DNA of 51,579 nt from Cyanobacteria bacterium RUI128. Its GTDB lineage: Bacteria; Cyanobacteriota; Vampirovibrionia; Gastranaerophilales; Gastranaerophilaceae. Below, piece by piece: positions 1 through 51,579 of this stretch. Position 1 is the stretch's first letter. Each line of letters begins with the position of its first letter. The stretch is from positions 1 to 51,579 of the forward strand of contig JAILHQ010000006.1 in assembly GCA_024695725.1 (NCBI GenBank), read 5' to 3'. The notes below the pieces were generated by a model. The model worked only from the letters and a program-made list of their open reading frames with translations, ran no database searches and had not been told where the DNA came from. The position numbers and the translations under genes were made by a program.

Positions 1-1
1 A

Positions 2-2191
2 CAGTTATCACAGTTCATGGACCAAACAAACCCGTTGGCTGAAATTACTCACAAAAGACGTATCTCAGCTCTCGGACCTGGCGGTTTGCAAAGAGAAAGA
101 GCAGGGTTCGCAGTACGTGACATCCACCCTTCTCACTACGGTCGTATCTGTCCGGTAGAAACACCGGAAGGACCTAACGCAGGTTTGATCGGTTCATTAG
201 CTACTCACGCAAGAGTTAATGACTATGGCTTCATCGAATCTCCGTTCTTTGTTGTTAAAGACGGCAAGGTTACTGATGAAGTTGTTTATATGACAGCTGA
301 CGAAGACGAAAACTTCCGTTGTGCACCGGCAGACGTTGAGTTGAACGAAGACGGTTCATTCAAAAATAAAATGGTTCCTGCTCGTTACAGATCAGAATTC
401 ATTATGACTGAATCTTTAAAAGTCGACTATGTTGGTGTATGTCCTATCCAGATTATTTCAATTGCTACATCGGTTATTCCGTTCATCGAACACGATGATG
501 CTAACCGTGCACTGATGGGATCCAACATGCAACGTCAAGCTGTTCCTTTGTTGATTACTGAACGTCCTGTTGTAGGTACAGGTCTTGAAGCTCGTGCGGC
601 AAAAGACTCCGGTATGGTTGTTGTATCTACTGTTGACGGTACTGTTGAAAGAGTAGTCGGCGAAGAAATTATAATTCGTGATGTTGAAGGTAAAGCTCAC
701 TTATATACTTTAATGAAGTATGTACGTTCAAACCAGGATACCTGTATTAACCAAAGACCTATCGTTAATGAAGGGGATAAGGTTCAGGCAGGCGATGTTA
801 TCGCAGACGGTGCATCAACAAGCTGCGGTGAGTTATCGTTAGGTAAGAACATTTTAGTAGCTTATATGCCTTGGGAAGGATATAACTTCGAGGATGCTAT
901 CTTGCTTTCTGAAAGATGCGTTCACGATGACATCTTCACTTCATTACACATTGAAAAATTAGAAATCGATGCAAGACAAACAAAAATCGGTCCGGAAGAA
1001 ATTACCCGTGAAATTCCGAACGTTTCAGAAGATGCTCTGAGACACTTGGATGAAAGAGGTATTGTCCGTATCGGTGCCCGTGTTTATGCAGACGATATTT
1101 TGGTAGGTAAGGTTACTCCTAAAGGTGAAACCGAACACCCGCCTGAAGAAAAACTGTTAAGAGCAATCTTTGCCGAAAAGGCAAGAGATGTTAAAGATAA
1201 TTCACTTCGTGTACCTCATGGTGAAGGCGGACGTGTACTTGACGTTAAGGTATTTGACAGAGAAAAAGGTGACGAATTGCCACCTGGTGCTAATACCGTA
1301 ATCAGAGTTTACATTGCTCAAAGACGTAAGGTATCTGTAGGTGATAAATTATCAGGACGTCACGGTAACAAAGGTATCGTATCAAGAATTCTTCCAAAAG
1401 AAGATATGCCATTCTTACCTGACGGAACTCCTGTAGATATCGTTCTTAACCCACTGGGTGTACCTTCTCGTATGAACGTTGGTCAAACTTACGAATGTTT
1501 GTTAGGTTTGGCTGCATACTTGACTGGTGAACACTACGAAGCACCTTCATTTGATGAAAGATACGGTGCTAACACATCTGAAAGAGTTACCAGAGAAGAA
1601 CTTCTTCGTGGTATCAAAGAATCAGGTTGTGACTGGGTTAGAGAAGACGGTAAGGTTTACCTGATTGACGGTAGAACGGGTGAAAGATTTGACAGACCGG
1701 TTGCGGTAGGTCTTTCTTACATTCTGAAACTTGTCCACCTTGTTGACGACAAGATTCACGCAAGATCAACAGGTCCTTATTCATTAGTTACACAACAACC
1801 TTTAGGCGGTAAAGCTCAATTCGGTGGCCAAAGATTCGGGGAAATGGAAGTTTGGGCATTGGAAGCTTACGGTGCTGCTTATACATTGCAGGAAATGCTT
1901 ACAATTAAATCCGATGATGTAAACGGAAGAAACCACGCTTACGAATCAATCGTTAAGGGTGATAACATTCCTAGACCGGGTATTCCGGAATCATTCAAGG
2001 TTCTTGTAAGAGAATTGCAAAGTATAGGTTTGGATATTACCGTTGCTAAGAAAGATGGCGTTGAAGTCGATTTAATGACTGATATGGATGATTTGAGAAA
2101 GGCTGCTCCGAAGAGAGTTCTTTCTGACGTTGATTCCGAGTTATTAAATTTCGGTTTTATTGATATGTCAATGTCATCAGGAGACATGTAA
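2..2191 (+). CDS. rpoB: RNA polymerase beta subunit, 5'-truncated by window edge
   Basis: This is the catalytic beta subunit of RNA polymerase. The reading frame is open to the window edge (first whole codon at position 2), so about the first third of the protein lies outside and the first ATG at 17 is internal. The visible part opens inside the rifampicin pocket ([18 protein letters not shown], then ISALGPGG). The positions equivalent to E. coli D516, H526, R529 and S531 are all the unmutated residue, while S522 is Ala. Further on are the conserved [12 protein letters not shown] active-site block and the C-terminal [20 protein letters not shown] clamp segment, so the 3' end is complete. It is followed by a perfect hairpin and then rpoC1. 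Family membership is certain. Confidence 0.98.
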
Positions 2192-2195
2192 TATA

Positions 2196-2232
2196 TTTAA
2201 GTAAGTTGGGCATTTTGCCCAACTTACTTAAA
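2196..2232 (+). promoter_or_regulatory. Perfect 17-bp hairpin between rpoB and rpoC1
   Basis: Arms 2196-2212 and 2216-2232 are exact reverse complements around a 3-nt TTT loop, starting 5 nt after the rpoB stop. No T-run follows (the next bases are CTGTTTAA), so it does not look like an intrinsic terminator. It could be an RNase III processing site, a 3'-end stabiliser or part of an attenuator within rpoBC1C2. The structure is seen directly; the role is inference. Confidence 0.75.
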
Positions 2233-2287
2233 CTGTTTAAAACGTGTAATATCGTAAAGCAAAAGTAAATTATAGGAGAATATAAAA

Positions 2288-3997
2288 TTGGCTACAAGTA
2301 TTGATTATTTTGATTATATAAGAATAAGCATTGCTTCACCTGAAAGAATCATGAAATGGTCATATGGTGAGGTAACAAAGCCTGAAACAATCAACTACAG
2401 AACCTTAAAGCCTGAACGTGACGGTTTGTTCTGTGAAAAGATCTTTGGTCCAACCAAGGATTGGGAATGTTTCTGCGGTAAGTATAAAAGAGTACGTCAC
2501 AAAGGTATTATTTGTGAACGATGCGGTGTTGAAGTTACGGATTCAAAAGTAAGAAGACACAGAATGGGCCACATCAAACTGGCTGCTCCTGTTTCTCATA
2601 TTTGGTTCTTAAAGGGTATTCCTTCTTATCTCGGTTTACTCCTTGACGTAACTTTGAAGGATTTGGAACAGGTTATCTACTTCAATAACTATATTGTTAT
2701 GGATGGTGGAGATTCTGAATTTAAGAAGTTCCAGTTATTAACAGAAGAAGAATATGAAGAATATATGGAAGATCACGAAGAATCAACTTTAAAAGTTGGT
2801 ATAGGTGCTGAAGCTATCAAAGAATTGCTGGCTGAATTAGACATTAATGGTTTGGCTAACGAAATCAGAGGTGAGCTTGAAGCGGGTGTATCTTCTGTTC
2901 AAAAGAAATCTAAGTTGATCAAGAGATTAAGATTATTAGATTCATTAATCTCTTCTGAAACAGATCCAACCTGGATGATTATGGATGTGTTGCCTGTAAC
3001 ACCGCCTGATTTGAGACCAATGGTACAGTTAGACGGCGGACGTTTTGCAACATCTGACTTAAACGACTTGTACAGACGTGTTATCAACAGAAACAACCGT
3101 TTACAGAGATTGTTGGAAATGGGCGCACCTGAAATCATCGTAAGAAACGAAAAACGTATGTTACAAGAAGCTGTTGATGCTTTGATTGATAACGGCAGAC
3201 GCGGCAGAACGGTTGTTGGTCCTAACAATAGAGCGTTGAAATCATTATCTAACATTATCGAAGGTAAACAAGGTCGTTTCCGTCAGAACCTGTTAGGTAA
3301 GCGTGTTGACTACTCAGGCCGTTCAGTTATCGTTGTTGGCCCTCAGCTGAAGTTGAACCAATGCGGTTTGCCGAAGGAAATGGCTATCGAATTATTCAAG
3401 CCGTTCGTTGTAAACAAACTTATTGAACGCGGTTATGTACAAAACATCAAATCAGCTAAGAAGAAAATCGAAAGATCGGATCCTAAAGTTTGGGATATCT
3501 TGGAAGAAGTAATTGACGGACACCCGGTAATGCTGAACCGTGCTCCGACACTTCACAGACTTGGTATTCAGGCATTTGAACCAAAATTAGTTGAAGGTAG
3601 AGCAATTCAGCTTCACCCGTTGGCTTGTACAGCGTTCAACGCTGACTTCGACGGTGACCAAATGGCTGTTCACGTACCTCTTTCTATCGAGGCTCAAACT
3701 GAGGCAAGAATGCTCATGTTAGCAACTAACAACATTCTTGCACCGGCTAACGGTAAACCTATTATTACTCCTTCTCAGGATATGGTATTAGGTATGTATT
3801 ACTTAACTATTATTGAAAAACCTGATATGGAACCTAAAGGTAATTACTATAGCTATACAGACGCACTTGCTGCGCTTGAAAGCGGTGTTCTCGAACTCCA
3901 CGACAAGATTATTGTTCGTGATGAAAACGGTAAGAGAATAGAAACAACACCGGGCAGAATTATCTTTAATGAAGCTGTTAGGGAAGCTTTAGTTTAG
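2288..3997 (+). CDS. rpoC1: RNA polymerase beta-prime N-terminal half (gamma subunit)
   Basis: This is the N-terminal part of beta-prime encoded as its own gene, the arrangement typical of Cyanobacteria. The start is TTG at 2288, supported by AGGAG at 2274-2278 with 9-nt spacing and by the family-like N terminus ([16 protein letters not shown]). The N-terminal zinc site is C61, C63, C76 and C79. The catalytic magnesium loop NADFDGD lies at residues 451-457, with D453, D455 and D457 as ligands. At 569 aa it is somewhat shorter than the roughly 620 aa of many cyanobacteria. It ends just after the active-site module, at the usual cyanobacterial split. rpoC2 follows after 36 nt. Confidence 0.97.
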
Positions 3998-4033
3998 TAG
4001 TTACCAAGTTTGAAGAATTATAAGGGAAATAAA

Positions 4034-7000
4034 ATGGAAAATACATATTCACGTACAAAGACAAAGACACCTGAATTCATCAACAAGTTGATGGACAAAG
4101 GTGCTATCAGAAAATTGCTTTCTCAGATGTATCTTGAGTACGGTGGTGCTAAGACAGGTGAGTTGGCAAATACATTGAAGAACTTAGGTTACAGATATGC
4201 AACAAGATCAGGGGTAACAATTTCTATTTCTGACTTGTCAGTACCTGAAACTAAGAGAGAATTGTTAGACTCAGCAGAAGCTGAAATTGAAAAGTCTACA
4301 AATCGTTATTTAAAAGGTGAAATTACAGAGGTTGAAAGATATACAAAGGTTATCGATACCTGGTCTGAAACAACAGCAAAGCTGACAGAACAGGTTGTAG
4401 AAAACTTTGACAGACTTAACCCTGTATATATGATGGCATTCTCCGGTGCGAGAGGTAACTTATCACAGGTATCACAGTTGGTTGGTATGCGTGGTTTGAT
4501 GGCCGACGCTGCCGGACAGATCATCGACTTACCGATTAAGTCAAACTTTAAAGAAGGCTTGTCCGTAACCGAATACATCATTTCTTCTTACGGTGCACGT
4601 AAGGGTCTGGTAGATACAGCGTTGAAAACAGCTGACTCAGGTTATTTGACAAGACGTTTGGTTGACGTTGCGCAAGACGTTATCATTAAAGAACACGATT
4701 GCGGCGGCGACAACTATATTAATATGAAGCCTATTGTTGACGGTGACAACGTTATCGTTCCTCTTATCGACAGATTATTGGGCAGAACTGTTGCTCAGGA
4801 TATCTACGATACAGACGGAAAGACTCTGTTGGTTGCTAAGAACACAACTATGGGCCGTGAAGATATCGAAAAGATTTCTCACTTAACTCTTAACGAGTTA
4901 AAGGTTCGTTCAGGTCTTACCTGTTCATTAGAATACGGTGTCTGCCAAAAATGTTACGGTTGGGCGATGACCACTCAGAAAATGGTTGATATCGGAGAAG
5001 CTATCGGTATTATCGCTGCTCAGTCAATTGGTGAACCTGGTACACAGCTGACACTGAGAACATTCCACACCGGTGGTGCGGTAGGCGTTAAAGAAGCAAT
5101 TAAGGCATTTACAGCAAGAGAAGACGGTGTCGTTTCTTCATCTCTTAAGACAAGAGAATTAAGAACACGTCACGGTGATGTCGTAAATGTTGTTATATAT
5201 GAAGGTGATATTGAAGTTAAGGGTGCTAAGCGCTCAAGCAAATATCATATTCCTGCTGGTGCTGTTCTTTACGTTAAGGATGGCGACAAGGTTAAGAAGG
5301 GCGATAACCTCGCTAACTTTGACCCTTCTGCTCAAAACGAACGCGGTCGTTTGACAGAAAAAGCAACAAAGGATATTAACTCAGATGTTGCAGGTCAAAT
5401 CTTCTTCCAAGACTTCGTTGCTGACGAAAAGAAAGACAGACAGGGTAACATATCACGTACCGCTAACAAAGCAGGTATCGTTTGGGTAATCGCCGGTGAC
5501 GTTTATAACTTACCGGGTGGTTCAAAGATTTTGGTTGAAGACAAACAGGCTGTTAAAACAGGTGAAGAATTGGCTGAAACAATGATTATCTGTGAACACG
5601 GCGGTGAAGTCAGATACAGTTCTGATTTGGTTATCGAAGATGCCAAGTTTGAAGGTAAGAAGATTAAGAAGATTGTTAAAGGTAAGGAATTAACAATCGT
5701 TATCGCATCTTTGATTCCGTCAAACGCATCATTTGAACAAACCAAGAAAGAACAATTCTGGACAGTTGATGGTGATGGCGAAAGATACATCGTTAAGGCT
5801 CCTGTTGATACAACCGTTGAAAACGGTATGGTTATCGCTGAGTTGATAGATGATGAATACACAGTTCCGTCATCAGGTGAAATTAGATATAACGGTATTG
5901 AAGTTGACGAAAATCAGGTTATCGTTAGCCCTGGTGAAGTTGTATTCATTCCGGAAGAAGTTCACCAAATCAACAAGGATTCAACTCTTAAGATGGTTGA
6001 AAACGGTACGGCTGTTACAGAAGGTACAGAAATCGTTAAAGACGTATATTGCCACATTGACGGTATTGTTGAATTTAACGAATTTAATGATGTAATACAC
6101 GAAATAACTATCAGACCTGGTGAATTGCATACATTGGCAAGTGTTAACGATCTGAAGGTTGAAGAAGGTGCAGTTCTTAAGAAAGGTACTGTTATTGCCG
6201 AAGGTATCAAGGCAAAACAAACTTCTATCGTAACAATTATGGAATCAGGTTTTGATGATATCGATATTGATGATGATTATGAAGAAATTGATACTACAGT
6301 AGGTTTGGAAGAAAAACCTATCCAGATTTTGGTAAGACCTGTTCAGATTTTGAACATCAAGCCAAAAGATGTATCTATCAAGTTCAACACATCAGATGAA
6401 TTGATTGACGTTGTATCTGAAACTCAGTTACAGTACAAAGACGGTGCAAGAGTAAGAAACCTTGACGGTTCAACTTTGACAAGAACAAGTTTGAAGTTGT
6501 CAATGGAAGGTTACTTATCACACCTGAAAGGTCTTGTTGAGTTAGACGATAAGGGTCAGTTAAAGGTTGTCGTACTTGAAACCTTAATCGTACGTCGTGA
6601 AATGGAAGGTAATTCTAAGCTGAATGCATCATTACAGACAGAATTACTCGTAAAAGACGGCGAAGTAATTGCACCGCACACAGCTGTAGCTAAGACAGAA
6701 GTTTTGGCTATTGCAGACGGTATCGCATCTGTTTCCGGCGGTGAAGAAGAAGCAAGACGTTTAATTCTTCACTCTGCTGAATACGAATCAGAAGTTAAGG
6801 TTAAAGGTAAAGCAGCAGTTAAGGAAGGCGATTTTGTTAAACTTGACGAAGTTATCGCTGATAGTGGAGAAACGGCTCCTGTATCAGGTCAGGTAATTTC
6901 TGCAGGCAAAGGCAAGCTCGTTATCAGAAGCGGTCGTCCTTACCTTATCAGTGCAGGTACACAATTGCAGATTGTAGAAGGTTCACTTGTACAACGTGGC

Positions 7001-7894
7001 GATAGTGTTGCGACATTACTTTATGAAAGACAAAAGACAGGCGATATCGTTCAAGGTTTGCCGAGGGTTGAAGAACTTCTTGAAGCAAGAAAACCTAAAG
7101 ATTGTGCTATTTTGGCAGAATATGACGGTGTTGCTACTATTGAAATGGATGAAGATGTTCCAAGACTGTTCTTAGAATCTGAAGAAATGGGCAAGAAAGA
7201 GGTTAAATACACTATTGATTCAACCGTTATCGTTGCTAACAAGCAGCAGGTTAAGAAAGGTGATCCTCTTACAAGTGGTCCTTTGAACCCGCACGATATT
7301 ATCAGACTTTGCGGCCCTGAAGCTGCACAACAATATCTTGTAGACGAAGTACAACGTGTATACCGTTCACAAGGTGTAGAAATTGCTGATAAACACATCG
7401 AAATGATTGTCAGACAGATGACTAAGAAGGTTAAAATTATTGAACCGGGCGATACAAACTTCTTACCTGGCGAATTGGTTGAAACACACGTATTCGAAAA
7501 GGAAAACGAAGCTATTATTGCTAAGGAAGGAACACCTGCTGAATGTGAATATATGCTTTTAGGTATCACAAAGGCTTCTTTGAATACTGAAAGCTTTATT
7601 TCAGCAGCATCATTCCAGGAAACAACAAGAATCTTAACAGAGGCTGCCGTTGAAGGTAAGAAGGATATGTTGAGAGGTCTTAAGGAAAACGTTATCATTG
7701 GTAGATTGATTCCTGCAGGTACTGGTTACCACCACTTATCATTTGCCAGTGAAGAAAAAGACAGAGAAGCTCAAAGAAGAGCTGCTGCTCAACGTAATCA
7801 GGCTAGAAAACCGTCAGCAATCTTAGAAGAAATCGAAGGTATGTTCGGTTCTCCTGAGTTGTTGGTTCAGGACGACAGCGACTTGATTGAATAA
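4034..7894 (+). CDS. rpoC2: RNA polymerase beta-prime C-terminal half (beta'' subunit)
   Basis: This is the C-terminal part of beta-prime, 1286 aa. I chose ATG 4034, preceded by AAGGG at 4022-4026, over an in-frame TTG at 4010. Zinc ligands C223, C297, C304 and C307 keep the E. coli spacing (814/888/895/898). The trigger-loop motif GIIAAQSIGEPGTQ begins at residue 325. The conserved downstream block TGDIVQGLPRVEELLEARKP only returns near residue 1002, so about 600 residues are inserted between them. They contain repeated GxxVxxGxxL-like beta-barrel motifs, which matches the cyanobacterial SI3 insertion made of barrel-hybrid domains. A clear terminator follows, so rpoB-rpoC1-rpoC2 is one transcription unit. 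Confidence 0.97.
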   Translation: MENTYSRTKTKTPEFINKLMDKGAIRKLLSQMYLEYGGAKTGELANTLKNLGYRYATRSGVTISISDLSVPETKRELLDSAEAEIEKSTNRYLKGEITEVERYTKVIDTWSETTAKLTEQVVENFDRLNPVYMMAFSGARGNLSQVSQLVGMRGLMADAAGQIIDLPIKSNFKEGLSVTEYIISSYGARKGLVDTALKTADSGYLTRRLVDVAQDVIIKEHDCGGDNYINMKPIVDGDNVIVPLIDRLLGRTVAQDIYDTDGKTLLVAKNTTMGREDIEKISHLTLNELKVRSGLTCSLEYGVCQKCYGWAMTTQKMVDIGEAIGIIAAQSIGEPGTQLTLRTFHTGGAVGVKEAIKAFTAREDGVVSSSLKTRELRTRHGDVVNVVIYEGDIEVKGAKRSSKYHIPAGAVLYVKDGDKVKKGDNLANFDPSAQNERGRLTEKATKDINSDVAGQIFFQDFVADEKKDRQGNISRTANKAGIVWVIAGDVYNLPGGSKILVEDKQAVKTGEELAETMIICEHGGEVRYSSDLVIEDAKFEGKKIKKIVKGKELTIVIASLIPSNASFEQTKKEQFWTVDGDGERYIVKAPVDTTVENGMVIAELIDDEYTVPSSGEIRYNGIEVDENQVIVSPGEVVFIPEEVHQINKDSTLKMVENGTAVTEGTEIVKDVYCHIDGIVEFNEFNDVIHEITIRPGELHTLASVNDLKVEEGAVLKKGTVIAEGIKAKQTSIVTIMESGFDDIDIDDDYEEIDTTVGLEEKPIQILVRPVQILNIKPKDVSIKFNTSDELIDVVSETQLQYKDGARVRNLDGSTLTRTSLKLSMEGYLSHLKGLVELDDKGQLKVVVLETLIVRREMEGNSKLNASLQTELLVKDGEVIAPHTAVAKTEVLAIADGIASVSGGEEEARRLILHSAEYESEVKVKGKAAVKEGDFVKLDEVIADSGETAPVSGQVISAGKGKLVIRSGRPYLISAGTQLQIVEGSLVQRGDSVATLLYERQKTGDIVQGLPRVEELLEARKPKDCAILAEYDGVATIEMDEDVPRLFLESEEMGKKEVKYTIDSTVIVANKQQVKKGDPLTSGPLNPHDIIRLCGPEAAQQYLVDEVQRVYRSQGVEIADKHIEMIVRQMTKKVKIIEPGDTNFLPGELVETHVFEKENEAIIAKEGTPAECEYMLLGITKASLNTESFISAASFQETTRILTEAAVEGKKDMLRGLKENVIIGRLIPAGTGYHHLSFASEEKDREAQRRAAAQRNQARKPSAILEEIEGMFGSPELLVQDDSDLIE

Positions 7895-7918
7895 TAATTG
7901 GTAACAATTATATATAAG

Positions 7919-7949
7919 AAAAGCGACAGAGAAATCTGTCGTTTTTTTT
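7919..7949 (+). terminator. Rho-independent terminator of rpoBC1C2
   Basis: Stem CGACAGA (7924-7930) and TCTGTCG (7935-7941) enclose a GAAA loop and are followed by eight T residues. Flanking A and T bases extend the stem. On the minus strand a shorter CTTTT tract follows the stem, so it may also stop the convergent GT9 transcript. Confidence 0.9.
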
Positions 7950-7990
7950 GTTTCAATATTTTTTAGATATGAGTTAATTTACCATTTTGC

Positions 7991-8014
7991 ATTTACCCCT
8001 TTATATTTACCCCT
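7991..8014 (-). repeat. Pair of ATTTACCCCT elements
   Basis: Two copies of ATTTACCCCT lie at 7991-8000 and 8005-8014, 14 bp apart. On the minus strand they read AGGGGTAAAT directly after the stop of the GT9 gene, whose TAG (8013-8015) overlaps the second copy. They belong to a motif dispersed over the window. Confidence 0.7.
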
Positions 8015-9032
8015 ACTCCAAGGCACGGATAACATCTTCAACGGTAGGGAATTTTCTGCATCTGGCTTCACCCATATCAAGGCACACTTCGCTTTCGCAA
8101 GGCTGACATTCAATTTTGCCGTAGAGTGATTTATATTTTTCTTTATCATTATAATCTATCGGACTGTACTTAGCGGGATCTGTGCAGGTAAAGATAGTTA
8201 TTATTCGAGGTTTGCCGACAGCCCAGGCAAGTGCACAGGCCTCGGTTTCGCTTGTGATTACGATATCTGCTCTTTTCAGGACATCAATAAAACTTTCGAC
8301 TCTTGTTTCTCCTACAAGATTCAGAAATGCTTCTCCGCCGATTTCTTTTACAAACCGTTTGTCGAGTATCCCGCCTGTGAAAACAAGGTTATACTTATCT
8401 TTTATTCGTTCGATAAGTGTTTGCCAGTTTACTGCAGACCACTGCTTGTTTTCGTTTTTTGCGCCTGCACATATTATTATTGTCTTTTTGTCTTTGTCCA
8501 ACAGTTCAAAGGTTTTGTCGTGCCTGAGGGTAAAGGTGTAGTCTATTTCAGGCATAGGGAAATAGAAATCATTGTACGGTATATTCAGGTACTTAAGGAA
8601 ATAGAGGTTTCTTTCAACCATGTTCTTTGTATCAAGTTTTGATTTGGGTATGACTTCATTTCCGCCTATGGCAGCAAACCCTTTTGCATCTGAGTAGGTA
8701 AGTTTTCTTTTCCCGTTGCACATAGCAAAGGTAAGCAGACTTCTTATATCCTGCTGACAGTCTATCACTATGTCATAACTAACCGATTTTACACGTTCTA
8801 TCTGTTTAAAAAACGCTTCCCATGTATCTGTGTTTAGCCATTTGTCAGTCCATCTTTCCATTGACATGAGGAAAACTCTGTCTATTTTAGGGTTTTTGTT
8901 TATTACGCTGAACCCTTTTTCCGACACAACGTAATCAACTCTTATCCCGTTATCCTTCAATATACCGGCTAAGGGTAGGGTATAAACGGTTTGAGCTATA
9001 TTTCCGAGTGATATAATAAGAACTTTTTGCAT
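8013..9032 (-). CDS. Glycosyltransferase family 9 (heptosyltransferase-like), copy 1
   Basis: The 339-aa protein belongs to GT9 (LPS heptosyltransferase superfamily, GT-B fold), which adds sugars to the inner core of surface glycolipids at the cytoplasmic face. Evidence is the N terminus KVLIISLGNIAQTVYTLPLA, the donor-side block ITSETEACALAWAVGKP and a Cys-rich tail (C-x2-C-x4-C-x7-C, in CQPCESEVCLDMGEARC) typical of this family. A TCCTT at 9041-9045 (AAGGA on the minus strand) supports ATG 9032. Two further GT9 genes lie in the window and none is next to other LPS genes. The family is clear; the exact sugar and acceptor are unknown. Confidence 0.85.
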   Translation of the reverse strand: MQKVLIISLGNIAQTVYTLPLAGILKDNGIRVDYVVSEKGFSVINKNPKIDRVFLMSMERWTDKWLNTDTWEAFFKQIERVKSVSYDIVIDCQQDIRSLLTFAMCNGKRKLTYSDAKGFAAIGGNEVIPKSKLDTKNMVERNLYFLKYLNIPYNDFYFPMPEIDYTFTLRHDKTFELLDKDKKTIIICAGAKNENKQWSAVNWQTLIERIKDKYNLVFTGGILDKRFVKEIGGEAFLNLVGETRVESFIDVLKRADIVITSETEACALAWAVGKPRIITIFTCTDPAKYSPIDYNDKEKYKSLYGKIECQPCESEVCLDMGEARCRKFPTVEDVIRALE

Positions 9033-9123
9033 GTTTTATTTCCTTATATTCTAATATATCATATTTTTTGATTTATTTTAACAACCATGAAAAAGTCCTG
9101 ATATATAAGGGTTTTAGCCTCAT

Positions 9124-9143
9124 TGTGTAAAGTTTTGTAACAA
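9124..9143 (-). promoter_or_regulatory. HLR1-like paired TTACA element upstream of the 9223 gene
   Basis: The plus strand reads TGTGTAAAGTTTTGTAACAA. On the minus strand this is GTTACAAA-AC-TTTACACA, two 8-nt direct repeats with a 2-nt spacer, which fits the cyanobacterial HLR1 (RpaB) consensus with one mismatch. A copy with 19 of 20 identical bases is at 51245-51264. It ends about 80 nt before the next start codon. Confidence 0.5.
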
Positions 9144-9222
9144 TGAATCTTAAAATCCTAAAGTTTGAATAAAGATGTGCCGTACATAAGAGTATCAGAG
9201 AAAATTTATAGGAGATCAAAAA

Positions 9223-9555
9223 ATGGAATTTAACAATGTTAACTTTTTCGCACAAAACGCAGCAGCATTAAATAAAGCACAAGGTAAAGAGGAAGTAAAA
9301 AAGGAAGAAGTTGTTCAACCAGAAGTTAAGGACAACAAACCTGCAGAAAAACAATGCAGTGCAGATGATGTATTCGCATTCTTGGCTGGTTCAAATGTTG
9401 GCTTTAAAGTAAAGGTTTCAAAAGCAGAAAAAGCTGATGCAGCACAAGAAGCAAGAATCGGTAATTTTATGGCTGAATTTGAAGAAGCATTCGATTTTGC
9501 TAAAAGTTTAGGTTTGTCTGACGAAGCAGCATTCGCTGTAATCGACAGAATTTAG
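9223..9555 (+). CDS. Small acidic protein of unknown function (110 aa)
   Basis: I do not recognise this protein. It has a strong AGGAG site before ATG 9223 and its own terminator, so it is very likely a real monocistronic gene. The N terminus (MEFNNVNFFAQNAAALNKAQ) is Asn- and Ala-rich. The middle (about residues 22-45) is a charged Lys/Glu/Val linker. The C-terminal half is Ala-, Glu- and Lys-rich and predicted helical (AEFEEAFDFAKSLGLSDEAA). There is no signal peptide or membrane segment. It shares its upstream HLR1-like element with the genes at 34475 and 51491, which suggests common regulation. It may be a small lineage-specific cytosolic protein. Confidence 0.8.
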   Translation: MEFNNVNFFAQNAAALNKAQGKEEVKKEEVVQPEVKDNKPAEKQCSADDVFAFLAGSNVGFKVKVSKAEKADAAQEARIGNFMAEFEEAFDFAKSLGLSDEAAFAVIDRI

Positions 9556-9585
9556 AGACGAGTATCAATAATAAAAAGCGAGATT

Positions 9586-9614
9586 AAAAGACACCCATCA
9601 AACGGTGTCTTTTT
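9586..9614. terminator. Bidirectional terminator between the 9223 gene and spoU
   Basis: The 10-bp stem AAAAGACACC (9586-9595) and GGTGTCTTTT (9604-9613) encloses an 8-nt loop, with T and A tracts on either side. The minus-strand methyltransferase stop codon (9613-9615) is embedded at the edge of the right arm. Confidence 0.85.
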
Positions 9615-10371
9615 ATTTTGTGTATCCGAGCTTGTACATAACAACTCCGGCAGAAACAGAGAGGTTTAGTGATTCAACTTTTCCGCTCATCTCTATTGTT
9701 AAATTTTTGTTGGCAAAATTAATCAGTTCATCAGTGAGCCCGTCGGCTTCCGAACCGAACATTACAACTGTTTTATCAGAGGGTTTCCATTCGTTGAGCA
9801 TAACGCTGTTTTTAGTTTTTGGCAGTGTTGCAACGATTTCCCAAGTGTTAAAGATGTCTTTCAGAGCTTGAAGTTTATCAAGGTGAACAATATTGATTTT
9901 CCACAGGTTTCCGACTGCGGAACGTACACATTTTGGGTTGTACAAATCAACGGTGTTCCCGTACAAAACGACGGAATCTATCCCGAAGGCAGCTGCACTT
10001 CTGATAATTGTCCCGAGGTTTCCTGCATCTGATATGTTCTCAAGTAGTACGACTTTTTTTGAGTTTTTTAGTCTGTTAAGGTCATTTTCAGGTTGTATGC
10101 CGACAGCAACAATTTCAGGTGCGGAGTCGGTTGTGGAAATTTTCTTAAGAACGGCAGAGTTTGTTTTTATGATTTTATCTTTAATAAATCCGTAGTTATC
10201 TGCTTTTTTAGCTAATACGAAAACGTGTTCGATTTCAATTCCGGAGTCGTATGCCTCCTGAACACATTTACCCCCTTCAAGCAGGAATTTTCCGCTTTCG
10301 GTGCGATATTTCTTTTGTTGAAGTTTTACGGTTTCTTTGACCAGATTATTATTTATTGCCGTTATTTCCAC
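9613..10371 (-). CDS. SpoU/TrmH-family RNA 2'-O-methyltransferase
   Basis: The 252-aa SPOUT methyltransferase uses AdoMet to methylate ribose 2'-OH, probably in 23S rRNA or tRNA. An N-terminal substrate-binding domain (about residues 1-95) precedes the trefoil-knot catalytic domain. Its three motifs are visible: motif 1 NISDAGNLGTIIRSAAAFG (112-130, with N118 and R124), motif 2 MFGSEADGL (204-212) and motif 3 SLNLSVSAG (234-242, with N236). The start is GTG, overlapping the upstream peptidase stop by one base (TAGTG), which indicates translational coupling. Length and layout resemble RlmB/TsnR-type enzymes; the target nucleotide cannot be told. It contains one ATTTACCCCC element at 10266. Confidence 0.9.
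   Translation of the reverse strand: MEITAINNNLVKETVKLQQKKYRTESGKFLLEGGKCVQEAYDSGIEIEHVFVLAKKADNYGFIKDKIIKTNSAVLKKISTTDSAPEIVAVGIQPENDLNRLKNSKKVVLLENISDAGNLGTIIRSAAAFGIDSVVLYGNTVDLYNPKCVRSAVGNLWKINIVHLDKLQALKDIFNTWEIVATLPKTKNSVMLNEWKPSDKTVVMFGSEADGLTDELINFANKNLTIEMSGKVESLNLSVSAGVVMYKLGYTK
10266..10275 (-). repeat. ATTTACCCCC element inside the SpoU gene
   Basis: This is a single copy of the dispersed motif, in a frame encoding Gly-Gly-Lys-Cys at residues 33-36 of the methyltransferase. The family is variable here, so the sequence may be coincidental or an old insertion. Confidence 0.45.
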
Positions 10372-11933
10372 TATTTCACCTCAAATTCAGACAGCCATTT
10401 TTTCTCTGTTTCTGTCAGCATATCATAGTTTATAAGACTTTTTTCATAACACATATTTGTAAAAGATTTGATAACCCCGTTTTCTAAATAGCATGAGTTT
10501 TCAAGTCTTACTCCGAAGGTTTTTTCGTTGTAGAGTCCGGGTTCAATGGTAAAGCACATATTGTTCTTTATCGGAGTTTTTGCTATCTCGTTTTTGCTGA
10601 GATTAGGCGGTGCCTCGTGTACGCAGACTCCTATTCCGTGACCTAAACCGTGTGAAAAAGCGTAACCTTCTGCCTTGTTGTTTTCTAAATATTCTCTTGT
10701 AAGATTGTCTATATCAAAACCTGTTGTTTTGTTCTCTGTAACTTTGTAATTAAAGGCGTTAAGGAACATTTTTAAGACTGTCGTATAAACCCTTTTTTGT
10801 TCATCATTTGGGTTCCCTTTAACGAAAACTCTTGTTATATCGGTCGCAAGTCCGCCTTCATAGTAGGCTCCGCAGTCTATAAGTATAAGATCGCCCTCCT
10901 TCAGTATTTCATCTTTGGATGACTTCATATAGTGTGCAAGTGCCGAGTTTTGATTTCTTGCAACTATTGATTTAAAGCTGAGCGATTTTGCGCCGAAGAG
11001 TTTAAAATTTCTTTCAAGTTCTTTGTCGATATCGTATTCGGAGAGATTATCATTATTCATAATAAATTCTCTTGTTGCCGTAAGTGCCTTATCAGTCATC
11101 TTGAAACAGTATTTAAGATGCTCGATTTCGGCTTTGTTTTTAACAGCTTTCATTTGCTTTACGGGGGACTGACAGATAACAGGTTCTGTTATTTTTGAAA
11201 AATCGTGAGCGTTTATAGTTGTTTTATCTACCCTGACTTTTTCACATTTCACCTGTTCAAACTCTTTAAGCGGTTTAACCACAAACTCGGTATTTGCACT
11301 TATTAAAGCGTTTGTATAAAGGGTTGAACCGTTTTCTGTTATAAGCAGTTTTCCGTCAATTTTAACGGCATTTGTTTGTGAAAAATCACGCAGATTACAG
11401 AGGTAAGAAATTTCTTCCGAGTTTGTAAGCAAAACGGGTTTTTCAAGAGTTTTTATCTTGTCCGAAAAACTCAGTCCCGTGAGTGAAATCGGAAGTATGT
11501 CTGCTGTTGTTGTTTTTGAGGTGCTGACTTCTTCAAAAGGATCGTTGTCTAAAAGTCTTATCTTGACGTCAATAACTTTTAGTAATGCTTCAAGGTATTC
11601 AAGTCTTTTTTGTGAAACCTTTTTGGCAACGATGCCGATAGTTGAGCCCGGTGCAATATTTTCACAGATAGCATCATCTTGTTTTTGCCCTAGTTCAAGC
11701 TTAACTACGTGTACTTTGTTTTGGTCAACTTCCTGATCCGCCTGAGTGTGGTATCTTCCGTCAACAAAAAGCAGGGCTTTCCCGTCAGGACACAAGAGAG
11801 AATCCCCCGTATCTCCGGTAAAGCCCGTAAGCTTGTGACACGAGTTTTCCTCAATAGGAGCATATTCCAATAAAAACTCGTTTGTTGTGTTAACCAATAA
11901 GTAATCAATATTCAGTGACTTGAGGTTTATCAA
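10371..11933 (-). CDS. pepP: Xaa-Pro aminopeptidase (M24B, aminopeptidase P-like)
   Basis: The 520-aa cytosolic metallopeptidase removes N-terminal residues preceding proline. A creatinase-like N-terminal region (about 1-260) precedes the pita-bread catalytic domain. The five metal ligands are visible as D353, D365, H432, E464 and E478, in LILIDCGAYYEGGLATDITR, SHGLGHGIG, FTIEPGLY and GVRLEN. The start is TTG at 11933. An AAGGGG on the minus strand, itself part of an ATTTACCCCT repeat at 11937-11946, sits at suitable spacing. It lies 22 nt after ppiC and is coupled to spoU, so the three form one unit. The longer N-terminal half suggests the larger bacterial form. Confidence 0.92.
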   Translation of the reverse strand: MINLKSLNIDYLLVNTTNEFLLEYAPIEENSCHKLTGFTGDTGDSLLCPDGKALLFVDGRYHTQADQEVDQNKVHVVKLELGQKQDDAICENIAPGSTIGIVAKKVSQKRLEYLEALLKVIDVKIRLLDNDPFEEVSTSKTTTADILPISLTGLSFSDKIKTLEKPVLLTNSEEISYLCNLRDFSQTNAVKIDGKLLITENGSTLYTNALISANTEFVVKPLKEFEQVKCEKVRVDKTTINAHDFSKITEPVICQSPVKQMKAVKNKAEIEHLKYCFKMTDKALTATREFIMNNDNLSEYDIDKELERNFKLFGAKSLSFKSIVARNQNSALAHYMKSSKDEILKEGDLILIDCGAYYEGGLATDITRVFVKGNPNDEQKRVYTTVLKMFLNAFNYKVTENKTTGFDIDNLTREYLENNKAEGYAFSHGLGHGIGVCVHEAPPNLSKNEIAKTPIKNNMCFTIEPGLYNEKTFGVRLENSCYLENGVIKSFTNMCYEKSLINYDMLTETEKKWLSEFEVK

Positions 11934-11936
11934 ATT

Positions 11937-11946
11937 ATTTACCCCT
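11937..11946 (-). repeat. ATTTACCCCT element acting as ribosome-binding region of pepP
   Basis: On the minus strand this reads AGGGGTAAAT, and its G-run is the only plausible Shine-Dalgarno sequence for the TTG start of the peptidase. It is a copy of the dispersed 9-mer. Confidence 0.6.
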
Positions 11947-11955
11947 TCTTAACCA

Positions 11956-12240
11956 CTAAACTTCTTTTTTGTCTGTTAACTTGATTAAGTGCCATCCGAA
12001 TTGGGTTTCAACAGGTGCTGAAATCTGGCCTACTTCAAGAGCGAAGGCTGCATCTTCAAACGGTTTAACCATCATACCTCTGCCGAAGAAACGGAGGTCT
12101 CCGCCATCTCTTTTAGAAGGGCATAGAGAATATTCTTGTGCAAGCTCGCCAAAATCTGCACCTTCGTTCAGTTTTGCCAATAAATCGTTAGCCTCATCTT
12201 CTGTTTTAACCAGGATATGACTAGCTCTAACTTTTTCCAT
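11956..12240 (-). CDS. ppiC: Parvulin-type peptidyl-prolyl isomerase (PpiC-like)
   Basis: This 94-aa single-domain parvulin catalyses cis/trans isomerisation of peptidyl-prolyl bonds. The whole rotamase domain is present: RASHILVK at the N terminus, the central block LAQEYSLCPSKRDGGDLRFFGRG and the C-terminal GWHLIKL. There is no signal peptide, so it is probably cytosolic like E. coli PpiC (93 aa). AAGGAG upstream on the minus strand (in ttctcctt at 12245-12252) supports the ATG at 12240. It is followed by the Xaa-Pro peptidase, a natural pairing of two proline-related activities. Confidence 0.93.
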   Translation of the reverse strand: MEKVRASHILVKTEDEANDLLAKLNEGADFGELAQEYSLCPSKRDGGDLRFFGRGMMVKPFEDAAFALEVGQISAPVETQFGWHLIKLTDKKEV

Positions 12241-12289
12241 TTTATGTTCTCCTTATAAATATAACATTCAGATTATACCATAAATCAGG

Positions 12290-13027
12290 CTATTCCACAT
12301 TTATAAACTTATGCACCTGCGGAATAAGTCTTGTCGGTTTATATTGTTTCACAAACTTTTCAAATATTTCCATCATGCACTCAGAACCAATAGCCGGTTT
12401 ATCCTCCTGCATTCTTGGCTGAAGAATAATTTCAAAATCATATTTTTTTGCAAAATCAACGGTTGTTTCAATTTCATCATCTGTTATGTTGTCATCAAAC
12501 ACTACTTTTGCAAAGCTGTTATTGTTAAGAACAGAGAAATATTTTTTGTTCTTGTTTCTGGTCGATTTTACGACATCAAAAAATTTCTTGTGCAGGTCGA
12601 AAGCATTTTCTATTCCAGAGCAACTCGGTAGTTTAATGTCAGCTGCGAGGATGTCTGTAAGCGGTAGAACAATTTTTGCATTATCATCTATAGTTGCATT
12701 TGTTTCGAGATAGTATCTGACGTTTAGCTTCGGCATAAATTCTTTAAGAAAATCTGCCCAAATAAGCGGTTCTCCGCCTGTGAGTGATATTGAATGCGTT
12801 GAATTGATATCAAAATTTGATTTCAGGTAATCAGCCAATTCATCAGGTGTAAATTCAAAAAATGTGTTTTTGTCGTTGATATTTGTCGGATAAAAATCCG
12901 TGTCGCAGTATGCGCAGGACAGGTTGCAGGCACAAAATCGGACAAATATCTGTTTGCAGCCAATAAACGGGCCTTCCCCCTGTATTGATGAAAATATTTC
13001 TTTTATTTTTGCTCTGTTCATTTCCAT
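12290..13027 (-). CDS. queE: 7-carboxy-7-deazaguanine synthase (radical SAM QueE)
   Basis: QueE makes 7-carboxy-7-deazaguanine from 6-carboxy-tetrahydropterin in the queuosine/preQ0 pathway. The 245-aa protein shows the QueE N-terminal signature SSIQGEGPFIGCKQIFVRF, a radical-SAM cluster motif C34-x3-C38-x2-C41 (CNLSCAYC), a Gly-rich SAM-binding SLTGGEPL and LETNAT. No queC, queD or queF lies nearby, so other steps must be encoded elsewhere. A TATAAT at 13049-13054 leaves only about 15 nt of untranslated leader, with no Shine-Dalgarno sequence. ppiC starts 49 nt downstream and may be cotranscribed. Confidence 0.92.
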   Translation of the reverse strand: MEMNRAKIKEIFSSIQGEGPFIGCKQIFVRFCACNLSCAYCDTDFYPTNINDKNTFFEFTPDELADYLKSNFDINSTHSISLTGGEPLIWADFLKEFMPKLNVRYYLETNATIDDNAKIVLPLTDILAADIKLPSCSGIENAFDLHKKFFDVVKSTRNKNKKYFSVLNNNSFAKVVFDDNITDDEIETTVDFAKKYDFEIILQPRMQEDKPAIGSECMMEIFEKFVKQYKPTRLIPQVHKFINVE

Positions 13028-13048
13028 ACGTATATGTTATCACGACAG

Positions 13049-13078
13049 ATTATATTGGTGCAAATATTTTTTCTGCAA
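13049..13078 (-). promoter_or_regulatory. Probable queE promoter
   Basis: On the minus strand a -35-like TTGCAG (13073-13078) is separated by 18 bp from a perfect -10 TATAAT (13049-13054). Transcription would start near 13042. The -35 match is weak (3 of 6). Confidence 0.5.
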
Positions 13079-13084
13079 TCGTTG

Positions 13085-13116
13085 TTAAGATTACTTTACA
13101 AAATAGCAATAATTTT
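13085..13116 (+). promoter_or_regulatory. Upstream element shared with the EF-hand gene
   Basis: The block holds TTTACAAA at 13095-13102, a degenerate copy 10 bp upstream, and AGCAAT then ATTTTG downstream. A closely similar block is at 20071-20105. Both lie about 65-70 nt before the start of a small unknown plus-strand gene. Confidence 0.4.
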
Positions 13117-13171
13117 GCCCAAAAATACTTTTATAAGTATGTGACAGTGTGTTTATGTAGGAGATTTTACT

Positions 13172-13798
13172 ATGTGTGATCCGGTTTCCCTTTCAAATCA
13201 AATGGTACAGCAAACGAATAATCAGTTGATGATTCAAAATCACATTGATACTCATAACAGATTTGTTCAGCAGCAGCAAGATCTTGTTAATCAACAACTT
13301 TTGTTAAACAACGTTATCAGACCAAAACCGAGAATTAATCCACTGGCATTGATTAGTGATAATGTAAAAACTGCATTTGTAAAAAAGGTAAATCCGGAAA
13401 AGGATACAGTAGATTTTAGTAATGCTCCAAAAGAAAAGAGAATTCCGGGTATTAACTGTCCTGGTATTCACAGAGGCCCGGATGGTGTAATTGACGGAAT
13501 GATTGGTGGAAGAACCGATGATGGCGGTTTTATCTTCGTAGATCTGGTTGATCCGCATATCGGCGGAATGAAACCTGACGGAACCTTGTGGGATGGTGTC
13601 CGTGTTGGACCAAAACCTGGTAAGAGAATTCCGGGTATTAACTGTCCGGGGATCCACAGAGACCCTGACGGAAAAATCGACGGAATAATCGGCGGAAGAA
13701 CAGATGATGGTGGTTTTATCTTCGCTGATCCGGTTGATCCTCGCACAGGCGGAATGAAGCCTGACGGTACTTTGTGGGATGGTGTAAAACTCAACTAA
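13172..13798 (+). CDS. Unknown protein with two near-identical 55-residue repeats
   Basis: I do not recognise this 208-aa protein. AGGAG at 13159-13163 supports ATG 13172. Residues 1-50 are Gln- and Asn-rich and probably helical or disordered. From residue 89 come two copies of a repeat beginning KRIPGINCPGIHR and ending KPDGTLWDGV, offset by 62 residues (186 nt). Each has one Cys and one His in NCPGIH and many Asp and Gly residues (PDGxIDG, GGRTDDGGF), suggesting a small metal-binding or beta-hairpin module. There is no signal peptide or membrane span. The DNA of the copies is also similar, so the duplication is fairly recent or under strong selection. A terminator follows directly. Confidence 0.82.
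   Translation: MCDPVSLSNQMVQQTNNQLMIQNHIDTHNRFVQQQQDLVNQQLLLNNVIRPKPRINPLALISDNVKTAFVKKVNPEKDTVDFSNAPKEKRIPGINCPGIHRGPDGVIDGMIGGRTDDGGFIFVDLVDPHIGGMKPDGTLWDGVRVGPKPGKRIPGINCPGIHRDPDGKIDGIIGGRTDDGGFIFADPVDPRTGGMKPDGTLWDGVKLN
13436..13786 (+). repeat. Tandem in-frame duplication (2 x 165 nt, period 186 nt)
   Basis: Copy 1 is 13436-13600 and copy 2 is 13622-13786, with a 21-nt spacer encoding a Gly/Pro/Lys linker. About nine protein positions differ between the copies. Confidence 0.9.
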
Positions 13799-13813
13799 TA
13801 ATTTGTTTCATAT

Positions 13814-13849
13814 AAAAAAGAGTTGTTTTTTATAAACAACTCTTTTTTT
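13814..13849. terminator. Bidirectional terminator between convergent genes
   Basis: A 15-bp stem (13814-13828 with 13834-13848) encloses a 5-nt loop and is flanked by A-rich and T-rich tracts. The stop codon of the minus-strand dnaJ-like gene (13848-13850) lies at the end of the T tract, so one element serves both directions. Confidence 0.92.
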
Positions 13850-15014
13850 ATTTTTTATTCTCTCGAACGGTTCTTTTAGCAACCATTTTGAGCTTTTCAT
13901 AGAGCCCGATTTCTTCTTCTGAAAGATTTTTTGGAATATCAATAACAACGGTTACGATAAGGTCGCCTTTTTTGCCGTCTTTTTCAAGTCCCTGTCCGGC
14001 AATTCTGTACTTTTGCCCGTTATAGGTGTTTGGCATAAGTTTCATTCTGATATTTTCGCTGTTCATTTCAAAGGTAATGTATCCGCCTAAAACAGCTTCA
14101 TAAGGCGCTATCGGGATAGTTCTTAAAATATTGAGCCCGTCATATTGAACATCTGCATTATTCTCTATTTTCACAATGAGATAAAGATTTCCTCTTTTAC
14201 CCCCGTTAAAGCCTTTGTTTCCCTCGCCTTCGACTCTGATTTTACTGTTGTTTTTCACCTGAGCAGGTATTTTTACTGTCAGTTTTTTATACTTTGATTT
14301 TTCTCCGGCTCCGTTGCAGGAAGGGCAGAGTGAGCCGTTTATGAATTTGCGTCCGCGGCACTTTTCACAGGTTTCCATGTGCAGAATATTTACTATTCTT
14401 TCCGTACCGTTTATTGCTTCGGCAACTGATAGTGTTACTTCTGTCGTAATATCTTTTCCGTCAACCTTTGGCGGGGTGTATTTTTTCTGTTTCTGCTTAT
14501 TTCCGAGCAGATTTTGTATAAATTTTGTGAAAATGTTTTGATAGTGACTTGCCTTAGCCTGTTCTCTCATTTTAGAGAAGGTATTTTCTTTCTTTTGTTT
14601 AGGGGATTCTTCTCTGTTTTCATTCTTCTTTTCTCTGTTTTTATTCTCGTTTTGGGTATTTTTATTAGAACTTCCCTTATCTTTGCCTGAACTTACATTA
14701 TCATTCTTTTCCTGTTTCTTCTCTTTTCCGGGTTCTTCTTTGCCCCTTGCATTTACCCCTTCATTTACCCCTTCATTTACCCCCTCGGCGTAGTCGTAGA
14801 GGCGGTTAATAGAGTCGTATTGTTCACGTTTTTGAGGGCTGGACAGGGTTTCGTAAGCCTCAGTAATTTCTTTAAATCTTTCAATATTCTCGGGTGAATT
14901 ACCTACAATATCGGGGTGGCATTTATGCACAAGACGTCTGTAGGCTTTTTTGATATCCTCAGTTGTCGCATTTTTAGGTATTCCAAGTATATTGTAATAA
15001 TTTTTTCTTTTCAT
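13848..15014 (-). CDS. DnaJ-like co-chaperone with reduced zinc module
   Basis: The 388-aa Hsp40-type protein should stimulate DnaK ATPase. The J domain (residues 4-70) has HPD at 33-35. Next is a low-complexity linker (about 78-150) opening with three GVN units, encoded by three ATTTACCCCY repeats, then Lys/Glu/Asn-rich sequence. The C-terminal substrate domains (about 188-380) are DnaJ-like. The zinc region keeps only two CxxC pairs (C216/C219 and C230/C233) instead of the usual four. It is therefore between type I and type II DnaJ and probably not the main housekeeping DnaJ. It is last in a six-gene operon, 2 nt after the pentapeptide gene. Confidence 0.88.
   Translation of the reverse strand: MKRKNYYNILGIPKNATTEDIKKAYRRLVHKCHPDIVGNSPENIERFKEITEAYETLSSPQKREQYDSINRLYDYAEGVNEGVNEGVNARGKEEPGKEKKQEKNDNVSSGKDKGSSNKNTQNENKNREKKNENREESPKQKKENTFSKMREQAKASHYQNIFTKFIQNLLGNKQKQKKYTPPKVDGKDITTEVTLSVAEAINGTERIVNILHMETCEKCRGRKFINGSLCPSCNGAGEKSKYKKLTVKIPAQVKNNSKIRVEGEGNKGFNGGKRGNLYLIVKIENNADVQYDGLNILRTIPIAPYEAVLGGYITFEMNSENIRMKLMPNTYNGQKYRIAGQGLEKDGKKGDLIVTVVIDIPKNLSEEEIGLYEKLKMVAKRTVRENKK
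14751..14784 (-). repeat. Three tandem ATTTACCCCY elements encoding the GVN linker
   Basis: Copies lie at 14751, 14763 and 14775 with an exact 12-bp period. Read on the coding strand they encode GVN-E-GVN-E-GVN in the DnaJ linker. Confidence 0.85.
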
Positions 15015-15016
15015 TT

Positions 15017-15547
15017 TTAGTAATCGGAAACTTCGTTATCTTCTTCATCCTGAAGTGATGACAGGTCAGATGAATACATTCCGTCAAAGTTATCCGGAAG
15101 CATATCATTATCAGGCCAAATCGTACCGTCATCAAAACGGCAGGCATTCAGGTTAAAACTTGTTGAAAGATCAGAGCCGGATAAGTCTGATTCCTGGAAG
15201 ACGGAGCCTGCCATATCTGCTTCATTAAAATTACAATAATCAAGTACGGCATAGCTGAAATCTGTTCCGTTTAATACAGAATTAGAAAAATCACATTCGG
15301 TTAAGGTTGATCTAGTGAAATCTGCAGAAGTTAAGTCACATTCAATAAACTGTACGTTTACGAGTTGTGAATCAGAAAAAGATGAAGATGTAAAATCAAT
15401 ATTTTTAAAGGTAATATCTCTGATTTCCGATGCGGATAAATCCACCTCGCTCATATCAATTCCTGTGTCAACGTTGTCGCACATAAATTCATTGAAAGCT
15501 TCGCTGTCATTAAGTATTAATTCTGATAATTCGTCTTTTGATTTCAT
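15017..15547 (-). CDS. Pentapeptide-repeat protein
   Basis: The 176-aa protein has roughly 15-18 tandem five-residue units of the A(D/N)Lxx type (examples CDLTS ADFTR, ADMAG SVFQE SDLSG SDLST), about residues 32-132. These fold as a right-handed quadrilateral beta-helix. Such proteins are especially abundant in cyanobacteria and most have no known biochemical activity. The C terminus (from about 140) is very acidic. There is no signal peptide. It starts 1 nt after the upstream response regulator gene ends and 2 nt before dnaJ begins, so it is translated within one operon. A role as a scaffold or inhibitor in that operon is a guess. Confidence 0.88.
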   Translation of the reverse strand: MKSKDELSELILNDSEAFNEFMCDNVDTGIDMSEVDLSASEIRDITFKNIDFTSSSFSDSQLVNVQFIECDLTSADFTRSTLTECDFSNSVLNGTDFSYAVLDYCNFNEADMAGSVFQESDLSGSDLSTSFNLNACRFDDGTIWPDNDMLPDNFDGMYSSDLSSLQDEEDNEVSDY

Positions 15548-15548
15548 C

Positions 15549-16175
15549 TTAACCTACCATATTCATTTGTATTGCAAGCAACACAGCCTGCGTTCTGCTC
15601 TTAACTTTTAACTTTTTAAAGATTGCGCTGAGGTGTGTTTTAACAGTAACATCTCTCACGAATAGTTTTTCTGCAATTTCCTGATTTGTTTTGCCTTCGG
15701 CAACGAGGGTTAAAACCTCTCTTTCTCTTTCTGTCAGAGGTTCAACGTCGCCTTTAGGTTCAAACGCAACATCTTTTTTTGAGTTTCTTTCTTCCTGCCA
15801 TTTAGATCTTCTCAGAACAGCTTCAATTCTGGCAAGCAGGTTTGGCAGAATGAACGGTTTAACGACATAATCGTCTGCACCGTATTTGAGCCCTGAAACG
15901 ATTTTGTGTTCTTCGTTCACCGCAGTAACCATTATAACAGGAAGATACTTTGTATTTTCGTTTGTTTTGATAGCTTTAAGTGTATCCCAGCCGTCCATTT
16001 GCGGCATCATTACATCCAAAAGTACCAAATCTATGTTATTGTTGTTTTCCTCAAGTTTTTTCAGTGCATCAACACCGTTGGTAACAACTTCAACGGTATA
16101 ACCGTATAAGGGAAGTGCTTCACTTAAATATTTTGGATTATCATCAACTATAAGTATTTTCGCAAATTCTTCCAT
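15549..16175 (-). CDS. NarL/LuxR-type response regulator 1
   Basis: The 208-aa DNA-binding response regulator has a receiver domain (about 6-122) with acidic D11/D12, phospho-acceptor D54 ([11 protein letters not shown]), T84 and K106. A short linker and a C-terminal LuxR helix-turn-helix follow (about 145-205; [26 protein letters not shown] and beyond). All receiver catalytic residues are intact, so phosphorylation should be functional. No histidine kinase gene is nearby. It sits 10 nt after the second regulator in the six-gene minus-strand operon. The receiver resembles those of two-domain cyanobacterial regulators; the target genes are unknown. Confidence 0.93.
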
Positions 16176-16185
16176 TCAATCTTCC

Positions 16186-16848
16186 TTATACAATATGCTC
16201 TTTCAGTGCTTTTACTGCTGCCTGCAGTCTGTCATCGACCTCGAGTTTTTGCAGGATGCTTGCCACGTGAACTTTTGTTGTATTAACACTGACAAACAGT
16301 TGTTTTGCAATTTCGATATTATTACATCCTTCTGTAATAAGTTTCAAAATTTGTTGTTCCCTTGTTGTTAAATTATACTTATTATCAGAGTGGATATAAT
16401 CATTCATTTGGGTGGTTGTAACGGCACCCAGCACAATATTTGAAATACTCGGATCAAACCACGATGCGCCGTCAATAACTGAACTTACCACTTCGATTAA
16501 TCTTTTAAGGTTAATCTCTTTTGAACAGTATGCGCTCGCACCTGCTCTCAGGCTGTTCAGAACATCTTTTTTATCGTTGTGAGAGGTCAGCACTACAAAT
16601 TTTATATCAGGCTTAAGTTCTTTGATACTTTTTATTGCAGTAATACCATCGACTTCAGGAAGTCCTAAGTCCATAACGATAACGTCGATTTTATTGTTTT
16701 TAACTATTTCATATGCTTTTTCGGCAGAGCCGGCTTCGTAAATTCCGCCAATGAAATCAACATCACTAAAGGTAGTTTTAAGTCCGAACCTTGTCAGTTC
16801 GTGATCTTCAACTATTAAAATGTTACTTTTTAACTTTTCTGCGACCAT
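16186..16848 (-). CDS. NarL/LuxR-type response regulator 2
   Basis: The 220-aa regulator has a NarL-like receiver (about 9-125; E14/D15, phospho-acceptor D60 in MDLGLPEVDG, T88, K110). A linker (about 126-150) leads to a LuxR helix-turn-helix (about 155-215; LTTREQQILKLITEGCNNIEIAKQLF and beyond). It is clearly different from the neighbouring regulator in the receiver domain, so this is not a simple recent duplication. It begins 11 nt after the TPR gene and ends 10 nt before regulator 1. Two adjacent full-length regulators without a kinase suggest cross-talk with distant kinases or a shared sensor. Confidence 0.93.
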   Translation of the reverse strand: MVAEKLKSNILIVEDHELTRFGLKTTFSDVDFIGGIYEAGSAEKAYEIVKNNKIDVIVMDLGLPEVDGITAIKSIKELKPDIKFVVLTSHNDKKDVLNSLRAGASAYCSKEINLKRLIEVVSSVIDGASWFDPSISNIVLGAVTTTQMNDYIHSDNKYNLTTREQQILKLITEGCNNIEIAKQLFVSVNTTKVHVASILQKLEVDDRLQAAVKALKEHIV

Positions 16849-16859
16849 TTTTGTTTCCG

Positions 16860-18308
16860 TTATTTATCAAGTTTGTTCAGTTCTTCCATTTTTTTGATAA
16901 GCAGACTCTGATAATAATAATATCTAAAATCGTTTCCGTCAATATAGTATGCGTTTTCCAGATATTTCTTTGCCTGAGCGAGGTTTCCGTTTTCGAGCAT
17001 TACTCTTGATAAATCTATCCACCCGTCTTTGAAATTAGGGTTTATTGCGACAGATTTCTTCAGGTAACTCAGTTCCGTTTCAGGATTATTCAGAGCCATA
17101 TGGTAAAAAGCCTCGTAGGCTGTGTTGTCTGTCTTTGTAAGTTTTTCATATATTGAAGAAGATGTTTTTGTATTATTAAGTTTTGCATAAGTATCTGCAA
17201 GTTTAAGTTTTGCCTCGGTTGCGTTTGAGTGCGTGCTTGCAGCTTTTTTGTAGTATTTTAATGCCTGTTTATATTTGTTGTTTTCGTAGGCAATATCGCC
17301 TAATGACAACAGAGTATTAACGTTTGAAACGTTGTAGTCGTAGGCTTTTAGTGCTACCGTGTTTGCTTTTTCAAAGTCACCATTCTTGATATAAATCCTG
17401 CTCATAAGTGAGTACAGAAGAGCATTTCTCGAGTTGTTTTTGCTTATGGCACTTTGCAATACTCTCAGAGCCTTTGAATTGTCATTTTTTAAATAGTAGT
17501 AATAGCTCAGATGGTAATCCTTCAGCCAAGGCTGTTTTTCTGTTTTGTATTTTATGTATTCTTCATTTGAGTCTATTTGTTGTTTTATCGGGTAATAGGT
17601 GATATTCAGCTTATTCTTTGTATTTTTGACAATTTTATTTGCTTTTCTGCCGTGCTTTCCGCTGGAGATTATCTCTGAGAGCAGTATTTTATAGTTCAGA
17701 TTATCTGAATTTATAAGCATTGCGTTATCAATGAATTTTTTCGCATTGTCAAAATCGCCGTTTTTAAGATAGCCCAACGCCAGCAGATAATTGGCATAAT
17801 CGTTTTTATCGATATTTGTAACCTTGTCTTTGATATCTTTTATCGCTTCTGCCCCTCTGTCATTATATTCGATATTTGAAAGAGCCTCAGCCAGGTTGAT
17901 TATTTCGTCAGTTGTCATTTTGTATCTCGGGAAAAACAGTTTTTGGCTGTTTTCAGAATCAAAATGTGCAATATCGTAGTCGGTAATCTTGCTGAACGCT
18001 AATTTTGCCAAATCAAAAAATCCGAAGGAAACGGCTTTATCCGCAAGTAACATAAGGTAGTAGTCGTGTCCTTCATTATCAATAATCAGACCTGACATAT
18101 CTTCATAGGCAGTCTGAACATTAAGACTCATAAATTTTTTATTTAGTGAGTCAAGGCTGTTTTTGAATTCTTTTGCCGTATATTGAATTTTGCCGTATTG
18201 GGTTTTTTGCGCAGGAGCAATATGTGTTTCATCTGCAAGGACAAATGAAACGGATGTCCCGGTCAATAAACCTGCTAAAAGCAATATATTCAATATTTTC
18301 TTATTCAT
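16860..18308 (-). CDS. Exported TPR-repeat protein (482 aa)
   Basis: A hydrophobic signal peptide (NKKILNILLLAGLLTGTSVSF, with cleavage near VLA-DE) is followed by many degenerate 34-residue tetratricopeptide repeats to the C terminus. Examples of TPR signatures are ALKYYKKAASTHSNATEAKL and AKKYLENAYYIDGNDFRY. It is probably periplasmic or membrane-anchored and acts as a protein-binding scaffold. I prefer ATG 18308 over 18314 because a GGAT lies at better spacing. The start overlaps the stop of the upstream HD-GYP gene (ATGAATAA), so translation is coupled. Function beyond protein binding is unknown. Confidence 0.85.
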   Translation of the reverse strand: MNKKILNILLLAGLLTGTSVSFVLADETHIAPAQKTQYGKIQYTAKEFKNSLDSLNKKFMSLNVQTAYEDMSGLIIDNEGHDYYLMLLADKAVSFGFFDLAKLAFSKITDYDIAHFDSENSQKLFFPRYKMTTDEIINLAEALSNIEYNDRGAEAIKDIKDKVTNIDKNDYANYLLALGYLKNGDFDNAKKFIDNAMLINSDNLNYKILLSEIISSGKHGRKANKIVKNTKNKLNITYYPIKQQIDSNEEYIKYKTEKQPWLKDYHLSYYYYLKNDNSKALRVLQSAISKNNSRNALLYSLMSRIYIKNGDFEKANTVALKAYDYNVSNVNTLLSLGDIAYENNKYKQALKYYKKAASTHSNATEAKLKLADTYAKLNNTKTSSSIYEKLTKTDNTAYEAFYHMALNNPETELSYLKKSVAINPNFKDGWIDLSRVMLENGNLAQAKKYLENAYYIDGNDFRYYYYQSLLIKKMEELNKLDK

Positions 18309-19971
18309 TTGCATCTATCCCAATGTAGTACTTATTGAAAACTGATACCAGTTCTTCATTTTCATTGTTATTAATAGAGCCCAGTAGTATATTCAGATTA
18401 TACCTGTTTAACAAAGTTCTGTCATCATTTGTTAAGATAAGATGATTTTCTGTTAAGAAGACTCCGACTATTTTATCAAGAGGAATTGAGAGGAACTTGT
18501 CAACAATGTTTTTGTCGAAATGAGTTCCGGAATCTCCGATAAGAATAGATATAACCTTTTGAATAGGCATTTTGTCACGGTAGTGACGTTTTGAGGTTAT
18601 TGCATCAAACACGTCGGCAACCGCTAAAATTCTGCCGCCAAACGGAATGTTATCTCCGCTGAGATGCCTGTAATAACCTGAACCGTCAAATTTTTCGTGG
18701 TGTGAGCAGGCAATTTCCGTAATCATTTTGAAATCGTCTGACATATGAATTTTTTCAAGAATATTGTGGGTAATTTCAACGTGTTCCTGAATATGTTGAT
18801 ATTCTTCAGGGGTGAGTTTCCCTTCTTTTTGAAGCACTGAATCTCTGATACCGATTTTCCCGATATCGTGCAGAGCAGCAGCTTTTTGAATTATTTCAAG
18901 TTCTTTTTTATCCAGTCCGAATTCTTCCGCAATAAGTGTTGCATACATTCTGACACGGGTTGAATGACCTGCTGTGATTTTGTCACGAGCATCGATAGAG
19001 GCTGCAAGTGTGCTTATGAAACTGTCAAATACGACACGCTGTTCTTCGAGCAATTCCTGCTGTCTTGCAAATAATTTTGCGTTTTCAAGCGAAATCCCCG
19101 CACTTGAACCGATTGAGATAAGGATATCTTCGTCTTCCTGTGTAAAATATCCGCTCATTTTGTTCAGAATTTGGAAGACACCTATGATTTCCTGTTCAAT
19201 GTTTCTTATTGGCATACAGAGAATAGTTTTTGTTCTGTACCCTGTTTTTGCATCGACTTCTTTGTTGAATCTGTCATCTGAGTATGCATCTTTAATATTA
19301 ATAATTTCACCAGTTCTGAAGACTGTTCCTGCAATACCTTGTGAAGCGTTAAATCTGAGTTCCTGACTTCCGAGCCCGAGAGCAACTTTTGACCAGAGCT
19401 CGTCAGTGTCTTTGTCATACAGGAATACTGTACAACGATCTGCCTGAACGGCATTTCTTGCTTCTTCAGCAATAGTTTGCATGAGTTTATCAATATCTTT
19501 TTCTGCAGCAACCGCCTGGCCGATATTTACAAGCGCAAGCAAAGGATCGTTCTTGACTGACGATACGTAAAGGCTGCCGTTTTTAATCAGTTTAAAGACA
19601 TCTTCGAGTGATGCCAAAAAGATTTCAAGTCTGTCGTTTCCTTCACATTTAGCCTTAGCCTTGTTATAGTGAAGCATGTAAAGGTTGTTATTTTTTTCGC
19701 AGAAATTTACGTATCCGAGAAGAAAATTATAAAAAACCGTTTCATAATCATTTTTATTGCTTGTAAGCAGTAAGTCCGCATCGTTAAAATACTTCAGTGC
19801 TGTTGTAAATTCCCCTTTTAAATATAGCATCAGCCCGTTAAGGCAATTTAATGCTGATTTGCTTGTCTGTTCCAAATCAGATTTCTTAAGGGCTTTTTTG
19901 TACTCATCTTCTGATACCGAAAGGGCTTTTATTAAATCAACTACCTTGTTATCAATAACTTGTTCTAACAT
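18301..19971 (-). CDS. GAF domain plus HD-GYP phosphodiesterase-type protein
   Basis: The 556-aa cytosolic signalling protein has three parts: a helical, TPR-like N-terminal region (1-135), a GAF sensor domain (about 140-305; QADRCTVFLYDKDTDELW, GIAGTVFRTGE) and an HD-GYP domain (about 315-500). The HD-GYP residues are H336, H368-D369 in HDIGK, H397, H424-H425 and D453. Such domains hydrolyse cyclic di-GMP. The signature reads HHEKFDGSGYY, so the final Pro of GYP is Tyr, which could alter activity or partner binding. I chose ATG 19971, which has GAGG at good spacing, over an upstream TTG at 20061. It is the first gene of the six-gene operon and so probably sets its signal input. Confidence 0.9.
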   Translation of the reverse strand: MLEQVIDNKVVDLIKALSVSEDEYKKALKKSDLEQTSKSALNCLNGLMLYLKGEFTTALKYFNDADLLLTSNKNDYETVFYNFLLGYVNFCEKNNNLYMLHYNKAKAKCEGNDRLEIFLASLEDVFKLIKNGSLYVSSVKNDPLLALVNIGQAVAAEKDIDKLMQTIAEEARNAVQADRCTVFLYDKDTDELWSKVALGLGSQELRFNASQGIAGTVFRTGEIINIKDAYSDDRFNKEVDAKTGYRTKTILCMPIRNIEQEIIGVFQILNKMSGYFTQEDEDILISIGSSAGISLENAKLFARQQELLEEQRVVFDSFISTLAASIDARDKITAGHSTRVRMYATLIAEEFGLDKKELEIIQKAAALHDIGKIGIRDSVLQKEGKLTPEEYQHIQEHVEITHNILEKIHMSDDFKMITEIACSHHEKFDGSGYYRHLSGDNIPFGGRILAVADVFDAITSKRHYRDKMPIQKVISILIGDSGTHFDKNIVDKFLSIPLDKIVGVFLTENHLILTNDDRTLLNRYNLNILLGSINNNENEELVSVFNKYYIGIDANE

Positions 19972-20070
19972 TTTTCCTCTACACTTATTCTGTAATCCTC
20001 TTTCACTATGATAACCTATTTTTGTATATTTATCAATACTTTTAAGGCATTGTAACAACACAGAGGCAGC

Positions 20071-20105
20071 TTAAAAATTTTTTACAAAATGAGCAATTTT
20101 TTGTA
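20071..20105 (+). promoter_or_regulatory. Upstream element of the EF-hand gene
   Basis: TTTACAAA (20081-20088) with a degenerate copy 10 bp upstream, followed by AGCAAT and a T-rich stretch, closely resembles the block at 13085-13116. It fits half of an HLR1 pattern exactly and the other half with two mismatches. Confidence 0.4.
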
Positions 20106-20153
20106 TGTTCAATACTTAGTAAATATAAGTGTAAGTGTGGAAAAGGAATTCTT

Positions 20154-20741
20154 ATGTACTCAATAGGCGGAAATTTAGTAAGGATAGATGGTAAACACGG
20201 TAGTTATGACAGAAAAGTATTGAATGTAGATGTGCGTTACGGAAGAAATGCAAATGATAATTACAAATCATATATAGCAGATTTGGGTGATTATACAAAG
20301 CAAATACCATTAAACTTTGAATACAGATATATGCCTGACGGCAGATTCAACAAGATGGCGCTATTAGGAAGTGCTTATGAAGAACTCGGAAAGAGAACAA
20401 GAGTCAAAACAGATGATTTGAATGAACAATTAAACAAATCCGGCTTGTCTGATTATACGGCAAACGCTCTTGATGTTGATATGGACGGTTATGTTGATGT
20501 AGGAGAATATGCTGCAAGTACTCTTGTTCAGGATATTTTAAGCTCGGGAGAGGATTATGATATTAATCCGAGAAAAGTAAACGGTGTGATAACCCCTAAG
20601 GGTGAACAGAGAGCCTTTGCGCTCAATAACAAGCATATTGAGTCACAGGCAAGATTAGTCTATGCTCAGTTACGCAATGAATTCAAGCTCGGTCAGGCAC
20701 AAAAAGAGTTCCTGTCTGACAGTAATAACCTTGTAAAATAA
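20154..20741 (+). CDS. EF-hand-containing protein of unknown function
   Basis: The 195-aa protein has one textbook EF-hand calcium loop at residues 107-118 (DVDMDGYVDVGE), with Asp at positions 1, 3, 5 and 9 and Glu at position 12. The loop is flanked by helices (NKSGLSDYTANAL before and YAASTLVQDILSS after). The rest is not recognisable. Residues 1-65 are rich in Tyr, Asp and Gly. AAGGA before ATG 20154 supports the start. There is no signal peptide. A single EF-hand often pairs by dimerisation. A calcium-responsive or structural role is inferred from the loop alone. Confidence 0.83.
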   Translation: MYSIGGNLVRIDGKHGSYDRKVLNVDVRYGRNANDNYKSYIADLGDYTKQIPLNFEYRYMPDGRFNKMALLGSAYEELGKRTRVKTDDLNEQLNKSGLSDYTANALDVDMDGYVDVGEYAASTLVQDILSSGEDYDINPRKVNGVITPKGEQRAFALNNKHIESQARLVYAQLRNEFKLGQAQKEFLSDSNNLVK

Positions 20742-20757
20742 AGGGCTGTTATTTTAC
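20733..20757. repeat. 9-bp inverted repeat holding both convergent stop codons
   Basis: GTAAAATAA (20733-20741) and TTATTTTAC (20749-20757) are exact reverse complements around a 7-nt spacer. Each arm contains the TAA of one of the two convergent genes. The lack of a T-run makes terminator function uncertain. Confidence 0.6.
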
Positions 20758-21348
20758 GTTAATAACGTCAACTCCGTTAAATTCCGATATAACTTCGGTT
20801 TCGCCTTTTGAGTAGGAACGTGCAACGAGTGCACCCACTACAGCTTCAAGTGCACCTGCAGGCATCATGTTTGCGGGGATATCTGCAAAATTGTATTCGT
20901 TTTTAAGAATATTTTGTAAAAATTTGCAGTCTGCAGGAGAGCGTTGTTTAAAGTTTGAATAAAGATTCAGTTTAAGTCTGGACATATATAAATCAAACCT
21001 TTTTATATCGATTCCGTTTGCGATAAGTTTGTTTATGCAGTCACAGCCTCTGTAGGAATATCTGTCCAACCAGTCCTCAGTATTTCTGAACCCTTTGTGG
21101 GTAGTAACCATTTGATAAGGTTTTGACAGTATTCTCCATTTCCCGGTCATAAGCGTATTATCCCACGGCAGTGAGATACATACTTTTGACTGTTTTAGAG
21201 ATGAAAAATTATCAAAAAAGAACTGAACATCATTCATAGAAAACAGTTTATCGACAAGAATCAGGGTATTGTTTTCGTCAAGTACGACAACCCCGGTTTC
21301 AATAGTTGATGCAGGTGATAAAGACATGCCAATGTAGTATTCAGTCAT
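20749..21348 (-). CDS. Possible RNase H-fold protein (DUF429-like), 199 aa
   Basis: The protein opens with YYIGMSLSPASTIETGVVVLDE, a glycine-poor beta-hairpin with an alternating hydrophobic pattern like the first strands of RNase H/actin-fold proteins. It ends with an Ala-rich helix (PAGALEAVVGALVARSYSKG) similar to the C-terminal helix of DUF429 proteins. The typical catalytic Asp residues are not obvious, so activity is doubtful. GGAGAG before ATG 21348 sets the start; an upstream in-frame start at 21375 lacks a ribosome-binding site. It lies 49 nt after the anti-sigma gene and may be in that operon. The fold assignment is tentative. Confidence 0.7.
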   Translation of the reverse strand: MTEYYIGMSLSPASTIETGVVVLDENNTLILVDKLFSMNDVQFFFDNFSSLKQSKVCISLPWDNTLMTGKWRILSKPYQMVTTHKGFRNTEDWLDRYSYRGCDCINKLIANGIDIKRFDLYMSRLKLNLYSNFKQRSPADCKFLQNILKNEYNFADIPANMMPAGALEAVVGALVARSYSKGETEVISEFNGVDVINVK

Positions 21349-21397
21349 TTTTCTCTCCTTGTGAATATTATACAAGGAAAATCATATTTTGAACAGT

Positions 21398-21940
21398 TCA
21401 GGCATAGTGGAATACAAACCACAGTGAAGCGAATAATATTATTGTTACGAACAAGACAAAACCCAAACAGTGCAGATATGCATTTTTCTTAAAGAGATTT
21501 TCATCAAGCTCTGAAATAATGTTTTTTGAAAAATCGGTTTTCATTTTGTTTTTGTGCTCAACAAAAGAATCTGACATCATTTTTCGCAATTTGTACAATT
21601 TTTCTATTTTTTCCCTTACTTTGGGTTTTGCAATAATATTTCTTCTGATTTTTATACTGTTTTCTTCAGAAAGCTCGTTATCAATATAGGCTGATAGTTC
21701 AGCGCCTGTTACGTATTCACTGCTTTCTAGCGGTTCGGCATCGATTGTTGTATCGTCTTTTATGAACTTGTTATAGGCTTCTCTGATGTCGGTAATAATT
21801 GTTCTCAGAACCTTGAATTTCATGTTGCAGTGAGGACAGGTGTTTAGGTGTCCTTCAAAGCTGTCCTTGAGGGTGTCTTTTAATTCTCCGTTAATATAAA
21901 AAGTGAAAAGTTCTTCAAATTGGCTGCAGGTTATTTTCAT
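21398..21940 (-). CDS. Membrane anti-sigma factor with zinc motif
   Basis: The 180-aa protein has an N-terminal anti-sigma (ZAS-like) motif H31-x3-C35-x2-C38 (HLNTCPHC), with C5 a possible further ligand. A second segment, ELSAYIDNELSEEN (about 79-92), resembles another anti-sigma helix but has lost the Cys residues. A single C-terminal transmembrane helix follows (about 156-178; LHCLGFVLFVTIILFASLWF). The topology suggests that the N-terminal cytosolic domain holds the ECF sigma factor encoded 16 nt upstream. Signal-dependent release is expected but not shown. AGGAAAGG precedes ATG 21940. Confidence 0.85.
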   Translation of the reverse strand: MKITCSQFEELFTFYINGELKDTLKDSFEGHLNTCPHCNMKFKVLRTIITDIREAYNKFIKDDTTIDAEPLESSEYVTGAELSAYIDNELSEENSIKIRRNIIAKPKVREKIEKLYKLRKMMSDSFVEHKNKMKTDFSKNIISELDENLFKKNAYLHCLGFVLFVTIILFASLWFVFHYA

Positions 21941-21956
21941 TTTGTTGCCTTTCCTG

Positions 21957-22529
21957 TTATAAATAGTCTGTTAATTCTTCCTGTAATTTTATTCTTGCCC
22001 TGGATATCCGTGACTTTACGGTTCCGATAGAGGTTTGGGTAAGGTGTGCTATATCGTCATAACTCATTCCTTCAAATTCTCTTAAAACGATTGCAACTCT
22101 TGAGTTTATCGGAAGTGACAATATACAATTTTTTATTTTGCATCCTAATTCTGAGGCAAGGCACTTTTCCATCGGCTCATTCTTGTTATCTTTTATTTCG
22201 GTTGCGTTTTCGGAATCGTCAATACTGATTTCGGGTTCGTGTTTAGAGTCTTTCTTTATAAAATCGTAGAAAATATTCAGTGCAATTCTGTTTGACCAAC
22301 TTTTAAAAGATTTGTTGTCGTGCAGTTTAGAGATATTATTTGCTATTTTGACAAGGGTTTCCTGTGTCAGGTCTGATACGATTTCACGTTTTCGGCAGAT
22401 ATGGGAAAAGATTCCGAAAATATCCTTCTGAATACGCTTGATAAGTTCTTCAAGTGCCTGCAGGTTATCCTTCTGTGCCATTTCAATAAGAAGATATTGA
22501 GGTATTTTTTTATAGTTTGTCTTAACCAT
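21957..22529 (-). CDS. ECF-type RNA polymerase sigma factor
   Basis: The 190-aa sigma-70 family member has only regions 2 and 4. Region 2 spans about residues 35-95 (REIVSDLTQETLVKIANNI, KSFKSWSNRIALNIFYDF). Region 4 is a C-terminal helix-turn-helix (about 133-185; LPINSRVAIVLREFEGMSYD, IAHLTQTSIGTVKSRISRAR). It recruits RNA polymerase to an alternative promoter class, probably under control of the adjacent anti-sigma factor. A TATAAA hexamer lies 8 nt before ATG 22529 and no Shine-Dalgarno sequence is visible, so its mRNA may be nearly leaderless. The stimulus is unknown. Confidence 0.9.
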   Translation of the reverse strand: MVKTNYKKIPQYLLIEMAQKDNLQALEELIKRIQKDIFGIFSHICRKREIVSDLTQETLVKIANNISKLHDNKSFKSWSNRIALNIFYDFIKKDSKHEPEISIDDSENATEIKDNKNEPMEKCLASELGCKIKNCILSLPINSRVAIVLREFEGMSYDDIAHLTQTSIGTVKSRISRARIKLQEELTDYL

Positions 22530-22617
22530 AACCAGAATTTATAAAATACCGTTGTATATTAAAATACTCTTTTCAGCATAATCAAACAGGCAATTTAATT
22601 ATTTTAAAATTTTGAAA

Positions 22618-23166
22618 TTATACTGAATAGATTTTTTTAAGCACATAAATATCGTTTTCACTCGGGGTTGATATATTTTTCTGATGCGGAACATACATAA
22701 CGTCGTCAATTTCAACCCCGTGTCCTAACCCTAATGCGTGCCCGAACTCGTGCATCATTGAGAAAAATATACTTTCATCGGTTGTGTTCTTCGGAGAACA
22801 GGCGTTGTAGAGTCCTATATCGATTGATATTTTTTTAAGCTCACCATCTATAACTGATAAATACTTACACATCCCTTCAAAAACCCGTCCTACTTTTGTC
22901 CAGTGGATAATAATATCAGCATTTTTCGGGGTTTCGGTCAGTACAAATTGTACGGGTATTTTTTCAGAAATCATAACTCTGTTCCATTCTGCCATAGCTT
23001 TCTTGATTTCCGAATAATAAAATTCTTTATTTTGTAAATCTGCGACAATCGGAGTAATATACACATTTACCCCTACACCTGTATTTACCCCCTTTTTCCA
23101 GCGGGCAAGTTTTCCTTTTATTTTGGAATTTTCGATATATTGATTAATTTTGTCGGAAATTGTCAT
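22618..23166 (-). CDS. Matrixin-like zinc metalloprotease without signal peptide
   Basis: The 182-aa protein has the metzincin zinc motif HEFGHALGLGH (H139, E140, H143, H149) and a Met-turn, DDVMYVPH (M157), as in M10 matrixin-type proteases. Upstream strands (NADIIIHWTKVG, ISIDIGLYN) match the catalytic domain. There is no signal peptide, propeptide Cys-switch or membrane span, which is unusual for a family that is mostly exported. The N-terminal region (26-34) contains GVN motifs encoded by two ATTTACCCCY repeats. The promoter (TATAAT 6 nt before the ATG) predicts a leaderless mRNA. The substrate is unknown. Confidence 0.85.
   Translation of the reverse strand: MTISDKINQYIENSKIKGKLARWKKGVNTGVGVNVYITPIVADLQNKEFYYSEIKKAMAEWNRVMISEKIPVQFVLTETPKNADIIIHWTKVGRVFEGMCKYLSVIDGELKKISIDIGLYNACSPKNTTDESIFFSMMHEFGHALGLGHGVEIDDVMYVPHQKNISTPSENDIYVLKKIYSV
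23065..23092 (-). repeat. Pair of ATTTACCCCY elements inside the metalloprotease gene
   Basis: Copies at 23065-23074 and 23083-23092 are 18 bp apart and encode GVN units in the N-terminal part of the protease, the same codon phase as in the DnaJ linker. Confidence 0.75.
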
Positions 23167-23172
23167 AAAACA

Positions 23173-23178
23173 ATTATA
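23173..23178 (-). promoter_or_regulatory. -10 box of predicted leaderless metalloprotease transcript
   Basis: On the minus strand TATAAT is followed by exactly six bases (TGTTTT) and then the ATG at 23166. No Shine-Dalgarno sequence is present and no convincing -35 is seen. Confidence 0.6.
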
Positions 23179-23222
23179 TCAAATTATAATAATTTTCCAT
23201 TTTCTATTTTTCATTTTCCGTT

Positions 23223-23228
23223 TAAAAT
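23223..23228 (+). promoter_or_regulatory. -10 box of predicted leaderless GT9 transcript
   Basis: TAAAAT is followed by six bases (AAGATT) and ATG 23235. No Shine-Dalgarno sequence lies in the 20 bases before the ATG. It faces the -10 box of the divergent protease gene across a 68-bp gap. Confidence 0.6.
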
Positions 23229-23234
23229 AAGATT

Positions 23235-24269
23235 ATGGAAAACAAAAAGAAAGTATTATTGGTCCGTTTGAGTGCGATGGGTGATGTTATTTTCACCATT
23301 CCGCTTGCCAATGCTCTTACTTCTGCAGGGTATGAGGTTACCTGGCTTGTGTCAGAGAAGGGATATTCACTTGTGAAGAACAACCCTTGTGTGGATAAAG
23401 TCATTCTTGCTCCGCTTGAAAAGTGGAAGAAGGCTAGAAACCCTTTAAAGAATTTCTTTGAGTATTTATCTATAGTTCGTTCAATAAGGAAAGAAAAATA
23501 CGATATAGCGCTTGATACCCAGCTAATTTTGAAAAGTCTTTTATGGATGGCGTTTTGCGGTGCAAAAAGAAGAATTGTCGCAAAGAATTACAGAGAGTTT
23601 GCAATACTTGGCGGAAACGAGGTTATGGCAGCTACAAGAGTAGGTAATGAACCTCATGCCGTAAAGAGTTATCTAAAATATGCAGAATATCTTGGTACAG
23701 ATACAACAGATGTCAGAGTTACACTGCCTGAAACTTCACAGGAAGTAAAGTCAAAGGTTGATGATCTTTTAAGTCCGCTGGATAATAAACCTTTTATTCT
23801 TGCGGCACCTGCAACAACTTGGGATACCAAACACTGGAACAGGGGTAAATGGAAAGTCCTTCTTGAAAACCTGAAGGACGATTATAACATTGTTTTGTCG
23901 GGTACGGAAAAGGACAGCGAACTTTTATCATACCTTGATAACGGATATCTGAATCTGTGTGGGAAATCAAATCTTGAAGAATTGCAGGAATTGTTATCAA
24001 GGGCTGAGCTTGTAATTTCTATGGATTCAGGCACAACTCATCTTGCCTGGGCAACACAAAAACCAAAAATCGTTTCCATATTTTGTTCAACACCTGAAAG
24101 TCTTTACGCACCGTTAGGTGATGAAAACAAATATATATCTGTTTCGGCTAAAAAGGTTTGTCAGCCTTGCCACAAAAGAAAATGTCCTAAGGGTACGAAT
24201 GAGTGTACAAATTATCCTGAAGTTAATGAAGTTTATGATGCGGTAATAAAGTTATTAAAAGGAGAGTAG
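23235..24269 (+). CDS. Glycosyltransferase family 9 (heptosyltransferase-like), copy 2
   Basis: The 344-aa GT-B enzyme of the LPS heptosyltransferase family has an N-terminal acceptor domain ([20 protein letters not shown]) and a C-terminal donor domain with [20 protein letters not shown]. The Cys-rich tail ([16 protein letters not shown]) matches family members. The [13 protein letters not shown] start and D-S-G-x-x-H motif are closer to classical WaaC/WaaF enzymes than copy 1, which has E-T-E-A-C in place of D-S-G-x-x-H. It is followed by yjbQ after 1 nt and transcribed from a probable leaderless promoter. A role in envelope glycan assembly is inferred from family knowledge. Confidence 0.9.
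23841..23850 (+). repeat. AGGGGTAAAT element inside GT9 copy 2
   Basis: A single copy lies in a frame encoding Arg-Gly-Lys-Trp, a different phase from the GVN-encoding copies. Confidence 0.4.
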
Positions 24270-24270
24270 T

Positions 24271-24684
24271 ATGAATTTTGCAACTGAATACTTATGGTTT
24301 AATACGGAAAAACACAGAGATTACATAAATATAACAAGAAAAGTTCAGGAAATAGTCACAAATAGCGGTATAAAAGAGGGTATGGTGCTGGTTTCAGCGA
24401 TGCATATTACGGCAGGTGTTTATGTAAATGATGCAGAATACGGTCTTATAGAGGATATTGATACGTGGCTTGAAGAACTTGCACCTTTTAATATAAACTA
24501 CAACCATCATAATACCGGTGAAACAAACGGGGACAGTCATCTTAAGAGTTTACTTATCGGGCATGAAGTTATTGTTCCGATTACTGACGGCAGACTCGAT
24601 TTCGGACCGTGGCAGCAAATCTACTACGCAGAATTTGACGGTCAGAGAAGAAAACGCGTTATTGTTAAGGTAATGGGCGAATAA
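24271..24684 (+). CDS. yjbQ: YjbQ-family protein (UPF0047)
   Basis: This 137-aa protein matches the YjbQ family almost end to end: [10 protein letters not shown], the His-rich [39 protein letters not shown] and the C-terminal [19 protein letters not shown]. Conserved His and Glu residues form a putative active site; E. coli YjbQ has been linked to weak thiamin-phosphate synthase activity, and the physiological role is unsettled. AAGGAGAG overlaps the end of the GT9 gene and positions ATG 24271. Cotranscription with the glycosyltransferase is likely but functionally unexplained. Confidence 0.93.
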
Positions 24685-24689
24685 CGGTC

Positions 24690-25580
24690 TTATTCCTGTT
24701 CAAAATTGTTGGTTATAGTGTAAAGATACTCTAATATTTGGGTAAAATACGGTAAATTGCAATCCCCGTTAAGAATTATATCCATATAAGGTCTTGACGG
24801 AGTAATGTATTTTTTGCCTGCATCCTGTATGTATTCCCAGTGTTTAAGTGCGTTTTCAAGTGACTGGTTACGGGCATTAACTGCACGTGACATAAATCTT
24901 TCTTTTCTGATTTCTTCGTCTGTTTCCACAAAAATCTTTATATCGAAGATATCCTGAATGGTTTCATACATTGTTGCAACCCCTTCAACAATAATTATTT
25001 TGTTGGACTGGATGTGCATTGATTTAGGAACCGAAATACCTGTTCCGTTCAGCAAATATCTCGGAATATCAATATCTTCCCCTCTTGAGATTGCTTCTAA
25101 GTCAGCTCTTAAAATATCAAGCTGGAAATTGTTCGGAGAATCAATATCGTAACCGTTATCTCTCAGAGCATCAAAAGAACCGTATCGTTTGATGAGTTCA
25201 GATATGTCATTAAAATAATTATCCGTTCTAACGATAGCCACAGGCTGGTTAAAACGGCTGATGAAATTGGATATTTCCTGACATATTGTTGATTTACCGG
25301 AGGCTGATTCTCCCGTGATTCCGATTAAAATTCTTTTATTAGGATTATTGATCAAACGTCGGGTAAATCTGTTGATAAAATCATCTTTAATTTCCACTAT
25401 AACAGACTTTTTAGCTTTTTTGTCGTAGGCAAGCGCCTGTTTAAATTTAGTCTGGAGGTAAAACGCAAGCAACTCCCTTCCCGTTTTCTGAGAAAAATCA
25501 GGTTTAAAAATTTTATCATGGGAATTAACTTCCTTTGCTATCAGATTATTAATTCCTTCGTTTTGGTTTTCGTCGCCCAT
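24690..25580 (-). CDS. Uridine kinase/phosphoribulokinase-family P-loop kinase
   Basis: The 296-aa protein has a Walker A loop GESASGKST (residues 90-98) after an extended N-terminal region (1-80) not found in short uridine kinases. It is followed by family motifs: VRTDNYFND, YDIDSPNNFQLD, the nucleoside-binding segment GEDIDIPRYLLNGT, KIIIVEGV and KIFVETDEEIRKERFMSRA. It should phosphorylate a nucleoside or sugar-type hydroxyl with ATP; uridine is likely but not proven. AGGA precedes ATG 25580. It is convergent with yjbQ, and the two stops lie in a short GAATAA/TTATTC inverted repeat. Confidence 0.88.
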   Translation of the reverse strand: MGDENQNEGINNLIAKEVNSHDKIFKPDFSQKTGRELLAFYLQTKFKQALAYDKKAKKSVIVEIKDDFINRFTRRLINNPNKRILIGITGESASGKSTICQEISNFISRFNQPVAIVRTDNYFNDISELIKRYGSFDALRDNGYDIDSPNNFQLDILRADLEAISRGEDIDIPRYLLNGTGISVPKSMHIQSNKIIIVEGVATMYETIQDIFDIKIFVETDEEIRKERFMSRAVNARNQSLENALKHWEYIQDAGKKYITPSRPYMDIILNGDCNLPYFTQILEYLYTITNNFEQE

Positions 25581-25674
25581 ATATCCTACTTTTTATTATG
25601 AGTAACATAATACCCGAGACATGAAAATTTTTCCACTAAATTATTCTAATTGTAAAAAAATGTTATTTCGTTTT

Positions 25675-26616
25675 TTAGACAGGTACTTTTTCAAGAAATT
25701 CAAGATATTTCCCTGCATAAACTGCGCCTACCGCGCCGTCTGCTGCAGCTGTAATAACCTGTCTTAACGGAGTTTTTCTGACATCTCCTATTGCAAATAC
25801 TCCGTCAACCGAGGTTTTCATTGTTTCGTCGGTTATGATAAAACCATTTGAGTCCTGTTCAACCTGTCCGTTAATCTCTTTAATGTTAGGGGTAAACCCT
25901 ATGTAAGGGAAGATGCCGTCAGCTTTTATATTTGAAATTTCGCCTGTTTTGACGTTTTCGATAACTATGTTGCTGACTGTGTTTTCGCCCTGAATTTCTT
26001 TTATTACGGAATCCCAGACAAACTCAATTTTGTCGTTTGCAAAGGCTCTTTCCTGAACGATTCTGTCTGCTCTGAGTTCGTTACGTCTGTGAACGATATA
26101 GACTTTATCCGCGAATTTTGTAAGATATGCGCCCTCTTCAACAGCGGCATTTCCTCCGCCTGCAACGACAACTGTTTTACCCTGATAAAACGCTCCGTCG
26201 CATACAGCGCAGTAACTAACCCCTCTACCTAAAAATTCTTCTTCACCTTTGACTCCAAGTTTTCTGTTTTGGGCACCGCAGGCAATAATGACGCTTTTTG
26301 CCTTAAAGGTTCCTTCTAAGGTTTCGATGACCTTAGGGTTAGATACCAGGTCAACTGATTTAATTTCCTGCATAGGGAACTTTTCAACCCCGAATTTGTC
26401 TGCGTGTTCTTCAAATTTTTCCATCAGGTCATACCCGCCGATAATCGGGAAACCCGGATAGTTTTCGATTTCCAGATAGTTTGACGGTTGTCCGCCAAGC
26501 ATACTTATATCAATAATTGCGGTTTTTACGTTGCTTCTTGCCATATAAATTCCGGCAGATAACCCGGCAGGGCCGCCCCCTAAAATAACAGTATCAAATT
26601 CGTACACATTCCCCAT
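25675..26616 (-). CDS. trxB: Thioredoxin reductase
   Basis: The 313-aa flavoprotein reduces thioredoxin with NADPH. The FAD-binding GGGPAG (13-18), redox-active C136-AVC-C139 pair, NADPH-binding GGGNAA (153-158) with the following HRR basic triplet and the C-terminal FAD motif GVFAIGDVR are all intact. The length matches bacterial low-molecular-weight TrxB. AAGGA supports ATG 26616. It lies 22 nt after the exported-protein gene and has no separate promoter space, so it is probably second in a two-gene transcript. No thioredoxin gene is in the window. Confidence 0.96.
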   Translation of the reverse strand: MGNVYEFDTVILGGGPAGLSAGIYMARSNVKTAIIDISMLGGQPSNYLEIENYPGFPIIGGYDLMEKFEEHADKFGVEKFPMQEIKSVDLVSNPKVIETLEGTFKAKSVIIACGAQNRKLGVKGEEEFLGRGVSYCAVCDGAFYQGKTVVVAGGGNAAVEEGAYLTKFADKVYIVHRRNELRADRIVQERAFANDKIEFVWDSVIKEIQGENTVSNIVIENVKTGEISNIKADGIFPYIGFTPNIKEINGQVEQDSNGFIITDETMKTSVDGVFAIGDVRKTPLRQVITAAADGAVGAVYAGKYLEFLEKVPV

Positions 26617-26638
26617 TGTATAATCCTTTTCTTATTTA

Positions 26639-27133
26639 TTATTGCTTGTCTAAAACTGATTTGCCTCCAAGTTTTTTGCCCTTAATGAGATATTTTGCGG
26701 TATCTTTTTTAAGGACATGCCCATCATACAATGATAATGTTTCCAATACAATATCATTGTACCCTCCGAAAGTATCTCCGTTCAGTCTTATTGTGACAGT
26801 ATCTCTCAATACCTTGTTGTCAAAAGTCGATTCCTTATAAAAGACAATGACGTTTCCCTCCGTATGTTTGACCTCTACCTGAGCGTGGGCTCTTGTAAAA
26901 GGGTTCTCTAATGTAATGACGTCACCTTGTCTTGATAAGTTCCATAAGTCTGTACTTCTCGGTTTAAAAGTGGAATAATTATTTGTTTTTTGCAATTCCG
27001 CATTGACCTGCCAGCAGCCAAAGAACGCCTTAGGTACCTGATCAATGCTTACCCCCATTTTTATTGTTGTGGCAAAGGCCGCCGAAAACAAGGTTATAAA
27101 TACAAATGATAAAATAAGTATTACTTTTTTCAT
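26639..27133 (-). CDS. Exported protein of unknown function (164 aa)
   Basis: I do not recognise this protein. It has a clear signal peptide (KKVILILSFVFITLFSAAFA, cleavage after AFA). The mature part is predicted beta-rich with one Cys (C40) and segments such as GCWQVNAELQKTN and TVTIRLNGDTFGGYNDIV, suggesting a small lipocalin- or barrel-like periplasmic domain. I chose ATG 27133; a longer open frame to 27397 has no signal peptide at its start and overlaps the divergent gene. A TATAAT 6 nt before the ATG predicts a leaderless mRNA. It is followed by trxB, so a redox or envelope-stress link is possible. Confidence 0.82.
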   Translation of the reverse strand: MKKVILILSFVFITLFSAAFATTIKMGVSIDQVPKAFFGCWQVNAELQKTNNYSTFKPRSTDLWNLSRQGDVITLENPFTRAHAQVEVKHTEGNVIVFYKESTFDNKVLRDTVTIRLNGDTFGGYNDIVLETLSLYDGHVLKKDTAKYLIKGKKLGGKSVLDKQ

Positions 27134-27139
27134 ACTATT

Positions 27140-27168
27140 ATTATAATGAAAACGGGAGATATATACAA
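27140..27168 (-). promoter_or_regulatory. Strong promoter, predicted leaderless (27133 gene)
   Basis: On the minus strand -35 TTGTAT (27163-27168), a 17-bp spacer and perfect -10 TATAAT (27140-27145) are followed by six bases and the ATG. Transcription should start at or within a base or two of the ATG. Confidence 0.7.
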
Positions 27169-27170
27169 TT

Positions 27171-27199
27171 TTCCCAGAAAACTGATTTTTAGGTAAAAT
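27171..27199 (+). promoter_or_regulatory. Promoter, predicted leaderless (27206 gene)
   Basis: -35-like TTCCCA (27171-27176), a 17-bp spacer and -10 TAAAAT (27194-27199) are followed by six bases (TATCTT) and ATG 27206. It mirrors the divergent promoter on the other strand. Confidence 0.55.
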
Positions 27200-27205
27200 T
27201 ATCTT

Positions 27206-27475
27206 ATGAAAAAACTTTTGATACTGTTGTTGTTTATGTTTTTTGCAACCGGTGCATATGCGGTTGATCAAAGGTACATGCCTGACGGTTATGTCAGAGA
27301 TGATGTAATCTTTCCTAATTATGCAAAATATACAAAAGACTATTTTGATAAGGTGACAGAAAAGAAGATAAAATGTAACTGGGGAACGTACAGACAAGAG
27401 GTTAATGCGCCTTTGAGGAAGGTGCTTGAACAGCTTGATAAGGAATCCAGAACGGAAGTTATCCCAAGATATTAG
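27206..27475 (+). CDS. Small exported protein of unknown function (89 aa)
   Basis: The signal peptide (KKLLILLLFMFFATGAYA, cleavage after AYA) is followed by a short Tyr/Lys-rich mature region of about 70 residues (VDQRYMPDGYVRDDVIFPNY) with a single Cys. The mature part has no recognisable domain. There is no Shine-Dalgarno sequence; a -10 hexamer lies 6 nt before the ATG. The YMPDG motif also occurs in the unrelated EF-hand protein at 20154 (YRYMPDGRF), probably by chance. It could be a periplasmic adaptor or peptide-like factor. The gene ends 85 nt before the kinase-like gene on the same strand. Confidence 0.78.
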   Translation: MKKLLILLLFMFFATGAYAVDQRYMPDGYVRDDVIFPNYAKYTKDYFDKVTEKKIKCNWGTYRQEVNAPLRKVLEQLDKESRTEVIPRY

Positions 27476-27560
27476 TGTTAGTGTAAAATATCTTAATATT
27501 CAGAAGTGTTTCTTAGCAAATAATATTTTTACGGGCATTACTTATGTAGGAAACATAGAT

Positions 27561-28613
27561 ATGAACATAACACCAGTATTAAATCAACAACGTGCAGTTT
27601 TAAACAATAACAATAATATAAATAACGTAAACCGAACTCAGACAACCTTTAACAGACCGTCTTCTCAGGTTAGTTTCGGTTCGTCAAAATCTGAAAGAAT
27701 GCTTCAGTTGTTGGATCATTCTATTGATGCGCTCGTTAACGGCAGTGATTTCAATATATTGAATAAAATGAAGTTCCACAGAGTTTTATCTGCTGCACTT
27801 CCTGAGTTAATGGTGCCTGAAAACTTTGTAAACAACGGACGTGCATCAAAAGTTTACAGAATCAGTGACAGATATGTGGCAAAAATCAGAAGAGGATATT
27901 ACCCGGATAACGCAGTTCATGCTTTCAATACAATAAGTTTACCGAGCAAGAAATTCAGAACACTTGATTTTTATTACGGTGAGCCTGTAGTAAAAATAGG
28001 AAAAGTCGAAATTTTAAGGAATGCAACTCCTACAGAAAACCATATCTGCTGTGGTACAAGTTTTCGTTGTGACGGTTTGGTAGGAAACAAAGAATTAGCA
28101 AAATATGAGTCAGAATTTTTACCAATCTGTAGTGAAGTGCCGCAGGAAAGCTATGATAATCTTGCTGCAAACCTCAAAAAACTTAACGGTTTAACCTGCA
28201 GAAGTATGTTAGGTAAAAAACAAACCTATGTACCGGATATTGTAAACCCAAACAATCTTCTCATTTCTGATAACAGATTTGTACTCGTAGATGAACTCGA
28301 AAAAGTTCCGTTCAGAAATCCAAACTCTGTTTTCACTATGCTTGAACCTCTCTTAATCAGACTTAATCCTGAAAAAGAAGCTCCAAAAAATGAAGGTTTG
28401 AAGGGTGTAAGAAAAAATATATTCAAAAAAGTTTTAATCGCATCAGAAAAGAGCGGGTTACCGTTAGACAGCCCGATAAAATATGAATATTCAGAATGGA
28501 CCTTAGGCGATATCCTGGGCAGCAGCAATATTCTGGGTGATGTTAAAGAGATGAGAGCAAAAAGCATGTCAACCGAAGAAAGAATCGCAAATATTAAAGA
28601 AATTCTTGATTAA
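27561..28613 (+). CDS. Divergent protein-kinase-fold protein (350 aa)
   Basis: No named family is recognised, but kinase-fold marks are in the right order. They are a nucleotide-loop-like NNGRASKVYRI (91-101), a VAK lysine (K108 in RYVAKIRR), a catalytic-loop-like segment with D226 and N231 spaced as in D-x4-N (PDIVNPNNLLI) and a metal-site-like VLVDELE (D244). This matches the spacing of RDLKPENLLI and DFG in kinases, or of aminoglycoside-type phosphotransferases. Residues 1-45 are Asn/Gln-rich. AGGAAA before ATG 27561 supports the start; an in-frame upstream start at 27426 would overlap the exported-protein gene. The stop shares a TTAA with the convergent uvrD stop. Confidence 0.7.
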   Translation: MNITPVLNQQRAVLNNNNNINNVNRTQTTFNRPSSQVSFGSSKSERMLQLLDHSIDALVNGSDFNILNKMKFHRVLSAALPELMVPENFVNNGRASKVYRISDRYVAKIRRGYYPDNAVHAFNTISLPSKKFRTLDFYYGEPVVKIGKVEILRNATPTENHICCGTSFRCDGLVGNKELAKYESEFLPICSEVPQESYDNLAANLKKLNGLTCRSMLGKKQTYVPDIVNPNNLLISDNRFVLVDELEKVPFRNPNSVFTMLEPLLIRLNPEKEAPKNEGLKGVRKNIFKKVLIASEKSGLPLDSPIKYEYSEWTLGDILGSSNILGDVKEMRAKSMSTEERIANIKEILD

Positions 28614-31108
28614 AATTTCTTCAAGTGTGCGAAGGCTGCATCCATAGCCTTTTTACCCATTTTGCCGAAATCGATTGTGTACATTGTGCTGTCTCCGATT
28701 TGGTTGACTTCAAGGATGTGTCCTACCCCTAATTTATCGTGGAAAACTCTTTCCCCTTCGGAAAAGAAATAATCGATAGGAGCGTTCTTTTCAGCTTCTC
28801 TTTGTTGTGCAAGTTCTGCCTGTTCCGCTTCGAGCCTTTTCTTTTCTTCTAGTTTTCGTTTAATAGGGTTGTTTTCAAAGAAGGCTTTAATTTTTTCTTC
28901 TTCACGTTGTTTATGTGCCTGAGATTTTACAAGGATAGTACGCTGCGGGGTACGCTGCGGTGTTCCTAATCTCTTTGCGCCTGACGAAATTGTGCTGTTG
29001 TAATTAGTTGAGGTTCTTTGCGGTGTTCCGAGTTTTTTAGCACCTCTGGAAATAGTGTTCGTGTTGTTATACCCTGTATAACCGCTGTTCCCTCTGTTAT
29101 TTTTTATTGTTCTGACTGCATTTTGGAAGGTTCTGCCGGATGCGTGTCCTGTTGATGCAATTTCTTCTATAAGTTCATAAGGTATTTCGCCTACAAATCT
29201 GCTCGGGTTGTAGTATTTGTATTCTCCCCACATCTGACGTCGCTTTGCGCTTGTTATGTATAACTTTTCTTCTGCTCTGGTTACACCGACATACATAAGA
29301 CGTCGTTCTTCTTCAAGTCCTGTCTTTTCCTGAATACTTCTCATACTCGGGAAGATGCCTTCATCTGCTCCTGCGATAAAGACTGTCGGGAATTCCAAGC
29401 CTTTTGCTGAGTGCAGTGTCATAAGGGTTACTGTGTTTGAAACTTCTTCCATATTATCCAGATCGGATACAAGTGATACCTGTGCAAGAAATTCGCCAAG
29501 AGCGTTATCCTGTTCGTCAGGTATAAATTCGCTTGCAACGTTTACTAATTCCTGTAGGTTTTCTATTCTTGCTTCATCTTCAGGTGTGTTCTCGTTTTTA
29601 AGTTCTCTTAAATAGCCGCTCTTTTCGAGAATTATGCTTAAAAACTCGTTCAGTGAATATCTGTGCTGAATTTCCTGAAAATTAACTATCAGTTTTGCAA
29701 ACTCTTCAAGTTTGACCTTCGTTTTCGGTTGAATATGTTCTTCTTCATCCAGTCTTGTAATTGCCTGATAAAGACTGATATTATTTTCGTCTGCAAATTC
29801 CTGCAGGTGTCTTATCGTGGTATCCCCTATAGAACGCTTAGGGACATTGATAATTCTTTTCAGACTCTGTGAATCGTTCGGGTTGTGGATAAGTTTTAGA
29901 TATGCAAGAGCATCTTTAATTTCTTTTCTGTCATAGAACTTTAATCCGCCGTAGATTCTGTACGGTATACCCAGTGAAATGCAGGCTTCTTCAAGAGAAC
30001 GGGACTGTGCATTTGTTCTGTACAGAATTGCAAACTGATTATAGTTTGCAGAGGTTGATTTTATGGTTGAGGCAATAAAGTTTGCCTCGTCTGCATCATC
30101 ATCAGCTTCGTAATAAGTTATCTTTTCCCCTTCCCCCTTGTTTGAGTAGAGTACTTTTTCAACCCTTTGTTCGTTATTTTCAATGATAGAATTTGCTGCA
30201 TTCAAAATTTTTGAAGTGGAACGGTAGTTTTGTTCAAGTTTTATAAGTTTGCAGTCTTTAAAATCGTGCTGAAAATTGAGAATAATTCTGAAATCAGCAC
30301 CGCGCCAGCTGTAGATAGATTGGTCAACGTCACCCACAACACATAAGGAGCGTTCTTTCGGAACTTCTGCAAGGTTGTTTGTGTAGAGAGATTTGACCAG
30401 ATTATACTGGGCAGGGTTTGTGTCCTGGAACTCGTCAACAAGAATGTGTTCAAATCTGTTGTAATATCTTGTTCTGACCTCTTCATTCTGCTCGAGTAGT
30501 TTCACGCAGAGCATAAGCATATCGTCAAAATCTATTGCGTTATTGTTGTTCAGGGTTGTTTCATAATCGTCATAGATTTGGGAAATTCTTTGAGATTTGA
30601 AATCTCTTGCATAGGTTGCATAGGTGTATGCATCCTGCATTTTGTTTTTTGAATTGGAAATGATTGCCTTAATCAACTTTGGCTGATACATTTTCTCGTC
30701 AAGATTAAGCTTCTTTATTGACTGCTTTATTATTGCAAGAGAGTCCTGTTCATCATAAATGGTGAAGTTTTTATCAAGCTTTTTGCCGGTTTGGAATTGG
30801 TATTTGTCGATATCCTGTCTTAAAATTCTTCCGCATATACTGTGAAAAGTTCCGACCCACATATACTTAACCAAGTCTTCACCAAGTATTCCCGCAAGTC
30901 TTTCTTTCATTTCTTTTGCGGCTTTGTTTGTGAAGGTTACGGCAAGAATATTCTTCGGGTTAACTCCGTTTTTGACCATATATGCGATTCTTGTTGTTAA
31001 TACTTTTGTTTTTCCGCTTCCTGCCCCTGCTAGTATCAGTAAAGAACCATCTGTTGATTTAGCCGCCTTTAACTGTTCTTTGTTAAGGCTTTCCAAAATA
31101 TTTTCCAT
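28610..31108 (-). CDS. pcrA: UvrD/PcrA-family DNA helicase
   Basis: The 832-aa superfamily 1A 3'-5' helicase functions in repair and in clearing stalled complexes. The Q-motif region and Walker A AGAGSGKT (27-34) are followed by motif II VDEFQD, motif III GDVDQSIYSWRGAD, QNYRS, the TLHSAKGLEF motif and VGVTRAEEKL. The C terminus ends in a PcrA-type Tudor-like domain (GERVFHDKLGVGHILEVNQI). The linker before it carries two copies of a TIS-GAK-LGTPQRT unit (coding DNA roughly 28940-29060), an unusual low-complexity duplication. I cannot separate UvrD from PcrA by eye; PcrA is favoured by the Tudor end. Confidence 0.93.
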   Translation of the reverse strand: MENILESLNKEQLKAAKSTDGSLLILAGAGSGKTKVLTTRIAYMVKNGVNPKNILAVTFTNKAAKEMKERLAGILGEDLVKYMWVGTFHSICGRILRQDIDKYQFQTGKKLDKNFTIYDEQDSLAIIKQSIKKLNLDEKMYQPKLIKAIISNSKNKMQDAYTYATYARDFKSQRISQIYDDYETTLNNNNAIDFDDMLMLCVKLLEQNEEVRTRYYNRFEHILVDEFQDTNPAQYNLVKSLYTNNLAEVPKERSLCVVGDVDQSIYSWRGADFRIILNFQHDFKDCKLIKLEQNYRSTSKILNAANSIIENNEQRVEKVLYSNKGEGEKITYYEADDDADEANFIASTIKSTSANYNQFAILYRTNAQSRSLEEACISLGIPYRIYGGLKFYDRKEIKDALAYLKLIHNPNDSQSLKRIINVPKRSIGDTTIRHLQEFADENNISLYQAITRLDEEEHIQPKTKVKLEEFAKLIVNFQEIQHRYSLNEFLSIILEKSGYLRELKNENTPEDEARIENLQELVNVASEFIPDEQDNALGEFLAQVSLVSDLDNMEEVSNTVTLMTLHSAKGLEFPTVFIAGADEGIFPSMRSIQEKTGLEEERRLMYVGVTRAEEKLYITSAKRRQMWGEYKYYNPSRFVGEIPYELIEEIASTGHASGRTFQNAVRTIKNNRGNSGYTGYNNTNTISRGAKKLGTPQRTSTNYNSTISSGAKRLGTPQRTPQRTILVKSQAHKQREEEKIKAFFENNPIKRKLEEKKRLEAEQAELAQQREAEKNAPIDYFFSEGERVFHDKLGVGHILEVNQIGDSTMYTIDFGKMGKKAMDAAFAHLKKF

Positions 31109-31205
31109 TTACTCTTCCCAAAATCTGTTTTTTGTGATATCATATACACCATACACGAAAAGTACAGATTTTGCAATTATATTAGTGAAAAAAGGATTAA
31201 AAATA

Positions 31206-31787
31206 ATGATAGATATTAAAAACATGGCAGATGGTGAAGAAACGAAACAAAGTTCAATTATGGTACCGTTTGATGACAAGCCGGTTGCAGTAGAAGGTAG
31301 TCCTGATACGGTTGATGAGTTGTCTATGGAATTGGCAACAATTAAACAGTCTGCAAAGAGAATAGCTATCATTGGTTCACGTAACCTTGCAATAACACAC
31401 CAGCAAATGATTGAAACTTTAACAACAGCACTTGTTATGCAGGGTAATACAATTATCACATCAGGGGGTTCTTATGGTACTAACGCGGCAGCTATCCGTG
31501 GCGCTATGAAATCTAACCCTGAAAAATTAAAAGTTATTTTACCTCAGACAATAGGTCAGCAGCCTAGTGATGTACAGAATCAGCTTATCGGTGTTCCTAA
31601 CATTATTGAACATTCTGACAGAGCAATGATGACACTGGCTGATGCATCAAGAGTTTGTAACCGTGAGATTATTGATGACTGTAATCAGTTAATATGTTTC
31701 TTATCTCACACAAGTAAAACTCTTCAGACTGCAGTTGAATATGCTGAAGAAACCCATAAAGTTGTTACCATCTTTTACCTTGATTAA
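31206..31787 (+). CDS. Single-domain DprA-like (SLOG) protein
   Basis: The 193-aa protein has one Rossmann-like SLOG/DprA domain: RIAIIGSRNLAITHQQMIETL, then TIITSGGSYGTNAAAIRGA, then LICFLSHTSKTLQTAVEYAEE near the C terminus, ending VVTIFYLD. It lacks the SAM-like and winged-helix flanks of classical DprA. Cyanobacteria carry the same stand-alone protein, annotated as DNA recombination-mediator protein A, and the closing FYLD is shared. Its role there is not established; it may bind nucleotides or single-stranded DNA. I chose ATG 31206 (AAGG upstream); the longer open frame to 30924 runs antisense into uvrD. A HEAT-like gene follows 49 nt later. Confidence 0.85.
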   Translation: MIDIKNMADGEETKQSSIMVPFDDKPVAVEGSPDTVDELSMELATIKQSAKRIAIIGSRNLAITHQQMIETLTTALVMQGNTIITSGGSYGTNAAAIRGAMKSNPEKLKVILPQTIGQQPSDVQNQLIGVPNIIEHSDRAMMTLADASRVCNREIIDDCNQLICFLSHTSKTLQTAVEYAEETHKVVTIFYLD

Positions 31788-31836
31788 TGATTACGCTAAG
31801 CACTTTTAGTTAATTTGTTAAGATAGGATCGAAAGA

Positions 31837-33006
31837 ATGGATAAAATAAAACAACTCACAGGTAAAAACCAAAACGAATATGAGCCGATAGCAAAACATA
31901 TCATCGACGATGCTGATGTTGATTTTTTCAGAGAACTTGTTTCAAAAGATGATTTTCTGTTTGATTTTGTTAAGGCTAATGTGGCAAAAAGATTAGAGAA
32001 TGCCTGCAACAGGGATAATTACAGAAATCTCTTGAAATTTCTTGATGTTTATTCCCCGTATTATGAAGATTTTATTACATCAACTTTGGCTCAGTTCGGG
32101 GATAGCGATATAGTTAATATAATGCTTGATAAACTCACATCAGGTACGGTTAACGAAAAAACCTATGCTTCAGGCTTCTTCTCATACAAAGAAGACGGAA
32201 GGGCGTTACCTTTGCTTAAACAGTATGCCTTCAGTGACGAGGCATCATTATCTGAAAATTGTGCGAGAGCTCTTGCTAAACTTGAAAATAAGGATGCTTT
32301 TGAACTTGCGCTTAAAAAACTTGAATCTGATGATGATTTTGAAAAGATGACTGCGGCAAGTTTCCTGGTTGCTTATCAGGATAAAACCGCTCTCGGTGCT
32401 TTATTTAAAGCTATGAAAAATTCAAAAATGTCAGAGAATATTGCAGAGTTGATTCCTTATTTAACTCCGTTGCCTGATATGCTCGGTACGGATTACAATG
32501 ACGATGCTATTTTGGCATTTTGTTATATTATCAACGGTCTTGTTGAACTTGTGCCTGTTTCTCAGGTTATAGATTTTCGACTTTATGAGTTTATCGAAAG
32601 ACTACTGAAAACATCACCGTCAGGTGCGTCTGCGGTTGCGCTGTTTCTGGCAAAAGAAAAGTTTAATGTGATTACCGAAAACGAAGAGTACCTTTTCGAT
32701 GAGGATAAGAATACCAAAATTGAGGTTAATGATATAAAAACATTGCTTAATAATGCAAATCTGTATCCGATGACCTCTTTTCTCTACGAAGAAATGTTTG
32801 AAGAAAGTGATTTTATCTTCTTTGTTCTGGAAATCGTAAGAGATGAGGATAGTCTTGTATCACTGCTTTCCGGCGAAAATCAGACAGTTATTATAAAGGT
32901 AATGGAACTGTTGAAAGCACAGGGACTTTTGAAGGATGAATATAAACAGCTTGCCCTTTCAAAAATAGATGATGAAAACTTAAAAGTTGTGGCTAATGCC
33001 TTATAA
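31837..33006 (+). CDS. HEAT-repeat-like helical protein (389 aa)
   Basis: The protein is all-helical with a repeating pattern of paired helices. The clearest units are ENCARALAKLENKDAFELAL and ASFLVAYQDKTALGALFKAM (about residues 130-200), resembling HEAT or PBS-lyase repeats. It is acidic, with many Asp and Glu residues, and has no signal peptide or membrane span. Such proteins usually serve as protein-binding scaffolds. The start is ATG 31837 with AGGA 8 nt upstream. It is convergent with the third GT9 gene with only 5 nt between the stops and no visible terminator. No specific function can be proposed. Confidence 0.8.
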   Translation: MDKIKQLTGKNQNEYEPIAKHIIDDADVDFFRELVSKDDFLFDFVKANVAKRLENACNRDNYRNLLKFLDVYSPYYEDFITSTLAQFGDSDIVNIMLDKLTSGTVNEKTYASGFFSYKEDGRALPLLKQYAFSDEASLSENCARALAKLENKDAFELALKKLESDDDFEKMTAASFLVAYQDKTALGALFKAMKNSKMSENIAELIPYLTPLPDMLGTDYNDDAILAFCYIINGLVELVPVSQVIDFRLYEFIERLLKTSPSGASAVALFLAKEKFNVITENEEYLFDEDKNTKIEVNDIKTLLNNANLYPMTSFLYEEMFEESDFIFFVLEIVRDEDSLVSLLSGENQTVIIKVMELLKAQGLLKDEYKQLALSKIDDENLKVVANAL

Positions 33007-33011
33007 TTACT

Positions 33012-33998
33012 CTATTCGCAAATAATTCTTGCAAGTTCCCCAAAGTCATATTTCAGGCATGATAATTCGTCACATGACTGTTGTCTGCGTTCCCACAGAC
33101 AAGGTTTTAAAGGACAGTCATCTTTTGCCTTTAACGGTTTTATGTTTTCATTTTTAGGAACAAGTTTATTATCGTCTGTCGGTCCGAAGAACGGATAGGT
33201 TTTTACCCCGAGCGCAACTGCAATATGAAGCGGTGCGGAATCCGAGCATACAAATTTTTCGGCAGAGGATATGAGTTTTGCCAAATCCGATAAATTCTTT
33301 GTTTTTCCGTAGTAGTTTTCGAAATTTTTTGTTTTCGAGTATTGCTCAATTTCTTTTATACACTCTTCATCGTCAGGCCCGCCTGCAAGGATGACGTGTT
33401 TACCGTAGGCGGCCAGTCTGTTGATTAAATCTGCCCACTCTTCTGAGGTGATTGATTTTATACATCCTTTTCTTTTGCTCATAAGACTAACCCCCGGATG
33501 AATTAAAACAGAGTTTGGTATTTTTTCCTGTTGTTCGGTGTTTATCACGGGAAGTTCTGTCTTTATATCGGTAATAGGGGTAATTAAATCGTGATACATC
33601 CCGCCCGCATACTGATTTTTATTTAAAGGTATTGCCTTTGTAAGCAGAAGGCGGCTTAATTTTCCTGTGTCATATCCGTACCTTTCAGGTATAAAAGTCA
33701 GAGCCTCTATTATAGATATAAAAGGGCTTGCCCCTGAGGATACAACTATATCAAATTTTCCTGCGGCAGCTTTAGAGATCAGTTTTATGATTTCAAAATA
33801 CTTGTTCCCCGATTTTATATCCACTGTAATTAAATCATCAATTATATCGGTAAGCTGTGATATCCCCTTGCTTCTCGGTTCAAGAGCAAGAGTAATTGAT
33901 GAATCAGGATATTCCTTTTTCAGTGAAACCAGGGTCGGAAGAAATAAAATTTCATCACCCAGTCCGCCAAAATTAATTGCTAAAATCTTTTTTGTCAT
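33012..33998 (-). CDS. Glycosyltransferase family 9 (heptosyltransferase-like), copy 3
   Basis: This 328-aa GT9 member has an N terminus KKILAINFGGLGDEILFLPTL and a donor-domain signature FVCSDSAPLHIAVALGVKTYPFFGPTD, the latter typical of heptosyltransferases. Its Cys-rich tail (CPLKPCLWERRQQSC) differs in spacing from the other two copies, so it is probably an older paralogue with a different acceptor. Its promoter has a TATAAT exactly 6 nt before the ATG and a TetR-type palindrome over the -35 position, so it is probably repressor-controlled and leaderless. No LPS gene is adjacent. Confidence 0.88.
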   Translation of the reverse strand: MTKKILAINFGGLGDEILFLPTLVSLKKEYPDSSITLALEPRSKGISQLTDIIDDLITVDIKSGNKYFEIIKLISKAAAGKFDIVVSSGASPFISIIEALTFIPERYGYDTGKLSRLLLTKAIPLNKNQYAGGMYHDLITPITDIKTELPVINTEQQEKIPNSVLIHPGVSLMSKRKGCIKSITSEEWADLINRLAAYGKHVILAGGPDDEECIKEIEQYSKTKNFENYYGKTKNLSDLAKLISSAEKFVCSDSAPLHIAVALGVKTYPFFGPTDDNKLVPKNENIKPLKAKDDCPLKPCLWERRQQSCDELSCLKYDFGELARIICE

Positions 33999-34004
33999 AG
34001 AACA

Positions 34005-34010
34005 ATTATA
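34005..34010 (-). promoter_or_regulatory. -10 box of predicted leaderless GT9 copy 3 transcript
   Basis: On the minus strand TATAAT is followed by six bases (TGTTCT) and ATG 33998. There is no Shine-Dalgarno sequence. The expected -35 position falls within the palindrome at 34022-34041. Confidence 0.65.
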
Positions 34011-34021
34011 TATAAAAAATA

Positions 34022-34041
34022 AACTGACCGTTTGGTCAGTT
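34022..34041. promoter_or_regulatory. TetR-type operator palindrome
   Basis: AACTGACC (34022-34029) and GGTCAGTT (34034-34041) are perfect inverted arms around a GTTT centre. The GACC-N4-GGTC core is a common form of TetR-family operators. It overlaps the -35 position of GT9 copy 3, fitting repression. No TetR-family gene is in the window. Confidence 0.65.
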
Positions 34042-34097
34042 GGAGTAATTTGTTCTTAATTGATTTTAACCATATTCTATTGTCACCGCATCCCACA

Positions 34098-34217
34098 CAG
34101 GGGCACACCACACACCATAAATATCCCCTGCCTTTTTTCACGAGGAAAATTTAATCTTTTATTTCTTCTGAAAAAGAAGACTATGCCTTCGACAGTTGGT
34201 TGCATGCCGAAGGCATG
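34098..34217. other. Gene-free gap with short hairpins
   Basis: No gene lies between 33999 and 34226. Besides the operator and promoter, the gap holds CAGGGG/CCCCTG arms (34098-34103 and 34125-34130) followed by CCTTTTTT. It also holds two mutually exclusive hairpins: ATGCCTTCG (34183-34191) with CGAAGGCAT (34208-34216), or CATGCC with GGCATG (34203-34208 and 34212-34217). On the minus strand the longer one is followed by AGTCTTCTTTTT and may terminate the small gene at 34227. Confidence 0.45.
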
Positions 34218-34226
34218 ACAGGTTAG

Positions 34227-34475
34227 TTAAACTTCCAAGAATAATCTTTGACCTACGATGTTCGGTTTATTATTGTAGTAACCTGCAAAATAACCGCCCG
34301 CCACAGGTTTATTCTTAGCATATCCGGAATATGTGTATCTTCCGGCATTTACAAAAGGATTCCCGAAAGGGTTTCCACCGATAGATTGTGTACCTGTTGT
34401 TGCAGTAGCTACTGCTGCTGCGTTGTTTGTGCTTGGTACAAGCACCTTTGTTAATAAACTTACGATTCCTGCCAT
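34227..34475 (-). CDS. Small Gly/Asn/Tyr-rich protein (82 aa)
   Basis: I do not recognise this protein. The N terminus (AGIVSLLTKVLVPSTNNAAA) is a moderately hydrophobic helix. The rest is low complexity: Ala/Thr-rich, then NPFGNPF and several Gly-Tyr pairs (RYTYSGYAKNKP, GGYFAGYYNNKP). It may be a structural or surface peptide, or a small self-assembling protein. Two exact 13-bp tandem copies of TATCAAACCTTTA sit immediately upstream, each giving an AAGG on the minus strand that could act as ribosome-binding site. An HLR1-like element lies 83-100 nt before the start, as at two other small genes. Coding status is supported by context, not by homology. Confidence 0.68.
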   Translation of the reverse strand: MAGIVSLLTKVLVPSTNNAAAVATATTGTQSIGGNPFGNPFVNAGRYTYSGYAKNKPVAGGYFAGYYNNKPNIVGQRLFLEV

Positions 34476-34477
34476 AA

Positions 34478-34503
34478 TATCAAACCTTTATATCAAACCT
34501 TTA
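34478..34503 (-). repeat. Exact 13-bp tandem duplication in the leader of the 82-aa gene
   Basis: TATCAAACCTTTA occurs at 34478-34490 and again at 34491-34503. On the minus strand each copy carries TAAAGG, so the ribosome-binding region is duplicated. Confidence 0.85.
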
Positions 34504-34557
34504 CATTCTCTTATTTAATGACCGTTTTTTATAAGTCAAAAAATAGAACGGCATAAA

Positions 34558-34575
34558 TTAACAAAACTTTACATA
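34558..34575 (+). promoter_or_regulatory. HLR1-like element upstream of the 82-aa gene
   Basis: TTAACAAA-AC-TTTACATA matches the HLR1 pattern with one mismatch in the first repeat. Relative to the minus-strand gene it has the same orientation as the sites at 9124 and 51245, sharing the 13-mer TGTAAAGTTTTGT exactly with the first. Confidence 0.5.
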
Positions 34576-34618
34576 ATGAGACATAATTCATCTGAATATA
34601 GGATAAACAGTGTTGTTT

Positions 34619-35497
34619 TTATTTCTTTCTGTCCCTTGCATTAACGTTGGCTTCAAATTGTTTAAAGGTATCAGGGCCGACAAGCTGTTCTAATTGGGCA
34701 CGTTTGTCGGCAAAATTATTTTTTGCTTTTCTCTGCATATCAAGTGCTTCTCTGTAATAGGCATCAGTGATAATAATTACCTCTTTTGAACAGTTTTGTG
34801 CGTTTTTGTAATTATAGTATCTGCTTTTTGCTGTCTCGGAACGCATATTATAAAGTTCCCTGGTGGTCATATAGTCATAATACATTTCAACAACTTTCTG
34901 CTGAAGTTCATCAATTTTTCGGACAAGGATAATCATATCGGCATCGCCGACTTTTGTGTATTTGTAGTTAAGTGATTTAGTATCCTGTGAAAGTATTCCG
35001 AGGGTATTTCCGCCGATAAGTGATGTTGCATACAGCAGAGGGTTTCCGCTGCCGGCACCGACAAGAGTTGACAGGTTAGCAATGGTTGAAATCACTTTTC
35101 TGACCGCAGACTGGCTTGGTTTATCCGCATCAGGGTTTGCCAGTTTATAGAGCGCATATTTGATGGTGTCGCTTTTTGTTGCAGCCCCCTGCCATAGCAG
35201 TGATACATCTGCAAGAATTTCGTCATAGTCAACTTGCAGATCCTGTGAAATTTCTTTTGAGATTTGTTTAAGGCTCAAATCTGCGTAAGTCAGGTTTGCC
35301 TCGTCAATACTTGTTTCAGAAAACAGTGCTTTTGTGTCTTTTATTGACGGGTTTATATCAAGTTTGTTTTCGATTTCATCTGTCGTTCCGAAACGGTAGG
35401 CAGGTTCTTTTACCGTCATCAGTTGTTCATAGGTCATCCCGAGTGACGGAAGAGAAAATATTGAAGATATAAGTAATGTGATTAAATATTTCTTCAT
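34619..35497 (-). CDS. Exported paralogue A of a tandem pair (292 aa)
   Basis: The signal peptide (KKYLITLLISSIFSLPSLG) precedes a mostly helical mature protein. It aligns by eye with the upstream gene product: shared points are LLWQGAATK then IKYALYKLANP, a K-x-IS segment, Gly-rich LVGAGSGNP, a DELQQKVVEMYYDYMT coiled-coil segment and a final QLEQLVGPDTF block. The long C-terminal helices recall periplasmic coiled-coil adaptors or TolC-type helices, but no named family is recognised. Its ATG overlaps the stop of paralogue B by 4 nt (ATGA), so the two are translated together and may form a hetero-complex. Confidence 0.8.
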   Translation of the reverse strand: MKKYLITLLISSIFSLPSLGMTYEQLMTVKEPAYRFGTTDEIENKLDINPSIKDTKALFSETSIDEANLTYADLSLKQISKEISQDLQVDYDEILADVSLLWQGAATKSDTIKYALYKLANPDADKPSQSAVRKVISTIANLSTLVGAGSGNPLLYATSLIGGNTLGILSQDTKSLNYKYTKVGDADMIILVRKIDELQQKVVEMYYDYMTTRELYNMRSETAKSRYYNYKNAQNCSKEVIIITDAYYREALDMQRKAKNNFADKRAQLEQLVGPDTFKQFEANVNARDRKK

Positions 35498-36306
35498 TTG
35501 CCCGTATCCTTTATAAGTGCCGCATCGAAATTGAACTTGTACAGGTGTAGTTTATCCACTGCCGCCTTACCTGCAAGTCTTTGAAGTTCTGCGTGGTATT
35601 TCTTTGCGTTCTGAACTTCTTCGTATTCCTGAATAATCATATTGTCATAAAGCGTTGAGGATATAGTGAGGTCAAGAACATCCCCTCTTTTTTGCGCTTT
35701 ATCGTAATTCTTTGCATAAAGCAGTATTCTTTCTCTGGTTTCTTTAATCATAATCAGGGAATTTTTGTAGTTGTAATAGGTTGCAATTATTTTATCCTGC
35801 AGATTTTCTATCAGTCCTGCAAGTTCAATAAGCTCGGTATCCGTAAGAGGAACTTCCTGTGGCATATTCTTTTTATTCAGCCAGGCCTGAGCAAGTCTTC
35901 CTGCGGAATATGATGCGGTCTGAATACCGTAGTTCCCGCCGACAAGACTCGGTACAAGCGATGCACCTGCAATTACTGCGGAAAGGGTTTTTGACATAAG
36001 GGAAGAATGTATTCTTCTCTGACTTTCCGGTGTAGAAAGTTTTTTTAGTGCAAATTCGATTACCTTGTTGTTTTCGATAGTCCCTTTCCAAAGGGTTTCG
36101 ATATCTGCAAGGTCTTTTTCCTTCTGCAGTTTAATTAAATCTTCAAGTACCTGTCTGTCGTTGATTAAAAGTGAACCTGATATTTTTGTTTTTTGCGGGG
36201 TTGTTTTATAGACCTCTTTTTGCACACCGTTAAGGGGAACCTCTTGTGCAGCAAAAACCTGAGTTCCAAAAGCGATAGTTAATAATAATACCCCAAATCT
36301 TTTCAT
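35494..36306 (-). CDS. Exported paralogue B of a tandem pair (270 aa)
   Basis: The signal peptide (KRFGVLLLTIAFGTQVFA) leads into a helical protein paralogous to the downstream gene product: TLWKGTIEN then EFALKKLSTP, then SLVGGNYGI, then GLIENLQDKIIATYYNYKNS and ELQRLAGKAAVDKL. I chose ATG 36306 because the signal peptide begins there; the open frame extends to 36324. A TATAAA hexamer lies exactly 6 nt before this ATG and no Shine-Dalgarno sequence is visible. It is the first gene of the two-gene unit. The function is unknown; the pair looks like a periplasmic or outer-envelope complex. Confidence 0.8.
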   Translation of the reverse strand: MKRFGVLLLTIAFGTQVFAAQEVPLNGVQKEVYKTTPQKTKISGSLLINDRQVLEDLIKLQKEKDLADIETLWKGTIENNKVIEFALKKLSTPESQRRIHSSLMSKTLSAVIAGASLVPSLVGGNYGIQTASYSAGRLAQAWLNKKNMPQEVPLTDTELIELAGLIENLQDKIIATYYNYKNSLIMIKETRERILLYAKNYDKAQKRGDVLDLTISSTLYDNMIIQEYEEVQNAKKYHAELQRLAGKAAVDKLHLYKFNFDAALIKDTGK

Positions 36307-36312
36307 AATATT

Positions 36313-36318
36313 TTTATA
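36313..36318 (-). promoter_or_regulatory. -10 box of predicted leaderless paralogue-pair transcript
   Basis: TATAAA on the minus strand is followed by six bases (AATATT) and ATG 36306. No convincing -35 is seen. Confidence 0.5.
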
Positions 36319-36352
36319 CCACATTCAATTATTAATATCCACCATTTGTAGG

Positions 36353-36381
36353 TTATCTATACATGCGCCCTCATGTAGAAT
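36353..36381 (+). promoter_or_regulatory. Possible promoter of the 36404 TPR gene
   Basis: A weak -35 TTATCT (36353-36358), a 17-bp spacer and -10 TAGAAT (36376-36381) precede a leader with GGAG before ATG 36404. It is divergent from the paralogue-pair promoter. Confidence 0.4.
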
Positions 36382-36403
36382 ATCAAATGGGTGGAGAGAA
36401 CTG

Positions 36404-37183
36404 ATGAAAAATAAAGAAAAGAGCTATGTTTCTGCTGTAGCACATGAGTCGAAGTTTAATAACGTTGTCAGCATGACAAAGGAAGATTTTGCAAAATTTT
36501 CCTCACGTGCGGATAACCTGCGCAAATCAGGTCAGTACAAAGAATCTGTTGCGTGCTATCTTCAGTCAATTATGCTTGACAGAAAAAATGCATCAGCTTA
36601 TTTAGGTCTTGGGCAGTCTTACAAATATCTGAATGATTATGACAAGGCGATTAAAAATCTTGAAATATCCGCTGAAATCAATCCGAACAATTACCAGACA
36701 TATTATGAAATGGGTATTTGTTACCTCTTAAAAACAATGCCTGATGTTGCAATAAAATGTTTTCAAAAGTCTGTTATGCTTGACAGAAATCAGTTAGATG
36801 TTCAGCTTCAGCTTGCCTTAGCGCATGAGCTTGTTGATGAACAGGATATGGCAATGATGATATATGACAAGCTTATTTATGAACACCCTGAATATATCAA
36901 AGCATACAGCCACAAAGCCGCATTACTTGTCTGCTCCGGCAAGTATCTTGAGGCAAGCAGATTATTCTTTGATATTTTGAAACGAAACCCTGATTATCAC
37001 AGAGCGTATTTCGGTATTGCAGTTTGTTTTGATAACCTTAAGAAGATAACTGAGGCAAAAAGATATTACTCTAAGTTCCTGAAGATTAAACCGAATTCAT
37101 CGCATGCTGATTATGTAAAGGGCAGATTATCCGCTTTGAAGGATGACAAATTTGTTAAGCCGGAATACTTGTCTTTAGTTTAG
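36404..37183 (+). CDS. Cytosolic TPR-repeat protein (259 aa)
   Basis: The protein contains about five or six tetratricopeptide repeats from residue 25 to the end. Clear units are ADNLRKSGQYKESVACYLQS, YLGLGQSYKYLNDYDKAIKN, YYEMGICYLLKTMPDVAIKC and FGIAVCFDNLKKITEAKRYY. It has no signal peptide, unlike the other two TPR proteins in the window, so it should be a cytosolic interaction scaffold. GGAG precedes ATG 36404. Its stop overlaps the stop of the convergent Xer gene within TTAG (37180-37183). No partner can be named. Confidence 0.88.
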   Translation: MKNKEKSYVSAVAHESKFNNVVSMTKEDFAKFSSRADNLRKSGQYKESVACYLQSIMLDRKNASAYLGLGQSYKYLNDYDKAIKNLEISAEINPNNYQTYYEMGICYLLKTMPDVAIKCFQKSVMLDRNQLDVQLQLALAHELVDEQDMAMMIYDKLIYEHPEYIKAYSHKAALLVCSGKYLEASRLFFDILKRNPDYHRAYFGIAVCFDNLKKITEAKRYYSKFLKIKPNSSHADYVKGRLSALKDDKFVKPEYLSLV

Positions 37184-38118
37184 TTTATTGTTTCAGCGCT
37201 TTCGGTGGTAGCGTGCGGATGGGCTTTCATATATTCCTGTTTAAGGTGTTGGGTTGATATATGGGTATAAATCTGGGTATTTGAGATGCTTGCGTGTCCT
37301 AAAAGTTCCTGAACAACTCTCAAATCTGCACCGTTTTCTATCATTTTTGTTGCAAAACTGTGCCTGAATACGTGCGGTGTTACGTGTTTTGGTAACTGAA
37401 TTGCTTCAACAGCACTGTTTATTGCATCACGAACGCTTTTGTTCTGGAGTCTTTTCCCTGTCTTGTTTATAAAGACGGCATTCGGATCAACCGATGTGTT
37501 TGGGAATCTTTTTGTAATAAGAGGGCGGGCAGTTTCTATGTACTGGTTAAGAAACTTTTTAGCCCTTTCTGAAACTAAGACTATTCTTTCCTTTGCCCCT
37601 TTGCCAAATACGGTAATCTCGTTTTCGTCAAGATTAAGGTTGTTAAAATCGAGTCCGCTCAACTCTGATATACGCATGCCGGTTGCCCACAAAAGTTCAA
37701 GTATAGCTTTGTTTCTCAAACCTGCAGGGGTTTCGGTGTTAATACTGTCCAGAAGGTTTGTCATTTCATAATCGGTAAGAAACTTAGGTAAGGCCTTCGG
37801 CTTCTTTGGCGAATTAAGATTTTCTGCAGGATTTGCTGACAAATACTGGGTTTTGTGCAGGTATTTGAAGAAGGTCCTTATTGCAGCTATCTTTCTTGCT
37901 ATTGTTGTCTTTTTGTAGTCAAAACTTTGGATAAAGTAAATGTACTCTCTCAATTTCTGAAAGGTTACCTTTTCCGGGCTCAGATAATTGCACCAGATAA
38001 AGAAACTTAAAACATCGGATCGATATGCCTTAACGGTGTGCTCTGAGAAGTTTTTCTCTATACTCAGGTATGCCAGAAAACTTTTTATATATCCATCAAA
38101 TGTAGTATTTCTTGCCAT
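37180..38118 (-). CDS. xerC: Tyrosine recombinase, XerC/XerD type
   Basis: The 312-aa site-specific recombinase probably resolves chromosome dimers at dif. An N-terminal SAM-like DNA-binding domain (about 5-95) precedes the catalytic domain, with R149, K173, H249, R252, H275 and nucleophile Y284 all present (TGMRISELSGL, HVFRHSFATKMI, LLGHASISNTQIYTH). I chose ATG 38118; a TATAAT at 38155-38160 on the minus strand lies between it and the longer in-frame start at 38163. The length fits XerC/XerD and there are no phage or integron genes nearby, so a housekeeping role is more likely than mobility. The C/D distinction is uncertain. Confidence 0.88.
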   Translation of the reverse strand: MARNTTFDGYIKSFLAYLSIEKNFSEHTVKAYRSDVLSFFIWCNYLSPEKVTFQKLREYIYFIQSFDYKKTTIARKIAAIRTFFKYLHKTQYLSANPAENLNSPKKPKALPKFLTDYEMTNLLDSINTETPAGLRNKAILELLWATGMRISELSGLDFNNLNLDENEITVFGKGAKERIVLVSERAKKFLNQYIETARPLITKRFPNTSVDPNAVFINKTGKRLQNKSVRDAINSAVEAIQLPKHVTPHVFRHSFATKMIENGADLRVVQELLGHASISNTQIYTHISTQHLKQEYMKAHPHATTESAETIN

Positions 38119-38204
38119 TATAATTTGAACCCATGTTGTATTTTGTCGTTTACTATTATACAATAAAATAAGAATTTTATCCGGAAAGTATTGAGGTATA
38201 TTGT

Positions 38205-40154
38205 ATGAACAAGAGAATTTTTATAGGAACCTTAGTACTGTTGTTATCACTTAACAGTACATTTACCTGCGCAACAACTATTGATTTAAACAAAAACATT
38301 GCCCAAATCAACAGCTCAATAGAGAAAGCTAATTACAGAGGGGCAGACGATGTTATTTACAGAACCCTGACAGAATACAAGGATAACTATGATGTTCAGG
38401 CTTTGGCTGCGGTATCTTGGGCTTTGCAGTCCAAATTGGAATTGGCTCAGGATCAAATTGACAAGTTGAAAAATGTGATTCCTAAAAATTCAAACTTACA
38501 CTTCGCGCAAGGTGTAGTTTTCTATAAGAGAATAACCTCTTCTAATATGGCTTTCAGAACAAAAGCGGATAATTTATATGATATTGCATACAGAGAATTT
38601 AAATATGCAATTCAGCTAGACCCAAATAACTATAAGGCTTACAATGGTCTTGGTGTAATTGAATTGAAGCAAGGAAAAATTGATTCTGCAAGAAATAATA
38701 TAGAGAAGGCATTGCACTTGTGTCCTAACTATGCGGTAGCATTAGATAATATGGGTACAGTGTACTTGGCTGAGGCAAATGTAGCAAAAGCAGAAGAGTA
38801 TTTCAAAAAAGCTATTGCTGTTAACCCGAACTCGGCATCTGCATATTATCACATGGCACAGTTAGAGTGTGACAGGGGTAATTATTCAGACTGTTTGACA
38901 TACTTGAACAAGTGCTTGGCATGGAAAGGGTATTCAAGCTATGCTTACAATTTGAGAGGTGATGCCTTCAGATTACAGGGTAATGAGGCGGCTGCAATCG
39001 GTGCTTATAAAAAGGCTATAGAAATCACTCCTGAAAACCTGGCACCTTATGCTAATCTTGCAGCAATTTATGAATCAAGAAAAGATTATGAACTTGCTTT
39101 AGATTTATATAAAACTATATTGTCTGTAAATCCTGACTCGGAACAAACTTTGATTAAGATTGCAGATATGTATCTTGAATCCGGCAAGTATGAACAGGCT
39201 ATTGCCTTCTATGATAAACTTAATAACAATTTGAGAACCGAAGGTGTCAAGGGTCTTGCCTCTGCATACTATGGCTTGGCACTTGAATCAGCAAGCAGAG
39301 CAAGTTTCTCTACAGATAAGAAATTGTTAGAGGCTTATGCATATTTGGATAAAGCTATTCAGGCAAACCCTGACGATTTGGAATTATATCTTGCTAAGGC
39401 TAAAATATCATCTTTGGTTAATCAGCCGGGTACTTCAGTTGAAACTCTTAACTCTATCATTCAGAGAAAAGGCTGCTGTATTGACGATTATCTGATTAAA
39501 GGTGATGCATATTCTGCCTTGAGTGATTACAGATCCGCAGGTATCGAATACAACAGAGCAATGAACGCTGCTAAGACCTTGAACGAAAAATTGTTCCTTG
39601 GCGAAATATTTACCTTTAACAAACAATTTGATGAGGCAAAAATCATATTATCTGATTTGCTGAGATACGACAGTACAAATACTATCGCTAAAAACAACCT
39701 GGCATACATTAACAAATCAAGAGAATACGCTAATGCTCAGGTTAAGAGTGCTAAGTATTTCAGATTAAGAAACAGCATGTTCTTTGAAAGAGAATATCTG
39801 AACAGAGCTTTGAAATCAGATCCATACAATGTAGATGCTAACATTTTAATGGGAAGATTAAATCAGCGTCAGCACAAATATGCCGCAGCATATAATAACT
39901 ATGCGGTTGTTGTTGCGAAGGCAGCTGATTCAAAAACCATTGACAGATACACAAAACGCTTGAACAAAATGAAAAAGAAACTTGACAAACAGTACGGTGT
40001 AACAACTTCTACCACTAATACAAAGATTACACCTGTTGCAAAAACAAACAAAACAACTTCAGAAAAGAAAAGTTTCTTTGGGGCAAAAGCAGACAAAAAA
40101 ACTGTCAAGAGCGGATCTGCAGTAGATTATTCTCCTAAAGATTTCTCTAAATAG
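38205..40154 (+). CDS. Exported TPR-repeat protein (649 aa)
   Basis: A signal peptide (KRIFIGTLVLLLSLNSTFT) is followed by roughly twelve to fourteen tetratricopeptide repeats spanning most of the protein, for example YNGLGVIELKQGKIDSARNN, LDNMGTVYLAEANVAKAEEY and YANLAAIYESRKDYELALDL. The final 80 residues are Lys- and Thr-rich and probably disordered. It is expected in the periplasm or at the outer surface as a scaffold. GAGG precedes ATG 38205. It is followed after 43 nt by a small gene and engB on the same strand. Its partners are unknown. Confidence 0.88.
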   Translation: MNKRIFIGTLVLLLSLNSTFTCATTIDLNKNIAQINSSIEKANYRGADDVIYRTLTEYKDNYDVQALAAVSWALQSKLELAQDQIDKLKNVIPKNSNLHFAQGVVFYKRITSSNMAFRTKADNLYDIAYREFKYAIQLDPNNYKAYNGLGVIELKQGKIDSARNNIEKALHLCPNYAVALDNMGTVYLAEANVAKAEEYFKKAIAVNPNSASAYYHMAQLECDRGNYSDCLTYLNKCLAWKGYSSYAYNLRGDAFRLQGNEAAAIGAYKKAIEITPENLAPYANLAAIYESRKDYELALDLYKTILSVNPDSEQTLIKIADMYLESGKYEQAIAFYDKLNNNLRTEGVKGLASAYYGLALESASRASFSTDKKLLEAYAYLDKAIQANPDDLELYLAKAKISSLVNQPGTSVETLNSIIQRKGCCIDDYLIKGDAYSALSDYRSAGIEYNRAMNAAKTLNEKLFLGEIFTFNKQFDEAKIILSDLLRYDSTNTIAKNNLAYINKSREYANAQVKSAKYFRLRNSMFFEREYLNRALKSDPYNVDANILMGRLNQRQHKYAAAYNNYAVVVAKAADSKTIDRYTKRLNKMKKKLDKQYGVTTSTTNTKITPVAKTNKTTSEKKSFFGAKADKKTVKSGSAVDYSPKDFSK

Positions 40155-40197
40155 GTTTATGTAGCAAATTTTAATATTCAGCTATGTTAGGATAGTT

Positions 40198-40470
40198 ATG
40201 AACATATTTCAGACATTTGAACTGTTTTTAAGAAAACCGTTGAGTATATTGAAAAACGGTCTGGTGAGTATTGTCCACATTAAAGCGGAAAACATGTTTG
40301 AAAAGAAAGCGGTCAATGTTGATTTACTCAAAAATAAGGCTCAAATAACTGTCGTTAATAATGAGAAGGTGTATAAGCTTTTAAAGTTGGTTACTTACAG
40401 GGCTGCAACCAAAAAGATACCAGTTGAGACCAAAATTAAGTCTGAAACATTATTGGAAATTAACAAATGA
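40198..40470 (+). CDS. Small basic protein of unknown function (90 aa)
   Basis: I do not recognise this protein. It is Lys-rich (FLRKPLSILKNGLVSIVHIK, VYKLLKLVTYRAATKKIPVE) with a predicted alternating strand and helix pattern and no signal peptide. AGGA 5 nt upstream supports ATG 40198. Its TGA overlaps the ATG of engB (ATGA at 40467-40470), indicating translational coupling with the ribosome-biogenesis GTPase. The basic character and coupling make RNA binding plausible but not shown. Confidence 0.72.
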   Translation: MNIFQTFELFLRKPLSILKNGLVSIVHIKAENMFEKKAVNVDLLKNKAQITVVNNEKVYKLLKLVTYRAATKKIPVETKIKSETLLEINK

Positions 40471-41042
40471 AGCATTTAGCCGGAACATTTTTAATAAGTG
40501 CGGAAAAGTTAGCGCAATGTCCTGAGTATGTTTTGCCTGAATTTCCTCTGTTGGGAAGATCTAATGTCGGCAAATCATCTTTTATTAATGCTTTGGCAAA
40601 TAATAAGAAGTTGGCAAAGACTTCAAATACACCCGGGAAAACAAGGCTGATAAACTTTTTCAATTTCTCTGATAAGTTTACGGTTGCTGATTTGCCGGGA
40701 TACGGCTATGCCAAAATATCGAAAGAAGTTCAAAACCGCTGGCAGAAAAACCTTGAGGAATATCTGCTCAACAGAAAACAAATTGCTACACTTATCCAGC
40801 TTGTTGATGCAAGGCATGATGTTCAGAAGAATGATATTCAGATGAGAGAATGGGTTGAGGCTAATGAACTTCCTATTATTACAATTGCAACGAAGATAGA
40901 TTATGTACCAAAATCAAAAGTGCTGAATGTTGTAAAGAATATTGAAAAGCAGTTTGGCGGGGTTGTTCTGCCTTTCAGTTCTGTTGATTTCAGGTATAAC
41001 GAAAAGATTTTTGAAACATTATTTGAATATGTTCAGCAATAG
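40467..41042 (+). CDS. engB: Ribosome-biogenesis GTPase EngB/YsxC
   Basis: The 191-aa TRAFAC-class GTPase is needed for late large-subunit ribosome assembly. G1 is GRSNVGKSS (30-38), G2 lies around T55 in NTPGKTRLINF, G3 is DLPGYG (75-80), G4 is TKID (142-145) and G5 is FSSVD near the C terminus. The length and order are typical and all motifs are intact. The start is coupled to the preceding 90-aa gene by a 4-nt overlap. It is a housekeeping gene. Confidence 0.96.
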   Translation: MKHLAGTFLISAEKLAQCPEYVLPEFPLLGRSNVGKSSFINALANNKKLAKTSNTPGKTRLINFFNFSDKFTVADLPGYGYAKISKEVQNRWQKNLEEYLLNRKQIATLIQLVDARHDVQKNDIQMREWVEANELPIITIATKIDYVPKSKVLNVVKNIEKQFGGVVLPFSSVDFRYNEKIFETLFEYVQQ

Positions 41043-41085
41043 TGGTAAATTATTATTTATGGGGAGTGTACTGCCGGTCAGGTAG

Positions 41086-41113
41086 TTACAAAATATTATT
41101 ACCATGCTAAAAT
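41086..41113 (+). promoter_or_regulatory. Promoter of the 41134 gene
   Basis: -35 TTACAA (41086-41091), a 16-bp spacer and TAAAAT (41108-41113) preceded by TGC form an extended -10. An ordinary AGGAGA ribosome site follows, in contrast to the leaderless set. Confidence 0.55.
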
Positions 41114-41133
41114 GTGATAAATAGGAGAGAAAT

Positions 41134-41655
41134 ATGAATAAAAAATTAAGTTATATATTGGTTGTCATATTGACCGTTGCAGGTCTGGGTTGTTTTGCGG
41201 GTGTAAATAGCAGAATTTCTGCAGTTACCTCTGCACCGCCTGCGCAGACTAAGCCTGTTACCGAAACTCCGGCTCAGGATAAACCTGCAGAAAAGGTAGC
41301 AGTTCAGCCTCAGATTCGTTATACAAACACTCTGAATGTTGTTAAGAATCCGAACGGCTATATGAACAAAAGAATTAACTGTATCGCTCGTTTCGACAAA
41401 TTTGCAACCCTTGGTCTTGATTATAAACCTGCCTTCAGAAGTTCTGAAACCTATATATCATTTTTGATATACAGACCGGATACAGACAAAAATATTCCGT
41501 TGCCGGAAATGAAATTATTCCTGAAAAGATCTTCTGCTGAAAAGTTGATTGACCTAAAAGAAGGTGATATCGTTTCTTTTAGCGGTGTAGTGTTTTCATC
41601 GGCTTTAGGGGATGTATGGGTTGATGTTGACAGCCTTGGTAAATTGAAAAAATAG
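41134..41655 (+). CDS. Exported protein with a possible OB-fold domain (173 aa)
   Basis: A signal peptide or N-terminal anchor (KKLSYILVVILTVAGLGCFA) precedes a Pro/Ala/Thr-rich linker (about 30-62) and a C-terminal beta-rich domain (about 65-170). That domain ends GDIVSFSGVVFSSALGDVWV, which looks like an OB-fold strand pair. The Cys at 20 is not in a canonical lipobox because position -3 is Gly, so lipidation is doubtful. AGGAGA precedes ATG 41134. The GH57 gene begins 13 nt after its stop, so the two are cotranscribed. The function is unknown. Confidence 0.8.
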   Translation: MNKKLSYILVVILTVAGLGCFAGVNSRISAVTSAPPAQTKPVTETPAQDKPAEKVAVQPQIRYTNTLNVVKNPNGYMNKRINCIARFDKFATLGLDYKPAFRSSETYISFLIYRPDTDKNIPLPEMKLFLKRSSAEKLIDLKEGDIVSFSGVVFSSALGDVWVDVDSLGKLKK

Positions 41656-41668
41656 TGTGGAGTTATAT

Positions 41669-44167
41669 ATGGCAGAGAATAGTAAGGAAGTTTTTTTAGC
41701 AATACATGGTCACTTTTATCAACCGCCGAGAGAAAATCCTTGGCTTGAAGCAATAGAGTTGCAGCCAAGTGCTCTTCCATGTCACGACTGGAACGAGAGG
41801 GTTAATAATGAGTGTTATGCTCCAAACTCTGTTTCAAAGGTGGTAAATCATGACAATGAAATACTCTGTCTTGTTAATAACTATGAGTATATGAGTTTTA
41901 ACTTCGGTCCGACACTGTTATCCTGGATGGAAGAGTTTGCACCGTCTGCCTATGAAAGAATTATAAAAGCAGACATAAAAAGTGTTGAGGAGCACAACGG
42001 TCACGGTAATGCCATTGCTCAGGTGTATAACCATATGATTATGCCGCTTGCAAATGAGTTGGATAAGCAAACTCAGGTTAAGTGGGGTATAAAAGATTTT
42101 GAATACCGTTTCGGAAGAAAGCCTGAAGGTATGTGGCTTGCAGAAACAGCTGTCGACGACGACACCCTCAGAGTTTTGGAAGAAAACGGAGTTAAGTTTA
42201 CTATATTATCACCTTTTCAGGCAAAAAGAGTCCGTCAGGAGGGTACAAATAACTGGAGTGATGTGGGTTGGGGAAATATCGATCCTGCACGTTCTTACAG
42301 ATATTATATTAAGTCTGCTCCGGGTAAATTTATCGATTTGTTCTTCTATGACGGTGCTATTTCAAAATCGGTTGCTTTCGACGAGTTGTTAAGAGACGGT
42401 CATAAGTTCATTAAGCGTTTAGAAGACGGTATATCTTACGAAAGAAATTATCCGCAGCTTGTTAATATCGCAACTGATGGTGAAAGCTACGGTCACCATA
42501 CAAAATTCGGTGACATGGCAATGTCATTTGTTATGGCAATGAAGGTAAAAGATTCTCCGTTCAAGGTAACAAACTATGCAGAGTATCTTGAAAAGTACAG
42601 AAGTGACTGGGAAGTTGAAATAAAGGATGTATCATCTTGGAGTTGTTCTCATGGCGTTGGCCGTTGGAAAGAGGACTGCGGATGCTCAACAGGCGGTCAT
42701 GCAGGCTGGAACCAAAAATGGAGAAAGCCGTTAAGAGATGCGATGGACTATCTCAGGGACAGTGTTATGCCTATTGTTCTTGAGGAAGGAAAGAAATATT
42801 TCAAGAATGCGGAAGATGCGCGTTATAACTATATAAACGTTATTTTAGATAGAAGTTATACCAATATTAAAAAATTCCAGAGTGAGTATTTCAAATCTGA
42901 TTTGACTGAAGAAGACAAAGTCAAAGCAATGAAACTTCTTGAAATACAAAGACAGGCAATGTTGATGTACACAAGCTGCGGATGGTTCTTCTGCGAAATC
43001 TCAGGTATAGAAACCGTTCAGATTATGAAGTATGCCGCACGTGTTATTCAGTTAGCAAAAGATTTCACTGACAAAGATTTTGAGACAAAATATCTTGATA
43101 TACTTTCTCAGGCACAAAGTAATTACAAGGAAATGGGTAGCGGCCGTGATATCTATGAAAGATATGTAAGACCGTCTATAATTACCGAAAAACAGATTGT
43201 AAGTCTTTGGGCAGTATCTTCTCTTTATCAGGAAGTTGAAGACGAGGAAGATGTATACTGTTATACTATCAAGAAAAAATCTTATAAACGTATTCAGAAG
43301 GGTGATTCTCACTTTGTTGTGGGTAATGTTGAAATTCAGTCAAAGGTTACGTTGGAAAAACACAATCTTGTGTTTGCCCTTCTTCAGTACACAGGCGGTG
43401 ATTTCCACTGTGCTATCAAAGAATATGACAGCGCCTTCTCTGACAGACAGAAGGAACTTATCCGTACCTTTATGATGAATCCGTTAACTGAAATAATTAG
43501 AAATCTCGACAGTTACTTCGGAACGGAATACTTCACTCTAAAAGATATCTTTATTGAAGAACGTCGTAAGATTCTGCAAATTCTTATGAAGGAAAAACTC
43601 GACGAGTTCGCAAACACTTATGAAGACATTTATAACGAGGGCAAAAGTTCTGTTATGCATTTACAGGCACTCGGGCTTGAAATTCCTAATGAGTTCAAAA
43701 TTGCTGCCCAATATACTTTAACAAAGCAGTTTAACGAATTGTTTATTGATTCAAACGGATTTATGGATGAAACAGTTATTCAGGCTGCATCGGATATTAA
43801 CTTTGAAGCTAAGAAGATTGGTATAAAACTTGATAAAACCCCGACGGGTAAAATCTTCAGTAAAAAGGTTTCTCAAAATATCGGGCGTCTGATTTACAGT
43901 ATGGAATATCAGCAGGCTGAAGTTACCCATGAACTGTTAGACATTATGGATAAATTAGAAATGAACGTCGATATTTCAGATGCTCAAAATCTTTTCTATA
44001 CAAAGATTGTTGTCAATTTTGAAGATATGATAGAAAACCTTTCGCATCAGGCTGACATGAGTCTGATGGAGCAGCTGTTTGATATCGCAACAAGACTGAA
44101 TATTGATGTTGATTTTTATAAGGCTAAGTACAACAAAGCAATACTTGAAAAACGTCTGCTTAAGTAA
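41669..44167 (+). CDS. Glycoside hydrolase family 57 protein with C-terminal DUF3536-like region
   Basis: The 832-aa cytosolic protein has a GH57 (beta/alpha)7 domain in its first half (HGHFYQPPRENPWLEAI, PEGMWLAETAV, ATDGESYGHH). The expected nucleophile is E159 in GMWLAET and the acid/base is D270 in ATDGES. GH57 enzymes act on alpha-glucans such as glycogen or amylopectin. The C-terminal half is a long helical region resembling DUF3536 of bacterial and cyanobacterial GH57 proteins. I chose ATG 41669 with GTGGAG 6 nt upstream over an in-frame GTG at 41657. It probably acts in glycogen turnover; the exact activity is not determinable. Confidence 0.9.
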   Translation: MAENSKEVFLAIHGHFYQPPRENPWLEAIELQPSALPCHDWNERVNNECYAPNSVSKVVNHDNEILCLVNNYEYMSFNFGPTLLSWMEEFAPSAYERIIKADIKSVEEHNGHGNAIAQVYNHMIMPLANELDKQTQVKWGIKDFEYRFGRKPEGMWLAETAVDDDTLRVLEENGVKFTILSPFQAKRVRQEGTNNWSDVGWGNIDPARSYRYYIKSAPGKFIDLFFYDGAISKSVAFDELLRDGHKFIKRLEDGISYERNYPQLVNIATDGESYGHHTKFGDMAMSFVMAMKVKDSPFKVTNYAEYLEKYRSDWEVEIKDVSSWSCSHGVGRWKEDCGCSTGGHAGWNQKWRKPLRDAMDYLRDSVMPIVLEEGKKYFKNAEDARYNYINVILDRSYTNIKKFQSEYFKSDLTEEDKVKAMKLLEIQRQAMLMYTSCGWFFCEISGIETVQIMKYAARVIQLAKDFTDKDFETKYLDILSQAQSNYKEMGSGRDIYERYVRPSIITEKQIVSLWAVSSLYQEVEDEEDVYCYTIKKKSYKRIQKGDSHFVVGNVEIQSKVTLEKHNLVFALLQYTGGDFHCAIKEYDSAFSDRQKELIRTFMMNPLTEIIRNLDSYFGTEYFTLKDIFIEERRKILQILMKEKLDEFANTYEDIYNEGKSSVMHLQALGLEIPNEFKIAAQYTLTKQFNELFIDSNGFMDETVIQAASDINFEAKKIGIKLDKTPTGKIFSKKVSQNIGRLIYSMEYQQAEVTHELLDIMDKLEMNVDISDAQNLFYTKIVVNFEDMIENLSHQADMSLMEQLFDIATRLNIDVDFYKAKYNKAILEKRLLK

Positions 44168-44251
44168 AATCAATTTGTATCCGAAATATACTACCAATTT
44201 ATGCCTTTTTGTTGTAAACTGTTTATATAGTTTAGATGATAGAGGTGTTTT

Positions 44252-46132
44252 ATGAATAAAAGTCAATCTGTTGGTATGTATATTATCCTCGGGATAATGG
44301 TTTTAGCGTTTATCTCAATGCTGTTTACGGGTTCTACAACTCAAACAACGGATGTTTCTTATACAACCTTCATTCAAAAATTAAATGCAGGCGAAATCAA
44401 AAGTGTTCAGATTGACGGAAACACACTTGTTGCAATTCCTGTCAAACAACCGGAACAGCCAAAGAAATCATCAACCTATGAGTCTTTGATGGGTGTGTCA
44501 CAGACTGCACCTACCGTACAGTATAAGGTTACAATTCCTAGCGGAGCAAACCTTATGCCAAAACTTGAACAGGCAAATGTTGATGTGAGCGGTAAAAAAC
44601 CGAGCGAATCTTCCCAGATGCTCGGACTCTTGGGTTCTTTGATACTGCCTCTGCTTTTCATAATCTTTTTGGTGGTTATGGCAAAGAGTATTCAGGCAGG
44701 CGGTTCTCAGGCAATGTCTTTTGGCAAAAGCAAAGCAAAGATGCTTTTAGACAGTAAGGTAAAAACCAAGTTTGAAGATGTTGCAGGTATTGATGAAGAA
44801 AAGAAAGAGCTTGAAGAAATCGTTGATTTCCTTAAGCATAGCGAAAAATATATTAAACTCGGTGCTAAGATACCGAAAGGTGTATTGCTTGTAGGTGCTC
44901 CTGGTACCGGTAAAACTCTTATGGCAAAAGCTGTTGCAGGAGAAGCAGGGGTTCCTTTCTTCTCAATCAGCGGTTCTGATTTTGTCGAAATGTTTGTTGG
45001 TGTCGGTGCAAGCAGAGTTCGTGATTTGTTCGAACAGGCTAAAAAGCATCAGCCTTGTATTATCTTTATCGACGAAATTGATGCTGTAGGCCGTCAGCGT
45101 GGTGCCGGTTTAGGCGGCGGACACGACGAAAGAGAACAAACCCTTAACCAGCTTCTTGTTGAGATGGACGGGTTTGATAAAAATACAAATATCATAGTAA
45201 TTGCTGCAACAAACAGACCTGACATTCTTGATAACGCTTTGTTAAGACCGGGGCGTTTTGACAGACAAATTGTTATAAATAAGCCTGACGTGCTCGGCAG
45301 AGAAAAGATTTTGCTCGTTCACGCAAAAAATAAACCTCTTGCAGAAGAAGTTGATTTAAAAGTGTTAGCTAAACGTACACCGGGTTTTACGGGTGCTGAT
45401 TTGCAAAACCTTTTGAATGAGGCTGCTTTGCTTGCCGCAAGACACGATAAAACAAAAGTTGAAATGCCTGACCTTGAAGAGGCTATCGATAAGGTTATGG
45501 CAGGCCCTGAAAAGAAAAGCAGAATTATTTCCGATGAAGAAAAAGAAAACACTGCTTATCACGAAGTCGGCCATGCTCTTTTGGCAAAACTGTTAAAAGG
45601 ATGCGATCCTCTGCATAAAGTGTCTATTATTCCGCGCGGAATGGCTTTGGGTATTACAATGACACTGCCTGAAAAAGATTACCTTACAATGAAGAAATCT
45701 CAACTTCTTGATAGAATAACAATGACATTAGGCGGTCGTGTTGCGGAAGAAATCATATACGGTCCGGATTCTGTTACAACAGGCGCATCTAATGACCTGG
45801 AAAAAGTATCGGAACTCGCAAGAAAAATGGTTACCGTATACGGTATGAGTGATAAAATGGGGAATCTGACTTACGGAAAATCTCAGGAACACGTGTTTAT
45901 GGGACGTGACTTCGGGCATACAAGAGATTTCTCGGAAGAGATTGCTGCTGATATCGATAAGGAAGTTAAAAAGATTATTGATGAAAGATATGCTATCGCA
46001 AAAGAACTCCTGAACCAGAACAGAGATATGCTTGATTATATTTCAAAAGCACTGCTAGACAGAGAAACTCTTGATGAGAAAGAGTTTGATGAACTTATGC
46101 AGGCTGTTCAAAACAACCGTTCACAGGGGTAA
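44252..46132 (+). CDS. ftsH: ATP-dependent membrane zinc protease FtsH
   Basis: The 626-aa AAA+ protease degrades membrane and regulatory proteins. TM1 (about 6-26) and TM2 (about 125-146) flank a periplasmic domain. The AAA module has Walker A GAPGTGKT (215-222), pore FVG (248-250), Walker B IIFIDEID (270-277) and the second region of homology [17 protein letters not shown]. The peptidase site is HEVGH (437-441), with a downstream Asp as third zinc ligand in SNDLEKV. The C terminus stops at QG encoded by CAGGGG, immediately where GGGGTAAAT repeats begin. GAGGTG supports ATG 44252. Confidence 0.97.
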
Positions 46133-46161
46133 GGGGTAAATGTAATGCAAAAGGGGTAAAT
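46125..46161 (+). repeat. Pair of AGGGGTAAAT elements at the end of ftsH
   Basis: GGGGTAAAT occurs at 46133-46141 and 46153-46161, 20 bp apart. A partial copy (AGGGGTAA, 46125-46132) forms the last codons and stop of ftsH. The rest of the 80-nt gap to the next gene holds only an ordinary AAGGAA ribosome site. Confidence 0.75.
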
Positions 46162-46212
46162 TTTACCTATCCCGTTTAAGTAGAGAAAGTTAAAAGATAA
46201 AGGAAGATAAAA

Positions 46213-46677
46213 ATGGATGATAAAGAATTAATATTTCAACAATACAGACTGTTTTCAGAACAGAAAGAATGTTTTATAACAAGAAGTTTTGGTATAAACA
46301 GATTTTACTTGTGCTTGTGCATAATTTTGCTTATTGCAGTGCAGTTAACCAAGGGAGTAATTTTTGCGTGTAATATTCCGTTGTGTGCATTCCTTGCCGT
46401 TGTCGGTTTAAGTACCACAGTTCTCTGGTGGATGAATATGGATGCCTACAATATGCTTATTAAAATCAAGTTTGCAAAGGTTCTTGAAGAAATGGAAAAA
46501 CAGTTGCCATTCCAGCCGTATGCAGACGAATATAAGGGAATACAGGATTACAGAGATAACAAGAAAATGTTTTTATTCTCTGATATGCAAAAGACATTTG
46601 CAGTAATCGTATTTTTGATGTTTTTTGTTGCACTTATAGAAAGTATTATTCCTGTTATAGTCAGATCATTAATATAA
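46213..46677 (+). CDS. Small membrane protein, possibly RipA-like (154 aa)
   Basis: Three hydrophobic segments are visible: about 31-49 (YLCLCIILLIAVQLTKGVIF), 52-74 (IPLCAFLAVVGLSTTVLWW) and 128-152 (FAVIVFLMFFVALIESIIPV). Between TM2 and TM3 is a conserved-looking soluble segment, DAYNMLIKIKFAKVLEEMEK, then LPFQPYADEY. This W-x-N-x-x-x-Y-x-x-L-x-x-x-KF-x-x-x-x-x-E-E pattern resembles the small RipA family of octameric membrane proteins, but I am not sure. AAGGAA precedes ATG 46213. It lies between ftsH and metH with no clear functional link. Confidence 0.75.
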   Translation: MDDKELIFQQYRLFSEQKECFITRSFGINRFYLCLCIILLIAVQLTKGVIFACNIPLCAFLAVVGLSTTVLWWMNMDAYNMLIKIKFAKVLEEMEKQLPFQPYADEYKGIQDYRDNKKMFLFSDMQKTFAVIVFLMFFVALIESIIPVIVRSLI

Positions 46678-46701
46678 TGTGGAGTAAAAGCGGAATATAA
46701 A

Positions 46702-49365
46702 ATGGGGAGCTTAATTAGAAATATACTTCAGGAAAAGATACTGATTCTTGACGGTGCGATGGGAACAATGATTCAAAAGTATAATCTTTCGGAGAAAGAT
46801 TACAGAGGTGAGTTGTTTAAGTCATCTGCCGTTGATTTGAAGGGGAATAATGAACTGTTATCTCTGACCAAGCCTGAGGTAATAAAAGAAGTTCATTCGG
46901 AATATCTGAAGGCGGGTGCCGATATAATCGAGTGTAACACCTTTAGTGCAAATTCAATTTCTCAAAAAGATTACAATCTTGAAAGTATGGTTGAGGAACT
47001 GAACAGGGCATCTGTCCGTATCGCAAGAGAGGTTGCAGAAGAATATTCTACCCCCGATAAACCAAGATTCATTGCAGGTTCGATAGGCCCGACAAATAAG
47101 TCAGCCTCCATTTCCCCTGATGTTATGAATCCTGCGTACAGAGATGTTTCCTTTGATGAGCTTGTAGAATGTTACAGTGAGCAGATAAAGGTTTTAGCAG
47201 AAGAAGGAGTTGATGTATTTCTTGTTGAAACCATATTTGATACTCTGAATGCAAAAGCTGCGATTTATGCCGTAAGAAAAGTGCTTAATGAGTTAAAGAA
47301 AGATATTCCTTTGATGCTATCTGTTACATTGACCGATAAATCAGGCAGAACCCTATCGGGGCAGACACTTGAGGCGTTCTATTACAGTGTTGAATTCGGA
47401 AAACCTATGACAGTGGGGCTTAACTGTTCAATGGGTATAGATTCAATGATTCCGTATGTAGAAGAATTATCGGAATATGCAAATTGCGGAATTTCATTGT
47501 ACGCCAATGCGGGCCTGCCTAACGAGTTTGGCGGGTATGATGAAACCCCGGAACATGTGGCAGAAGGTTATAAATATCTTGCGGAAAAAGGGTGTTTAAA
47601 TGTAGCAGGCGGCTGCTGCGGTACAACACCTGAACACATCAGAGCGATACATGATGCGTTAAAAGGTATCAAACCAAGAACGTCAGAGTTCAAAAAAAGA
47701 ACGTTTACTCCTTTCTGCGGACTTGAACCGTTTATATATGACGGAAATCAGAATTTTATAATGATAGGTGAAAGAACAAACGTCACAGGTTCTAAGAAGT
47801 TTGCAAGATTGATAAGCGAAGGAAATTATGCAGAAGGGGTAAATATTGCCCGTCAGCAGGTTGAAAATGGTGCAAATATCATTGATATCTGTATGGATTC
47901 AGATCTCTCCGATTCAAAGTCAGATATGTGCAGTTTTTTGAATTTAATTGCTTCTGAACCGGATATATCAAAAGTGCCTGTTATGATAGATTCGTCTAAC
48001 TTTGATGTTATTGAAGCCGGTCTTAAATGTATTCAGTCCAAGCCGGTTGTTAATTCTATCAGTTTAAAAGTCGGGGAAGACAAATTTATAAAAGAGGCCA
48101 AAATAATTAAAGAATTAGGGGGCTGTGTCGTAGTTATGGCGTTTGACGAAAACGGTCAGGCAACAGGAGTAGATGACAGGGTTGAAATAGTATCAAGAGC
48201 GTATGAGCTTCTTACTGAAAAATGTGGTTATGAACCTACGGATATTATATTTGATTTAAACGTTTTCCCTCTTGCTACAGGTATGAAAGAACATAATAAC
48301 AATGCCGTATCATTTATCGAAGCTTTGAAAATACTTAAGAAAAAATTCCCGCTGGCATTATTTTCCGGCGGAATAAGCAATATTTCGTTCTCCTTCAGAG
48401 GAATGAACAGAATAAGAGAGGCAATTCACACAGTATTTTTGTACCACGCTATCCGTGCAGGTTTAACTATGGGTATTGTTAATGCAGGCATGTTGATGAC
48501 GTATGATGAAATAGAAGAACCGCTTAAAACGCTGGTTGAAGATGTTGTTCTGAATAAACGAGAAGATGCTTCTGAACGATTATTAGAGTACGCTGAAAAG
48601 GCATCTGATGACAACAGACAAGATAATAAAAAAACACAGGAAGAATGGAGAAATCAGCCGGTTGACAAACGTATCCAATATGCTTTGATTAAGGGCAATA
48701 CGTCCTTCATTGAAGCGGATTTAGAGGAAGCTTTAGGTAAATATACCCCGTTGGAGATAATAGAGGGAATTTTGCTTGAGGGAATGAATATTGTCGGTGA
48801 ATATTTCGGCTCAGGCAAGATGTTCCTGCCTCAAGTCGTAAAAAGCTCCAGAATAATGAAAGAAATTGTTGATAAGCTTCAGAAAGATTTTGAACAGTCA
48901 AAAACCTCCTCAAACATCGGTACTGTTGTTTTGGCAACAGTAAAAGGCGACGTTCATGATATCGGTAAGAATATATTGTCGCTTATATTGGTATGTAACG
49001 GGTTTAAAGTTATTGATTTGGGTGTAATGGTTAATTCTTCTGATATATTGGAATCTGCAAGAAAATATAATGCTAATATCATTGCTTTATCGGGATTGAT
49101 TACTCCGTCATTAGAGGAGATGCAAAAAGTTGCGGAACGTATGGAAAAAGAAGGATTTAAACTTCCGGCACTTATGGTTGGCGGTGCAACTACAAGCAAA
49201 AAACATACAGCGATTAAAATTGCGCCAAATTATAACGGACTGGTTGTTCATACAACAAATGCATCCGAAGCGGTTGTTGCTGCTCAAAAAATCGTTATGA
49301 AGGATGAAGAGTTTATAAAAGGTGTAAGAGAAGAACAAGAGAAAATAAGAAACGGTTATTCGTAA
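46702..49365 (+). CDS. metH: Cobalamin-dependent methionine synthase lacking the activation domain
   Basis: MetH transfers a methyl group from methyl-THF to homocysteine via cobalamin. The 887 residues comprise a homocysteine-binding barrel (1-325; zinc ligands C242, C305, C306), a pterin-binding barrel (about 352-620; FIMIGERTNVTGSKKF), a helical cap (about 655-735) and a B12-binding Rossmann domain with D-x-H-x-x-G at 750-755 (H752). The protein ends right after it. The C-terminal AdoMet/flavodoxin-dependent reactivation domain of about 330 residues is absent, as in some anaerobes. Its stop overlaps the next start (TAATG). One GGGGTAAAT copy encodes EGVN at 378-381. Confidence 0.95.
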   Translation: MGSLIRNILQEKILILDGAMGTMIQKYNLSEKDYRGELFKSSAVDLKGNNELLSLTKPEVIKEVHSEYLKAGADIIECNTFSANSISQKDYNLESMVEELNRASVRIAREVAEEYSTPDKPRFIAGSIGPTNKSASISPDVMNPAYRDVSFDELVECYSEQIKVLAEEGVDVFLVETIFDTLNAKAAIYAVRKVLNELKKDIPLMLSVTLTDKSGRTLSGQTLEAFYYSVEFGKPMTVGLNCSMGIDSMIPYVEELSEYANCGISLYANAGLPNEFGGYDETPEHVAEGYKYLAEKGCLNVAGGCCGTTPEHIRAIHDALKGIKPRTSEFKKRTFTPFCGLEPFIYDGNQNFIMIGERTNVTGSKKFARLISEGNYAEGVNIARQQVENGANIIDICMDSDLSDSKSDMCSFLNLIASEPDISKVPVMIDSSNFDVIEAGLKCIQSKPVVNSISLKVGEDKFIKEAKIIKELGGCVVVMAFDENGQATGVDDRVEIVSRAYELLTEKCGYEPTDIIFDLNVFPLATGMKEHNNNAVSFIEALKILKKKFPLALFSGGISNISFSFRGMNRIREAIHTVFLYHAIRAGLTMGIVNAGMLMTYDEIEEPLKTLVEDVVLNKREDASERLLEYAEKASDDNRQDNKKTQEEWRNQPVDKRIQYALIKGNTSFIEADLEEALGKYTPLEIIEGILLEGMNIVGEYFGSGKMFLPQVVKSSRIMKEIVDKLQKDFEQSKTSSNIGTVVLATVKGDVHDIGKNILSLILVCNGFKVIDLGVMVNSSDILESARKYNANIIALSGLITPSLEEMQKVAERMEKEGFKLPALMVGGATTSKKHTAIKIAPNYNGLVVHTTNASEAVVAAQKIVMKDEEFIKGVREEQEKIRNGYS
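47836..47844 (+). repeat. GGGGTAAAT element inside metH
   Basis: This single copy encodes Gly-Val-Asn in the pterin domain, the same codon phase as in the DnaJ linker and protease, at a position where the family normally tolerates variation. Confidence 0.4.
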
Positions 49366-51203
49366 TGAAAGATTTTTTAAAGGATATAAAGAGTAAAGTT
49401 TTGGTTTTTGATGGCGCGATGGGAACATCAATTTATTCTAAAGGTGTTTTTGTGAATGCTTGCTATGATGAGTTGAACATGACTAGACCTGATTTAATCT
49501 CTGAAATACATAAAGCCTATGTTGATGCGGGCGCTGACGTTATTCTGACAAATACGTTTGGTGCAAACTCGATAAAATTAAAGAAATACGGACTTGCAAA
49601 CAAATGTACCGATATCAACAGGGCAGGGGTTGAGATAGCGAAAAAAGCAGCAGGTGAAAATGTTTATGTTCTCGGGTCAGTCGGTTCAAGGCTTAAAATC
49701 GGTTCGATGATGACATCAGAGAACAAAGATGAGATAGAAAAAAGTTATGAAGAACAGTTATCAGCACTGAAGTCTGCAGGTGTTGACGGAATTATATTTG
49801 AAACCTTCTTTGATATTCAGGAATTGCTGTTAGGTGCAAAGATAGCTAAAAAATTAGAATTACCTGTCGTTGCTTCAATAACCCTGAGAAAAGAAATGGA
49901 AACTCCGAACGGGCTTGAAATCAAAAAAGCCGTAAAGCTGCTCGATAAGTCCGAGTATGTAGATGTTATAGGTCTGAATTGTTCAATTGGTCCTCACGCT
50001 ATGTTGAGTGCTGTCAAAAAGGTTATTGATATAATATCAAAACCGCTCGTTGTCCAGCCTAATGCGGGCTCTCCAAAGAAACTTGACGGCAGAATGATTT
50101 ATATGAACACTCCTGAGTATTTCACGACGTATTGTAAACACTATGTTGAACTTGGGGTAAAAGGTGTCGGTGGCTGCTGTGGAACAGACGAAACCCATAT
50201 TGCGGATATGGCAAAAGCAATTAAGGCTGTAAGCTCAACTAAAAAACATTTTGAAGTGGTTAATAAAAATGTGGTGGAAGAAAACGACATAATAGTTACT
50301 CCTACCGTTGAGAAAAGTAATTTTGCAAAGAAGTTGTTTTCAAATGAACACGCAACAACGATAGAAATAACTCCGCCAAGATCTATTGATTTATCTGAAG
50401 TTATTAAAAAAGTTGAAATGTGTAAGAAGGCCGGAATTGATGCAATAAATATTCCTGACGGCCCGAGAGCAAGCTCAAGAATATCACCTCTTGTGACGGC
50501 ATTAATGATAGAAAAACAAACAAGTATGGAAACCATTCTGCATTATTGCTGCAGGGACAGAAATCTTATAGGTATGCAGTCTGATTTGCTGGGCGGATTT
50601 GCAGGCGGTTTGAAAAATTATCTGATAATAACGGGAGATCCACCAAAGTTAGGGAATTATCCTGATGCTACGGCAGTCTTTGATGTTGATGCTGTAGGAC
50701 TTACAACAGTTGTGAATAATCTAAACCATGGTGTTGATATTGCGGGAAATGTTATTAATCCGCCGACTTCAATTCTTATTGGTGTAGGTGCAAATCCTTG
50801 TGCACTGGACATTGATAAAGAGATAAAGCATTTAGAAAACAAAATCAATGCAGGGGCAGAATACGTAATTACTCAGCCTGTGTTTGATACTGAGGCTTTA
50901 TTGCGGTTTATGGACAAGTTTGAGCAGGTAACTAAAAAGAGTCTGCCAATACCGCTTGTGGCAGGTATTTGGCCATTGGTTTCTTACAGAAATGCTATGT
51001 TCTTAAAGACTGAGGTGCCGGGCGTTGAGGTACCTGATTCCGTAATAGAACGTATGGAAAGGGCAAAAACAAAAGAGGACGGAATAAAAATCGGACTGGA
51101 AATAGCTGTTGAAATGAAAGAAAAGTTATCAACCTCAGTTCAGGGGTATCAGGTCAGTGCTCCGTTTGGAAAAGTTGACCTTGCAATTTCTGTGTTGAGT
51201 TAA
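49365..51203 (+). CDS. Homocysteine methyltransferase / methylene-THF reductase fusion
   Basis: The 612-aa bifunctional protein resembles B. subtilis YitJ. The N-terminal homocysteine S-methyltransferase barrel (about 1-290) has zinc ligands C206, C271 and C272 (GLNCSIGP, GGCCGTDETH). The C-terminal 5,10-methylenetetrahydrofolate reductase domain (about 325-610) has EITPPRS, IPDGPRASSR, ITGDPP and QPVFD motifs. The reductase makes the methyl-THF that metH consumes, and the overlapping start (TAATG) couples the two genes. The module therefore regenerates methionine from homocysteine. The N-terminal half duplicates the first domain of MetH and may be an alternative acceptor or channelling domain. 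Confidence 0.94.
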   Translation: MKDFLKDIKSKVLVFDGAMGTSIYSKGVFVNACYDELNMTRPDLISEIHKAYVDAGADVILTNTFGANSIKLKKYGLANKCTDINRAGVEIAKKAAGENVYVLGSVGSRLKIGSMMTSENKDEIEKSYEEQLSALKSAGVDGIIFETFFDIQELLLGAKIAKKLELPVVASITLRKEMETPNGLEIKKAVKLLDKSEYVDVIGLNCSIGPHAMLSAVKKVIDIISKPLVVQPNAGSPKKLDGRMIYMNTPEYFTTYCKHYVELGVKGVGGCCGTDETHIADMAKAIKAVSSTKKHFEVVNKNVVEENDIIVTPTVEKSNFAKKLFSNEHATTIEITPPRSIDLSEVIKKVEMCKKAGIDAINIPDGPRASSRISPLVTALMIEKQTSMETILHYCCRDRNLIGMQSDLLGGFAGGLKNYLIITGDPPKLGNYPDATAVFDVDAVGLTTVVNNLNHGVDIAGNVINPPTSILIGVGANPCALDIDKEIKHLENKINAGAEYVITQPVFDTEALLRFMDKFEQVTKKSLPIPLVAGIWPLVSYRNAMFLKTEVPGVEVPDSVIERMERAKTKEDGIKIGLEIAVEMKEKLSTSVQGYQVSAPFGKVDLAISVLS

Positions 51204-51244
51204 AGTATTAACCAATGTAACAATTTTTGAAATTTTGACATTTT

Positions 51245-51264
51245 TGTGTAAATTTTTGTAACAA
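51245..51264 (-). promoter_or_regulatory. HLR1-like element upstream of the terminal gene
   Basis: TGTGTAAATTTTTGTAACAA differs from the site at 9124-9143 by one base. On the minus strand it is GTTACAAA-AA-TTTACACA. It lies about 225 nt before ATG 51491, just downstream of a TTGACA (51235-51240). Confidence 0.5.
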
Positions 51265-51352
51265 AATTGCGGACAATCACGTTGAAATTCATCGTCATAC
51301 TAAGGATTAAGCCAAAGACTTTTTAAATGTGCAAAACACTTGTCACCACTGC

Positions 51353-51361
51353 ATTTACCCC
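51353..51361 (-). repeat. ATTTACCCC element
   Basis: This single intergenic copy of the dispersed 9-mer, preceded by GC as at 7991 and 14751, lies in the 287-bp gap before the last gene. Confidence 0.55.
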
Positions 51362-51386
51362 AAATATTAATGTTTGTAACGATATC

Positions 51387-51458
51387 GACGTGAACGTTAA
51401 AGTTTACGTCTATTAATGACGTAGATATAAACGTTATAACAATTGCCAATTCTGGCAA
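51387..51458. promoter_or_regulatory. Cluster of ACGT-centred palindromes before the terminal gene
   Basis: ACGT occurs at 51388, 51394, 51406, 51419 and 51431. Positions 51387-51410 form a 24-bp palindrome with 10 of 12 matched pairs, and 51417-51438 is a weaker one. A separate exact inverted repeat, TTGCCA-ATTC-TGGCAA, is at 51443-51458. This looks like an operator array for a dimeric regulator. It is the densest symmetrical DNA in the window. Confidence 0.5.
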
Positions 51459-51490
51459 AACCTAGGGAAAATAAAGGAAACAAACGAACT

Positions 51491-51579
51491 ATGGGTATGT
51501 CGTCATCACAAGCTAGATTATTGAATCTGACTGCAAGAATGCACCAGATTGAATACAAAGCTGCCAAACTGGAGGCTCA
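51491..51579 (+). CDS. Unknown protein, 3'-truncated by window edge
   Basis: Only the first 29 codons are visible (MGMSSSQARLLNLTARMHQI and on to KLEA). They predict one amphipathic helix rich in Leu, Ala, Arg and Gln, with no signal peptide. The start is ATG 51491, or possibly the second ATG at 51497; an AGGA lies 12 nt upstream, a long spacing. The 287-bp region before it carries an HLR1-like site and an ACGT palindrome array, so it is probably strongly regulated. I cannot name a family from this fragment. Confidence 0.65.
   Translation, partial: MGMSSSQARLLNLTARMHQIEYKAAKLEA

Follow-up and report, generated by a model that had tools for sequence, protein, structure and literature searches.

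The question raised by this locus is whether genes that carry a TATAAT-like hexamer close before the start codon are transcribed into mRNAs opening with that codon. The window, the whole stretch of 51,579 nucleotides that was analysed, contains six ATG codons preceded by an exact 6-nt gap and such a box, and each hexamer, spacer and ATG string listed in the initial annotation was recovered at its position. On the minus strand, TATAAT with a TGa extension (23173-23178) precedes ATG 23166 of a matrixin-like gene (22618-23166; Peptidase_M10 in Pfam) that has no in-frame upstream alternative start. On the plus strand, TAAAAT (23223-23228) precedes ATG 23235 of a GT9 (heptosyltransferase-family) gene (23235-24269), assigned from Pfam. 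Two putative exported proteins with hydrophobic starts and no Pfam match follow, one encoded on the minus strand (26639-27133, with TATAAT at 27140-27145 before ATG 27133), the other, of 89 aa, on the plus strand (27206-27475, with TAAAAT at 27194-27199 before ATG 27206). The remaining two genes lie on the minus strand: a second GT9 gene, recognized by a domain match (33012-33998, with TATAAT at 34005-34010 before ATG 33998), and a putative exported protein gene with no Pfam match and a start judged from those of homologues (35494-36306, with TATAAA and a TGg extension at 36313-36318 before ATG 36306). All six are predicted to be leaderless.

The arrangement was compared with the other starts of the window. 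The sequence TA[AT]AA[AT] occurs six times at N = 6, where N is the number of nucleotides between hexamer and start codon, and zero or one time at each other N from 0 to 30. Markov shuffles of the window starts gave a mean of 0.48 versus the 6 observed, and none of 2000 reached 6; these counts and shuffles used 43 rows, comprising 42 valid starts and position 27562, which reads TGA and has no N = 6 motif match, while the gene at 17 was excluded from scoring as its upstream DNA is missing. Across the window on both strands, TA[AT]AA[AT]-N6-ATG matched six times, at the six gene starts only. Position -1 was T in all six. One of AGGA, GGAG, GAGG or AAGG was found at -18 to -4 in 0 of the 6 sites versus 21 of the 42 valid starts, which bears out both the claimed absence of Shine-Dalgarno (SD) sites here and their presence at many other genes of the window. 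The -35 boxes of the six genes are weak, with 2-4 of 6 matches for the best of five spacings tried. For four of the six genes no in-frame alternative start exists upstream; for the others, 36306 and 27133, the start was the choice of the initial annotation itself, with TTG codons lying upstream of 27133 and a further ATG 18 nt upstream of 36306. The hexamer of the latter, TATAAA, falls outside TANNNT.

The initial annotation had held that a peak of hexamers at N = 6 over shuffled controls would support its reading, and such a peak was found in 80 related loci, in two related genomes and in whole-genome counts. Gene starts were taken from a home-made gene caller. All 80 loci were retrieved through the GT9 gene. 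Redundancy among GT9 orthologues was rejected as the source of the peak, which survives both removal of the GT9 cluster and counting by protein cluster: N = 6 was found in 59 of 318 lead genes and 36 of 203 clusters, with 4-10 clusters at N = 4, 5, 7 and 8. The peak was absent from the operon-internal genes of these loci (12/312 at N = 6). In the two genomes (800 kb sampled, in stretches that partly overlap loci L003 and L020 and are not wholly independent), with transcription units deduced from gene spacing only, TANNNT before ATG peaked at N = 6 with 56 of 488 starts, the comparison positions giving about 10 (N = 4, 5, 7-9) and about 23 (N = 18-40). Lead genes accounted for 30 of 200, versus a mean of 9.3 and a maximum of 18 in 200 shuffles, and versus 8 of 174 operon-internal genes (p = 0.0009). 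The start filter looks for an in-frame stop inside 60 nt, and this gives an advantage to TAA/TAG hexamers at N = 0, 3, 6 and 9. An artefact of this kind was rejected, since the peak persists without the filter and with TAY hexamers only: unfiltered TAY..T hexamers were found at 35 of 530 starts for N = 6, at 2-7 for N = 4, 5, 7 and 8, and at no more than 20 for any other N up to 24. No peak was observed for GTG and TTG starts of the two genomes (1/48 and 3/100 at N = 6) or for in-frame ATGs within the first 19 codons (12/329). Subtracting either background from 56/488, about 7-9% of the ATG-start genes look leaderless in the two sampled relatives. Depending on the baseline, background accounts for between one and two of every five TANNNT-N6 matches in these genomes, and therefore single predicted leaderless genes may be false.

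The DNA around the N = 6 boxes of the two genomes was inspected for further promoter elements. A TTG lies at the canonical 17-nt -35 spacing in 13 of 56 boxes and at 16 nt in 4, with 0-3 at each remaining spacing from 10 to 25. The extended -10 element TGn accompanies 24 of the 56 boxes versus 68 of 674, and T occupies position -1 in 41 of 56 starts versus 102 of 252 SD-led ones (p = 1.2e-5). An SD site was seen in 1 of 56 starts, partly by construction, as the box fills the SD place. These boxes look like sigma-70 promoters that would initiate on the A of ATG. The sequence itself shows where the promoters lie and how they are built, that they exceed chance, that some genes conserve them and how they are distributed in the lineage; the position of the RNA 5' ends and the way ribosomes engage the messages are inferred. 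A housekeeping sigma-70-type promoter, with a TTG-like -35, a 17-nt spacer, often an extended TGn and the -10 hexamer TANNNT, would by its position make RNA polymerase initiate on the A of ATG; the mRNA would open with AUG, its leader absent, and translation would presumably begin on the bare 5' AUG with 70S ribosomes, as is known for other leaderless mRNAs. Supported by the N = 6 peak, the 17-nt -35 spacing, TGn and the T at -1, the six window sites are very probably leaderless genes.

Three other readings were weighed. Transcription start sites commonly wobble by one or two bases, and N = 7 is slightly higher than its neighbours (17 versus 5-14 of 530 at N = 4, 5, 8 and 9), as would be expected if the polymerase initiated a few bases before ATG and left leaders of 1-5 nt; such leaders are nevertheless very unlikely, since N = 6 is the sole peak and a T at -1 followed by A at +1 agrees with initiation on the A of ATG. 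According to a second reading, the boxes are chance products of AT-rich upstream sequence and of selective reading, with real promoters farther upstream and leadered mRNAs. TANNNT is indeed frequent anywhere in N = 18-40, where each position yields about 11-12 in 238-250 starts, and in one genome alone (G004) some other positions approach the N = 6 count, the lead genes scoring 11/98 at N = 0 versus 13/98 at N = 6; however, the single-position peak, the shuffles, the same-phase controls at N = 3 and N = 9, the correctly spaced -35 and TGn and the lack of a peak in operon-internal genes render chance extremely improbable. It is hardly credible that the box is instead an A/U-rich translation enhancer of a leadered mRNA, for although S1 may bind AT-rich signals around -20 to -10, a possibility raised in the available text of PMC5397173, an element acting on RNA leaves the TTG at exactly 17 nt, TGn and the restriction to lead genes unexplained.

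Two further minus-strand candidates for a leaderless start, absent from the earlier list, were observed in the window: TGa-TAACAT (13034-13039), placed 6 nt before ATG 13027, the start of a radical SAM gene that spans 12290-13027, and TTGCTC-17-TAAGCT-6-GTG 20061 (hexamer at 20068-20073), before a GAF/HD-domain gene, which is kept as weak because the two relatives lack an N = 6 peak at GTG starts. The TATAAA-N8 reported for the sigma gene at 22529 may alternatively be read as TAAATT-N6. On the minus strand, a terminator-like or operator-like hairpin (8-bp stem, 34022-34041; -11.2 kcal/mol, z -5.1) with a U-run extends over 34014-34041 and stops 3 nt before the -10 box of the 33998 gene; a search of the window and the fetched loci for a second palindrome, of the form TGACC-N4-GGTCA, found none, and an Rfam scan of the window gave 0 matches at gathering scores. 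Terminator-like hairpins close upstream were found at 4 of 56 N6 starts versus 7 of 432 others in the two genomes (p = 0.03), and at 6 of 113 versus 4 of 722 in loci and window, four of the six representing one gene family.

Conservation could be followed for some genes. The geometry of the protease gene recurs in all five homologous loci that have a start, effectively 3 orthologues and 1 paralogue, since L003 and L081 cover a single stretch and L100 carries a paralogue, 30% identical, in the same genome. For gene 36306, all six homologous loci (59-62% identity) have TATAAA-N6-ATG at their starts, and the start is therefore placed at 36306 rather than 36324. Hits for the second GT9 gene are only 23-29% identical, with N6 in 2 of 5; no homologue with a readable start was found for 27133, 27206, 13027 or 22529 in the related loci compared. 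The GT9 gene at 23235 keeps N6 (TAAAAT or TACAAT) in its five nearest relatives (L001-L005), and of the 80 rows for the orthologous gene, 59 have an SD-led or unclassified start. This gene probably changed between leaderless and SD-led at least twice: the tree first gave five switches, three of them resting on single rows (L055, L052, L074); two are left without these rows, and one when L046 and L064 are also removed.

The window itself resembles Gastranaerophilales ('Melainabacteria'), and whole-genome counts extend the pattern to the order. Across 79 Gastranaerophilales genomes, TATAAT-N6-ATG occurs 8294 times versus 4133 at N9, with an excess in 64 genomes (each p < 0.01, one-sided); N6/N9 was below 1.3 in 13, so the leaderless trait is not universal in the order. 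In 47 photosynthetic (Photo_RC-bearing) genomes no pooled N6 excess was found (N6/N9 = 1.03; 1 of 47 alone at p < 0.01), in a test that counts exact TATAAT boxes only, so leaderless genes may occur there. The lead genes with N = 6 in the two genomes include dnaE, dnaG, era, ffh, accD and rimO. A bias towards the envelope, offered earlier only as a possibility, was unsupported, with hydrophobic N-termini in 5 of these 30 versus 21 of 170 others (p = 0.56). We lean slightly towards the joint claim that non-photosynthetic relatives of cyanobacteria, chiefly the Gastranaerophilales, begin some 7-9% of their genes with leaderless, ATG-only starts, core replication and translation genes included, with no excess in photosynthetic genomes and with orthologues switching start type. 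This claim is weakened because the GT9 switch count rests on few rows and PMC5397173, in the portion available, reports leaderless mRNAs in Cyanobacteria. The geometry supplies a rule for correcting gene starts in this lineage, as at 36306. If leaderless transcription holds, these genes lie beyond the reach of 5'-leader regulation such as riboswitches or SD masking, and orthologues that switch start type are natural experiments on what drives start choice; the photosynthetic contrast and the changes in one orthologous gene make leaderless evolution testable on related pairs.

Leaderless genes are already known in many bacteria, and what is new here is the lineage: a known mode of gene expression is extended to uncultured gut relatives of cyanobacteria that are non-photosynthetic. 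No earlier report for this lineage was found in the open-licence PMC literature, consistent with the absence of a description noted at the outset. We know of no Gastranaerophilales genomes from 2010. That is the date of the genomes of Zheng et al. 2011 (PMC3160421), whose Table 2, in the text available, has no Cyanobacteria row and whose authors warn of underestimation for that group. In the available part of that study, TA-led genes whose TANNNT has its first T roughly 12 bp upstream of the start codon were classed as leaderless, a distance equal to the N = 6 seen here, and a leaderless start was considered possible solely for a gene that opens a polycistronic transcript; a difference is that SD-led genes are still the majority here. 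For photosynthetic cyanobacteria, the excerpts of PMC6091082, PMC5607370 and PMC5397173 give 19 gTSSs judged leaderless in Synechococcus elongatus UTEX 2973 and 6-8% of primary TSSs within 10 nt of the start codon in Prochlorococcus MED4; mapped starts near the start codon are thus a likeness, whereas the pooled N6/N9 of the 47 genomes is a difference. A further likeness is with Deinococcus-Thermus, where, in the sections of PMC12340547 available, TANNNT about 6-7 bp before the ORF was experimentally identified as the promoter -10 element, the mRNA is leaderless and some annotated starts were corrected. In D. radiodurans, according to the same sections, almost a third of ORFs are of this kind and the -10 box alone is enough, whereas here the share is lower and the N = 6 boxes are enriched in TGn and a 17-nt-spaced TTG.

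Six genes of the window, starting at 23166 (M10-type protease), 23235 (GT9), 27133, 27206, 33998 (second GT9) and 36306, had been proposed in the initial annotation to be leaderless, with a -10 hexamer 6 nt before ATG (N = 6, where N is the number of nucleotides between hexamer and start codon; hereafter an N6 start) and no Shine-Dalgarno (SD) sequence. Every one of the six hexamer-N6-ATG strings was found in place, and SD-like sites occur at 0/6, as against 21 of the 42 window starts scored. The motif TA[AT]AA[AT] lies at N = 6 in six window starts and in at most one at each other N from 0 to 30; in Markov shuffles, which also took in coordinate 27562 (reading TGA), the mean was 0.48 and 0 of 2000 reached six. 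Across the entire window, on both strands, TA[AT]AA[AT]-N6-ATG occurs six times, namely at the six gene starts. TANNNT is located at N = 6 at eight window starts (13027, 20061, 22529, 23166, 23235, 27133, 27206, and 33998; shuffle mean 1.7). The ATGs of 23166, 23235, 27206, and 33998 have no alternative in-frame start upstream, while starts 36306 and 27133 rest on the initial annotation's choice; start 36306 is preferred to 36324 because TATAAA-N6-ATG is carried by 6/6 homologues. The base at -1 is T in 6/6 genes, and the -35 boxes of single genes are weak. The leaderless reading of the six genes is well supported at the sequence level; transcription would start at the ATG and translation would proceed without a leader, as we infer from the sequence. 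The GAF/HD-domain gene at 20061 (minus strand) is preceded by TTGCTC-17-TAAGCT-6-GTG, a possible leaderless GTG start. Within 21398-22529 (minus strand) a zinc-finger gene (zf-HC2, anti-sigma-like) comes after an ECF-like sigma factor gene, and the sigma start at 22529 allows two readings before ATG, TATAAA-N8 or TAAATT-N6. The third GT9 gene, at 8013-9032 (minus strand), differs from the two GT9 genes predicted to be leaderless in carrying the SD-like site AGGAAA.

A peak at N = 6 above shuffled controls, which the initial annotation had named as the check on its reading, was observed both in related loci and in two relative genomes. The loci were fetched with the GT9 protein of 23235, whose relatives come from uncultured gut genomes, many of them Candidatus Gastranaerophilales or Melainabacteria. 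The 80 loci and the window comprise 1.36 Mb and 1150 genes (simple caller), 1144 with enough upstream DNA, of which 835 have an ATG start and an in-frame stop within 60 nt. The GT9 cluster was taken out of the loci counts because the GT9 gene had fetched every locus. TANNNT-N6 was then present in 59/318 lead genes (the first of transcription units inferred from gene spacing), or 36/203 protein clusters, with 7 clusters at N = 4, 8 at N = 5, 10 at N = 7 and 4 at N = 8, and 11-33 genes at far N = 14-39; no peak appeared in operon-internal genes of the loci (12/312). From the two genomes, G001 (that of locus L003, GT9 protein 79% identical to the window's) and G004 (that of L020), 400 kb each were sampled, giving 680 genes, 530 with ATG and 488 past the filter. 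TANNNT-N6 was found in 17/102 lead genes of G001 and 13/98 of G004, with 1-3 at N = 4, 5, 7, and 8; the next-highest positions held 11 at N = 21 (G001) and 11 at N = 0 (G004). Pooled, these 30/200 compare with a shuffle mean of 9.3 and maximum of 18 (200 shuffles), and with 8/174 operon-internally (p = 0.0009). The stricter TA[AT]AAT gave 24/488 at N6, 0-6 at N = 4, 5, 7, 8, and 9, and a next highest of 12 at N = 23. Whether the in-frame-stop filter could have created the peak by favoring TAA and TAG in phase was checked, and the peak was kept in unfiltered genes with TAY hexamers only (35/530 at N = 6; 2-7 at N = 4, 5, 7, and 8; at most 20 at other N up to 24). GTG and TTG starts of the two genomes displayed no N = 6 peak (1/48 and 3/100). 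If the average count over N = 4, 5, 7, 8, and 9 (about 10) is subtracted as background from 56/488, the leaderless share comes to about 9%; with the average over N = 18-40 (about 23) it comes to about 7%.

The surroundings of these 56 N6 starts were also analyzed. TTG precedes the -10 hexamer by 17 nt in 13 starts and by 16 nt in 4, and the remaining spacings between 10 and 25 have 0-3 each; TANNNT at N = 14-27, the expected place of leadered promoters, has a weaker TTG maximum at 17 (20/320; elsewhere 3-11). The extended -10 TG accompanies 24/56 N6 starts versus 68/674 TANNNT sites at N = 14-44, and T at -1 is found in 41/56 versus 102/252 SD-led starts (p = 1.2e-5). Initiators usually combine A at +1 with a pyrimidine at -1. 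Given the TTG spacing, the extended TG and the T at -1, the N6 set therefore looks like sigma-70-type promoters directed to the A of ATG.

The start type is partly conserved. For the protease (23166), TANNNT-N6-ATG is kept in 5/5 homologous loci with a start, which include L003 and L081 (one identical stretch) and L100, a 30% identical paralogue. Among 80 rows of the GT9 protein (23235), 21 have N6 starts, 39 have SD-led starts and 20 fit neither type; all of the five nearest relatives (L001-L005) belong to the N6 type. A quick maximum-likelihood tree requires five changes between N6 and SD labels, three of which depend on single rows; two remain without them. In the loci, 27133, 27206, 13027, and 22529 had no homologue whose start could be read. 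Before the second GT9 gene, a terminator-like perfect 8-bp inverted repeat with a U-run, AACTGACC-N4-GGTCAGTT, is located at 34014-34041 (-11.2 kcal/mol, z -5.1), and its U-run ends 3 nt from the -10 box. If it terminates, this hairpin would allow the gene scant space for a leader; it could alternatively be an operator, and in form it is also similar to TetR-family operators. Terminator-like hairpins close upstream are commoner at N6 starts in the two genomes (4/56 versus 7/432, p = 0.03) and in the loci with the window (6/113 versus 4/722), where p = 0.0007 is too small because 4 of the 6 come from one gene family. In L025, L042, L061, L062, and L078, a gene starting MNITAG/MNITGG has such a hairpin shortly upstream of a -10-like box, which lies 6 nt before ATG in this family and 7 in L078. 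N6 genes with a divergent neighbor have a shorter gap (median 109, n = 31, versus 159, n = 139 others; p = 0.002).

Regarding function, the 30 lead N6 genes of G001 and G004 were scanned with NCBIfam, and 10 scored above the curated cut-off of a model: dnaE, dnaG, era, ffh, accD, rimO, murJ, pgeF, a FliI/YscN-family ATPase and a WecG/TagA/CpsF-family enzyme. The envelope bias suspected from the window was not borne out, since N6 genes have no surplus of hydrophobic N-termini, either among lead genes (5/30 versus 21/170 others, p = 0.56) or among all genes of the two genomes (8/56 versus 72/432, p = 0.85).

The distribution across lineages was assessed by whole-genome counts of exact TATAAT-N6-ATG against TATAAT-N9-ATG, which share codon phase. 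Over the 79 genomes sampled from G001's order, N6 totaled 8294 versus 4133 for N9, with 64/79 individually at p < 0.01 (one-sided). Because N6/N9 is below 1.3 in 13/79 (e.g., G166, G167, G171, G173, and G180), the leaderless trait seems to be weak in, or lost from, some parts of this order. Sixty genomes were sampled from the class; the 12 shared with the order sample gave 1540 versus 673 (12/12 at p < 0.01), and the remaining 48, some of which could belong to the same order, 1845 versus 1402 (6/48, or 12/48 with N3 added to the control). The phylum sample (117) contained 47 genomes with PF00124, the photosynthetic reaction-centre protein, which taken together had no N6 excess (1323 versus 1287; 1/47 at p < 0.01). 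Genomes without PF00124, an absence that may reflect incompleteness in some, gave 6069 versus 2722 in the 52 of up to 2.4 Mb (48/52) and 583 versus 383 in the 18 larger ones (7/18).

The missing N6 peak in photosynthetic genomes does not equate to an absence of leaderless genes, because mapped transcriptomes of photosynthetic cyanobacteria include some starts that are leaderless or nearly so (PMC6091082, PMC5607370). Among open-licence PMC papers, no report was found of leaderless genes in Melainabacteria, Vampirovibrio or Gastranaerophil-. Leaderless starts are a known kind of gene start, for which an earlier description in this lineage was not found among those papers. In Zheng et al. 2011 (PMC3160421), TANNNT-led genes are classed as leaderless and are present in 207 of 953 bacterial genomes; a Cyanobacteria row is absent from the Table 2 text consulted. 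Deinococcus-Thermus genes use such a -10 box as promoter, as was demonstrated experimentally (PMC12340547).
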